Origin: Tragulus kanchil
Taxonomy: Eukaryota; Chordata; Mammalia; Artiodactyla; Tragulidae
DNA length: 64,000 nucleotides
Reading direction: 5' to 3'
NCBI GenBank assembly: GCA_022376925.1
Contig: JAIOJX010000030.1
Location: 172,045,298-172,109,297 of the forward strand
Shown here: positions 1-64,000 of the stretch, one piece after another
How the letters are laid out: every line of letters starts with the position of its first letter
How positions within the stretch are numbered: position 1 is the stretch's first letter
The notes under the pieces: model-generated
Database searches by the model: none
What the model was told of the DNA's origin: nothing
Seen by the model: only the letters and a program-made list of their open reading frames with translations
Translations under genes and position numbers: made by a program

Positions 1-1774
1 GCCCGGGCTGCCCTTTTTACGCTGAAAATAAATGTCTGTGTGATACGTTGGCAACATAAATTTTTAATGCCATGAGCAATTACCCAGTCAGAGCATTCCC
101 TGTCGCATGAGAGCTGATGAAACACAGCCCAGCGCTTAGCTGTGAAGACTTCCACCTAAGATGGCAGAAGCATATGGTGTTTCAACAGGTCAGTAACTCT
201 CCAGATTTCCCTCCAGTTGGCCTGAAAAAGACTAAGCCTGCAAATTCACAGTTACTGAAAGACACTATCAGCGTGAGGTTCGGTGAGCTGAGCAAAGGAA
301 AATGGCTGCGAGGGAAGTACCAGCAGAACAGATAAACAACGGCAGCCAAGTTCATGTTGAAAGTTGGACAGCCGTATTTCTCACATTAATGAAGTCACCT
401 TTTCTGACACTCTGAGCTTGCTCTTCAGGGGAAAGGAACAAAGGCTTGTGAATAAAGTCCAACACTTTCTTTGGATGCAACAACTGGCTATCAGAACCCC
501 TTTCATACCACGTGCCAGTTAAGAAACTGCTATGTACCGAGGTCTCCTGAATTTATTTGTATGTGATTTTACTATTAATTGGAAGATACAGGCTTTCTGA
601 GGAGAATGGGAAATTAGCATCCCATGAGAAATGGCCAAGAAGGTAGTCAAAGACATTCTAATGAAATTTCAAAAGGCTTCTTTTAGAAAGAAACCAAGGA
701 TGCCTTTTATTTGTGTTGATCACAGTGGAGAGGAGGAGAACAGAAATAATGAAGACACACCTCAGAAAGAAACAACCAGCAAGAGCAGCAGGTTAACAGC
801 AGCCCGAGAGCTGCGGCCTCTGGGGAGGGTTCATTCCTAAAGAAGTTACCTGACACAGGTCAAACGCTCACCCCTGGCCACATATACGCGGTGCCTTTTG
901 AAAACAACCACCTGGATAGTAATTTGTCTTCACCGATTATTCTGGAAGCCAGCTGGCAGCAGGGAGTTAGAAAGGTAAGATGTCTAAAGTACACACCAGA
1001 ACTGGGGAGGGTGGGAAAAGGGTGACTAATACTACCTGAGTCTCCATCCACAGAGGATTTCCTCTCCCCACTCAGCTGTCTCTTGGGGTGATGCTGTGCT
1101 CTGCAGGCTGCCTTTTTCAGGGCAGCTAGGCATCTTACTCTGTTGGGTGCATTCTATGGACAAACTTAGGCTCAAGCTGCCTCAGCCTGGTCCAATATCC
1201 TTTCTCTCTACCCTCTAACTGCAGAGGTCTCTGAAATGAAGCAAGTTGCTTCCAGAGAAGAGATCCAAGGTGGGAATCACTGACCACTGTGCTCCTTAAT
1301 TGTCAGCATCAGTTTGGTGCCTAACACTTGCTGGGCCAGTGCCTCCAAGAACTTCATGGAGGAGGTTAAAGAAACGAAGCTGCCACAGGGAGAGGGGAGT
1401 CCCTCTTAGGAGGAAAAGGAAGAGAAAAGGTTTGATGCAGGTCTTTCCAAGGAAGCTGGGATGTCCTCCAGGGCCAGGGTTCAGTTCAGTGGTGGACATG
1501 GTGTTTCAAGTGAAGTGACAAGACACAGAGAGGTCAGAGAGCGTGTGATAGATTCGAGACACTTCAGGGAGGACTGTGTGATAAAAAGGCCCCTGTCAGG
1601 GAGAAGGCAGGTGGTGGGAGGAGGACCCACCCTGATCCTGGAGGAAAGGAAGAGGGCTGGGGATATTTGGCACTATGGAGTTACAAGGTCAATTCAGATT
1701 TTAAAGAAAGCAGTAACAAAAATAGTAGCAGTCCAGATGAACATTGGGTTGGCCAAGAGTTCATTCAGGCTATA
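1..1774. other. Unique intron sequence, no recognised element
   Basis: No SINE, LINE or exon was recognised. Short open frames of 60-118 codons occur on both strands, but they overlap each other, have no recognisable domains and show no splice context. Confidence 0.6.
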
Positions 1775-2005
1775 CTATTGTACCAGCCATCACCCTAAGC
1801 ACTTTCCATGTACTTAATTCTCACAACAGTCCTATGGAACAGGTATCTCTATTAGTCCCATTTTACAGACAGGACAAGTGAGGCAAATTAAGCGAGGTGA
1901 AGCAATCTGAGTGGTAGTACTAGAGTGATGAAGCTGGAGATTTAAACGGAGGCAGCTTGCCTCCAGAGCCCTTGTGTTTTAACACCGTGTCATACCATCT
2001 CTTCA
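1775..2005 (+). repeat. MIR SINE
   Basis: The order of motifs is that of the MIR core: CCCTAAGCACTTTCCATGTA, then TTAATTCTCACAACAGTCC, CCCATTTTACAGACAGG, and finally TCCAGAGCCCTTGTG. It is diverged, as expected for an ancient mammalian SINE. There is no coding content. Confidence 0.8.
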
Positions 2006-3271
2006 GAAATGATCTATGATAGTAGATACTGGTTAACGTCGAACTACTCAACTCCTCTCCACTTTTTAGTAATGGAAATTAAGGCGGAGAAAGCAGATAT
2101 GACTCTGGAAAGAAGAATCCCTGGTATTTTCTGTTTACCAATAATCCTCTTAGCAAATTCACAGTTGGGACCAGTATAAAACAGGCAATCCCTAAATTCT
2201 CCATTATCAAAATGCTCATAATACTGGTTATTCCTAGTAAGAGGCTACACAGTGAAATTCATGAGGCTTTTAAGGAATCGTCAACAGTTTCCCTACAATG
2301 ACACAAGTCAATGACCACGGAGCAGACTGGTTAGTCGTCTGCAGACAGCCACCTCAAGTCGGAGGACACTCATTTGTGTAACAGTAACAGTGATGAGAGA
2401 GAAGAGCTCTGGTCCCAGACCTGCTTGCCAGACTCCTGACATTCTAATTCGACACTCTTGATTGAATCCTGTAAACTGGCATTTATTGCCAAGGTGATCT
2501 ATATTTTTAATAGAAAAAAAAAATTAGCTATCAGGAAATATATGCACAAATCATGTAACTGACTATTTACCTACTTTGGTGCAAACTTCTGGTTGACACA
2601 TAGATGATCTCAGGGCAATTTCAAACAGCCACTTACTTTTCCAATGCATATCCATCAATGTGTTAAAGCTTGCTTCCACAGCGTGATTTCAAATGGCAGG
2701 CATCATGTTCCCTGCTTAGATAAAGACCTGCACGTCCTATTCAGTTACTGTGAAAGCTCTGTTATAATATCACCACATGATAAATCAAGAATGCCTTTGT
2801 TATTTATGAGAAGTTTTGCCTTCTTGATATTTTCCCACTGCACCTCTTCTGTCTTTCTTGTTCTCTGCTTGGTACTTCTTCCTCACTGTCATATTTGGAA
2901 GGACAGTTAGGTAGGGAAATGAAAACGCCCCCTAGGTCTGAGTCGATGAGTGGATCAGTGTTTGTTCAGGAGGTTGTCAGGAATTAGCACTTATTGGCCA
3001 GTGAGCTTGTCTGAATGGTGGGGAAGATGATTTCAAGACAGGAGACAAAGGGTATAGTTAGAAGACCACTCCTCCTAGGTGCCTTTCACCCCATTTATCA
3101 AGAAGGACAGAGAGGTCTCATTGGGCTCCACAATGAATCAAATGAGAAAGAAAGCTTTGGGGTCAGAAACTCACTGAAGCCCTTTATTCTTAACCATGTA
3201 AACCAGCTGTGCAGCTATGCAAAGACCAGCCAGATCCTGTTCCCAGGCATAGGAAACGCACTTACAAACTT
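2006..3271. other. Unique intron sequence, no recognised element
   Basis: AT-rich noncoding sequence with an A-run near 2513-2522. Nothing else was identified. Confidence 0.55.
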
Positions 3272-3611
3272 GTCCAGCCCAGCACCAGAGAGGACACTGC
3301 TTATGTAATATTCACTATGGGGGATTGTTTATTATTCTGGACTGTAGAATTTTTTTCTGGAGAAGCTGTTTGTAGACAGGATCCTCTAAAATTCGAGAAA
3401 TTGAAAGATGGTATGAGCAAAACATCCCTAAGAATGGCAGGGCTCATTGGGGTCTCCAGGTGCAGTAACCAGAAAAATGAATCCTCTTAAGGAGACTAAG
3501 GTCTCTACTTAGAACATACAATGTAATGCAAACAGGAAGACTGTAATAGCACCAATTATGGGGACGACTTGCTTAAGTAACTGGAGCAGGCTAGGATGAC
3601 ATATGCTCAGT

Positions 3612-3832
3612 GCTGTGCTGTACTGTGCTTAGTCAGTCAGATATGTCTGACTCTCTGTGACCCCATGGACTACAGCCCACCAGGTTCCTCTGTCCATGGA
3701 ATTCTCTAGGCAAAAATACCAGAGTGGGTTGTCATGTCCTCCTCCAGGGGATCTTCCCAATCCAGGGGTTTAACCCAGGTCTCTCATACTGTAGGCAGAT
3801 TCCTTACTGTCTGAGCCGCCAGGGAAGCCCAT
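3612..3832 (-). repeat. Bov-A2 / Bov-tA type SINE (copy 1)
   Basis: Typical ruminant tRNA-Glu SINE in reverse orientation: GTGACCCCATGGACTACAGC, GTCCATGGAATTCTCTAGGC, TCTTCCCAATCCAGGGG and CCGCCAGGGAAGCCC. The tRNA-derived head is at the high-coordinate end. An open frame starting MGCHVLLQG runs through it and is SINE sequence, not a gene. Confidence 0.9.
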
Positions 3833-4730
3833 ATGCTCAGTGGCTGTGCTATTTTGGTTCTGAAGGTTGGTGGATAATAGAAAAGGGAAAGAAGTTTGAC
3901 TTTTCACTGTGGCCTATGACATTTGAGCAAGAATGAACCATGAATGGGGGGATAAGTGATGCCTCCAAGTAGCCTGTCACGACGTTTCTCAGACCTCCAT
4001 CAAGGATAGTGCTGCATGCAGTTGGTGTATCAGAGACTAAAGGATTCTAACTCTGCCTACCTCCTCAGAACAGCTTGCCTACAACCACCCAGCTTAATAG
4101 AATCCAGGAAAGTAAAGCTGTCTATGTTAATGTGATTTTACAATCTAAGAAATTCCTCTTATCCAGGAAGATAAAAGTTATAAATATATATACTTTTAAG
4201 GTTTGTTTTAGGAACTTCCTGAAAATCCATCCATATGCATAATATATCACCCATCAAAAAAATAAATTTCCATCAGGGTAAATAGCTCATTTTCAGGACC
4301 AATTATCACTCAACTGGGATAAATGCTCTCATCAAAGAAGAGTTTACACAAGAAAACTTGCTTCAGAACCCTCCTCGCTGAATCCAATACGTCCAGCCCA
4401 GCACCAGAGAGGACACTGCTTATGTAATATTCACTATGGGGGATTGTTTATTATTCTGGACTGTAGAATTTTTTTCTGGAGAAGCTGTTTGTAGACAGGA
4501 TCCTCTAAAATTCGAGAAATTGAAAGATGGTATGAGCAAAACATCCCTAAGAATGGCAGGGCTCATTGGGGTCTCCAGGTGCAGTAACCAGAAAAATGAA
4601 TCCTCTTAAGGAGACTAAGGTCTCTACTTAGAACATACAATGTAATGCAAACAGGAAGACTGTAATAGCACCAATTATGGGGACGACTTGCTTAAGTAAC
4701 TGGAGCAGGCTAGGATGACATATGCTCAGT

Positions 4731-4951
4731 GCTGTGCTGTACTGTGCTTAGTCAGTCAGATATGTCTGACTCTCTGTGACCCCATGGACTACAGCCCACC
4801 AGGTTCCTCTGTCCATGGAATTCTCTAGGCAAAAATACCAGAGTGGGTTGTCATGTCCTCCTCCAGGGGATCTTCCCAATCCAGGGGTTTAACCCAGGTC
4901 TCTCATACTGTAGGCAGATTCCTTACTGTCTGAGCCGCCAGGGAAGCCCAT
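4731..4951 (-). repeat. Bov-A2 / Bov-tA type SINE (copy 2, from the duplication)
   Basis: Exact repeat of the SINE at 3612-3832, displaced by 1119 bp as part of the tandem duplication. It is not an independent insertion. Confidence 0.92.
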
Positions 4952-5150
4952 ATGCTCAGTGGCTGTGCTATTTTGGTTCTGAAGGTTGGTGGATAATAGA
5001 AAAGGGAAAGAAGTTTGACTTTTCACTGTGGCCTATGACATTTGAGCAAGAATGAACCATGAATGGGGGGATAAGTGATGCCTCCAAGTAGCCTGTCACG
5101 ACGTTTCTCAGACCTCCATCAAGGATAGTGCTGCATGCAGTTGGTGTATC

Positions 5151-7380
5151 AGAGACTAAAGGATTCTAACTCTGCCTACCTCCTCAGAACAGCTTGCCTA
5201 CAACCACCCAGCTTAATAGAATCCAGGAAAGTAAAGCTGTCTATGTTAATGTGATTTTACAATCTAAGAAATTCCTCTTATCCAGGAAGATAAAAGTTAT
5301 AAATATATATACTTTTAAGGTTTGTTTTAGGAACTTCCTGAAAATCCATCCATATGCATAATATATCACCCATCAAAAAAATAAATTTCCATCAGGGTAA
5401 ATAGCTCATTTTCAGGACCAATTATCACTCAACTGGGATAAATGCTCTCATCAAAGAAGAGTTTACACAAGAAAACTTGCTTCAGAACCCTCCTCGCTGA
5501 ATCCAATACAAAACTATGATAGTATAGACTTTCCTCAATTTAGATCAAACCTCCTCACTGAAAGAAGTGCCTTAATCCAGATCCCCAGATCATAAAAGTA
5601 TATACCCTTTACCTGAGACTCTACCAAGATGGCAGCCCATTTACTGCAGTAAACTACAAACTCAACTTGGCATTATCAACAGGCAACTTTGGTAGCAACG
5701 CCAGGTGGTTGGCAGTCAACAGCTTGCAAATTCCATGCTATTTACTATGATGTCTACTGTTCCATGACTTTTTATAAAGACCACAGAAGGTCAGACCTAG
5801 GTATATACCTAAGAGTGCTATTTCTAGTTCATAGGGCAACTTTACCTTAACTGTTTAAAGAACTGCCAATCTCTTCTCTTTCTCTGCATTTCTACCTTGT
5901 CACTTAGAGAAATGGTGCAATGAAAGTAAAATGCTCACGGTGGTGCAGGATAAACTAGGACAATGCTAGAGGTTAACTGGAGTTAAGCTTGTTACGCTGT
6001 CGGTTACTCTTCTGTTCATCTTCAATTTTGACTCCTCGCTTGAGAGTGATTATGTCTGCTTATTATTAATTTAGGGTTGTTAATTCAGGGTTCTTCCCTA
6101 GGCTTTTCTCGGTATGTGATTAGAACACTTATCAGACTGATTAGCTGTATTAGATACTAAAGATGCTTAAGAAAACCTGATACAAATCTTATCTGTGTAC
6201 TATGTTAACTCTCTAAGATAGGTTTAAGGATATATTTACAGCATGGGGAATACAGGTAACATTTTAAATAATTAGAGACTAAAGGATTCTAACTCTGCCT
6301 ACCTCCTCAGAACAGCTTGCAAAAGCTTAATAGAATCCAGGAAAGTAAAGCTGTCTATGTTAATGTGATTTTACAATCTAAGAAATTCCTCTTATCCAGG
6401 AAGATAAAAGTTATAAATATATATACTTTTAAGGTTTGTTTTAGGAACTTCCTGAAAATCCATCCATATGCATAATATATCACCCATCAAAAAAATAAAT
6501 TTCCATCAGGGTAAATAGCTCATTTTCAGGACCAATTATCACTCAACTGGGATAAATGCTCTCATCAAAGAAGAGTTTACACAAGAAAACTTGCTTCAGA
6601 ACCCTCCTCGCTGAATCCAATACAAAACTATGATAGTATAGACTTTCCTCAATTTAGATCAAACCTCCTCACTGAAAGAAGTGCCTTAATCCAGATCCCC
6701 AGATCATAAAAGTATATACCCTTTACCTGAGACTCTACCAAGATGGCAGCCCATTTACTGCAGTAAACTACAAACTCAACTTGGCATTATCAACAGGCAA
6801 CTTTGGTAGCAACGCCAGGTGGTTGGCAGTCAACAGCTTGCAAATTCCATGCTATTTACTATGATGTCTACTGTTCCATGACTTTTTATAAAGACCACAG
6901 AAGGTCAGACCTAGGTATATACCTAAGAGTGCTATTTCTAGTTCATAGGGCAACTTTACCTTAACTGTTTAAAGAACTGCCAATCTCTTCTCTTTCTCTG
7001 CATTTCTACCTTGTCACTTAGAGAAATGGTGCAATGAAAGTAAAATGCTCACGGTGGTGCAGGATAAACTAGGACAATGCTAGAGGTTAACTGGAGTTAA
7101 GCTTGTTACGCTGTCGGTTACTCTTCTGTTCATCTTCAATTTTGACTCCTCGCTTGAGAGTGATTATGTCTGCTTATTATTAATTTAGGGTTGTTAATTC
7201 AGGGTTCTTCCCTAGGCTTTTCTCGGTATGTGATTAGAACACTTATCAGACTGATTAGCTGTATTAGATACTAAAGATGCTTAAGAAAACCTGATACAAA
7301 TCTTATCTGTGTACTATGTTAACTCTCTAAGATAGGTTTAAGGATATATTTACAGCATGGGGAATACAGGTAACATTTTA
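5151..7380 (+). repeat. Tandem direct duplication, about 1.11 kb (junction 6267-6274)
   Basis: Positions 5151-6266 recur at 6274-7380. The offset is 1123 at the start and 1114 after a replacement near 6321, where copy 2 reads CTTGCAAAAGC and copy 1 has CTTGCCTACAACCACCCAGC. Seven bases (6267-6273) separate the copies. Because 5151-5509 is also inside the previous duplication, that 359-bp stretch occurs three times (from 4032, 5151 and 6274). Confidence 0.95.
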
Positions 7381-7514
7381 TAATAACTGTAATTGGAAAG
7401 CAACCTTTTAAAACTCTATGAAAATATTTAATTAAAATGTAAAATGTAACAGTGATAGAGGTATACTGAAATTTTGTAAAAATTAAAAGGAAAAAGAAAA
7501 GAAAAGAATAATGA

Positions 7515-7737
7515 GTATGCGATGCAAAGAACTGGCTCATTGCTAGAGACCCTGATGCTGGGAAAGATCGAAGGAAAACAAGGAGGGAAGAGCATGAGAT
7601 GGCTGGATGGCCTCACCAACCAATGGACATAACTTTGCAGAGGCTAGGGCAGATAGTGGAGGGCAGGGAAGCCTGGCGTGCTGTAATCCATGAGGTCACA
7701 AAGAGTCAGACATAACTTAGAAACTGAACAAGAAAAA
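7515..7737 (+). repeat. BovB (RTE) 3' end / ART2-type fragment
   Basis: Shows the diagnostic BovB 3' order: GATGCTGGGAAAGATCGAAGG, GATGGCTGGATGGCCTCACC, GGGCAGGGAAGCCTGGCGTG, and CACAAAGAGTCAGACATAAC followed by AACTGAACAA. This is a 5'-truncated, non-coding remnant. BovB elements are typical of ruminants. Confidence 0.85.
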
Positions 7738-9437
7738 TATGAATTTTATAGATTTCATAGAAAAACAAAGGTAGTAAAGCACTGTTGTTAGACAAAATAA
7801 TCTGCCTCCTCTAACTGCCTGCCCTAAAAAAGCTTTGCACATCTTAAATTCTTGACTTATCAAGAATTTATCAAGACTCTGTAAGTGGAACAGGATTACA
7901 GACCTTAAAATGAGGAGATTATTCTGGGTGAATCTAGGGTAATCACACTGGCCCTTCAGAGTGGAGGAGGAAGGCAGAAGATCAGTAAGGCATGCAACCA
8001 GGAGGCAGGAAGCAGTGGAACCATGAGAGGGACTTGACCCGCCATTGCCAGCTTTGAAGATGGATGAATGGACTCTAGGCAATGCATCAAGGTGGCCTCA
8101 AGAAGCTGGGATTAACCCATGACTAACATCAAAGAAACAGACAGGCCGGTCCCACAACCACAAGGAACTAAATATTTCCAAGGAAACAGATTCTCCCCTA
8201 GAGCCTCCAGAAAGAAACAACCCTGTTGACACGTGGATATTAGCCCAGAGGGATTCCTATGGAACCTGTGATCTAAAGAACAATAAGAAAAAGGTGCAGT
8301 ATTTTATGCAACCAAGTTCCTGATAATTATTTAGAGCAACAAGAAATATGACAAGAATCCCATATGCGTGCTTATATCAGTGAGATTACAAAAATTCATT
8401 TTCAAACTCCTCCTGTGAAGTAGCTATTCTGCCTGATTTGACTCAGCTTGGCATATACAAGGGTGTTGGGGTTCAAGGACAGTACATGATCTGCTTTAGC
8501 AGTAAGTGGGTGAGGATGCAAGATGCAAACTTGGGCTTTCTGATGTTTTATAAGACTACCTCATGGCATGCTGAAAAAACTTTAAGTCTAATTCCTGCAT
8601 TTCCCTTTTAACATCATCAGATCATCTTGGATTTTTGGCTTCCCAGGGCAAACAGTTAGAGAGGGTACATAAACACATCTCTGATTTTCTAATTTTGGAT
8701 TGGCAAAAGCGAGTGAGAATCCCTGTTATAACATTTGAGCTCTTTAAGCTCATCCTTATTATTTCTTCTTTCAAATGTGTTTTGCCTAGCTGCCAAACAC
8801 AGTAAGAAATGAAATTCAACAATTTCCCCCAGAACATAGTTGTATGTTAATAAACAAGAAGTGATTTTCTGGAACGCCTACAATGCAAACAAGAAATAAT
8901 AAGGGTTCACACTTCTGTAATACACATGTTTATGAAGCCATATTGATAATTATAAATACTATTCATCTTCTAGACATTCACAGAGAGAACACAGTTATAC
9001 ACCATGGTTACAAGAAGAAATGCTTATGACAATGGGTGATCTTGGTTTCTTTCATTTTCAGTATCTTTCAGAATATATACAAATACATGGCTCCAAATAA
9101 AAGTGTTGTGTTCATTAAAGCTGTTCTCTCTTGCAGGCTGTACTTACTGACCCATTTTAAAACATTCTTATGGTTGTTTTGAGTCATTAACACTATTAGT
9201 ATATTACTGCTGACTTTTGAAAAACAATTCCCAGAGACCAGTTATAAAAAGTCAAGTATATGTGGAAACCAAATTAGTGGAAATAAATTAAAATCTACTC
9301 TCTGTCTAGATTTGGTGAATGAATGAGATGTCTATGGGCATAAGGAAATAGGTGAGGGATCGGAGTTAGGGGGTGTCAGGCAATGGGGGACAGGCGATGG
9401 AATCTGTGCAGACATAGTGAAGTGAGAAGTCTCTACC
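7738..9437. other. Intron sequence with one old interspersed repeat fragment
   Basis: Mostly unique. Around 7875-8275 the sequence (GGAAACAGATTCTCCCCTAG, GAGCCTCCAGAAAGAAAC) resembles a common ancient mammalian repeat seen again at 27355-28870; I do not assign a family name. No gene was recognised. Confidence 0.5.
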
Positions 9438-9882
9438 GAGATTCAATTAGCTGTTACTGCATGGGATAAAGGCATATTATTGCCTGATCTGATTTTGAAA
9501 AGAAAAGCCAAAAAATATAGTTCATCTTGCAAAATTTCCTGATTCTTAAAATATTAACAAAAAATTAAGCTTTTAAGCACTCCTGCTGTTTGTACCCAGT
9601 TTGGGATCTGTAGCCTCAGGTTGGCTGGCAATTTTTGTACATGTCCTGTGAAAAAATACCACAGGTTCAGAGATGGTGACAAATGGCAATAACTATTGGC
9701 TCTCTGGTCTCAGGGTAAATGCCAGCTTGTCAGAGAGGCCATCCTTGCCCTGGTTCACAGAACTAGGACCTGGGCCAAACTATGGCTATACACCAGAGCC
9801 CCACGATCCTAAATCCTTTGACTCTTCCTCTAATGTGACGTTAAAACCTAGAGAGGCGCCTGCCACCATTGCTATGTATCTT

Positions 9883-10203
9883 TTTTTTTTTTAAAGATTT
9901 ATTTATTTATTTATGGGGGTGGAGGGGAGGGAGGGGAGCAGGCAGGCTACTTCCATTGGTCTTTCATTTCTCTATTTTCATCCATCTTTGTTCTTTGGCC
10001 TGTGTGGACCTCCCATCGCAGCGGCCTCTGTTGCTGCAGAGCACTGGCTCTGGGCGCATGCGCTCCAGAGCTCCAGTTCGGTAATTGGACACATCGGTCC
10101 AGCCGCTCAGCGGCACGTGCGGTCTTCCCAGGTCAGGGATCGAACCGGCGCCCCTTGCACTGGAAGGCAGTGTCCTTACCCACTGGACCACCAGAGAAGC
10201 CCT
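9883..10203 (-). repeat. CHR-like tRNA-Glu SINE with extended 3' tail
   Basis: Reverse-oriented SINE whose head (ACTGGACCACCAGAGAAGCCC) is at the high end. The body includes GGCGCATGCGCTCCAGAGCT and CATCTTTGTTCTTTGGCC. The 3' part extends into a GGAGGGAGGGGAGCAGGCAGG stretch and (ATTT)n. It is flanked by a 12-bp target-site duplication GCTATGTATCTT (9871-9882 and 10204-10215), which shows that the tail belongs to the element. Confidence 0.88.
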
Positions 10204-10972
10204 GCTATGTATCTTGATGCAAAGACTATGATGATAATTAGACTATAGAAGAAAAAAAACCCAAAAACTAGAGAGGCCGTCGGAGGATGGAACCGACTTC
10301 GGTGGTGTGATTATGAACTCACTGTCACTAACACAAAATTAGCCATTCATGGCTCCACTGGATCCCTCCAGAATAGCTATCCCACCCCGTGCTCTCGAAT
10401 GGCCACAGGCAGGTTTCTAAAATAATAATAAAAAACAATTGGAACAAAATTAAAAGCAATTCTTTTATCCCTTTTCGTTCTTTTTTCCCTGACTGGCTCT
10501 ATCGTTCAGAGACCAGAAGTGAAACTTTCTGAGATTCAATTAGCTGTTACTGCATGGGATAAAGGCATATTATTGCCTGATCTGATTTTGAAAAGAAAAG
10601 CCAAAAAATATAGTTCATCTTGCAAAATTTCCTGATTCTTAAAATATTAACAAAAAATTAAGCTTTTAAGCACTCCTGCTGTTTGTACCCAGTTTGGGAT
10701 CTGTAGCCTCAGGTTGGCTGGCAATTTTTGTACATGTCCTGTGAAAAAATACCACAGGTTCAGAGATGGTGACAAATGGCAATAACTATTGGCTCTCTGG
10801 TCTCAGGGTAAATGCCAGCTTGTCAGAGAGGCCATCCTTGCCCTGGTTCACAGAACTAGGACCTGGGCCAAACTATGGCTATACACCAGAGCCCCACGAT
10901 CCTAAATCCTTTGACTCTTCCTCTAATGTGACGTTAAAACCTAGAGAGGCGCCTGCCACCATTGCTATGTAT

Positions 10973-11293
10973 CTTTTTTTTTAAAGATTTATTTATTTAT
11001 TTATGGGGGTGGAGGGGAGGGAGGGGAGCAGGCAGGCTACTTCCATTGGTCTTTCATTTCTCTATTTTCATCCATCTTTGTTCTTTGGCCTGTGTGGACC
11101 TCCCATCGCAGCGGCCTCTGTTGCTGCAGAGCACTGGCTCTGGGCGCATGCGCTCCAGAGCTCCAGTTCGGTAATTGGACACATCGGTCCAGCCGCTCAG
11201 CGGCACGTGCGGTCTTCCCAGGTCAGGGATCGAACCGGCGCCCCTTGCACTGGAAGGCAGTGTCCTTACCCACTGGACCACCAGAGAAGCCCT
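10973..11293 (-). repeat. CHR-like SINE (duplicate of 9883-10203)
   Basis: Second rendering of the same SINE within the tandem duplication, with a shorter T-run at its tail. Confidence 0.88.
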
Positions 11294-11989
11294 GCTATGT
11301 ATCTTGATGCAAAGACTATGATGATAATTAGACTATAGAAGAAAAAAAACCCAAAAACTAGAGAGGCCGTCGGAGGATGGAACCGACTTCGGTGGTGTGA
11401 TTATGAACTCACTGTCACTAACACAAAATTAGCCATTCATGGCTCCACTGGATCCCTCCAGAATAGCTATCCCACCCCGTGCTCTCGAATGGCCACAGGC
11501 AGGTTTCTAAAATAATAATAAAAAAAAACAATTGGAACAAAATTAAAAGCAATTCTTTTATCCCTTTTCGTTCTTTTTTTCCCCTGACTGGCTCTATCGT
11601 TCAGAGACCAGAAGTGCCTATCTGTACAAGGTGAACCAGCTTATAGCCTGTCTGGTGAGCCATGCTCTGAGTGGATCCCTGAACTGTATGGAATTGCTGA
11701 CTGTGGTAGACGTCTGGGTACATTTTCTCCTGCATTCAGGCAACAGGCACCTGGCATTCTAAATCAAAAATGACACCCCCACCCCTAAGGAATTTACACC
11801 ATCATTCAACTGTTGGTCCATTTATCTACTCATCTATTTAATAAAGAACAAGTCATTTCTACATGCTAAGCATCACACTAAGTGCTAGGCGATGAAGAAA
11901 TACAGCAGAGCAAGAAAAACTGACATTTTCAATAGTTCCTGATGATGTGATAAACTAAGGGTATTAAATTATTATTACTGTTGCTGTTG

Positions 11990-12185
11990 TAGCTAACATT
12001 TGTTAAATATTTACTATGTGCCAGGCACTGTCTTAAGTTTATTACATATATTACTTCGTTTAATTCTAGCAATAACATTATTAAATTGGTACTACTGTAA
12101 TCCTTCTTTACAGCTAGAAAGTGGTGGAGCTAAGACTCGGATTCATGTAGTCAGTTGCAAAGCCTATAGCCCTAGTTACTGATAA
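11990..12185 (+). repeat. MIR SINE
   Basis: Matches the MIR core order: TTTACTATGTGCCAGGCACT, CTTAAGTTTATTACATA, CTTTACAGCTAGAAAGTGG and AAGACTCGGATTCA. An open frame starting MLNIYYVPG lies within it and has no protein meaning. Repeated at 13109-13304 by the duplication. Confidence 0.85.
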
Positions 12186-13108
12186 CAAATCTGTACATTA
12201 TAAAATATGAGCCACTGATTGTGATGAACAATGAGGTGATTCCATAGAAGCAGCCTTTAAACTGAAGCTGAAGAAGTACTAGATTTTGACAACTTACACA
12301 TTTTTCTCTTTGTCAGCATTACTTTGATTATGGCTATCCATTACCCCTATCTCTTGCGAACCGGCGCCTTGCACTGGAAGGCAGTGTCCTTACCCACTGG
12401 ACCACCAGAGAAGCCCTGCTATGTATCTTGATGCAAAGACTATGATGATAATTAGACTATAGAAGAAAAACCCAAACTAGAGAGGCCGTCGGAGGATGGA
12501 ACCGACTTCGGTGGTGTGATTATGAACTCACTGTCACTAACACAAAATTAGCCATTCATGGCTCCACTGGATCCCTCCAGAATAGCTATCCCACCCCGTG
12601 CTCTCGAATGGCCACAGGCAGGTTTCTAAAATAATAATAAAAAAAAACAATTGGAACAAAATTAAAAGCAATTCTTTTATCCCTTTTCGTTCTTTTTTTC
12701 CCCTGACTGGCTCTATCGTTCAGAGACCAGAAGTGCCTATCTGTACAAGGTGAACCAGCTTATAGCCTGTCTGGTGAGCCATGCTCTGAGTGGATCCCTG
12801 AACTGTATGGAATTGCTGACTGTGGTAGACGTCTGGGTACATTTTCTCCTGCATTCAGGCAACAGGCACCTGGCATTCTAAATCAAAAATGACACCCCCA
12901 CCCCTAAGGAATTTACACCATCATTCAACTGTTGGTCCATTTATCTACTCATCTATTTAATAAAGAACAAGTCATTTCTACATGCTAAGCATCACACTAA
13001 GTGCTAGGCGATGAAGAAATACAGCAGAGCAAGAAAAACTGACATTTTCAATAGTTCCTGATGATGTGATAAACTAAGGGTATTAAATTATTATTACTGT
13101 TGCTGTTG

Positions 13109-13304
13109 TAGCTAACATTTGTTAAATATTTACTATGTGCCAGGCACTGTCTTAAGTTTATTACATATATTACTTCGTTTAATTCTAGCAATAACATTAT
13201 TAAATTGGTACTACTGTAATCCTTCTTTACAGCTAGAAAGTGGTGGAGCTAAGACTCGGATTCATGTAGTCAGTTGCAAAGCCTATAGCCCTAGTTACTG
13301 ATAA
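13109..13304 (+). repeat. MIR SINE (duplicate copy)
   Basis: The same MIR as at 11990-12185, carried by the 1.12-kb duplication. Confidence 0.87.
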
Positions 13305-13476
13305 CAAATCTGTACATTATAAAATATGAGCCACTGATTGTGATGAACAATGAGGTGATTCCATAGAAGCAGCCTTTAAACTGAAGCTGAAGAAGTACTA
13401 GATTTTGACAACTTACACATTTTTCTCTTTGTCAGCATTACTTTGATTATGGCTATCCATTACCCCCTATCTCTTG

Positions 13477-13940
13477 GAATACTCTATAAATTATGAGCAT
13501 GATTAGATTTCTAAAACATTTTTACTGTTGTAATTATGAAACAATAGAGTGATTAGTAGTTTTATAGGCAGCATAAGTAAGTATTGATTTGGGGAGAGAT
13601 AATTTGATTAAACACTGATTGCTGCAATTAACCGTACTTTTTCTCTTTCAATGCCAGTGAAAGGCAAAATTCTAACCAGGGTGGAAGAGTCAACATTTAA
13701 CAAAATTACACCTTTAAAAATTAATTTTTAATCACCTCAGTTTAATGAAATTTTTAAAATTCTGCTTATTAAGTGTAGGTAACATTTTATTTCCCCCAGC
13801 TAGGCTGTATTTAAAACAGAACTTTTTTTTTTAAGTTTTTGATTGCTGTAGTGAATTAGATTGTAAGTAGAAAGTATAACAATTAAGTCTCCTTCATTTA
13901 TTGATAAGGGAACAATCTGGAGAGCTCTATAAATGGCTTC
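13477..13940. other. Unique AT-rich intron sequence
   Basis: No repeat family, exon or regulatory motif was recognised. Confidence 0.5.
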
Positions 13941-13943
13941 CAG

Positions 13944-14162
13944 GACTTCCCCAGTGGTGCTAGTGGTGCAGAACTTGCCTGCTAATAAGAGACAAAACAG
14001 ACGCAGGTTCAATCACTGGGTTGGGACGATGCCCTGGAGGAGGGTATGGCAACTCACTCTAGTTACTCTTTCTTGGAGAATCCCATGGACAGAGGAGCCT
14101 GGTGGGCTATAGTCAATGGGGTCACAGAGTCAGACGTGACTGAAGCAACTTAGCACGCATGC
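13944..14162 (+). repeat. Bov-tA / Bov-A2 type SINE
   Basis: Forward ruminant SINE with GGACTTCCCCAGTGGTG, CAGACGCAGGTTCAATCAC, GGAGAATCCCATGGACAGAG and GGTCACAGAGTCAGACGTGA. The head is tRNA-Glu-like but diverged, so it is not a tRNA gene. Confidence 0.88.
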
Positions 14163-15240
14163 AAAGGTTTCCTAGGGTTCAAAGCATGTCACCGCCACAC
14201 AATCTTCCTAAGCTTCGCCTCCGTTCCCCTGGAGCTCCTGCTCGGTGGCCTCCAAAGGGCTCCCTATGGCTCCTGACAAGCACATCCACTTCCTGTAAGA
14301 GGTGGTGGAGTTTCTGACTGGCTGACGGACGTCTGGTGGCGCATCCTGACTGGACAGTTAGCTGCTCATCATCACTGTGACCATGGGGAACTGGCCTAGG
14401 CCACATTAAGTCTTAATTCTGGACCTCGAAACTATGCAGGGCAGACCACATGGCTTAAAAGAAGGCTTAGGTGTTCTTCCCAGAGGGAAGAAGTGTGGCT
14501 GCTTGTCACTGATAATGTCTACCATTAAGAAGAGTTTATGTTAATTTTACACAGTTTTATCTATTAACAACAGCAACAATTCCAAATGCTGGTAAGAGCC
14601 AGGTACTATGCTAGTAAGTGTAGAAAGCAGTAATTAAAACGTGGATTCTATGTTTTAGGAGATTTCAGTCTCTAGGTAGAAAGTAAGTTCAACAGGGAAC
14701 AAATTGCTTAAAGAGTCCCACACACCTCAGAAGATTACAAAGGTGGACTAGCCTACAGAATAGCTGATGACTAAGGTGCCAGGAAAGGTTAGGTGATGGT
14801 TACTCAGTCTTCTACTTAAGAGAGTGTGCAGTTCACTGTAGGAAGTTGCCTATTAAGATTAGTTCTTTTTAAAAAAAAAAAAAAAAAGTTAACATTTTTG
14901 GATTTTAAAGAATTTCAGTTAATTTGAAAAACTAACATGGTGGGCATATCTAAATGTCCTACTAACTGCGAATAACCAAAAAATGACAGATATCATCTTT
15001 GTTTTTAATATGTAAAACATATATGGAGTTTATTCACATCATACATGTATACTTTTTTCAACTCTCTGCCTTTCATGTCATGCCCTTATCCTCAACATAT
15101 TCCCATGCTAGTTTCTAAATAGTATTGCATTATTTATTCTAAAACACCCTTTTCTTCCCCATCTTGGGAGCTATGACTTACTCTTCAAATTCCACTTCAA
15201 ATTTAAGTTGGTGCCTTTAAATCAGTGCCTATCTCAGCCA
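14163..15240. other. Intron sequence with a CpG-rich stretch at about 14185-14400
   Basis: The 14185-14400 stretch is richer in G+C and CpG than its surroundings and begins right after the SINE. No intact frame or known protein was recognised in either direction. A longer A-run lies at 14872-14887. The rest is AT-rich intron. Confidence 0.45.
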
Positions 15241-15455
15241 TGTACATGTTGCGTTATGACCCAGGGAGCTCAAACCCAGTGTTTTGTGGTGATCTAGAGG
15301 GTGGGACGGACTGGGAGGTGGAGGCAGGCTCCAGAAGGAGAGGATGTACGCATGCCTGTGGCTGATTCATGCTGATGTATGGCAGAAACCAACACAATAT
15401 TGTACAGCCATCATCCTCTAATTGAAAATAATGCATTTAAAATGGAAATAAGTAA
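15241..15455 (+). repeat. L1 3' end fragment (ruminant-type 3' UTR)
   Basis: The sequence GTGGCTGATTCATGCTGATG, GGCAGAAACCAACACAATAT and ATCATCCTCTAATTGAAAAT is the recurrent 3' terminus of artiodactyl L1. It is followed by an A/T-rich tail. Most of it is duplicated at 16351-16545. Confidence 0.75.
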
Positions 15456-17438
15456 ATAAAATAAGCCCTGTCAATGGAGCTTATCAATTAGAGCCCTGAT
15501 CCTATCCTGGGAACTCCAAGTGCGGGGACATGCCCCCTTGTTTCTGCCACTGTCTCTATCCTTCCTGATACCCTGCAGGTTAGCAATGGATACTTGTTCC
15601 ATTTTCCCCTCCCCTGTTACTCTGCCAGGGATGACATTTTCTGGAAACTCTGCATAGAACTACGCACACCTGAGGCAATAAAGCAGGGCTTCTTTAGGCA
15701 AAGGTGGCAGATGGCAGAGTGAACAGCCTTGCTCTTAATGATCTCCTCCTGATGGATTCTTCTTGGTGTAGAAACGTTCTAACAGCAAACCCTGTGGTCA
15801 TCTGTTAGTCTGAGAAGAAGTGGGGCCTAGAGCTAAGGCTCCAGCAGTGAGAGTTCAAGTGGCACTGTGTAACAGCCAGTGCACTCCTAGCCATCTAAAT
15901 TCCAGAGGATCTGATACAGAAAGGCTAGAGGTCTCTAACCCTAGGATTATGAGACTCTCAAACTCTCACCTCCTATAGCTAAGAAACTTACTCGCAACTA
16001 CTGACCATAGAGAAAGCTCTGCCCACTGCGGCTTGAAAGAGTACCCCGGAGTCTTCATAAATGAGAAGCATATTTGTTAACTTAAAACACTTTATTTCAT
16101 TGACTAGGAGAACATAAACCTACCAAACTAAGTTTGCCCAAAGTCTACTCTCACCAAACTTTGAGCTGAATCAGAATACTTAGAGCAAAAGTATTGAGTG
16201 GGATGATGCTGGGTGGATAGGATTCCCACCATGGAACAGACGAGCAGCTGTGGCCTGGGTGTCCAGGTGAGAGGGTGGCATGCCCTCTGGGCACTGAGTT
16301 TACTTCTTTACTCTTTTCTCTATAATTCCAATTTGATCTGACAGTATCTTAGGGAGCTCAAACCCAGTGTTTTGTGGTGATCTAGAGGGTGGGACGGACT
16401 GGGAGGTGGAGGCAGGCTCCAGAAGGAGAGGATGTACGCATGCCTGTGGCTGATTCATGCTGATGTATGGCAGAAACCAACACAATATTGTACAGCCATC
16501 ATCCTCTAATTGAAAATAATGCATTTAAAATGGAAATAAGTAAATAAAATAAGCCCTGTCAATGGAGCTTATCAATTAGAGCCCTGATCCTATCCTGGGA
16601 ACTCCAAGTGCGGGGACATGCCCCCTTGTTTCTGCCACTGTCTCTATCCTTCCTGATACCCTGCAGGTTAGCAATGGATACTTGTTCCATTTTCCCCTCC
16701 CCTGTTACTCTGCCAGGGATGACATTTTCTGGAAACTCTGCATAGAACTACGCACACCTGAGGCAATAAAGCAGGGCTTCTTTAGGCAAAGGTGGCAGAT
16801 GGCAGAGTGAACAGCCTTGCTCTTAATGATCTCCTCCTGATGGATTCTTCTTGGTGTAGAAACGTTCTAACAGCAAACCCTGTGGTCATCTGTTAGTCTG
16901 AGAAGAAGTGGGGCCTAGAGCTAAGGCTCCAGCAGTGAGAGTTCAAGTGGCACTGTGTAACAGCCAGTGCACTCCTAGCCATCTAAATTCCAGAGGATCT
17001 GATACAGAAAGGCTAGAGGTCTCTAACCCTAGGATTATGAGACTCTCAAACTCTCACCTCCTATAGCTAAGAAACTTACTCGCAACTACTGACCATAGAG
17101 AAAGCTCTGCCCACTGCGGCTTGAAAGAGTACCCCGGAGTCTTCATAAATGAGAAGCATATTTGTTAACTTAAAACACTTTATTTCATTGACTAGGAGAA
17201 CATAAACCTACCAAACTAAGTTTGCCCAAAGTCTACTCTCACCAAACTTTGAGCTGAATCAGAATACTTAGAGCAAAAGTATTGAGTGGGATGATGCTGG
17301 GTGGATAGGATTCCCACCATGGAACAGACGAGCAGCTGTGGCCTGGGTGTCCAGGTGAGAGGGTGGCATGCCCTCTGGGCACTGAGTTTACTTCTTTACT
17401 CTTTTCTCTATAATTCCAATTTGATCTGACAGTATCTT
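15263..17438 (+). repeat. Tandem direct duplication, 2 x 1088 bp (junction 16350/16351)
   Basis: Positions 15263-16350 recur at 16351-17438 with no difference seen. The unit begins AGGGAGCTCAAACCC, and the sequence after copy 2 begins AGGGAGCCCCC, leaving 7 bp of microhomology (AGGGAGC) at the breakpoint. The L1 3' fragment is included and truncated at the junction. Confidence 0.97.
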
Positions 17439-18244
17439 AGGGAGCCCCCAAACATATCACCAGGTTAATCTGTTTCCAAGGGCAGTTATCTCAGTGGTCA
17501 CAGTCTGAATTAACCCAGCCTTCCAGGTGTTTAAAATTGGTCCTGCTGCTGACCCAGCCATTCATACCTTTAAAGCATATGCTAGAGCAAGCATCAATGA
17601 CTATGTTCGGCCGAGGATCTGTGATCCTGCCTGCTTTTCCTACCATAACCTCTCTCAGCATGACAAGAACCAAAACTGTTCCTATTTAGTGCTAAGCTGA
17701 GGATATATCCTTGATCTAGCTTCCATAAACAAAAATAACAATCCCAAGTATATGGGTTGGCCCAACTTTCCAGGCAAATGAGGCAGAATCATTTAAATTG
17801 GGTGTTATTTTGAGTAGTTGGACTGGAATGGTGAAATCTTCTATGAGATTTTCAAGGTCTTAGGTTCTATGCTATTACATTGTCTCTCTATTTCTAATGT
17901 ATTTCAAGGTCACATAAAGGTTAACAACTTACATTCTTTTATAGCTATAACCTGGAACTCTTTTGTGAGCTTCAGACTTATATTCACTTCATTTTGGCTC
18001 TCATGGATTTGGGAAACTCAATCGGAATTCTCAATTTTCATCTCCTGCTCTGAGCAGTCTCCCTAAACTATTGTTAGAGCATCCACAGGGCTATTCATAC
18101 TATGAAGGTGGGATTCACTTTTGATTATTTTTTCCTTCAATACAAGCATTATTCTTCCTTTAAATCCAGTACTAAATCCACCATTAATTATTTTATTCTT
18201 CCTGTAAGATAGGTATGTGATTATAGCTGTATATACATATACAT
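17439..18244. other. Unique intron sequence
   Basis: No recognised repeat or coding exon. An 82-codon frame at 17818-18066 has no recognisable domain and no splice context. Confidence 0.5.
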
Positions 18245-18465
18245 GGGCTTTCCTGGTGGCTCAGACAGTAAAGAATTCACCTGAAATGTGGGAGGTCTGG
18301 GTTCAGTCCCTGGGTTGAGAAGATCCCCTGGAGAAGGGCATGAAAACCCACTCCAGCACTCTTGCCTGGAGAATCCTCATGGACAAAGGAGTCTGGTGGG
18401 CTACAATCCAAGGAGCCGCAAAGAGTTGGACACAAGTGAGTGACTAACACACACATACATATAAT
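18245..18465 (+). repeat. Bov-tA / Bov-A2 type SINE
   Basis: Forward element: GGGCTTTCCTGGTGGCTCAG, GATCCCCTGGAGAAGGGCAT, CTTGCCTGGAGAATCC and GCAAAGAGTTGGACACAAG, followed by a CA/TA-rich tail to about 18482. Confidence 0.92.
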
Positions 18466-18911
18466 ATATATTACACATATATTAATGTTTCCACTTATTT
18501 CATTATTCCTCTACTAGAGCCACACATTCTCGATGCCAGTGGTTCTCCAAGTACCATCACTATAACACAGGTACTTCTTCAAAAGGCCAACATTTGGGCC
18601 TCCTTCCACTCCCAGATGTCCTGAGTCAGAATCCCTAGGAGTGGGCCCAGGGGTTGTATTGAGAAAACACAGCCCTCTAGATGGTTCTGTTGCACATGGA
18701 AATGGAGAACCCCTTCATTAAGCCACCCTACTTTAGCTCGACAACAGCAATGTGCTGTCCATACTCCCATGCTTGCTGTTTCCTATTCCTCATCTTCTCA
18801 GCTGAGAAAGTAATTTTTAATCCCTAGTTCTGATCCAGTCACTCCGTTGTTCAATATTTCTTTGTGTTTTTATAAGTACACTAAGAACAAATTTTTAAGA
18901 ATTTTCATCAT
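18466..18911. other. Unique intron sequence
   Basis: Nothing recognised. Confidence 0.5.
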
Positions 18912-19190
18912 GGGGCTTCCCTGGTGGTCCAGTGGGTAAAGAGTTTGCCTTGCACTGCAAGGAACACTGGTTTGATCCCTGTCCCAGGAGGATCCCATGT
19001 GGCACAGAGTGGCTGGACCAGTGTGTCCAATTGCAAGCTGGTGCTCTGGAGCACATATGCCCAGGGCCAGTACTCTGCTACAGGAGAGGCCACTGCAATC
19101 AGAGGCCCACACAGGCCGAGGAGTAAAGATGGATGAAAATAACTAAATGAAAGACCAATAAAAGAGGCAAAAATTAAAAAAAAAAAAAAT
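18912..19190 (+). repeat. CHR-like tRNA-Glu SINE
   Basis: Forward copy: GGGGCTTCCCTGGTGGTCCA head, then TGGCTGGACCAGTGTGTCC, GGAGAGGCCACTGCAATC, AGATGGATGAAAATAA, and a tail ACCAATAAAAGAGGC with A13. It is cut by the duplication, whose unit starts at 19143, so only its tail recurs at 20307. Confidence 0.9.
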
Positions 19191-19559
19191 ATCATGGCCT
19201 ACAAGAGACTGCTATGGCTCTTACCCACTGCCTTAACCTCTCCTTTCATGCCTCCTCCCCATTCTCTCCCATAGTTACACCATCGCTTTGTCCTCCTCGG
19301 ACTTCCACCATGGATCACTCATTCTCCCATCACCTGCTCCTCACCCAGGGGACCCCTCTCCCCCTCCATCATTCTTTCTCCTGCCAAGTCTGTTACCACC
19401 CTTTGGAATTTGCATACACATATCTCTTGATTACCATGCAATGTTATTCAAAATCTTTAATTATGTACAAAACAGACTTATGCTTCTTTTGATTTCCATT
19501 ATGTATCCACTGCTTCCCACAACACTTATCACATGACAGGTACTTTATTTTTCTTTTTT

Positions 19560-19828
19560 AAATTTTGGCCTCTTTTATTGTTCTTTTTATAGATTTATTT
19601 TCATCAATCTTTATTCTTTGGCCTGTGTGTGCCTCCCATCACAGTGGCCTCTCTCGTTGCAGAGCACAGGCTCTGGGCGCATGCGCTCCAGAGTGCTAGC
19701 TCGTAATTGGACACACCAGTCCAGCTGCTCTGCAGCACGTGGGATCTTCCCAGATCAGGGATTGAACAGGCACTCCTTATTTCACTGCAAGGTGGACTCT
19801 TTACCCATTAGATCACTAGGGAAGTCCT
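19560..19828 (-). repeat. CHR-like SINE
   Basis: Reverse copy with tail TTTTGGCCTCTTTTATTG at the low end, body GGGCGCATGCGCTCCAGAG, and head ACTAGGGAAGTCC at the high end. Confidence 0.88.
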
Positions 19829-20722
19829 ACAGGTACTTTAAAAAACAAATGAAGACTTGTTGGATGGCTAATAAAACACAATTCGTATTAAAATACAAAC
19901 CAAAGACCAATGCTCCTGTCAGCTCATTGGGATGGTGGACCTTGAGAGAGACAACTGGGCAGACACAAGCAGAGCCAGGTGGAACAATGTGCGAAGGATG
20001 TAAATGGCCCTTTGTGGCTTCACCAACCTCCCACCCTATGTACAATCCTCTCTTCTCTTCTGAAAATCATACCCCATGCTGTACTGCCCCTAAAGATACC
20101 TATTCTGTGTTCTACTCTCAAAAAGTCCTTTCCTCAACCATTTCCAAATGTGTACAGCAATAAAGGCTAATGGCATCATTTCCAGATCTAGAAGAGACAC
20201 TGGAAGGACTTCACTTGGACAGAGCCTATGATGATTCATTTTTTAGGCTATGGGGTGCCTTGATATTTGGTTAAACACTGTCAAGGGTATGCTAGTGAGG
20301 GTGTGCCTAAATGAAAGACCAATAAAAGAGGCAAAAATTAAAAAAAAAAAAAATATCATGGCCTACAAGAGACTGCTATGGCTCTTACCCACTGCCTTAA
20401 CCTCTCCTTTCATGCCTCCTCCCATTCTCTCCCATAGTTACACCATCGCTTTGTCCTCCTCGGACTTCCACCATGGATCACTCATTCTCCCATCACCTGC
20501 TCCTCACCCAGGGGACCCCTCTCCCCCTCCATCATTCTTTCTCCTGCCAAGTCTGTTACCACCCTTTGGAATTTGCATACACATATCTCTTGATTACCAT
20601 GCAATGTTATTCAAAATCTTTAATTATGTACAAAACAGACTTATGCTTCTTTTGATTTCCATTATGTATCCACTGCTTCCCACAACACTTATCACATGAC
20701 AGGTACTTTATTTTTCTTTTTT

Positions 20723-20991
20723 AAATTTTGGCCTCTTTTATTGTTCTTTTTATAGATTTATTTTCATCAATCTTTATTCTTTGGCCTGTGTGTGCCTCCC
20801 ATCACAGTGGCCTCTCTCGTTGCAGAGCACAGGCTCTGGGCGCATGCGCTCCAGAGTGCTAGCTCGTAATTGGACACACCAGTCCAGCTGCTCTGCAGCA
20901 CGTGGGATCTTCCCAGATCAGGGATTGAACAGGCACTCCTTATTTCACTGCAAGGTGGACTCTTTACCCATTAGATCACTAGGGAAGTCCT
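20723..20991 (-). repeat. CHR-like SINE (duplicate copy)
   Basis: The SINE of 19560-19828, repeated by the 1164-bp duplication. Confidence 0.9.
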
Positions 20992-21566
20992 ACAGGTACT
21001 TTAAAAAACAAATGAAGACTTGTTGGATGGCTAATAAAACACAATTCGTATTAAAATACAAACCAAAGACCAATGCTCCTGTCAGCTCATTGGGATGGTG
21101 GACCTTGAGAGAGACAACTGGGCAGACACAAGCAGAGCCAGGTGGAACAATGTGCGAAGGATGTAAATGGCCCTTTGTGGCTTCACCAACCTCCCACCCT
21201 ATGTACAATCCTCTCTTCTCTTCTGAAAATCATACCCCATGCTGTACTGCCCCTAAAGATACCTATTCTGTGTTCTACTCTCAAAAAGTCCTTTCCTCAA
21301 CCATTTCCAAATGTGTACAGCAATAAAGGCTAATGGCATCATTTCCAGATCTAGAAGAGACACTGGAAGGACTTCACTTGGACAGAGCCTATGATGATTC
21401 ATTTTTTAGGCTATGGGGTGCCTTGATATTTGGTTAAACACTGTCAAGGGTATGCTAGTGAGGGTGTGCCTGGAGGAGATTCTGAGCCAGCCATTTCCTT
21501 ATTTGATATTTCTTCAAGGTTTCTAAATGCACTTAGAACAAATGTTTTATAATATAAAGATTTTTA

Positions 21567-21773
21567 AAATTTGGCCTCTTTTTAAATTGATATTTTAATT
21601 TTCATCCACCTTTATTCTTTGCTATGTGTGGGCCTCCCATCACAGTGGCCTCTCCAGTCCCAGAGCACCAGTCTAGCTGCTCTGCGGCACATGGGATCTT
21701 CCCAGGCCAGGGATCGAACCGGTGCCCCTTGCTTTGGGCAGACTCTTTACCCACTGGACAACCAGGGAAGCCC
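21567..21773 (-). repeat. CHR-like SINE, internally deleted
   Basis: Reverse copy with tail TTTGGCCTCTTTTTAAATTG and head ACAACCAGGGAAGCCC. The middle (the usual GCATGCGCTCC section) is missing between CAGAGCACCAG and CTAGCTGCTC. Confidence 0.85.
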
Positions 21774-21934
21774 AAAGTTTTATAATATTTATCATAGCCT
21801 TCCAAGGCACTGCTCTGGCTCTTACCTACTGCCATCATTTCTTCTCTCAGTGCTCCTCCCCATCCAATGTGAATTGCTAACTGAGTAAAGCAGATTACCC
21901 TGCCCTGTGTGTGTATACCTCAAAACCAGTTGAA

Positions 21935-22178
21935 GGGGCTTTCCTGGTGGTCCAGGGATCCCTGGCCTGGGAAGATCCCACATGCCAAGGAACGGCTGGA
22001 CCAGTGTGTCCAATTATGAGCCAGCACTCTGGAGCGCGTGTGCCCAAAGCCAGTGCTCTGCAACAAGAGAGGCCACTGTGACAGGAGGCCCACACAGGCC
22101 AAAGAATAAAGACGGATGAAAATAAATAAATAAAAAAACAATAAAATAGGCCAAAATTTAAAAAATAAATAAATAAAA
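21935..22178 (+). repeat. CHR-like SINE, 5' part deleted internally
   Basis: Forward copy. The head GGGGCTTTCCTGGTGGTCCA jumps directly to GGGATCCCTGGCCTGGGAAG, then gives the complete body and a tail with CAATAAAATAGGCCAAAATT. Confidence 0.87.
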
Positions 22179-22199
22179 TCATTTTTTTTTCTTAAAACA

Positions 22200-22480
22200 A
22201 ACAAACAAACAAAAAAAAACCTGTTGAAGGCCTGAACAGAACTAGAAGCCTGAGCATGAGAGAACCGTCTTACTGTCTGCCTGTCTTCGAGGTGGGACAT
22301 CAGTCTTCTCCTGCGTTCAAACCAAATCTTAAGCCATTGAATCTTCTGGGTCTCTGGCTTGGCAATTGCATATCCTTGGACTTCTCAGCATTTATAAGAA
22401 ATGTGAGCCATTTCTTACAGCTTATCTGTCTGTTTATCTACCTACCTACCTACTTACCTCTCTATCCTATTGTATGTTTC
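22200..22480 (+). repeat. Old interspersed repeat fragment with (CTAC)n
   Basis: Motifs such as GGGACATCAGTCTTCTCCTG and TTATAAGAAATGTGAGCCA resemble the same unassigned ancient repeat as at 38190-38690. A short (CTAC)n run lies at about 22437-22460, and an (AAAC)n run at about 22197-22213. Confidence 0.45.
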
Positions 22481-23034
22481 TCCAGAGAATCCATAGAATT
22501 ACAGGGCCCTTCCAGACAATCATGTGTTTCTATATAATACTATTTCAGAGTATATTTCTGTACCTAAGGAGCCCTAGCTGTTTCATAAGCCCAACCCAAT
22601 ATATTTGTCCACAGCATCCCATCATACTTGAGCATCATACTCGAACTTAATGCCACATCAAGGGACCTGTGATAGAACTTCTTCGAGTACAGCCCCTCAG
22701 CCACACATATATCAGAAGAAACTCTGCATCACTCCTGCCACAGTCCCTGGGCTCCAGGACCCAGCCACCAGGTTTGGGCCTGAACAGTTTACATTCCCAC
22801 TCAGGAGGGGAGAAAGTGAAGCTCTGCTGGGCCCAGCCAGGGTGGAGGAACTCTGGCCCAGTGTTTTTTATTTCCCTAGAACACTAGTATATTCATTTAA
22901 TCTAAGCATTAGTTTCAAGTAGGGCATTATAAGTATTACTAGAAGCACATTATTGAACGTTGAACCTGAAATGGTAAACAACTTTAAAAAATTAAAGGGG
23001 GGCTGGAAACCTGTCAGTTAACACCTAGGGAGGT
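22481..23034. other. Unique intron sequence
   Basis: No exon or repeat recognised. A 90-codon frame at 22650-22922 has no recognisable protein content. Confidence 0.45.
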
Positions 23035-23495
23035 ATATTCCAAACTTCAGAAAAATATAAATGTTAAGCAGACAAGGCCACTCCATGGCCACGGGGGAAC
23101 AAGACAAAGCAAGACTACGCTGCCATCATGAGTGAAACCAGATACAGAGGACACCCTGTGACCACAAAAATACCTAGACATCTCCCTTTCCCAACTTACG
23201 TAAGTGCCTATTGTTTCTTTGTTAATAACCATTCTTGCCCAGTTCTTGCCCTCCCATCTCCTAGACCAAAGTCACCAAGACACTCAGTCATCATGCTGTC
23301 TCTACTTCCTTAGACGACCCAAACCAAAACCGGTCCTGCTTCCCAAATCCACCTTAGAATCACCCGAGTCAGCCCAAACTCTACAACGAATCTCATCGGA
23401 ACTCCTCCACCCTGAAGGAGCTTTGCTGGCAGGAGCTGGTTTTTCATGTAGCAAGTTAAATAAACCTTCTAGTGTTTGACTACAGATGATTTCCT
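23035..23495 (+). repeat. Possible solo LTR-like fragment
   Basis: A stretch less AT-rich than its flanks ends with a polyadenylation-like signal (TTAAATAAACC) about 20 bp before its apparent 3' edge, in the manner of retroviral LTRs. No clear TG...CA ends or target-site duplication were found, so this is a weak call. Confidence 0.3.
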
Positions 23496-24255
<760 letters not shown>

Positions 24256-24865
24256 TTAGAGGCCCTGTTATTTAATAGAGTCCCTCCAAATGCTCCCTCA
24301 AACTCCTGTACAAGTCATCACTTTGGTCCCTGAATACTCAACATACAAGATGGAAGACAATCTGCTTTCCCCTTGAACAGCTCCATTTTTGATGTCTTAA
24401 AATATTTTATTCTACTTTGTCTTCTCTCGTAAGCAATATAAATTGAATGCATTATTTTTCAGAGAAAAACCTTAAGTTTTATTGTTGTTGTTACTATTAT
24501 TATTATTTTAGTTTCCACCAAACACTAAACTGTGCTCAGTAAAGAATCATTTCAAGACATAATAAGCATATTTTAAAAATGAAATACAAGAGAATAGAAA
24601 AACAAGCTCCAAAGTTCACTTAAATACATAGTTGAATACTGATTGCATTTAAAAATATTTTTGGCTGATTATTTCTAATTTATTTTAAATAATAAGCAGG
24701 CTAAAATGCTTAATTTTCCTGGTGAATGCTTAACAACCAATGCATTCTTTCTTAATTTTCTATTTCAGTCTCATTTAAAATGTCTTTCTTAAGACAAAAA
24801 CAATTTTTTGGAACAATTAGATACTGAAGCCAATTTAAAAAGAATAAGGCATTAAAAAATACATA

Positions 24866-25140
24866 GGGGCTTCCCTGGTGGTCCAGTGAGTAAAGAGCCC
24901 ACAATGTAGTGCAAGGGGAACCAGCTCAATCCCTGACTCAAGTGGATCCCATGTGCTGTAGAGCTGCTGAACTAGTGTGCCCAATTACGAGCCAGCACTC
25001 TGGAGCACACGGGCCAAGAGCCGGTGCTCTGCAGCAAGAGAGGCCACTGCAATGGGAAGCACACACAGGCCAAAGAACAAAGATGGATGAAAATAAAGAA
25101 AGAAAGAAAGCAATAAAAGAGGACAAATTTTTTAAAAAAA
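24866..25140 (+). repeat. CHR-like SINE
   Basis: Forward copy: GGGGCTTCCCTGGTGGTCCA, GAGCCAGCACTCTGGAGCAC, GCAAGAGAGGCCACTGCAAT, AGATGGATGAAAATAAAG, then a (GAAA)n and CAATAAAAGAGGAC tail. Confidence 0.9.
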
Positions 25141-25955
25141 ATTTTTATAAAACAACATAAACTAAAACTGAGATATGAGTAAAAATCCCTTAATATTAGC
25201 CATATGGAACGAGAGGCAAATTATATACAAAGAATACAAGATGTGAGTTTTAGCTACTTCAGCAACAGTTACAGAAGAATCTCCAGAAGTTTGTAACTGA
25301 GTGCTTTTTCCCACAGTCTTCTAGAAACAGGAAAAATACAAGTGGCTTCAGGGTCTGTGACTACTGTTTCCTCTGCCACTGAGTTATTACAGCATCAACA
25401 TTTGCAGCAGAACACTGGGGTCTATTTTCTGCCATTTACATGGAATTTTATAGATGAATTACAGGCTGAAACGGAATCACTGAGAAGTCCATTTGGCTAT
25501 TTGGGAGGGGAGACTTCTTAGGTCACGCGATGAACCACATATGATGCTTCTCATTAAAACCTTAAGTTTTATTGTTGTTGTTACTATTATTATTATTTTA
25601 GTTTCCACCAAACACTAAACTGTGCTCAGTAAAGAATCATTTCAAGACATAATAAGCATATTTTAAAAATGAAATACAAGAGAATAGAAAAACAAGCTCC
25701 AAAGTTCACTTAAATACATAGTTGAATACTGATTGCATTTAAAAATATTTTTGGCTGATTATTTCTAATTTATTTTAAATAATAAGCAGGCTAAAATGCT
25801 TAATTTTCCTGGTGAATGCTTAACAACCAATGCATTCTTTCTTAATTTTCTATTTCAGTCTCATTTAAAATGTCTTTCTTAAGACAAAAACAATTTTTTG
25901 GAACAATTAGATACTGAAGCCAATTTAAAAAGAATAAGGCATTAAAAAATACATA

Positions 25956-26230
25956 GGGGCTTCCCTGGTGGTCCAGTGAGTAAAGAGCCCACAATGTAGT
26001 GCAAGGGGAACCAGCTCAATCCCTGACTCAAGTGGATCCCATGTGCTGTAGAGCTGCTGAACTAGTGTGCCCAATTACGAGCCAGCACTCTGGAGCACAC
26101 GGGCCAAGAGCCGGTGCTCTGCAGCAAGAGAGGCCACTGCAATGGGAAGCACACACAGGCCAAAGAACAAAGATGGATGAAAATAAAGAAAGAAAGAAAG
26201 CAATAAAAGAGGACAAATTTTTTAAAAAAA
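25956..26230 (+). repeat. CHR-like SINE (duplicate copy)
   Basis: The element of 24866-25140, repeated by the 1090-bp duplication. Confidence 0.92.
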
Positions 26231-26817
26231 ATTTTTATAAAACAACATAAACTAAAACTGAGATATGAGTAAAAATCCCTTAATATTAGCCATATGGAAC
26301 GAGAGGCAAATTATATACAAAGAATACAAGATGTGAGTTTTAGCTACTTCAGCAACAGTTACAGAAGAATCTCCAGAAGTTTGTAACTGAGTGCTTTTTC
26401 CCACAGTCTTCTAGAAACAGGAAAAATACAAGTGGCTTCAGGGTCTGTGACTACTGTTTCCTCTGCCACTGAGTTATTACAGCATCAACATTTGCAGCAG
26501 AACACTGGGGTCTATTTTCTGCCATTTACATGGAATTTTATAGATGAATTACAGGCTGAAACGGAATCACTGAGAAGTCCATTTGGCTATTTGGGAGGGG
26601 AGACTTCTTAGGTCACGCGATGAACCACATATGATGCTTCTCATTAAAACATTTAAGATGCTGACGGTGGAAGAGCTTTGCATCTGGCTAGTAATCAGTA
26701 GCTTCTACAGAACTGGGGCCAACATGGTATTTGCGCTAATGACGTGGATGAAAGAATGAAGGCATGCTAACTGGTAAAGAGAGGGAAATAGTGAAAAGGG
26801 GTGTCTTCTTCAGGAAG

Positions 26818-27046
26818 GGCTTCACAGGGGGCTGAGTGGTAAGAATCTGCCTGCCAGTGCAGGAGACACAGGAGATTTGGGTTTGACTCTGGGTTGGGGA
26901 GAGCCCCTAGAGAAGGAAATGGCAACACACTCCAGCATTCTTGCCTGGAGAATACCCTTGGACACAGCAGCCTGGAGGGCTACAATTCAGGGGGTTGAAA
27001 GAGTTGGACACGACAGAACAACGGAGCACACACGCAAATATGGTTC
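26818..27046 (+). repeat. Bov-tA / Bov-A2 type SINE
   Basis: Forward element: CAGGAGATTTGGGTTTGACT, GAGAAGGAAATGGCAACACA, CTTGCCTGGAGAATACC and AGAGTTGGACACGACAGAA. Confidence 0.9.
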
Positions 27047-27354
27047 AGGAAGCAGGCGTAATGCTGAGAGTGATCCCACACAATCACTCAACACAACAAT
27101 AAAGCTTTAAAAAGTGTCCAGAAAGCAGGACAATATACCAGGTGACAAGAGGCCTGCGTGCAGAACTGCAGTCTGGGACTGAGTGCCACCCCTGCTGGAG
27201 AGGGGGTCCAGCGTGTGGACAGGGTACAGGGTCAACTGAAAGACTTCCACAGTGTCCAACCAGTATCAGGCACAGACTTTTAAGACACTTCTGTCTATTT
27301 AGAAAGAATCATAGCTTGTGATAGGACACATAGTGGTTCCTCAGACAGGTCCAA

Positions 27355-28870
27355 GTTCTGACCCCTAGGACCTGTGAATGTCACCCAACCTGGCAAAGAG
27401 ATTTTGCAGGAGAGGAGACAGGAAATGGTAGAGATTAGCCTGAATGCTATACCCTAGGAAAAGGGCAATACAAGTGGGCTATCAGGGAAGAATCTCCAGA
27501 AGTTTGTAACTGAGTGCTTTTTCCCACAGTCTTCTAGAAACAGGAAAAATACAAGTGGCTTCAGGGTCTGTGACTACTGTTTCCTCTGCCACTGAGTTAT
27601 TACAGCATCAACATTTGCAGCAGAACACTGGGGTCTATTTTCTGCCATTTACATGGAATTTTATAGATGAATTACAGGCTGAAACGGAATCACTGAGAAG
27701 TCCATTTGGCTATTTGGGAGGGGAGACTTCTTAGGTCACGCGATGAACCACATATGATGCTTCTCATTAAAACATTTAAGATGCTGACGGTGGAAGAGCT
27801 TTGCATCTGGCTAGTAATCAGTAGCTTCTACAGAACTGGGGCCAACATGGTATTTGCGCTAATGACGTGGATGAAAGAATGAAGGCATGCTAACTGGTAA
27901 AGAGAGGGAAATAGTAAAAAGGGGGTGTCTTCTTCAGGAAGGGCTTCACAGGGGGCTGAGTGGTAAGAATCTGCCTGCCAGTGCAGGAGACACAGGAGAT
28001 TTGGGTTTGACTCTGGGTTGGGGAGAGCCCCTAGAGAAGGAAATGGCAACACACTCCAGCATTCTTGCCTGGAGAATACCCTTGGACACAGCAGCCTGGA
28101 GGGCTACAATTCAGGGGGTTGAAAGAGTTGGACACGACAGAACAACGGAGCACACACGCAAATATGGTTCAGGAAGCAGGCGTAATGCTGAGAGTGATCC
28201 CACACAATCACTCAACACAACAATAAAGCTTTAAAAAGTGTCCAGAAAGCAGGACAATATACCAGGTGACAAGAGGCCTGCGTGCAGAACTGCAGTCTGG
28301 GACTGAGTGCCACCCCTGCTGGAGAGGGGGTCCAGCGTGTGGACAGGGTACAGGGTCAACTGAAAGACTTCCACAGTGTCCAACCAGTATCAGGCACAGA
28401 CTTTTAAGACACTTCTGTCTATTTAGAAAGAATCATAGCTTGTGATAGGACACATAGTGGTTCCTCAGACAGGTCCAAGTTCTGACCCCTAGGACCTGTG
28501 AATGTCACCCAACCTGGCAAAGAGATTTTGCAGGAGAGGAGACAGGAAATGGGAGAGATTAGCCTGAATGATCAGGGTGGGACCAGGGTCATCACAATGG
28601 CCCTTGTGAGTAAAGCATCAGGAATCAAAGGGAAAAGGAGAAGATGTGAGGATTAAAACAAGAAGTCGGGGGGACGCAAAGAAGGAGTCCTGAGCCCAGG
28701 AGGCCAAGTGGCCTTTAGAAGCTAGAAAAGGCAAGGAAGCAGATACTCCCCCAGAGGCTCAAAAGGAACCTGCTCTGTCTTAACCGTAACTGAAGGTCAG
28801 CAGGATCTGTATCAGATTTCTCTACTACAGAACTGCAAGGTAATAAATGTGTGTTGTTTAAGCTATTTAT
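27355..28870 (+). repeat. Ancient interspersed repeat (family not assigned), interrupted by a duplication
   Basis: CCTAGGACCTGTGAATGTCA, GGGTCATCACAATGGCCCTT, GAAGCTAGAAAAGGCAAGG and AAGGTAATAAATGTGTGTTG follow the order of a common ancient mammalian repeat. It is split because copy 2 of the duplication begins inside copy 1's repeat. Confidence 0.5.
27945..28168 (+). repeat. Bov-tA / Bov-A2 type SINE (duplicate copy)
   Basis: The SINE of 26818-27046 displaced by the duplication. A frame of 115 codons across it (27887-28234) is not a gene. Confidence 0.9.
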
Positions 28871-28879
28871 ACCCAATGT

Positions 28880-28992
28880 CTGACATGCGTGTGAGAAAAC
28901 TCTGGAAGACAGTGAAGGCCAAGGAAGCCTGCCGTGCTGCAGTCCATGGGGTTCCAAAGAGTCAGACATGACTAAGTGACTGAACAACAGTC
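28880..28992 (+). repeat. BovB 3' end fragment
   Basis: CAGTGAAGGCCAAGGAAGCC, GCTGCAGTCCATGGGGTTCC, AAAGAGTCAGACATGACTAA and GACTGAACAACA form a typical terminal BovB/ART2 piece. The duplicate copy is at about 30023-30136. Confidence 0.8.
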
Positions 28993-29064
28993 AAATATAT
29001 GGAAGGTTTCTAATGGTAGGAAATAGAAAACCATTATACACTTGGAAGATACAAACAATAAACT

Positions 29065-29320
29065 TCCTAAGTTTATAGGTGAGGAAACCTACATTAGGTT
29101 CAGGGAGGGCAAGTCAGTTGCCCAGGTCCACTCAGCTCATTAAGCTAGAAAAGTGCATAACAATGGGCTTTGGAGTCCCTAGAAAGGCTTTGAATTCCAG
29201 GTCTACCACTTCCTATATGTGTGACTTGGATCAAATTATTTAGCCTCCCTCTGCTTCTGATTGTTAATAATAACACCGTTTTCAAGGGTTAGACAGAATT
29301 AAATGTAATAATGTACAAAA
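29065..29320 (+). repeat. MIR fragments
   Basis: TTATAGGTGAGGAAACC and CAAGTCAGTTGCCCAGGTCC match the 3' half of one MIR. TGGGCTTTGGAGTCCC and CTACCACTTCCTATATGTGTG match the 5' part of another. The duplicate is at about 30207-30465. Confidence 0.6.
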
Positions 29321-30599
29321 GGTGCGTAATGCTGAGAGTGATCCCACACAATCACTCAACACAACAATAAAGCTTTAAAAAGTGTCCAGAAAGCAGGACA
29401 ATATACCAGGTGACAAGAGGCCTGCGTGCAGAACTGCAGTCTGGGACTGAGTGCCACCCTGCTGGAGAGGGGGTCCAGCGTGTGGACAGGGTACAGGGTC
29501 AACTGAAAGACTTCCACAGTGTCCAACCAGTATCAGGCACAGACTTTTAAGACACTTCTGTCTATTTAGAAAGAATCATAGCTTGTGATAGGACACATAG
29601 TGGTTCCTCAGACAGGTCCAAGTTCTGACCCCTAGGACCTGTGAATGTCACCCAACCTGGCAAAGAGATTTTGCAGGAGAGGAGACAGGAAATGGGAGAG
29701 ATTAGCCTGAATGATCAGGGTGGGACCAGGGTCATCACAATGGCCCTTGTGAGTAAAGCATCAGGAATCAAAGGGAAAAGGAGAAGATGTGAGGATTAAA
29801 ACAAGAAGTCGGGGGGACGCAAAGAAGGAGTCCTGAGCCCAGGAGGCCAAGTGGCCTTTAGAAGCTAGAAAAGGCAAGGAAGCAGATACTCCCCCAGAGG
29901 CTCAAAAGGAACCTGCTCTGTCTTAACCGTAACTGAAGGTCAGCAGGATCTGTATCAGATTTCTCTACTACAGAACTGCAAGGTAATAAATGTGTGTTGT
30001 TTAAGCTATTTATACCCAATGTCTGACATGCGTGTGAGAAAACTCTGGAAGACAGTGAAGGCCAAGGAAGCCTGCCGTGCTGCAGTCCATGGGGTTCCAA
30101 AGAGTCAGACATGACTAAGTGACTGAACAACAGTCAAATATATGGAAGGTTTCTAATGGTAGGAAATAGAAAACCATTATACACTTGGAAGATACAAACA
30201 ATAAACTTCCTAAGTTTATAGGTGAGGAAACCTACATTAGGTTCAGGGAGGGCAAGTCAGTTGCCCAGGTCCACTCAGCTCATTAAGCTAGAAAAGTGCA
30301 TAACAATGGGCTTTGGAGTCCCCTAGAAAGGCTTTGAATTCCAGGTCTACCACTTCCTATATGTGTGACTTGGATCAAATTATTTAGCCTCCCTCTGCTT
30401 CTGATTGTTAATAATAACACCGTTTTCAAGGGGTTAGACAGAATTAAATGTAATAATGTACAAAAAGGTGCTTAGTCTCATGCCTTTTATATAACAGATG
30501 CTCAATAGAGTCTTTTTTTTTAATTCTACTTTTATTATTGCTTCGTTTGCTAATATTTCAGGACCAAAACACATGCAATCAGACACGTGACTAACAATC

Positions 30600-30775
30600 T
30601 TTAGTAAAAAATCTTTATTCATTTTTTCTGCACTGAGTCTTAGTTATGGCATGTGGAATCTTGAGGCAGCAGGGTGTGAGATCTAGTTCCCTGATCAGGG
30701 ATTGAACTCAGGCCCCCTGCATTGGGAGCATGAACTCTTAGCCACTAGACCACCAGGGTAATCATTTTTTTCCAG
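30600..30775 (-). repeat. CHR-1-like tRNA-Glu SINE
   Basis: Reverse element. GTGTGAGATCTAGTTCCCTG, GATCAGGGATTGAACTCAGG and CCACTAGACCACCAGGG are the SINE head, read in reverse at the high end. The 5' flank toward 30600 is the diverged tail. Confidence 0.7.
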
Positions 30776-32050
30776 TATATCAAAGTTATCTCTTCTAAAT
30801 GGCATTTAAATTTTTCCACTGGTATAAACATTTAAAATTTTTTCCTAATAGCAGGTTAGAATTCATTCTGGGAATGGGATTCATCTACAAACAACACTGA
30901 CTTGGTCCCAAGAACTTGAATCAGTGGCTGAATCTACATGCAGCCAAGGGCACCATTTCAGTGGTTTCTTCTCTGCTTTACCTGGACACTATCCACACAG
31001 TCCCTGAAGACACCCCTTTTAAGCCCTCTGTGTAGGATCAACAGAAGTCTTTCTTGTTATTTTTCAAGATGCTATTAACATTCAGATACCACTCTTTTCA
31101 TTCACACTGGATACGAGGACTCGTGTTGTGTTTTGCTATAATTCTGCAGCTTCTACTCATTAAATAATACGATGTGAGGTTTTCAGAGCCTTTGAGAGGA
31201 CAGAGGAAGAATATGAGGGGTTTGGGGCACCAAAGGATTTCAAGCCACCAGGTAAATATTCACGAGAAGGGTAGAGATGGCCTATCACTCTCCCTGCTTA
31301 CAATCCTTGTGAGGAGAAACAATTCTTGTAATGTCCCTTCTGTGCTCATTAAAGATCATTCTTAAAAAAATATAAGGGGGGAGAACTGAACATGTTACCT
31401 AAGTGATGTGTAACGTGTGGTGTGGCTCTGACCCTTTTGATGGATTCTACAATGCAACTGGCATTTTTTCTTTTACAGTTCCCTGTCCCGCCCTCACACA
31501 CACAACTCCTTTTTAACATCACCTGTGAACATCTTGAAAAATGGTGGATTTATGTTCAATGAAATCTGTATCAAAAAAAAAAATCAAACAAATCCAGAGA
31601 AAACAAATTATCAAAAGACAAGTGACCCTCTGCAGAAATGTCTACAAGGTGTCAAGGCCACCTTTACCTTAGGTGTCCTAAGGTAAAGGAAACAGGGCTA
31701 ACTTGAAGAGACAAGATGCTGAGGGGAGAGGATAGGTGAAAGAATACACTCAAGTAGGAAATCTTGCTCCCAGATGAGTGAGTGAAATCCCCCCCCCCTT
31801 TTTTTTCTGAATCAAGAATGATTTGGGATATAGGCTGCTCCAATAACGAAACAGCCTTCCAGCATCAAAGCACTGACCCAACAGATGTTCTCTTCTCTTT
31901 TTGCCACTCCATGCACAGACTTCAGAAACACAGCACTGACTCATGTTCCAATTACTTTCGACTGCTCCACTAACCACCCCACGAGGTAGTACTCAAAAAA
32001 TGACAACGCGTATTTTGCAATTTGGGCTGCGCTTGGCAGAAAGGCCACTC
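30776..32050. other. Unique intron sequence
   Basis: No exon recognised. Low-complexity pieces include CCCCCCCC followed by T10 at about 31790-31807 and A-runs near 31573. A 75-codon frame at 31750-31977 has no domain. Confidence 0.5.
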
Positions 32051-32051
32051 T

Positions 32052-32335
32052 GGGGATTTCCCTGGTGGCTCAGTGATAAAGAATCCTCCTGCCAATGGAG
32101 GAGACACAGGTTCAATCCCTGATCTGGGAGGATCACACTTGTCCTGGGACAGCCCAGACCGGGAGCTACAACTATTAAGCCTAGGCTCTGGAGGACGGGA
32201 GCCACAACAAGAGAAGCTGCCACAACGAAAAGCCCACTCACCACAAATGGAGACTAGGCCCCGCTTCCTGCAACTAGAGGATACCTGCACGGCAAATGAA
32301 GACCTGGCCCAGGCAAAAAAAAAAAAAAAAAAAAT
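32052..32335 (+). repeat. CHR-1-like tRNA-Glu SINE
   Basis: Forward element: GATTTCCCTGGTGGCTCAGT, GGAGACACAGGTTCAATCCC, GAAGCTGCCACAACGAAAAG, CTAGAGGATACCTGCACGG, and an A20 tail. Its 3' part recurs at 33276-33450 through the duplication, where the A-run is written A6TA8. Confidence 0.85.
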
Positions 32336-34386
32336 CCATAAAATTATTTTTTCAAAAAAGAAAAAAGGGCCTCTATGGTCCACTCCCATCAGCTGTTACC
32401 TCAGCTACAGCCATGGCCGGAACACCCACAGGCAGCCTGTTCTTTGTTTTTTCGGCTTCCTCTTAACATGGTAGCTGCGTTTGTATTTAAAAAAGTTGCA
32501 AGAGAACCATGCAACAGCCCTATGGCATTTTATGGCTTAAAATTCACATATTACAACTTCTGTATCAGCCAGAGGCTCATTCAGATTCAAGAAGAGGGAT
32601 GACAGATGTCACCCTTGATGAATAAAAGGTAACTTCATGTTTCAGGAAAACTACAGGAGATGTACCATCTTTATAAAGTTCGCCACGACACTGTTTTCTG
32701 GAAAGTAATAACTCTAGGTACAAACATACTTCAGATTAAATATTTCACTATATAGCAATTGTCTAAGGCAAATACTTCACTTATATAGCAATCATCTACA
32801 GATGTGCACCCATGACAGCAAATTTGTTAAATTAATAAATACTGATATCTGGCTGGATGGGAAAATGTGAGATACCTGAAATTTGGCTCAAGTCACTGCA
32901 TTCATGTGGGATAAGGAAAGATGGCTAAAAGTGATAAAGACAAATTGGCTATCTTTTCTGTTGGTGCACAAGAGGAGGTAAAGTACTTAGTGAAGATCTA
33001 GCAATACTTTCAAGTCAAGTTGCTCAGTTATGTCCTACTCTTTGTGATGCCATGGACAAGCCATGGAACTGCCCATGCAAAAAACAGCATTCTATTATTA
33101 CTTCCTAAAGTGATATTTTTGTAAATGTGAAGGTTGAGGTTATTAAACTTTACCATGCTTTTTGTTTTTTTGTTTTTAAAGATTCATTTATTTATTTATT
33201 TTGGGGGGGGGGGGGGGGGGGGAGGGGAACAGGCAGGCTACTTCTATTGGTCTTTCATTTGTTCATTCTCATCCAGGGAGCTACAACTATTAAGCCTAGG
33301 CTCTGGAGGACGGGAGCCACAACAAGAGAAGCTGCCACAACGAAAAGCCCACTCACCACAAATGGAGACTAGGCCCCGCTTCCTGCAACTAGAGGATACC
33401 TGCACGGCAAATGAAGACCTGGCCCAGGCAAAAAATAAAAAAAATCCATAAAATTATTTTTTCAAAAAAGAAAAAAGGGCCTCTATGGTCCACTCCCATC
33501 AGCTGTTACCTCAGCTACAGCCATGGCCGGAACACCCACAGGCAGCCTGTTCTTTGTTTTTTCGGCTTCCTCTTAACATGGTAGCTGCGTTTGTATTTAA
33601 AAAAGTTGCAAGAGAACCATGCAACAGCCCTATGGCATTTTATGGCTTAAAATTCACATATTACAACTTCTGTATCAGCCAGAGGCTCATTCAGATTCAA
33701 GAAGAGGGATGACAGATGTCACCCTTGATGAATAAAAGGTAACTTCATGTTTCAGGAAAACTACAGGAGATGTACCATCTTTATAAAGTTCGCCACGACA
33801 CTGTTTTCTGGAAAGTAATAACTCTAGGTACAAACATACTTCAGATTAAATATTTCACTATATAGCAATTGTCTAAGGCAAATACTTCACTTATATAGCA
33901 ATCATCTACAGATGTGCACCCATGACAGCAAATTTGTTAAATTAATAAATACTGATATCTGGCTGGATGGGAAAATGTGAGATACCTGAAATTTGGCTCA
34001 AGTCACTGCATTCATGTGGGATAAGGAAAGATGGCTAAAAGTGATAAAGACAAATTGGCTATCTTTTCTGTTGGTGCACAAGAGGAGGTAAAGTACTTAG
34101 TGAAGATCTAGCAATACTTTCAAGTCAAGTTGCTCAGTTATGTCCTACTCTTTGTGATGCCATGGACAAGCCATGGAACTGCCCATGCAAAAAACAGCAT
34201 TCTATTATTACTTCCTAAAGTGATATTTTTGTAAATGTGAAGGTTGAGGTTATTAAACTTTACCATGCTTTTTGTTTTTTTGTTTTTAAAGATTCATTTA
34301 TTTATTTATTTTGGGGGGGTGGGGTGGGGAGGGAGGGGAACAGGCAGGCTACTTCTATTGGTCTTTCATTTGTTCATTCTCATCCA
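32161..34386 (+). repeat. Tandem direct duplication, about 1115 bp (junction 33275/33276)
   Basis: Positions 32161-33275 recur at 33276-34386. The junction joins the middle of one SINE to the middle of another. The clearest discordance is at the copy-1 SINE tail: G20 at 33203-33222 in place of the structured G7-T-G4-T-G4-A-G3 at 34313-34334. That fits a homopolymer-noisy read and not a real allele. The A-tail also differs (A20 versus A6TA8). Confidence 0.95.
33176..33275 (-). repeat. Truncated CHR-like SINE tail (duplication product)
   Basis: This is the 3' tail part of the SINE at 34275-34603, cut at ATCCA by the duplication junction. It contains the G20 run. Confidence 0.85.
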
Positions 34387-34603
34387 TCTTTGTTCTTTGG
34401 CCTGTGTGGGTCTCCCATCGCGGTGGCCTCTGTTGCCGCAGAGCACCAGCTCTGGGCGCATGCGCTCCAGAGCTCCAGCTCGGTAACTGGACACATCAGT
34501 CCAGTCGCTCCGCGGCACGTGGGATCTTTCCAGGCCAGGGATCGAACCGGCACCCCTTGCACTGCAAGGCGGTGTCCTTACCCACTGGACCACCAGGGAA
34601 GTC
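34275..34603 (-). repeat. CHR-like tRNA-Glu SINE with extended 3' tail and target-site duplication
   Basis: Reverse, relatively intact copy: body GGGCGCATGCGCTCCAGAG, GCTCCGCGGCACGTGGGAT, and head ACCACCAGGGAAGTCC. It is bounded by a 17-bp direct repeat CTTTACCATGCTTTTTG (34258-34274 and 34604-34620). The tail GGAGGGAGGGGAACAGGCAGG with (ATTT)n lies inside the repeat, as for the element at 9883. Open frames of 75-132 codons here are SINE sequence. Confidence 0.92.
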
Positions 34604-34620
34604 CTTTACCATGCTTTTTG

Positions 34621-36254
34621 GAACAAAACTCCTAGGGATATGGAAAACTCGGTATTGAAGTTACATGAAAGCACAATTAAGCTTACTGTGACCAAGAAAT
34701 ATCAAGATTTTTCTAAAACATGCAAAAGAGAGGTGACGTTTTTCACAAGAAAGAAGCATGACTTGTAGGTCTGTCTCCGTCGTTTGCTATCCGTAATATT
34801 GCTGGACAAATGTTTTCTCCTCTCTAGAATCTGATTTATTTGTCTAAAAGTCAGAAAATCGAATGAAGTAAAGAATGTCAAGTTTCTTTTCACCCTAATA
34901 ATTGCTTACCTAAAGTGACATGAAAACCACTTAACTAAATCTAACAGTTTTTTTTTTTTTTTTTTTTTCTGCTTTATAAAACTGTTGAACCCTCACCAAT
35001 GAGTGTCACATGACCCTGGAAGTCTCCCGCCTGTCCATGTGGCAAAAATAATTCCCTAAAAGAAAAGGAGATTATGTTGACAACAGGGCATGATTTCAGT
35101 GACAGAGGAAGAGCACATTGGTTCTGCTTGTGTGAGCCCACAGAGCCTGTGTTCCAAGATGGAACCGCAGAAATGTGGTAATCAAGGCCTTGCTCTCAGA
35201 TGCTTAATAAAAGTCAAGTGCAGGCCACAGAGTTGGTACCTTAGGTAACAAGATAGCATCATCACTATAAAACCAAGTGGCTTTAAAGACTATGATTCTT
35301 AGCTTTTATATGAATCAGTTTATCTGTTTTTAAAAAACAAACAAAGGAAAACAACCATATCTAAGCCATTTGGCATTATGAATATTAAAGAAGCCAGTAT
35401 ACAAAAAGTAGTTAAGACAGTTTCCGGCACATAGTAATCATTTGATCAACAGAACTTCTATGTCCAATTGAACAGCAACTCTGGCTTATCAGCAGATAAG
35501 CCCATTTTAACTATGTGAGTCTATAAGCACTATATGGAAGAAGAGTCAGATTAGAATCACTGAAAATATTCTCAAAATGAACTAGACTTTTGTTGCTGGC
35601 CTACAACTGGTGATGTTTCTCTAATGACTCGAATACAAAGCCCAGAAAATGACCCCCAGCTGTGTAAAGAAACCTACATGTGCCTGGTTCTGGGAAAATT
35701 CACTATACATTTTAGGAGCTTCTGTAAGATGAACAAGAAACTACAAAAAGAAGGTAATGTGTAGTTGAACTATTTTTCTGGTTGTATTCACAGTCACTTT
35801 CGTCTCCATCTTAGCTCAGAAAATGTTGGTTCCAAAACTAGATATAATTTTTCTTCACCCTGATACTAAGTAAGTCCTGCTTATTATTATTATTAAGAAG
35901 CAAGAAGATTGTGTAAACCACCACATACTTATCTAAACCAGCAAACTAACATTGATATAATACTATCTGAAAGTAACCCGCACATGTCACTAAAATCCCT
36001 CCACTGTGTCAGTCATATCCTTTTTCTGGTTTAATCAATGTCTCCATGTTTCATTTAATTGTAACGTCTCCTTAGTTTCTTCGAGTCTGGAATTATTCCT
36101 CCACCTGTCTTTCTGGACACTTTTGAAGAGTACCACAGAGTTATCTTGTAAAATGCCCTTCAATTCGCATGTCGGCCATTCCTTCAATGATTAGATGGAG
36201 GTTATATTTTTTTGGCCATAGGACCTAAGAAGTGATAATGTAACTTGGTCAGGG
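34621..36254. other. Unique intron sequence
   Basis: No repeat or exon recognised, apart from a long T-run at about 34948-34968 and (TTA)n at about 35881-35894. Confidence 0.5.
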
Positions 36255-37095
36255 TATCATCTGTTAATTTATTTTTGTTAAAGTATAGTTGATTTGTAAT
36301 ATGAGTGTTACTGTCAAGTAAACAGCAAAGTAATTCAGTTTATATATATATATATATATATAAACATTTTGCCCAAATATTGATAATTACAAAATATTCA
36401 GTATTGTGTAAGTCCCTGCTGGTTAACTATTTTATATACACCAATGTGTATGTTTTTCCCAAATTCTTAATTTATTCCTCCCCATCACCTTACCATTTCA
36501 GAAACTGTAAATTTGTTTTCAAAGACTGCAAGTCTCTGTTTTGTAAGTAAGCTCATTTGTGTCATTATTTTTGGACTCCACATACAGATGATATCATATG
36601 ACATTTGTCTTTCTCTTTCTGATGGGCATCGCCTAATACGATAGTCCCTCGGTCTATTCATGTTGCTGCAAGTGGGATGACTACATTTGTTATGGCTGTT
36701 TGTATTCTGAATTCAGTCATCTTTTGATGGGCATTTAGGTTGCTCCCATGCCTTGGCTGCTCTGAAGAGTGCTGCCGTAAATAGGGGTATGCATGTACCT
36801 TTTCAAATTACATTTGACTCTGGATACATGCCCACGAGTGGGATTGCTGGATCATATATTAAAGTACCTCTATTTTTAGATTTTTTTAAGGAACTTCCAT
36901 ACTGTTCTCCATAGTGGCCACACCAATTTACATTCCCACCAAGAGTGTAGGAGGGCTCCACTTTCTCCACACCCTCTCCAGCATTCATTATCTGTAGACT
37001 TCTTGATAATGACCATTCTGACTAGTGTGAAGCGGTGCCTCACTGAAGTTTTGATTTACATTCCTCTATAATTAACAGCAATGTGATGCTGTTAA
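36255..37095 (-). repeat. L1 fragment, antisense (3' part of ORF2 and 3' UTR)
   Basis: Plus-strand phrases such as GTTGATTTGTAATATGAG, GTTGCTGCAAGTGGGATGA, GGGATTGCTGGATCATATA and CTCCATAGTGGCCACACCAA are the familiar reverse complement of mammalian L1. A minus-strand frame retains LIYDPAIPLVGMYPESNVI, an L1 ORF2 C-terminal sequence. It is broken and non-functional. A (TA)11 run lies at 36340-36362. Confidence 0.88.
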
Positions 37096-37860
37096 GTCTC
37101 ATTACGCGTGACATTAACCCTGACAATTTGGTTAAGCACTGTATTCCAGGTTTTTCCATTTCAAAGTTTCTCTTTTCCCCTTTGTAATTAATACATTCCA
37201 TGATGAAGGATAATTTGAGGCTATGAAAATATTTTATTTCTCATCCTACTGTAGACCCAGAATTGCAGCATCTATTGACAATTTCTGCCTTAGACAGTTA
37301 TTATTGAGGTCTCTGGTGAATTTTGTATCCCCGTACTTGCATCATGCTGTCCCTTCTGCTTGTATGTATTCCATTTAATCATTTTTTGTGTGAGTATAGA
37401 TCACTGATATTTACTATATTCTATCAGTTTAATCCACTGTTGTCTTAGAATTATCTGGCGGGGTCTTCTTTAAACTGGTTCCTCTTCTTTAAGCTGGTTC
37501 CTTGGCCCCTTCGGCACGATCCCATCAATTTCTAGCACGTTCTTACTATCTGGCACAACATAGTTTCCAACTCCTACTTGCTCTGCTCTGGTCCCTACAC
37601 CCAGAGTTTCACTCGGGATCCCTAGTTCTATTTCACTGCAGAGTGATATTTATAAACAAGATGTGGGGGAAGGTGTGGTCGTTTCTTTCAGAGTGTCATC
37701 TCTCTTGGGCACTCTCAGTGGGCAGAATGAGACAGTGCAGCGGTGTAGACACTCAAATGTACCCTTATTCATTTCGCTCTCTCCAACTGTGTGTGCACAC
37801 ATCATGCTGGTGTCTTCTAATCTAACCTAACACAGTCAGTGCCACATTAATTTTCTCCCA
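37096..37860 (-). repeat. Old L1M-like fragment, antisense
   Basis: Motifs like CTACACCCAGAGTTTCACTC and TTTCACTGCAGAGTGATATTT with ATAAACAAGATGTGGG recall the antisense 3' region of old L1M/HAL1 elements. Diverged; family uncertain. Confidence 0.5.
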
Positions 37861-38189
37861 TCCTTATTAGTAATTTCTCTAACAATGAGAGATCTGACTC
37901 TCATTATCTGTGATATCTCTCAGTCCTCTTATGGACAGAAAGAATCCTCAGAATTGTGGAAATAACATACTAGCCTCCTAGCTACTGTGCATTATCTGTG
38001 TGCTATTCTTCACATCTGCAGTCTTACGGTGTAACGCCAAATATTGTCTTCAAAAATTACTTGCATTCTTTTTTTTTCTTCCTCACTCCCTTAAGTATGG
38101 TTATGTTTTTCATATGCAATACATTAGGCCTACTGTATTAAATTTTGCATTACCCCATGCAAAGGTTACTGTTTTAATTGAGAAAAAAA

Positions 38190-38690
38190 GTGACATTCAA
38201 GATGGCTAATTTTGTGTGTCAGCTTGATTGCAGAAACCCTGGTAGCTGGCAAACCTGTACATCTGGGTATGTACAAGATTGTTCTAGGAAGAACTGCGAA
38301 ACTGAATAAAGAACTGTTGAATCGTTGAACAAAATGAAGCAGGGAACCCTCCCCAGTGTGGGCAGGCACCATCCAATCCCTAGAAAGCCTGGATAGAACC
38401 AAAGGCAGAAGAAGGGCACATTCACTCTCTCTGCTCGAGAAGAAACCCATCCTCTGCTGCCCTCAGACATCAGTACGCCTAATTCTTTGGCCTCCAGAAA
38501 CAAATCAGGCTTCACACCACTGACCCTCTGACCCCAAGGTCTGTATCCCTGGGCTGAATTACCCCAGTGGTCCTCTGGTTCTCCAGCTTGGAGATGGTAG
38601 ACTGTGGGGCGTTGTCAGCCTCTATCACTGTGTTAGCCAATTCTCACAATAAATCTCCTATTATATTTTCCACTCATCTCTATGTATTTC
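38190..38690 (+). repeat. Ancient interspersed repeat (family not assigned)
   Basis: TGGCTAATTTTGTGTGTCAG, GTGTGGGCAGGCACCATCC, GGTTCTCCAGCTTGGAGATGG and TTAGCCAATTCTCACAATAA with ATCTCC follow a repeat common in mammalian introns. Frames at 38166-38515 on the minus strand lie in this repeat and are not a gene. Confidence 0.6.
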
Positions 38691-39498
38691 AGGTAGTCAA
38701 TTAATCTCTACCAAAGTTTCATACCTTCAGAAGTAAGTTTGTAATGAGATTGTTGGCATTGTGGAAAATCATCATCATCACTTCAATTAACTTGAGTACC
38801 TAAAAACAACCATCTCTTCCTTTTCCTCTCACCCCCTCCCATTCTTACTTACATTCATCGGGGAAGAATTTGACAAAAATTCTTCTATTCTAAGAAAAAG
38901 AGGGTAAACTCTAAGCTCTCAAAGCTATTTATTCATTTGCTTACTCCCTACTAATTCATTTAATTGACTCAATCATTTGAAATGCTATAATCCACGTGCT
39001 CAAGAGCAAATTGCCATCTGAGTATTGGATTTATAAAACACAGAATGTCAGCACTTAGGATTCCAAATGAGACTGGAATAGGGACGTCTAAATATATTTA
39101 ATGAACTCAAGCAAAATACATCATGGGACCAAGATATTGGAACTCTGAAACATTTGTGTAAAGATAGACCAGATGAGTTTGGGTAAGTTTATGTACTGCC
39201 AAAAGACTTAGATGTCACTAAGTGATGTGCCACCCAGAGTTACATTATCTGACATGCTGGTTATCTAATTTATCACATGACACTATATATACAAAAACAT
39301 TAAAACCATAATGTCTTCTTGACTTCTCAGATTCAGAAAGTACTTTGCTATTAGTGCTTCAATGTCATTATGAGCAACTGTCAGTTTCACATATACTTTA
39401 GACATAGTAGGGTTGTGGCATTCTCTAGATGTTGCTTTTCTATAGCATAAATTCCCCATGTTGGTCTGAAGAAAAAACAAACAAACATGGAAACTCAC
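38691..39498. other. GRM7: Unique intron next to the 201-bp GRM7 exon donor
   Basis: AT-rich sequence without recognised repeats, ending at the GTGAGTTT donor (minus strand). Confidence 0.5.
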
Positions 39499-39699
39499 CA
39501 TTGAAATTCACGTTGCGGATATACTTCAACAACTTCTTGCCCCCAGCTTGCTCCATCTCTGGACAGACACCTCGGTAGTCAGCACAGAGATCCTTGTTCA
39601 TATGGTGGAGGGCATGGGCCATAGCATACACCGCGTCAATCACAAACTGAACTTTCCCCTCCTGCTCATAGTTGGAGTCTTTCCCAATTCTCTCCTGTC
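39499..39699 (-). CDS. GRM7: GRM7 internal coding exon, 201 bp (Venus-flytrap domain)
   Basis: Read on the minus strand, the exon starts after an acceptor ending TTTTCCATGTGCAG and stops before a GTGAGTTT donor. It opens in phase 1 (two bases complete a split Gly codon), carries 66 full codons and ends with the first base of a Gly codon, so 2+198+1=201. The peptide starts [14 protein letters not shown], includes [18 protein letters not shown] and ends KYIRNVNFN. This matches mGluR7 specifically: group III paralogues differ clearly in the [13 protein letters not shown] stretch. It belongs to the ligand-binding ANF_receptor / periplasmic-binding-protein-like fold, roughly residues 370-440 of about 915 by recollection. 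Two cysteines (DLC...GVC) are present, as expected. There are no stops or frameshifts, and the exon is not in a duplicated segment. Confidence 0.97.
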
Positions 39700-40260
39700 C
39701 TGCACATGGAAAACAGAAACACACACAAAGATTGGTGTTGAGGAGAAGGTCTCAGTTTGCATTTCCTTTCAACACTGCTTAAAGAAAACAATGCTTTGAG
39801 GTTTCCTGTAGATCATGTATCTATGTTTGGCTATCACATTTGGTGGCTTTGATGATGTTGGTTGGGTATTTGACTTTGGAGCTCATTACACTAACCTTTC
39901 TGATATATTTGATCATTAGAAGCAGCACTTCTGATGATCACAATAACAGCCTTTGTAATAAGACAACATATTTTTCCAAACATAGTGGTCCCAGAGAATC
40001 AAGGGGTTACTGGTAGTAGAAGCTGGGCCACCACAGTCAGATCTTCAGTCTGCTTAGTCTAGAAAGGTGATGGACCAAAAGAAAATAAGAGAAAACTAAC
40101 TAAATGCTTACTCCTGAATTCTCGACCTTCTTCTATATACCTGCTCTCCTTCCTATCTTTGTTTTAGGTGTTGGTGTAACTTGCAACTCAGATGCTCAAC
40201 TTGGAAACCCTAATGTCTATTTTTTTTTTCTTTTCTGTCTCTCACTCCACCCTCTTACAT
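39700..40260. other. GRM7: Unique intron upstream of the 201-bp exon acceptor
   Basis: Starts with the minus-strand acceptor tract TTTCTGTTTTCCATGTGCAG. No repeat recognised. Confidence 0.5.
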
Positions 40261-40261
40261 G

Positions 40262-40425
40262 AAAAGTGAAAGTGAAAGTTGCTTAGTCGTGTCTGACTCT
40301 TTGCGGCCCCACAGATTGTAGCCTGCCAGGCTCCTCTGTCCACGGAATTCTCCAGACAGGAACACTGGGATGGTCAGCTGTTCTCTTCTCCAGGGGACAT
40401 TCCCAACTCTAGGGGTCAAACTGTA
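40262..40425 (-). repeat. Bov-A2 type SINE fragment
   Basis: Reverse element: GTTGCTTAGTCGTGTCTGAC, GCCAGGCTCCTCTGTCCACG, TCCAGGGGACATTCCCAAC. The tRNA head is missing. Confidence 0.88.
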
Positions 40426-40689
40426 AATATATCTAACGAACAGCCAAGACCTCTAAAAAGTGAACAGTTTTGGCCACACTAGCAGCACCCATTTTATGCT
40501 TTCCTCATTTTCCATCAGGACACAATGTTAGGTGCCCCTTTTCATTTAGTCACTCTCCCGTGTTCATGTTTCCAAACCACAGAGTTCACCAGTTCACCCC
40601 CATGCCCGGAATTCTGCAGTAGTTCTTCACTGCCTGCAGAATGACATCCACATATATTCCCTTGACAATGGAGGATATTCATCACTTTG

Positions 40690-40920
40690 TTCCTATCTGC
40701 CTAATAACAGTAAGAACCAGCAGTGATTAAGGCCCTCCATTGTTCTGGATGCTTCATACACATGATTTTTGCTTCATCCTCACTTTGTGACTTACATATT
40801 CTTAGTCCTCTTTCTACAGATGGGAAAGTTGAGCCTCATAGGAATGACACCACCTTTCCAAGGTCATGTACAGCCATAGCAAGTGTGACAGCTCAGGCTT
40901 ATCAGAACCCAAAAGCAACA
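40690..40920 (+). repeat. MIR SINE
   Basis: ACATATTCTTAGTCCTC, CTACAGATGGGAAAGTTGAG and CTTTCCAAGGTCATGTACAG follow MIR order. Diverged. Confidence 0.65.
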
Positions 40921-40972
40921 TTTCTCTGACGTCACTGGCCCTACATCACCGTTTCCCTATAATTAATATATA

Positions 40973-41091
40973 TATTGGAGTAGGAAATGGCAAATCACTC
41001 CAATATTCTTGCCTAGAAAATCCTGTAGACAGAGGGGCCTAACAGGTATAGTCCATGAGGTCGCAAAGAGTGGGACACAACAGAGCACAAA

Positions 41092-41093
<2 letters not shown>
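40973..41093 (+). repeat. Bov-tA / Bov-A2 SINE 3' part
   Basis: GGAGTAGGAAATGGCAAATC, ATATTCTTGCCTAGAAAATC and GTCGCAAAGAGTGGGACACA, truncated at the 5' end. It runs directly into a GT microsatellite. Confidence 0.85.

Positions 41094-41094
<1 letters not shown>

Positions 41095-41138
<44 letters not shown>
41095..41138 (+). repeat. (GT)n microsatellite, about 22 units
   Basis: Uninterrupted GT dinucleotides at the tail of a SINE; likely polymorphic. Confidence 0.95.
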
Positions 41139-41140
<2 letters not shown>

Positions 41141-41149
41141 ATATATTGC

Positions 41150-42210
41150 TCCAGACAAGTATAGCTATTTTTTTTGTAAATATTATCAACTTTAATGTTG
41201 TTATCCTTGTTCACACTCTTTGCTTTGCCAGAAATGTCCCTTCTTGCTTTTTAACTGTCATAACTTAATTCTCTCTCCACGACATAACTTATCTTAGCAT
41301 ACTTGCTTACACTTAGCTTCTTGATCACAATTAAGATTTTCATAAAACATTTAAAATCTTTATTATAAAATTAATAGTTTCACTGTATTTTAATGCCCTA
41401 CCAGACTTTCCTTTCCTTCCCCACCCTCCAGCCTCTTATATTCCTAGCACTGAATACAGCATTTAGTATCTGATAGATCTTAAACAACACTTGTATTAAA
41501 TCAGGCACTCATTAAGCACACGATAATATTAGGAACTCTCTTTAGACATCTCGTCTCTCTATGACAAACAGTTAATGACAGACTAAGTTTCACTTTCACA
41601 GCAGTATTGCCTGGACTGTTTTCTACGACACATCTGTGTAGGAAAGGAACAACAGGGATTCTAGAACCCAAGCCCTTCCCCTGCAAGACAAAGTGCTCCT
41701 GACAGCTGCTGTGTCCAACATTGTTAGATTTCTGTACTGAGAGACTGTTTCAGAGTATTTAAACATAAAGTATAATATGCAAGGAGGAAGTTCAGAATTC
41801 CCCAAAATTATGTGAATTCATATTTTTCCTTTACAGGGCACACATTAATATCTTAAATAACAGATACTTCTGTAATTCATATATATTCCATTCAAATATC
41901 AACCTATCTCATGCTCACTGCTCCACTGGGTCTAGCCTTTTCAGTGTGTCTAGAGCAGGAATATTTTTTGGAAAAGATAAAGTCCATCAAAAATTCACAC
42001 TACTACTTCCAATGCAAATTTTGGATCACAGAGATTTTACTTGTCTTTATACTCTTACACTTCTGCCTCGATTTTTTTTTTTTTTTTAATGAGGAACATC
42101 CTCGGTATTAATGACACCATTGGAACTATTTATTGGCTTGGTTCTATAATAAACAGATAATATTTTTAGAATCATAATTATGCCCAAGCAACAGTCTAAG
42201 AATGTGGTAT
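41150..42210. other. Unique intron sequence
   Basis: AT-rich. A T-run at about 42073-42087. No repeat family or exon was recognised. Confidence 0.45.
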
Positions 42211-42211
42211 A

Positions 42212-44530
42212 GTGTACAGCATTGAGAAAACATGTGTTTCTTGGTTCTTATATGAATATTTCAGTAATTTACTCTGAGAAATGCAATTGCTGTGTTCAAG
42301 AGTAAATTCATATGTATTCCTGCTAAATATTGGCAAATTTCTCCCCAATGGGGTTGCATCAATTTGTTCTCCCACCACCAAAGAGTGAGTGTTTCTTTCC
42401 CAACAAACCTGACAACTGAGTGTGTCCTCAAACTTGGGTTTCTGTCAATCAGATAGGTGAGAAATGCTAAAACAGTATATTTTAATTTGTATTTTTCTTA
42501 CTATGGGGAGGGGTTGAACATATTTGCAAATAGTTTAAACCTATTGCATTTATTTTCTGCTTTCTGTTTTAATTAAAAATTGGTCATTTTCTGCTCTATT
42601 TTAAAAAGATTTATTAATAAATATCTTCATTATTTGAGATTAAGTTGCAAGCATTATTCCTAGTTTGGTATTTTTCTTTTACTCACTTTAGGTATTTTCT
42701 GCATAAAATTATACCAGACAAAAACTGTTTTCCTCAAAACATTATCAGTTTATTTTCTTGTTACTGCTTCTGGATTTTCAATCATATTTGGAAATAATGC
42801 CCCCACTCCCAAAATATAGAATGTTTTCTATGCGTGCTGTCTTCTACTATTTGTATAATTTCATTTTTTAAAGTTAGATGCTTCATCTACTTGCAATATA
42901 TTCTTATGTGCAGTGTGAAGAATCAATCAAAATTTTACCTTTTTTCATATAGCTATCTGGTTATCATAACATATCAGTTTGTCTTTTCTCACTGATTTAA
43001 AACATATTTTTTATTATATACTAAATTTACATGTGTAATTACTTATATCTCTGAATTCTTAAAATTTGTTTCACTCTTTGGTTTGTTTATTCATGAGCCA
43101 ACACTATAATTTCACTTCTAAAGTCTTCATACCATATTCTAATAACTGGTAGATTTAGCCCCTCTCTGACTATAATTGTTTCTTCCCCCAAGCCCCAAAT
43201 TTTCTGGTTATTTTTATATACTCAAATGAGTTTTATTAACTACTTACCTATCTTAAGAAAAGAAAACTTTCATAGCACATTTTTGCATTTTACATTGTAT
43301 TTACTTCTAAATCTTAAAGTACAGCATAGAAACATGGTTTCTTGGCTTCTTATAGGAATATTTCAGTATTCTACTCTGAGAAATGCAATTGCTGTGTTCA
43401 AGAGTAAATTCATATGTATTCCTGCTAAATATTGGCAAATTTCTCCCCAATGGGGTTGCATCAATTTGTTCTCCCACCACCAAAGAGTGAGTGTTTCTTT
43501 CCCAACAAACCTGACAACTGAGTGTGTCCTCAAACTTGGGTTTCTGTCAATCAGATAGGTGAGAAATGCTAAAACAGTATATTTTAATTTGTATTTTTCT
43601 TACTATGGGGAGGGGTTGAACATATTTGCAAATAGTTTAAACCTATTGCATTTATTTTCTGCTTTCTGTTTTAATTAAAAATTGGTCATTTTCTGCTCTA
43701 TTTTAAAAAGATTTATTAATAAATATCTTCATTATTTGAGATTAAGTTGCAAGCATTATTCCTAGTTTGGTATTTTTCTTTTACTCACTTTAGGTATTTT
43801 CTGCATAAAATTATACCAGACAAAAACTGTTTTCCTCAAAACATTATCAGTTTATTTTCTTGTTACTGCTTCTGGATTTTCAATCATATTTGGAAATAAT
43901 CCCCCCACTCCCAAAATATAGAATGTTTTCTATGCGTGCTGTCTTCTACTATTTGTATAATTTCATTTTTTAAAGTTAGATGCTTCATCTACTTGCAATA
44001 TATTCTTATGTGCAGTGTGAAGAATCAATCAAAATTTTACCTTTTTTCATATAGCTATCTGGTTATCATAACATATCAGTTTGTCTTTTCTCACTGATTT
44101 AAAACATATTTTTTATTATATACTAAATTTACATGTGTAATTACTTATATCTCTGAATTCTTAAAATTTGTTTCACTCTTTGGTTTGTTTATTCATGAGC
44201 CAACACTATAATTTCACTTCTAAAGTCTTCATACCATATTCTAATAACTGGTAGATTTAGCCCCTCTCTGACTATAATTGTTTCTTCCCCCAAGCCCCAA
44301 ATTTTCTGGTTATTTTTATATACTCAAATGAGTTTTATTAACTACTTACCTATCTTAAGAAAAGAAAACTTTCATAGCACATTTTTGCATTTTACATTGT
44401 ATTTATAAATGCACTTTGCTAGAACAAAATTCTTTACAAAGGTGAGAATGCCCATTTGTGTCTTTCCATTTGGTCACTTATGTTTGTTTCCTTTAATGGT
44501 GTTTTAAAATTTTTCTCACATGGGTCCTGA
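42212..44530 (-). repeat. L1 fragment, antisense, inflated by a duplication
   Basis: Plus-strand phrases such as TCAGATAGGTGAGAAATGC, ATTTTAATTTGTATTTTTCT, GAGGGGTTGAACATATTTGC and ACTTGCAATATATTCTTATG are reverse-complement L1 (3' half of ORF2). Frames are broken. The middle is present twice. Confidence 0.75.
42214..44405 (+). repeat. Tandem direct duplication, about 1.1 kb (junction 43304-43319)
   Basis: Positions 42214-43303 recur at 43319-44405, with 15 unmatched bases between. The first 60 bases of copy 2 are garbled relative to copy 1 by several single-base gaps and substitutions, after which the copies are nearly identical (ATAATGCCCCC versus ATAATCCCCCC). Error concentrated at the junction suggests a low-quality read end. 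Confidence 0.94.
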
Positions 44531-44974
44531 GTGTTTTGTGGAAAGTCAGCATTGGTATTTTACTTAGTTTTGCGATTATAAATATGGTTTTCTTTGCTGA
44601 GTACTTCCATTTCCTCATACATAAAAGCTAGCCTTTGTTTTGTAGTGGCTGTTTATTATTTTTCAACTTTCCAGCATGAAACATTTTAAATATAGAGCAA
44701 AGATGAAAGAACTTTACAGTGAACTCACCAACTAGTTTCTCACATTAACATTTTACTACACTTAATATTATAAGGAAATTCATTTTCTAATATTACTTTC
44801 ATAACCTGCTACTTTACAATTTTCTCTTACTTTTTATAGTACTTAAAAAAGGCAGTCTTGAAGGCATTATGACCATTATAAAATATACATTATGAAAGAG
44901 GTTCAGACTAGCAATTCATGAGAGCAGTTTTTTTATAAAGACATTCATATCAGAAGGAAAATGCCTTGAAAAAT
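44531..44974. other. AT-rich intron, no recognised element
   Basis: Nothing supported beyond base composition. Confidence 0.4.
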
Positions 44975-44988
44975 AATGGAAATATTTT

Positions 44989-45261
44989 TTTTCCACTTTT
45001 CTTTTTTTTTTTTTTGGCCACTTCTATTGGTCTTTCATTTCCATCTTTGTTCTTTGGCCTGTGTCGGCCTCCCATTGTAGTGGCCTCTCTCGCTGCAGAG
45101 CACCGGCTCTGGGCACATGTGCTCCAGAGCGCTGGCTCAGCAGTTGGACACATCGGTCCAGCCTTTCCATGGCACGTGGGATCTTCCCAGGCCAGGGATT
45201 GAACTGGCGCCCCTTGCACTGCAAGGTGGTGTCCCTGCCCAATGGACCATCAGGGAAGCCC
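44989..45261 (-). repeat. CHR-like SINE with target-site duplication
   Basis: Reverse copy with tail GGCCACTTCTATTGGTCTTT, body CTCGCTGCAGAGCACCGGCT, and head ACCATCAGGGAAGCCC. It is flanked by AATGGAAATATTTT (44975-44988) and AATGGCAATATTTT (45262-45275), a 14-bp target duplication with one mismatch. Confidence 0.9.
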
Positions 45262-45360
45262 AATGGCAATATTTTAAATGAAATATTTCATCATGTGTGA
45301 AACATTATAGGCTTTACTGTTCTCTTGAAGAGTCACCACATAGATCCATTAGCTTATTAA

Positions 45361-47490
45361 AAGCGGCGAGGAAAAGATAAACATTTGTCTTTGAGGCTAC
45401 TAGAACTTGAAAAATACAGCCTCACAATAAAACTGTGTACAAGTTCCTATGTCCTTGTCTTCTGAAGTAAAACGCTGATTGAAGAGTTAATGTTTGGGAG
45501 ATATGAAAATGTAGAAACAAAGAATATCTGTTGGCTGGAGCACTGGCAATAATTTAGACGAAATCTTATACACAGCAGGATTACTGAACTCCCAGTTCCC
45601 CAAAAGATATAGACAAAGGCCTGACATACCTTCCTAAGTTGTCTTTACAAGAAACAGACCCCCTCCAGATGAAAACTGCTGACCAAAATAACATAGAGCC
45701 TTACTCGTTGAAACCAGAAGGTTGATGATACTTGAAATGTCACCATGATGCCAAATAGTCCAAGAATTGTCTACATTTCTATTCGGTGTTGGGAACAGAG
45801 GCTAAGTTTCAGCAACAATATCAAGAAAAACAGAACTGGCAAGTTCATTAACAGTAAGAAGAGGCTAACTTTATTTCCCCTACTGTGGCAGACATAACTG
45901 TGTGCCAAGTTTAGAGTCTCTGGTTACTCATCTACCACCTGGTCCTTCCTCCTCTCATTGAGATCTGTTTTTTTCTGGTAATGGCAGTTCCTGCAGAAGT
46001 GTAGACTTCTGGGCCTCTCCTAAGTCAATCCTCATTTATCTAAGCCAATCCAGCTTCCTCAGAAAACACAGATTTAGGAACAGGTATGGGCTACAATTCT
46101 ACATGATAAGATGTAAGAAAAAAGAGTTTATTACCTCCACGTATAAAATGATACAAATGAACTTATTTATAAAACAGATGTAAGTGTTGGACCAAAAAGA
46201 AGTCTGAGCACTGAAGAATTGATGTTTTCGAATTGTGGTGCTGGAGAAGACTCTTGAGAGTTCCTTGGACTGCAAGGAAACCAACAGTTCAATCCTAAAG
46301 GAGATCAACCCTGAATATTCACTGGAAGGACGGATGCTGAAGCTGAAGCTCCAATATTCTGGCCACCTGAAGTGAAGAGCCAATTCACTGGAAAAGACCT
46401 GGGTGGCTGGAAGAAGGGGACGACTTCTGTCCTTGGCCCCTTCTGAAAGCGGCGAGGAAAAGATAAACATTTGTCTTTGAGGCTACTAGAACTTGAAAAT
46501 ACAGCCTCACAATAAAACTGTGTACAAGTTCCTATGTCCTTGTCTTCTGAAGTAAAACGCTGATTGAAGAGTTAATGTTTGGGAGATATGAAAATGTAGA
46601 AACAAAGAATATCTGTTGGCTGGAGCACTGGCAATAATTTAGACGAAATCTTATACACAGCAGGATTACTGAACTCCCAGTTCCCCAAAAGATATAGACA
46701 AAGGCCTGACATACCTTCCTAAGTTGTCTTTACAAGAAACAGACCCCCTCCAGATGAAAACTGCTGACCAAAATAACATAGAGCCTTACTCGTTGAAACC
46801 AGAAGGTTGATGATACTTGAAATGTCACCATGATGCCAAATAGTCCAAGAATTGTCTACATTTCTATTCGGTGTTGGGAACAGAGGCTAAGTTTCAGCAA
46901 CAATATCAAGAAAAACAGAACTGGCAAGTTCATTAACAGTAAGAAGAGGCTAACTTTATTTCCCCTACTGTGGCAGACATAACTGTGTGCCAAGTTTAGA
47001 GTCTCTGGTTACTCATCTACCACCTGGTCCTTCCTCCTCTCATTGAGATCTGTTTTTTTCTGGTAATGGCAGTTCCTGCAGAAGTGTAGACTTCTGGGCC
47101 TCTCCTAAGTCAATCCTCATTTATCTAAGCCAATCCAGCTTCCTCAGAAAACACAGATTTAGGAACAGGTATGGGCTACAATTCTACATGATAAGATGTA
47201 AGAAAAAAGAGTTTATTACCTCCACGTATAAAATGATACAAATGAACTTATTTATAAAACAGATGTAAGTGTTGGACCAAAAAGAAGTCTGAGCACTGAA
47301 GAATTGATGTTTTCGAATTGTGGTGCTGGAGAAGACTCTTGAGAGTTCCTTGGACTGCAAGGAAACCAACAGTTCAATCCTAAAGGAGATCAACCCTGAA
47401 TATTCACTGGAAGGACGGATGCTGAAGCTGAAGCTCCAATATTCTGGCCACCTGAAGTGAAGAGCCAATTCACTGGAAAAGACCTGGGTG
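45361..47490 (+). repeat. Tandem direct duplication, about 1086 bp (junction 46406-46447)
   Basis: Positions 45361-46405 recur at 46447-47490. Copy 1 ends in 41 bases (46406-46446) that do not match what follows copy 2, where a BovB element continues normally. A homopolymer difference (GAAAAATAC versus GAAAATAC) was also seen. The junction interrupts a BovB 3' end. Confidence 0.95.
46225..46405 (+). repeat. BovB 3' region, truncated by the duplication junction
   Basis: GGTGCTGGAGAAGACTCTTG, GGACTGCAAGGAAACCAAC and CCAATATTCTGGCCACCTGA are BovB RT-distal sequence. It stops at GACCTGGGTG, where the full copy at 47310-47692 continues. Confidence 0.88.
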
Positions 47491-47692
47491 CTGGGAAAAA
47501 ACTGAGGGCAAGAAGAGAAGGGGGCAAAAGAGGATGAGATGGTAGGATGGCATCACTGACTCAATGGACATGAGTCTGAGAAAACTCATGGAGATACAGT
47601 GTTGGATAAAGAAGCCTGGTGTGCTGTAGTCCATGGGGTCCAACAGAGTCAGACATGACTTAGTGACTGAACAACAACATAAAACAGAAATC
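47310..47692 (+). repeat. BovB (RTE) 3' end
   Basis: The same start as the truncated copy, then GGATGAGATGGTAGGATGGC, GACTCAATGGACATGAGTCT, AAGCCTGGTGTGCTGTAGTC and CAACAGAGTCAGACATGACT with GACTGAACAACAAC. This is the complete terminal part of BovB. There is no intact reverse-transcriptase frame. Confidence 0.92.
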
Positions 47693-47824
47693 AACCAACA
47701 CACACAGATAACAAATTCATGGTTACCAAAGGGGAAAGTGGAGGGAGCAAATGAGGACTTTGGGATTAACTGACACACCCTGCTGCAAATAAAACAGATA
47801 AACAAGCACCTGCCATATAGTACA

Positions 47825-47868
<44 letters not shown>

Positions 47869-47935
47869 AACAAAACTGCACTGCTTACTATACACCTGAA
47901 AATGACACATCAATAAAAATTTTTAAGTATATTGA
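47693..47935 (+). repeat. L1 3' UTR end with (TA)n
   Basis: ATTCATGGTTACCAAAGGGG, GGACTTTGGGATTAACTGAC, TATACACCTGAAAATGACAC and CAATAAAAATTTTTAAG form the usual artiodactyl L1 3' terminus. A (TA)18 tract lies at about 47828-47864. Confidence 0.8.
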
Positions 47936-48566
47936 GGAATTCCTGAGAAAGTTTATTTGCTCTTAAAGAGAAGAACACATACACACACACACACACTGTC
48001 TGCAATTACTCTAGTCATTTTGTGGTTCTGAGGCTATTACCCAGCTTACAAGTAACAGCAGAGTAACAATGGGTAAGGATGTGAAAATACAACTGAGCTG
48101 TGAGTTACCCAAGCCTAGAATCACCCTAAACTGTTTTCGAAGTGACACACTCAATGGCCCATCCATTTACCTGTAGCTTGATACTCAGTGTTTTCCACGT
48201 TTATTTGAACACTACACATATTCACATACCATTTACAACATCTCAAGGGACCAGCACAAGCATGCCTTCTCCTCTATGAAAGTGCAAAAATGGGTAGTTT
48301 TAAGAAATACTCTTAACAATGTAGATTAAAATAAAAAAGAAAGCATTTTCAATAAATTCTCAGTTAAGAGCTCATTCTTTCAGGCTTTCTGATGAACTGA
48401 GATGTGGTTAAATTCTTTTCTTCAATGAAATTGAAGCCATGTAAGCTTCCGTTGAAGAAACTATCAGATGCACTACACAAAAAACAATATGCAAACTCTC
48501 GCAACCAGAATTCCTAGTGTTTATTCTGCTGGTGAGGTCCTCTCTCTTGGAAAGGTCTGCTTATTT
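47936..48566. other. Unique intron sequence
   Basis: A short (CA)n lies at about 47980-47996. No exon recognised. Confidence 0.5.
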
Positions 48567-49437
48567 TGCCGACTTTAATATACCTGCTTCCTCAGAATAT
48601 ATGCTTTAGTTAATATACATGAGCAAACTATGAGGGAGGAAAAAAAGACATAGAAAAGGTAAGAAATTATGGATCTGATATTATCAATACAAATAATCCT
48701 ACTGTAATACAAAACTAAAAGAAAGAGAGGTTTGGGTTTTAGGCAGGAAACAAACCAAAGATATTTGCTAGTGTGAACTGGAAACCTACCAAAAAGCAGA
48801 TTTGAACAACTGGCCCTGTGTTTACGTTCTGTTTCTAAGGGATTCATAAATCATAATCTTCTATTGATTTCACATATTAATTCAGTTATTTGCATCAGAA
48901 AGACCTCTTGGAAGTACACATGCTCACACAGACTCTGCTTTTAAACTATGCATTACGCAAATAGATTTTGTTGACTATAAAGGCGCAAACTTAAAAATTT
49001 TTTGAGGTTAACGTCCTGATTAGTACTATGCACAATTAACTAAACTCTAATGCTTGGATGCATTGCAAATAATAAATACCCTCATAAAAACAGGAGAAAG
49101 TTATGTTACAGGAACTTTCAAAAAAATTCAGAGCATATTTGGTGACAGAAGTGCTAGATGCTGGGTCCAGAGGATGTAGGGATAGCAAGGTGGGTATCAC
49201 AGAACACTAGAAAGTGCTGCAGGTTCTAAAGATGCCACAGCTACCAGACAAGCCTTATGAGAATGCTACTGCAGTCCCTCCCACACTTTCAAAATAAATA
49301 AATAAAATAAATAAACGACTTATTGGTTTACTGGACAATTTTTTTCCTCTCATGGGTACACATCTCTTTCAATAAAATGAACATCAATGGTTTTATATAT
49401 ATAATATTTATATATATATATTAATATATATAATATT

Positions 49438-49477
<40 letters not shown>

Positions 49478-50550
49478 CAAATGTGCTTCATTGCTGTTTT
49501 TTTAAAACAGTAACCCCCATTCATACAGTCGGGGAGTAACAAACCATGGCAAGAAATAGCAGTAAAAAGAAAGTCAAAAGTTCTGGATTTAGACCTTTGC
49601 TACTACTGTGCCTCTGTCTGGAGGTGAGGGTCAGTGAGAACTGAATGAGTCAGTAACTTGTGCAAAGAATGATTCCTGCCGAACTTTAATTATACCTGCT
49701 TCCTCAGAATATATGCTTTAGTTAATATACATGAGCAAACTATGAGGGAGGAAAAAAAGACATAGAAAAGGTAAGAAATTATGGATCTGATATTATCAAT
49801 ACAAATAATCCTACTGTAATACAAAACTAAAAGAAAGAGAGGTTTGGGTTTTAGGCAGGAAACAAACCAAAGATATTTGCTAGTGTGAACTGGAAACCTA
49901 CCAAAAAGCAGATTTGAACAACTGGCCCTGTGTTTACGTTCTGTTTCTAAGGGATTCATAAATCATAATCTTCTATTGATTTCACATATTAATTCAGTTA
50001 TTTGCATCAGAAAGACCTCTTGGAAGTACACATGCTCACACAGACTCTGCTTTTAAACTATGCATTACGCAAATAGATTTTGTTGACTATAAAGGCGCAA
50101 ACTTAAAAATTTTTTGAGGTTAACGTCCTGATTAGTACTATGCACAATTAACTAAACTCTAATGCTTGGATGCATTGCAAATAATAAATACCCTCATAAA
50201 AACAGGAGAAAGTTATGTTACAGGAACTTTCAAAAAAATTCAGAGCATATTTGGTGACAGAAGTGCTAGATGCTGGGTCCAGAGGATGTAGGGATAGCAA
50301 GGTGGGTATCACAGAACACTAGAAAGTGCTGCAGGTTCTAAAGATGCCACAGCTACCAGACAAGCCTTATGAGAATGCTACTGCAGTCCCTCCCACACTT
50401 TCAAAATAAATAAATAAAATAAATAAACGACTTATTGGTTTACTGGAAAATTTTTTTTCCTCTCATGGGTACACATCTCTTTCAATAAAATGAACATCAA
50501 TGGTTTTATATATATAATATTTATATATATATATTAATATATATAATATT

Positions 50551-50590
<40 letters not shown>

Positions 50591-50785
50591 CAAATGTGCT
50601 TCATTGCTGTTTTTTTAAAACAGTAACCCCCATTCATACAGTCGGGGAGTAACAAACCATGGCAAGAAATAGCAGTAAAAAGAAAGTCAAAAGTTCTGGA
50701 TTTAGACCTTTGCTACTACTGTGCCTCTGTCTGGAGGTGAGGGTCAGTGAGAACTGAATGAGTCAGTAACTTGTGCAAAGAATGA
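48567..50785 (+). repeat. Tandem direct duplication, about 1110 bp (junction 49673-49677)
   Basis: Positions 48567-49672 recur at 49677-50785. Differences are homopolymer changes at the start of copy 2 (GACTTTAATATACC versus GAACTTTAATTATACC) and GGACAATTTTTTTCC versus GGAAAATTTTTTTTCC. The unit includes an interrupted TA microsatellite. Confidence 0.96.
49393..49474 (+). repeat. TA-rich microsatellite
   Basis: (TA)n with TAATATT interruptions and a pure run of about 16 units. Present again at about 50506-50587 through the duplication. Confidence 0.93.
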
Positions 50786-51589
50786 CGGGGGTCCCTTGTA
50801 GTGCAACAGGCAGCCTTGCTTACTGGGTTCTTCCTGGGTACCATCTCTGTGCTCAGTACTTTTTGTTGGTTCATATTAAACCCAACACTTTCTTGGGTAC
50901 CCTTTCCCACCCCTCTGTTACTTCAATTAGACACTGCTGACTAAATAGTTTTGTCCATACCTACACACGGAAAAGCAATGAATGTGGAGTTTTCCCTTTG
51001 TTTCTTTTCATTTCCAACTGCCATTTAGAGCCACAAATAATCTTGACGTTCATGCTAGCCATGATGTTTACATCCTCTTACCCACCTCCCCAGTGAATGT
51101 TTCACTTGAGTTTCCTGAAAGGAGAAAATGGATAGTTCTGTCAACTACCATCATAGTCTTCTCTGACCTCTTTTTGAGCAGAAACATTAAGCCCTGAGGA
51201 AATGCTGAAAGGCTGGCAGTAGAAAACAAGAACACAATAAAATAACTGATTCTTCACCTCCAATGACTAAAATGTGACCTTAATTAAACCATTTACATCC
51301 TCATGTTCCACACTGAATACAGTGAGCATCCTGTTATAGATCCAAAACCAATTCTAGCAAAAGAATAAAAGAGTACTTAAGCACAAACCCTCATTTCTAA
51401 CCATTTTCCATGCAGAATGCTTCCCAGAAGACTAATTCATTGTCACAGCCAAGTTTTCTTCTACACTTTCATTTCTGATTTCTAGATGGGTTCAGGTAAA
51501 GATACATGCAAGTGAGTCAACATGTTGGGGCAGGAGTAAGTTTTGTACGCTCCACTCAAAGCACGAAACTGGAAGGAAGAGTAGTTCAG
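50786..51589. other. Unique intron sequence
   Basis: No repeat or exon recognised. Confidence 0.5.
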
Positions 51590-51906
51590 CCCTAAATCAA
51601 ACCAGTCAATCCTAAAGGAAATCAACCTTGAATATTCACTGGAAAGACTAACGTTAAAGCTCCAAAATTTTGAGCACCTGATGTGAAGAGACAACTCACT
51701 GGAAAAGACCATGATGATGGGAAACAGAGAAGGCAGAAGGACAAAGGGATGACAGAGGATGAAATGGCTGAATGGCATCAGACTCGATGGACATGAGTTT
51801 GAGCAAGCTCACAGAGACAGTGAAGGACAGGGAAGCCTGATGTGCAGCAGTCCATGGGGTTGCAAAGAGTCAGACAGAAATGAGCAAATGAACTGAACTG
51901 ACTGAA
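51590..51906 (+). repeat. BovB (RTE) 3' end
   Basis: TGAATATTCACTGGAAAGAC, GATGAAATGGCTGAATGGCA, GACTCGATGGACATGAGTTT, GGGAAGCCTGATGTGCAGCA and GAACTGAACTGACTGAA. This is the terminal BovB region, 5' truncated and diverged from the copy at 47310. Confidence 0.92.
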
Positions 51907-52860
51907 GATTCACACAACCCCTAATGGGTAGAAGGTGTTCTTATAGACTCAACCAAGGATTTTATTTCCAAGAGCAGTCACTTGTAGCTAATGATAGCCT
52001 ACTTACCAAAGGGAAGAACGGTGTTTCTAAAACTCAACAAGAAATCGTGATATACGAAACAAGAAAATGGGGTTACTTAAAGAAGTGCATAGACTCAGTT
52101 TCTCCTTCTCACCTAGATTTCCTCTCTTCTGATTTCTTAACATAAATTTGTTTATAAAGGTGTGGCTGCTGCTTCTTTACAAACAGTAAATCATTTGTGA
52201 AGCAATCTTTCCAACAATGACTTTGAGATTAAGAAAAAGTTTCTGCTATAGATGTCTTATCTCTTGACCCATCCCCTCAGCAGGAACCCCTTCATTAATG
52301 ATGTTCTGCTCATTTGAAATTCTGTTTGTGGCATTCTGAGAATAGTATTTAAGTTGAATTTTCAGAATATTAATTATTCAGTTTATTAAAAAATGCATTA
52401 ACATATCAGCTAAAATAATGGATCTCTGCAGTTATCACCAATAGCTGCTAAAACCCTGAGTTGAAAGGCTGATGAGAACATCAGAGTCAGTAGGTCAGAG
52501 GGATGATACTAGAATCATTGCTAATTTTCCCATTTTTCTCTGTTTCCTTTTCTTTCTCTTACACCACTACCTTTCTTTGGTTGCTTAGAAATTAGTAAAT
52601 TATTTGTCTTAATTTAGACAATGACATTATTCATGTGTGTCTGCATGAGAAAGTATACAAAAAACAAGTGGTCAGAGTAAACCTTAAATATCAATTTAGC
52701 TTCGTTGCCCCCAGTATTTTTTCCTTCCCTAAATAGAACCATTTTCACTTCCTAACTTAACATCATACAAAATAAAAGGCAGATGTCTATGTTTTTTGAT
52801 ACAAGGCAATAGGAAACGTATAGTACCAACTGATAAATGTCCTTCCAAATCAAGCAAGCT
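51907..52860. other. Unique intron sequence
   Basis: No repeat or exon recognised. Confidence 0.5.
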
Positions 52861-52865
52861 CCCAC

Positions 52866-52985
52866 ACAAAGAAAGAAGAGAGTAAGAGACGAGAGGAGAC
52901 AGGGAGGGAGGGAGAGAAAAAGAAAGGAATAAAGAAGGAAAGAAAGGAAATGAAAAGAAAAGGAGAGGAAAAGAGCAAGAAAGAA
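52866..52985 (+). repeat. Polypurine (GA-rich) tract
   Basis: About 120 bases almost entirely A and G on the plus strand, with GGGAGGGAGGGAGAG in the centre. Minus-strand frames full of Ser, Phe and Pro come from this composition. Confidence 0.9.
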
Positions 52986-53565
52986 CAGCCTGAACCTGGC
53001 ATGTTTTTGTATGCACGAACTAATTTACAGGAAATACAGAAAATAAAGACATATGTAAATTGACATTGCAGAGACACACAAAACAAAATCCAAACATAAG
53101 ACTTTCTACAGAAATAGTAAACAACCTGTTTTGTTCAATAGTAAATTGCAAAAGTTTAAAAAAAAGAGTAGAAAGAAACATTTGAAAATTAAAAAAAGAC
53201 TTGTAGAGATATCAAACAGATGTGGTATACAAACCTGATTTAGATGCACCTGTAAACAAATCAATCACAAAAAGACATTTATGAGAAAAGCTATAGCCTA
53301 TGGAGTGACTATGGGGAACTATCATTTTTTTGTGTGGGAGTTGTATTTTTAAGAGTATTTTCTCTCAGAAAACATACTGAACTGTTAAAAAATTAAATCA
53401 CTAGGTTAACTCTGAAATGACTAGAAGTAAGAGAAAGAACATTTGGGGTACATGTGAACATACCAGCTGTATATTGATTACTGTTGAGGTGGTGTGATAA
53501 ATACATGGAGATTTACTGCACTCTTTCCTCTGCTTTTTCTGTTTAATTGAAAGACCACATGCTGT
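52986..53565. other. Unique AT-rich intron sequence
   Basis: Nothing recognised. Confidence 0.45.
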
Positions 53566-53570
53566 TTACA

Positions 53571-53764
53571 AAAATAAGAGGAGAAGAGATAAATAGAGTA
53601 GGAAGAAAAGAGAAGAGGAGGAGGAAAGGGGAAGGTAGAGGGTAAGGAAGAGGAAAAGGAGAGCAACGCAGAATGGGATGGATCAGGAGATGGGAAGAGG
53701 AGGCTGAAGGTAAGGAAGACTATTGGTTTGAAGAAAAGGGGAGATAAGGAAGAAACAGAGGAGA
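53571..53764 (+). repeat. Second polypurine (GA-rich) tract
   Basis: AAGAGGAGAAGAGATAAATAG, then AGAGGAGGAGGAAAGGGGAAG and similar blocks give about 190 bases with only scattered pyrimidines. Confidence 0.85.
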
Positions 53765-53895
53765 CAAAATCAGTTGCCTCTTAGAACACGCCATACACCC
53801 AACTAGAGACAAGGGTCACAGACATGAACACAAAGCCCTCTCATACTCTCCCTGTTTACAGCTCCACTCAGATGCTTCTACTAAAATACAGAGCT

Positions 53896-54167
53896 GGGCT
53901 ACCCTGGTGGTCCAGTGAAAAAGAGCCTGCCTTGTAGTGCAAGGGGCACCAGTTTGATCCCTGACTTGGGAAGATCCCACGTGTCGCAGAGCGGCTGGAG
54001 CGGTGTGTCTAACTATGAGCCAGTGGTCTGGAGCGCATGCACCCAGAGCCAGTGTTCTACAACGAAAAAGGCCACTGCAATGGGTGGCCTACACAGGCCA
54101 AAGAATAAAGGTGGATGAAAATAAATAAATAAAAAAAACAATAAAAGAGGCCAAAATTAAGGGAAAA
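53896..54167 (+). repeat. CHR-like SINE with probable target-site duplication
   Basis: Forward copy: GGGCTACCCTGGTGGTCCAG, CGCAGAGCGGCTGGAGCGGT, GTCTGGAGCGCATGCACCC, AGGTGGATGAAAATAAATAA, and tail CAATAAAAGAGGCCAAAATT. Flanks AATACAGAGCT (53885-53895) and AATGCAGAGCT (54168-54178) look like a diverged target duplication. Confidence 0.9.
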
Positions 54168-54284
54168 AAATGCAGAGCTTCCAGCTTTCATCTCAGGGCT
54201 TAGAGTATGACTCTGCTCTCCAGGTATTTAGGGAGGGGCACAGAGAAGTCACCTGAAAACGCAGGTAGACATTAAGAGATGTAG

Positions 54285-54442
54285 GCATGATACCTGGGGT
54301 TGGGAAGAGCCCTTGGAGAAGCGCATGGCAACCCACTGCACCATCCCGCCTTGAGAATTTCATGGACAGAGGATCTTGGTGGGCTTCAGTCTATAGTGTT
54401 GCAGAGTCAGACACAACGGAAGGGACTTAGCCCACATGCATG
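54285..54442 (+). repeat. Bov-tA / Bov-A2 SINE 3' part
   Basis: GGGAAGAGCCCTTGGAGAAG, GGCAACCCACTGCACCATC and TTGCAGAGTCAGACACAACG. The head is missing. Confidence 0.82.
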
Positions 54443-55394
54443 AGCACACAGTACAGATACTGCGTCTGTACCCACAAGACCCAGGCTGGGTCATCTGACT
54501 TCCAGGGGCAAAAGCCACTTCCTGGAAGCAAAGCAAGCATGGTGTGCAGCTGGGGTGCTTTCATCTCACCAGCACAACACCCCTTTGCCTTGTGAGATGC
54601 AGAGAAAGAGCGTAAGGGAACTGATCCCTCTATGGGTTTTGAAATGACTTGTCAGGATCATCAGTTCAGTGACAGTATAAATAAAAACAAAAGCCACAGT
54701 TTTAGCTCCATCTGAGTTCTGTATCCAATGCTGATGATTTAAAATAAATAGCAGAAATGTGCATATATGCATGTTGAACTAGCCAGAGGCCAGTCTGGGT
54801 CCTAAGTGGACATCCACAAAGGAGGAAAGAACAAGTGAACATACTGGAAAGGAAAGTGAAATAATGGGGAAACAACTTTTGTAAAAGGTTATAAAAGATT
54901 ATAATCCTTTATTCTAGAGAGTCCAGGACTGAGACAGAACATTTAATTTAGGTGCCCAGGTAACGAAAAAGATGGAGAGAAAAGAGTAGGCCCTTAAACC
55001 CTGATATTTGGGATCTTTTTCTTAAGAAGGGTTCTTAGAGGCCTAAAGACTATCACTGTTCACACTGATTTCAATTAAGTTTTTCAAAAGACAGTGATAA
55101 GAATATCATTAGTTCTTTTTTCAAGGCAAGATTAATTTTACACTAAGCTTTACACATATGTACACATACTTTATAACATATGCTACTGACCATTTAATCA
55201 CAACCATTCAGAAATGAAATAGACAGGCTTCTTCCCACCAAAGCCTAACAACATTCCCAACAGAAACAAGGTCGATACAAATCTAAACTCAAGAGATTCT
55301 GAAGGCTCTGAAGTTTTTAGAAATGTCACATTACATCTGTAACAAAATTCTGTAAAAGTTAAAAGTAAAATAAAAGTTAAAAAAAATAGAATCA
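54443..55394. other. Unique intron sequence
   Basis: No repeat or exon recognised. Confidence 0.45.
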
Positions 55395-55545
55395 GCTACT
55401 CCAGGCAAGAGCACTGGTACTGGAGCAGGTTGTCATGCCCTCTTGCAAGGGTTCTTTCCGACCTAGGGATCAGACTTGGGTTTCTTGCATCTCCTGCACT
55501 TGCAGGAGGCTTCTTTACCACTAGCACCACCTGGAAAGCCCCAGA
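55395..55545 (-). repeat. Bov-tA type SINE fragment
   Basis: Reverse element: GGCAAGAGCACTGGTACTGG, CCGACCTAGGGATCAGACTT and CCACTAGCACCACCTGGAAAG. Confidence 0.85.
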
Positions 55546-55559
55546 GAGTTATATAATGA

Positions 55560-55800
55560 ACAAAATAGTTAACATTCATTATTTTCTGTTCTCCAAAAAC
55601 TATTCTAAGCATTCTGAGTGCATTAGCTCATTTAATTCTCACAATCACACTATGATGAAGATACTATTATTATTGCCATTTATAGGTAAGGAAACCAAAA
55701 CTTTATTTAAATAACTTACTCCTAGGTTTATGCAAGTAGCAAGTGGCTAGTAAAGAGCTGAATGCAGCTGTCTGACTCCCAATTCAAAGTGTGACTAAAG
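55560..55800 (+). repeat. MIR SINE
   Basis: CTCATTTAATTCTCACAATC, CCATTTATAGGTAAGGAAAC and AGCAAGTGGCTAGTAAAGAG follow MIR core order. Confidence 0.8.
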
Positions 55801-56203
55801 GTGATATATTCTGCTTATGGTGAAGTGCAGAGTCATAAATGAACTGTCTTAAATACGAAGCCCCTACACAGAATATTTTCATAGTTTTAGAAACATGCTT
55901 TCATCATCCTTTCACATTTGACTCATCTCCTGCTATAAAATAACCATTGATCTGTAACCTAAGTTAATTTCACTCACACTACAGTTTAATATAAATCAAA
56001 CCATATAATATGTTTTTTTTTTTTCTGTCTGCTTTCTCTCAGAATAATACTTTTGAGATTTATTCAGATTGTGGCATGTATCAAAAATCCATTCTTTTTT
56101 TTTTTTCCTTACTGCTAAGTACCTTTCCACTGAATGGATGCATTAGAGTTTAATTATCCATTTTCCTTTGGATGGGCATCTGGGCTGTGTCTAGTTTGGG
56201 GTT

Positions 56204-56695
56204 TGTCAAGCCCCATGTAGACACTGAGAGTTTACCTTATGTGTAACAGCCTAGCTTGCCACATGTTTTGTTCTTGCTGTACCTGGCTGAACACATAAGC
56301 CTCCTAGTTCAGAGCCAAACACAGCAAGAACAAAACGTGTGCTTCGAGTCTCTCCCTTACCACTCCCCTCGCTCAAGTCCAAGGTGGTGACACAGAGCTG
56401 TGCAGGGAGATGCCGAGCACACAATGGGTTTACATGACACTTCTGAATTCTGAGTTTAGGGAGTCTGAATCTTCTTTAAGGACTTCAAGCAAAGCTACCT
56501 GAGGGGAGATATTATTTTTATATACTGTTCATTATTTTCCTAAACACACCATCCCTATGCTTCTTGACAAGATGCTATCTGCACCTTCCAAGGCCATCTG
56601 CTATATGAAAAAAACAAAAAAAATCTTGGAAAGATAATCAGTTTCTCTGCTCTCAATGTAGCCAAAGACCCTGACAGAGGACTGTCCCCCAAACA
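56204..56695 (+). mobile_element. Candidate solo LTR / LTR-like insertion inside L1
   Basis: About 490 bp starting TGTCAAGCCCC and ending CCCCCAAACA, which fits the TG...CA ends of an LTR. It interrupts otherwise contiguous L1 between TAGTTTGGGG and ACTATGAATAAAGC. It contains no coding frame. A clean target-site duplication was not seen (only GGT on each side). A 20-bp-arm hairpin sits near its 5' end. The family is not certain. Confidence 0.5.
56261..56340. repeat. Inverted repeat (20-bp arms, 40-nt spacer)
   Basis: Arm 1 ACATGTTTTGTTCTTGCTGT (56261-56280) and arm 2 ACAGCAAGAACAAAACGTGT (56321-56340) are reverse complements with one mismatch. It lies inside the LTR-like insertion. Confidence 0.93.
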
Positions 56696-57010
56696 GGTCA
56701 ACTATGAATAAAGCTGCTGTGAACATCTCTGCATAAGAGTTTTGTAGTTATACGTCTTTGACTGCTCTTGAGCAAATACTGAGAAGTATTTAGGAATATG
56801 TGTTGCTATATTAGAAGCTCATAGATGTTTAACTTTTAAGGAAGTCACCATGTTTCAAAGAAGTCATACCATTATATCTTAATAGCAATGCAGGCTTCTC
56901 CATATCTTCTCTCATTTGATGCTATCAGTCTTTTCCCTTGTATTTGTGTGTATTAGAACCACATTTTGGTTTCAAGCATTTCTAATGGATAATGATGATT
57001 CTTAATTTTT

Positions 57011-57159
57011 TATAGGCCATTGACCATCTGTATTGGGCCTAATAGTTTTGTGTTTCAAACATCTTAGAAATTCAGCATCCCAAGCTATGCAGATTCTCTA
57101 CTAGAGTAGTATGAAGTCCAAAAAAACCACACGTTTAATGCCTGAATGATGGTTAAATT
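57011..57159. other. Short unique intron spacer
   Basis: Nothing recognised between the two L1 pieces. Confidence 0.4.
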
Positions 57160-58328
57160 ATACTATTTAAGGACATTTAGCCAGGATGCTCAAGTAAGAG
57201 ACCTTGAGTTCACTTTCTCCCATGAGCACACAAAAATGACAGCTATTTATAGAACAATGGTCAGTAAGCAAAATCTGAAGATTAACAGGAAAGATTTTCC
57301 AGGAATAAAGATATAAAGAAGGAATCCCAATGAGATGGGTAGTGGAGCAGAGACAGAGCTGAGTCTAGACCCACACCCACTGCAAGGCGGCCTACAAGTG
57401 GGAGGATAGTCGCAATAGCAGGCAAGGTCTGAGCCCCACTCATGCTCCCCAGCCCAGGGGCTTTGCACCAGGAGGACAAGCTGCCAGAATATACGGCTTT
57501 GAAGTCCAAAGGAACTTGTGTGTGGGAGAGCCAGAGGGCTGTAGGGAACAGAGACTCTCCTCTCAATGGGTGTACACAAAATCTCACACACTTCATGACC
57601 TGGTACAGACAGAGTAATCTGAAAAGAGCCTGGGGCAGAACCACTGAGTGACTTTGGAAAGCTTCCTGGAGAGGCAGGAGATAAATGCAGCTCCCCTGGT
57701 AGATGCTAGCAGGAGCCATTTTGGGGAGATCACTTTACCACAAGGACACTGCTGCTGCACAAGCCATTTGAGAATGGTCTCTAGCCTGTCAGTGCTAGAG
57801 CATTACTTGTCCAGCAGCTAGTAGGTACCAGTTCAGGAATTCCTTGCCCTAAGCAACCAACAATGTGTGGACCCGGCCCCAACCAACCAGTGGGCCAACG
57901 AACCCAAGAATCCAAGCCCAAGAACCCCAGAGCTCACAGCTAGCCACCCTGGGGCTATTGATGGCCTGTGCCAGGCCTGGGTCTCTGCGGCCATAGTCCG
58001 TTGCACTGGGATTGCGCCTCACCCACCAGCAGGCCAGCAGCCTCCTCATGAAGCTGTTCCTGACAGCCAACCAGGGCAGGCCAGCCCTGAACACAGCATT
58101 CCAATGGTAGTCAGCTCTGTTACAACAGAAGGGCCCCCAGTCTACACAGGGGCACCTCTAAAGCTCTGATGACTAGAAAGCAGAGAGTTCCTGGATCCCA
58201 GACATCCTACAAGAAATAACCTTGCCTTACACCAAAAGGACCTAGAAAAATAATCACAATCAAAATCCGAAGTTAGAAGAAGTAAAGAAATAGTAAAGAT
58301 CAGCAAGTACATAAATGAGATATGTATA

Positions 58329-58615
58329 TTTTTTTAAATTTTTGGCCTCTTTTATTGGTTTTCCATTCAATTTTTCTTTATCTATATTTTCCATTTATCT
58401 ACATTCTTTGGCTGGTGTGGGCCTCCCATTGCAGTGGCCTGTCTCAGTGTAGAGCACTGGCTCTGGGCACATGTGCTCCAGAGTGCTGGCACACAATTGG
58501 ACACATCAGTCCAGCTGCTGCACAGCACATGGGACCTTCCCAGGCCAGGGAGCAAACCAGAACCCCTTGCACTGCAAGGCAGACTCTTTACCCACTGGAC
58601 CACCAGGGAAGCCCT
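58329..58615 (-). repeat. CHR-like SINE inside L1
   Basis: Reverse copy: tail TTTTGGCCTCTTTTATTGG, body CTCTGGGCACATGTGCTCCA, head ACCACCAGGGAAGCCC. Flanking GAGATATGTATAT and GAGATACATATTT look like a diverged target duplication. Frames of 80-143 codons across it are SINE/L1 sequence. Confidence 0.9.
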
Positions 58616-59427
58616 GAGATACATATTTAAAAAGCCAATGAGACTAAGAGCTGGATTTTTTAAAAGATGCAACTGATAAATCCTTGGGCATGCACACAGG
58701 ATAAAAAGAGATGGGGTCCAATTAAATAAAATCAGAAATGAAAGAGAACTTAAAACAGACATCACAGAAATATGAACATTATTAGATACTGTTGTAAGCA
58801 ACTGCAGTAACAATCAAAAGGGACAACCTAGAAGAAATGGACAAATTCCTAGAAATATACAATTATCCATGTATAAATCAAGAAGAAACAGAAAATATGA
58901 ACAGGCTTATCTCCAGAAATGAAAATGAACCAATCATTTAAAAAATATCCTCTGAAACAAAAATCCAGAACTGGACTACACAGGTGAGTTCTACCAAACA
59001 TTTAAAGGAGATTTAGCACCTAACCTTCTCAAACTTTGCCAAAACAATGAACAGGCAGAAATGCTTCTGAATTCATTGTATGAAGTATCACCTTGACAAC
59101 AATACCAGACAAAAACATCACACACAAAAAAAATTATAGGCCAATACCATTGATAGAGAGAAAGATCCTTAACAACAGGTTAGCAAACTGAATTCAACAA
59201 AAGTACATTCTAAGGATTATACACCACATTAACAAAGAAAAACATCTGTTACAACAGACCCTCTGGGATGACTAGAAAGCAGAGAGTTCCTGGATCCCAG
59301 ACATCCTACAAGAAATAACCTTGCCTTACACCAAAAGGACCTAGAAAATAATCACAATCAAAATCCGAAGTTAGAAGAAGTAAAGAAATAGTAAAGATCA
59401 GCAAGTACATAAATGAGATATGTATAT

Positions 59428-59712
59428 TTTTTTAAATTTTGGCCTCTTTTATTGGTTTTCCATTCAATTTTTCTTTATCTATATTTTCCATTTATCTACA
59501 TTCTTTGGCTGGTGTGGGCCTCCCATTGCAGTGGCCTGTCTCAGTGTAGAGCACTGGCTCTGGGCACATGTGCTCCAGAGTGCTGGCACACAATTGGACA
59601 CATCAGTCCAGCTGCTGCACAGCACATGGGACCTTCCCAGGCCAGGGAGCAAACCAGAACCCCTTGCACTGCAAGGCAGACTCTTTACCCACTGGACCAC
59701 CAGGGAAGCCCT
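59428..59712 (-). repeat. CHR-like SINE (duplicate copy)
   Basis: The SINE of 58329-58615, repeated by the tandem duplication. Confidence 0.92.
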
Positions 59713-61142
59713 GAGATACATATTTAAAAAGCCAATGAGACTAAGAGCTGGATTTTTTAAAAGATGCAACTGATAAATCCTTGGGCATGCACACAGGATA
59801 AAAAGAGATGGGGTCCAATTAAATAAAATCAGAAATGAAAGAGAACTTAAAACAGACATCACAGAAATATGAACATTATTAGATACTGTTGTAAGCAACT
59901 GCAGTAACAATCAAAAGGGACAACCTAGAAGAAATGGACAAATTCCTAGAAATATACAATTATCCATGTATAAATCAAGAAGAAACAGAAAATATGAACA
60001 GGCTTATCTCCAGAAATGAAAATGAACCAATCATTTAAAAAATATCCTCTGAAACAAAAATCCAGAACTGGACTACACAGGTGAGTTCTACCAAACATTT
60101 AAAGGAGATTTAGCACCTAACCTTCTCAAACTTTGCCAAAACAATGAACAGGCAGAAATGCTTCTGAATTCATTGTATGAAGTATCACCTTGACAACAAT
60201 ACCAGACAAAAACATCACACACAAAAAAAATTATAGGCCAATACCATTGATAGAGAGAAAGATCCTTAACAACAGGTTAGCAAACTGAATTCAACAAAAG
60301 TACATTCTAAGGATTATACACCACATTAACAAAAAGAAGAATAATAATCATCTGAAATCTCAATAGATGCAGAAAGAACATTTGACAAAACTCAACATCT
60401 TTTTATGATAAAAATGTTCAACACAGTTGGTACAGAGGGAATATACCTCAACATAATAGAGGCCATTTATGATAAACCCATGGCTAACATCATACTCAGT
60501 GCTGAAAAGCTGAAAGCATTTCCTACAAGATTAGGAACAAGACAAGGATGTGCACAATCATCTCTTTTATTAATATAGAATTAGAAATTCTAACCGTAAC
60601 AACCAGATTAAAACAATAATAAAAGTAAAAGGAATTAAAATTGGAGAGGAATAAGTAAAACTGTCATTGTTTTCAGATGGTACCATATATAGAAAATCCT
60701 AAAGATGCCATCAAAAACTAATGAACTAATAAACAAATTCTATAAAACCGCAGGATACTAAACTAGTGAAAAGAAACTTACTAAGTTAGTGTAAAGCTTC
60801 TATACACTAACAATGAGCTATGTGGAAGAAAAATTAAGAAATGGTTCCATTTACAGTTGCATCAAAAAGAATAAAATACATAGGAATAAATCTAACCAAG
60901 GAGGCAAATGAACCCACTAGGAAATCTGTGATACTGACGAAAAAATAGAAGATGACACAAACAAACGGAAAGATACACCATGGTACCATAATCATGGAGT
61001 GGAGAAACTAACATTGTGAAAGTCATCACACTCCCTAAGGCTATCTCTATAATCTGTGCAATCTCTATCAAAATAGAAATGATGTTTTTCACAACACTAG
61101 AAGAAATATTTCTAAAATTTGTATCAAAATAAAAAAGATCCC

Positions 61143-61655
61143 CACAATGTCCATATGCCTACTGTCCATGGCTGTTTTTCCATCGCTTCACTGCGTGTGT
61201 TATCATTACCGTCCGGCTAGATTCCATATATATGTGTTAGTATAGTGTACTTGTCCTTCTCTTTTTGACTTACTTCACTTTTTATGATAAGTTCTAGATG
61301 CAGCCACCTCATTAGGACTGATTCTTCTGCATTTATTTTTACAGCTGTGTAGTATTCCATTGTATATATGTACTAGAGGGTTTTTCTTTGGACATTTTTT
61401 ATGGACATTGTGGGAAATGAACAGTGGGTGGGAGGCATAAAGGAAGTAGCATGAAAACCTATACTACCATATGTGAAAAATATAGCTGTTGTCATTGCAT
61501 TGTGAGAAAAAGGGATCCTGCAGGGGTGCTGTGCGACAGCTTAGAGGGGTGTGATGGTAGAGATATACATATGACTAATCTGGGAGCATACATATCTATA
61601 AACAACAAAACTCTGTAAAAATAAAAAGCAAAATAAGAATTAAATCAAAAAAAAA
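61143..61655 (+). mobile_element. 5'-inverted L1 insertion nested in L1
   Basis: Flanked by AAAAAAGATCCC (61131-61142) and AAAAAGGATCCC (ending 61667), and ending in A14. The left half (about 61190-61410) is reverse-complement L1 (ATTCCATATATATGTGTTAG, GTAGTATTCCATTGTATATA). The right half (about 61411-61640) is forward L1 3' UTR (GCGACAGCTTAGAGGGGTG) leading into the A-tail. This head-to-head arrangement is the known product of twin priming. Confidence 0.75.
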
Positions 61656-62580
61656 AAAAAGGATCCCAAATAGCCCAAGCTATCTTGAAAAAGGAAGAAA
61701 ACACAGCTGGAGATATCACACTCTGAGTTCAAACGATACTTCAAAGCTACAGTAATTAAAATAGCATGGTACTGGCACAAAAACATACACATAGATCAAT
61801 GGAAAAAAATAAAGGGCTTGGACATAAACCCATGCTTATATAGGCAATTAATCTATAAGAAAGAAACAAAGAACATACAATGTGGAAAAAAATAATCTTT
61901 TCTATAAATGATGTTAAGAAAACTGGGCAGCTGCATGTAAAAGAATCAAACTGGAGTACTCTCTCACACCATACACAAAACTAAACTCAGATTAAACTCT
62001 TGAAAGTAGGACCTGAAATTATAAAAGTCCTAGAATACGATGTTGGCAATATGCTAACTCTGTGACATTGTTTAGTAACATTTTTTGGATATCTCTCTTC
62101 AGGCAAATGAAACAAATCCCAAAAATACACAAATGAGGCTACATCAAACTATAAACCTATTTTGCACATGAAGGAAAATATTTTTTAAAAAGGCCACCTA
62201 CTGAATGCAAGAAGATTTGCAAATAATATGTCTTATAAAGGGTTAACATTCAAAATAAAAACTCACACAACTCAACATGAAAGGCAAACAATCTGATTTA
62301 AAAATGAGTACATTTAATTATTTCAGGTCAGAGGACTTGAATAGACATTTTCCCATAAAGACAGATGGCCAACAATTCATGAAAAGATGTTCAGACTCAC
62401 TAATCATAAACATGATGAGATATCACCTCATAGCTATCAGAATGTTAATTATCAAAACACAATAAATGCTAAGTGTTGCCAAGAATGGACAGAAAAGGAA
62501 ATCCTAGTGTAAGGTTGGTAGGAATTTAAACTGACACATCTACAATGAAAAGCAATACGGAGGTTGCTCAAAAATTATAC

Positions 62581-62905
62581 ATGGGGTTGTGCGTTCTTCC
62601 ATGGTAGGCCAGTAGTTGAGAATCCACCTAGCAATGTGTGGAGCACTGGTTTGATCCCTGGTCTGGGAGGACTCCACATGCAGTGGGACAATGAAACTGA
62701 CAAGCCACAGCTTCTAAGCCTGCACTCCAGGGCCTGTGCCAAAACTACTGAAGACCACACAACCTGGAGCCCATGCTTCACAACATGAGATGCCACAATA
62801 ATTATGATGCACCACAACTACATACCAGCCTCTACTTACCACAACTAGAGAAAGCCTGCGTGCAGCAACAGAGAGTTGGCATAGTCAATAAATAAATAAA
62901 AACAT
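62581..62905 (+). repeat. CHR-1-like tRNA-Glu SINE inside L1
   Basis: Forward copy: CCAGTAGTTGAGAATCCACC, GGTTTGATCCCTGGTCTGGG, GGAGCCCATGCTTCACAACA, CTAGAGAAAGCCTGCGTGCA, and (AATA)n tail. A short (CA)n follows. Confidence 0.85.
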
Positions 62906-63660
62906 GAACACACACACACGCACACACACAAAGAGGATTAGTATATGTTCAGCAATTCCACTTCTGGATACTCTTGAAGAAAACACTAGTTTGAAAAAAG
63001 AAAAGTATATATATATGACGCCCCCATGTTCACTGCAGTCTTTTTCCCTCTTTTTACAATAACCCAAATACAGTAGCAACCTGAGTATCCACTGATAGAT
63101 GAGAGAATAAAGAAGACGTGATATATACACACACACCATAGGCACAGACACACATGATGGAATATTATTTAGCCACGAATGAGAATGAAATCTTGCCATG
63201 TGCAACATCAAGGAATAAGTCAGACAGAGAAAGATAAATATCAGATGATATCCCTTATATGTGGAATCCAATAAATAATTGAACAAACTGCTAAACAGAA
63301 ATAGATTCACAGATACATATCATAAGCACATGGCTGCCGCAAGTGAAAGGATGAGGGGGTACGAGGTAAACAGGTGAGGGAGTTTAAGAGGTATGAGCTT
63401 CAGTTACAAAATAAATGCATTTTGGGGGTGAAATCTATAACATGCACACTATAGTCAATAACATTGTATCAACTTTGGATGGTGACAGATCATAGACACC
63501 TCATGAAAGGGCTATTCAGAATGTTAATTATTCAAAACACAATAAATGCTAAGTGTTGCCAAGAATGGACAGAAAAGGAAATCCTAGTGTAAGGTTGGTA
63601 GGAATTTAAACTGACACATCTACAATGAAAAGCAATACGGAGGTTGCTCAAAAATTATAC

Positions 63661-63985
63661 ATGGGGTTGTGCGTTCTTCCATGGTAGGCCAGTAGTTGAG
63701 AATCCACCTAGCAATGTGTGGAGCACTGGTTTGATCCCTGGTCTGGGAGGACTCCACATGCAGTGGGACAATGAAACTGACAAGCCACAGCTTCTAAGCC
63801 TGCACTCCAGGGCCTGTGCCAAAACTACTGAAGACCACACAACCTGGAGCCCATGCTTCACAACATGAGATGCCACAATAATTATGATGCACCACAACTA
63901 CATACCAGCCTCTACTTACCACAACTAGAGAAAGCCTGCGTGCAGCAACAGAGAGTTGGCATAGTCAATAAATAAATAAAAACAT
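63661..63985 (+). repeat. CHR-1-like SINE (duplicate copy)
   Basis: The SINE of 62581-62905 displaced by 1080 bp. Confidence 0.92.
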
Positions 63986-64000
63986 GAACACACACACACG

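Follow-up and report, generated by a model that had tools for sequence, protein, structure and literature searches.

The tandem duplications of about 1.1 kb seen in a 64,000-nt stretch of contig JAIOJX010000030.1 from Tragulus kanchil (hereafter the window) are, with a probability of about 0.97, an assembly artefact of one kind or another, almost surely absent from the animal itself. As to how they arose, we consider it probable that consensus units having one fixed-length graph node in common, of the type used by wtdbg2/Redbean, were concatenated without being merged; from the sequence we infer that the second copy is absent from the reads, that the stitching of units failed, and which assembler was used. 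Biologically this is nothing new, and the matter is a practical one. Provided that the random sample described below is representative, false tandem sequence accounts for about a quarter of this chromosome-sized mammalian assembly, and long coding exons look broken or repeated. Gene counts, calls of frameshifts and gene loss, estimates of segmental duplications and repeats, and genome size would all be wrong if taken from this assembly.

Tandem pairs in the window

Comparison of the window with itself by BLAST recovered 15 tandem direct duplications, of which 14 are complete and one is cut by the window end; all are head-to-tail on the same strand, with 99.0-100% identity between copies and offsets of 1078-1164. 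These results agree with the count of 15 and the list of offsets in the first-pass annotation, as well as with its description of the copies as near-identical. The pairs are as follows:

3272..5509, + strand: pair 1, copies 3272-4390 and 4391-5509, 100% identity, offset 1119
5148..7386, + strand: pair 2, copies 5148-6271 and 6271-7386, 99.0%, offset 1123; a 362-b overlap with pair 1 gives a triple copy at offset 2242
9438..11616, + strand: pair 3, copies 9438-10521 and 10531-11616, 99.3%, offset 1093
11231..13479, + strand: pair 4, copies 11231-12360 and 12357-13479, 99.2%, offset 1126; 386-b overlap with pair 3
15263..17445, + strand: pair 5, copies 15263-16357 and 16351-17445, 100%, offset 1088
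19143..21471, + strand: pair 6, copies 19143-20308 and 20307-21471, 99.9%, offset 1164
24466..26657, + strand: pair 7, copies 24466-25566 and 25556-26657, 99.8%, offset 1090
26364..28570, + strand: pair 8, copies 26364-27446 and 27487-28570, with 40 unmatched b (a flap) between them, 99.7%, offset 1123; 294-b overlap with pair 7
28180..30471, + strand: pair 9, copies 28180-29325 and 29324-30471, 99.7%, offset 1144; 391-b overlap with pair 8
32161..34386, + strand: pair 10, copies 32161-33275 and 33276-34386, 99.2%, offset 1115
42214..44405, + strand: pair 11, copies 42214-43303 and 43319-44405, 99.2%, offset 1105
45360..47494, + strand: pair 12, copies 45360-46410 and 46446-47494, 99.8%, offset 1086
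48567..50785, + strand: pair 13, copies 48567-49672 and 49677-50785, 99.6%, offset 1110
58168..60333, + strand: pair 14, copies 58168-59236 and 59267-60333, 99.8%, offset 1099
62433..64000, + strand: pair 15, truncated where the window ends, copies 62433-62920 and 63511-64000, 99.6%, offset 1078

Where pairs are closely spaced they overlap by 294-391 b, and the overlapping part is present in a third copy at double the offset; four further self-BLAST matches, at offsets of 2213-2268, are such triple copies, found where successive duplications overlap. Beyond the pairs and these triples, the window holds no other same-strand matches up to 6 kb apart at 90% identity or more and an E value of at most 1e-20. 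When the 15 pairs were aligned over 15,967 letters, mismatches numbered 12 and indel events 34 (18 of them in homopolymers), and a chance origin of the pairs is out of the question.

No Pfam match was found in the 10 scanned open frames out of the 33 in the window with at least 110 aa, and the window gave no Rfam match at gathering scores. ARAGORN reported four tRNA-Trp-like matches (10124-10198, 11214-11288, 30688-30758 and 32058-32131), which are probably tRNA-derived repeats; the first two, 1090 b apart, duplicate one another as parts of pair 3.

Spread through the assembly and into coding exons

The assembly comprises 3,167,203,957 bases in 32 contigs; the 14 contigs with a length shown measure 73-297 Mb and are therefore chromosome-sized. 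With the first copy as query, the best 38 matches outside the window included 10 pairs on the same strand, spread over eight contigs and with steps of 1084-1166 b (40 of 7944 candidates were scored, and 12 weaker matches were left out of the pair count). The first-pass annotation had proposed a look beyond the window for the same offset peak. In 20 random 10-kb stretches on 11 contigs (the first 20 of 60 drawn from 14 contigs), the peak at 1.0-1.2 kb indeed recurs, duplications being present in 19 of the 20 stretches and on every one of the 11 contigs. The sample holds 53 junctions in 200 kb, 41 of which belong to complete pairs. Of the sampled letters, 25.8% belong to a second copy (20.3-30.9% by bootstrap over stretches), as do 24.9% of those in the window; subtraction of the second copies would reduce the assembly from 3.167 Gb to about 2.35 Gb (2.19-2.53). 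The pairs are not equally dense everywhere in the genome, stretch L021 being without any and L024 having only one cut pair. Ns are present in two stretches: L014 carries a 65-N run in both copies of a pair (6822-6886 and 7909-7973, 1087 b apart) and L016 a single N at 1674. None were found in the remaining 18 stretches, nor at the junctions seen.

Coding sequence is also affected. We searched for four families that sit in long coding exons, namely the APC, RAG1, BRCA1 and BRCA2 types, whose domains are expected to be single-copy. On contig C3, APC_basic gave three matches, the latter two of them partial, which follow one another after 1111 and 1116 b; the locus contains three pairs, at offsets of 1116-1118, 1114 and, for a cut one, 1110; on C26 there is a single APC_basic match, which we take to be APC2. 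RAG1 gave three overlapping matches and contains a copy of 1071 b (offset 1101); its frame is broken by a stop at the junction and by a frame change inside the second copy. BRCT_assoc (BRCA1 type) has two matches at a step of 1130 b, and a further pair is present there at 1088; the BRCA2 repeats gave 11 matches, including four equal-score pairs at offsets of 1163, 1120, 1126 and 1126. Each of the four families is hit at one locus at least, and the duplications fall in functional coding sequence regardless of reading frame. The 14 control genomes gave no match to the searched domains.

A real and recent genome-wide process, copying arbitrary DNA in tandem at a step of about 1.1 kb, coding exons included, would agree with the high regularity of the pattern and with its recurrence across the sampled contigs; about six nucleosome repeats amount to the same length. 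The copies at the APC, RAG1, BRCA1 and BRCA2-type loci, together with the broken RAG1 frame, make such a process nearly impossible, and normal life would not be expected of an animal whose RAG1- and BRCA1-type exons were like these. Older, diverged copies are also lacking, since at an offset of 1.0-1.2 kb and below 93% identity only pieces of repeats occur among the matches listed at the 90% level. The concentration of copy differences at the ends and the floor in junction spacing, both described below, further argue against it, and we regard its probability as vanishingly small.

Period, spacing and junctions

Over the 55 complete pairs from the window and the sample, the offset has a mean of 1110, an sd of 35 and a range of 1000-1189, this range being bounded by the definition of junctions by offsets of 950-1250. 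The offset histogram was made without such a limit: every same-strand match in the window and sample that reaches 150 b and 95% identity (79 in all) lies either at 1000-1199 b (68) or at 2100-2399 b (11). At the 90% identity level, two repeat matches appear in L018 (offsets 3403 and 4498) and one, at 38 b, in L022. The mean period is 86 above 1024, and the length is near-constant, not strictly constant. We considered whether the length might be set in read coordinates by the balance of read errors; this is unsupported, the period being uncorrelated with GC or homopolymer content (Spearman -0.01 and 0.04, respectively). The duplication length can deviate: in L036 (C26:1051138-1052901), downstream of the APC2-type match, a tandem pair with 99.6% identity has a period of 873. 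It sits in a 3.5-kb stretch of 78% GC and is the only kb-sized pair seen outside 1000-1189. Scattered periods are also observed in L022 (341-8289), where four chained pairs have periods of 1000, 1189, 1056 and 1121 and identities of 95-99.5%.

The junctions keep a distance from each other. With the copies subtracted, the smallest spacing is 693 b; none of the 42 spacings is below 690 b, where random placement would give 11.8, and the range of 690-890 b holds 12 of them, where random placement above a floor would give 5.6 (P 0.007), these spacings coming partly from 10-kb stretches, in which long ones are hidden and the mean is lowered. Six of 48 spacings, those with a cut left copy, had been dropped before this test. 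The 17 overlaps between successive pairs all measure 391 b or less.

The absence of a common sequence at the breakpoints, as claimed in the first-pass annotation, extends to the 55 junctions of window and sample, in which no column exceeds the random 95% level (0.20 bit of information in the top column, against 0.23 bit). Duplication driven by a transposon or by recombination was considered and rejected: the common breakpoint sequence, target site or homology expected of it was not found, the overlap of copies at the junction ranging from -107 to 20 b. Unmatched flaps reaching 12 b or more separate the copies in 22 cases, and 11 of them match neighbouring sequence above the random 95% level where about two are expected (eight match the sequence after copy 2 and five the sequence before copy 1); for the remaining 11, neither neighbouring sequence matched above chance. 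The 55 aligned pairs contain 86 mismatches and 155 indel events (57 in homopolymers) in 60,271 letters, and these differences crowd towards the ends of the copies, 131 of the 241 lying within 60 columns of one end or the other, against 26 expected. This pattern, together with the flaps, is the look of consensus ends of separate units, unlike that of ageing duplicates.

Uncollapsed haplotypes, i.e. two alleles placed in tandem as in heterotype false duplication, might account for the few pairs with 12-16 mismatches (in L018, in L022 and at the BRCA1-type locus), as alleles could differ in this way. Such an origin would predict allele-like divergence and variable length; the observed length is near-constant, a fixed length being unexpected for alleles. 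Moreover, the copies are identical in seven of the 55 pairs, indels outnumber mismatches (155 vs 86), and triple copies at double offset do not suit two alleles. We therefore judge this explanation very improbable.

Candidate mechanism and comparison with known false duplications

The first-pass annotation had preferred a reading in which overlaps of about 1.1 kb were left unmerged. This reading gains support from the presence of the duplications on all 11 sampled contigs, from their share of about a quarter of the sampled letters and from the coding exons hit; the near-constant period, the spacing floor and the location of over half of the differences in the outer 60 columns back it further. 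Gap filling as such, named there as one possible source of the overlaps, is unlikely in view of the density of junctions, which is too high at 53 in 200 kb, and a node common to consecutive consensus units, as in the design of wtdbg2/Redbean, fits better.

The assembler wtdbg2/Redbean works with a fuzzy Bruijn graph. By default, it uses --node-len 1024, corresponding to four bins of 256 b, and --node-ovl 256, and its consensus step, wtpoa-cns, stitches units that overlap by one node. In the mechanism that we propose, a long-read assembler would tile the genome with graph nodes, all given the same nominal length, and would derive a separate consensus for each unit between nodes; neighbouring units would then have one whole node in common, of about 1.02 kb nominally and about 1.11 kb in the final sequence. 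Wherever the overlap of two unit ends escaped recognition, the units would be written consecutively and the common node would appear twice in tandem. Two successive failed joints whose nodes overlap, nominally by at most one 256-b bin, would leave up to about 390 b in three copies. This layout predicts a period of about 1024, spacings of at least 768 b and small triple overlaps. The period observed here, 1110 +/- 35, is about 86 above 1024, and there is the one outlier of 873. For the spacing, the predicted floor of 768 b (1024-256) compares with the observed minimum of 693; five of the 42 spacings are below 768 b and need blurred node ends. The overlaps (17 of 17 at most 391 b) correspond to the nominal 256 b with a surplus similar to the one seen for the node length. 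Blurring of the node ends by about 90-130 b in the consensus may be the common cause, as the same excess would explain the period (1024+86), the floor and the overlaps, a fit made after the fact.

Another program may have produced the same class of artefact, if a scaffolder, a gap filler or an assembler other than wtdbg2 joined end to end pieces that overlapped by about 1.1 kb; the near-constant overlaps and the unmatched flaps require only that overlapping units were left unmerged. Against this, a density of 53 junctions per 200 kb would imply contigs only a few kb long, ordered without gaps through whole chromosomes, and both the floor near 768 b and the successive overlaps of at most 391 b are what tiling by nodes with bins predicts. 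We hold such an origin to be unlikely and prefer the wtdbg2/Redbean-type node. That wtdbg2 takes a node-len parameter is evident from two papers (PMC11087460, PMC11931762), which give it values of 1536, 2048, 2304 and 2560, each a multiple of 256. The signature is easy to compute, consisting of a peak of same-strand self-matches at 1.0-1.2 kb, a floor of about 770 b and doubles at 2.2 kb, and could serve to screen other assemblies made likewise.

In the literature searched (titles, beginnings of abstracts and passages), no published description of this artefact was found; however, related phenomena are on record. The duplicated overlapping contigs of PMC2864568, as described in its available passages, are similar in that adjacent pieces overlap at their ends and both are kept. 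They differ in lying on separate contigs, in being ascribed to haplotype differences and in their median identity of 98.1% (for falsely duplicated contigs), whereas the copies described here follow each other with no gap in the sequence, are near-constant in length and are mostly above 99% identity; cases within contigs are called rare in the same passages. The homotype and heterotype false duplications of PMC9516828 likewise inflate assemblies, and the homotype ones are ascribed to read errors in the part of that paper available. There, false duplications amount to at most 15.9% of an assembly, are heterotype in most assemblies and are most often separated by gaps, whereas here they take up about 26% of the sampled letters, have a single period and lack Ns at the junctions seen. 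Two pairs stand apart from most others in how their copies differ: L018 (3824-6034) shows 12 mismatches and one gap, and L037 (C17:37899158-37901369) 16 mismatches and three gaps. In these mismatch-rich pairs, two consensus units perhaps took different haplotypes.
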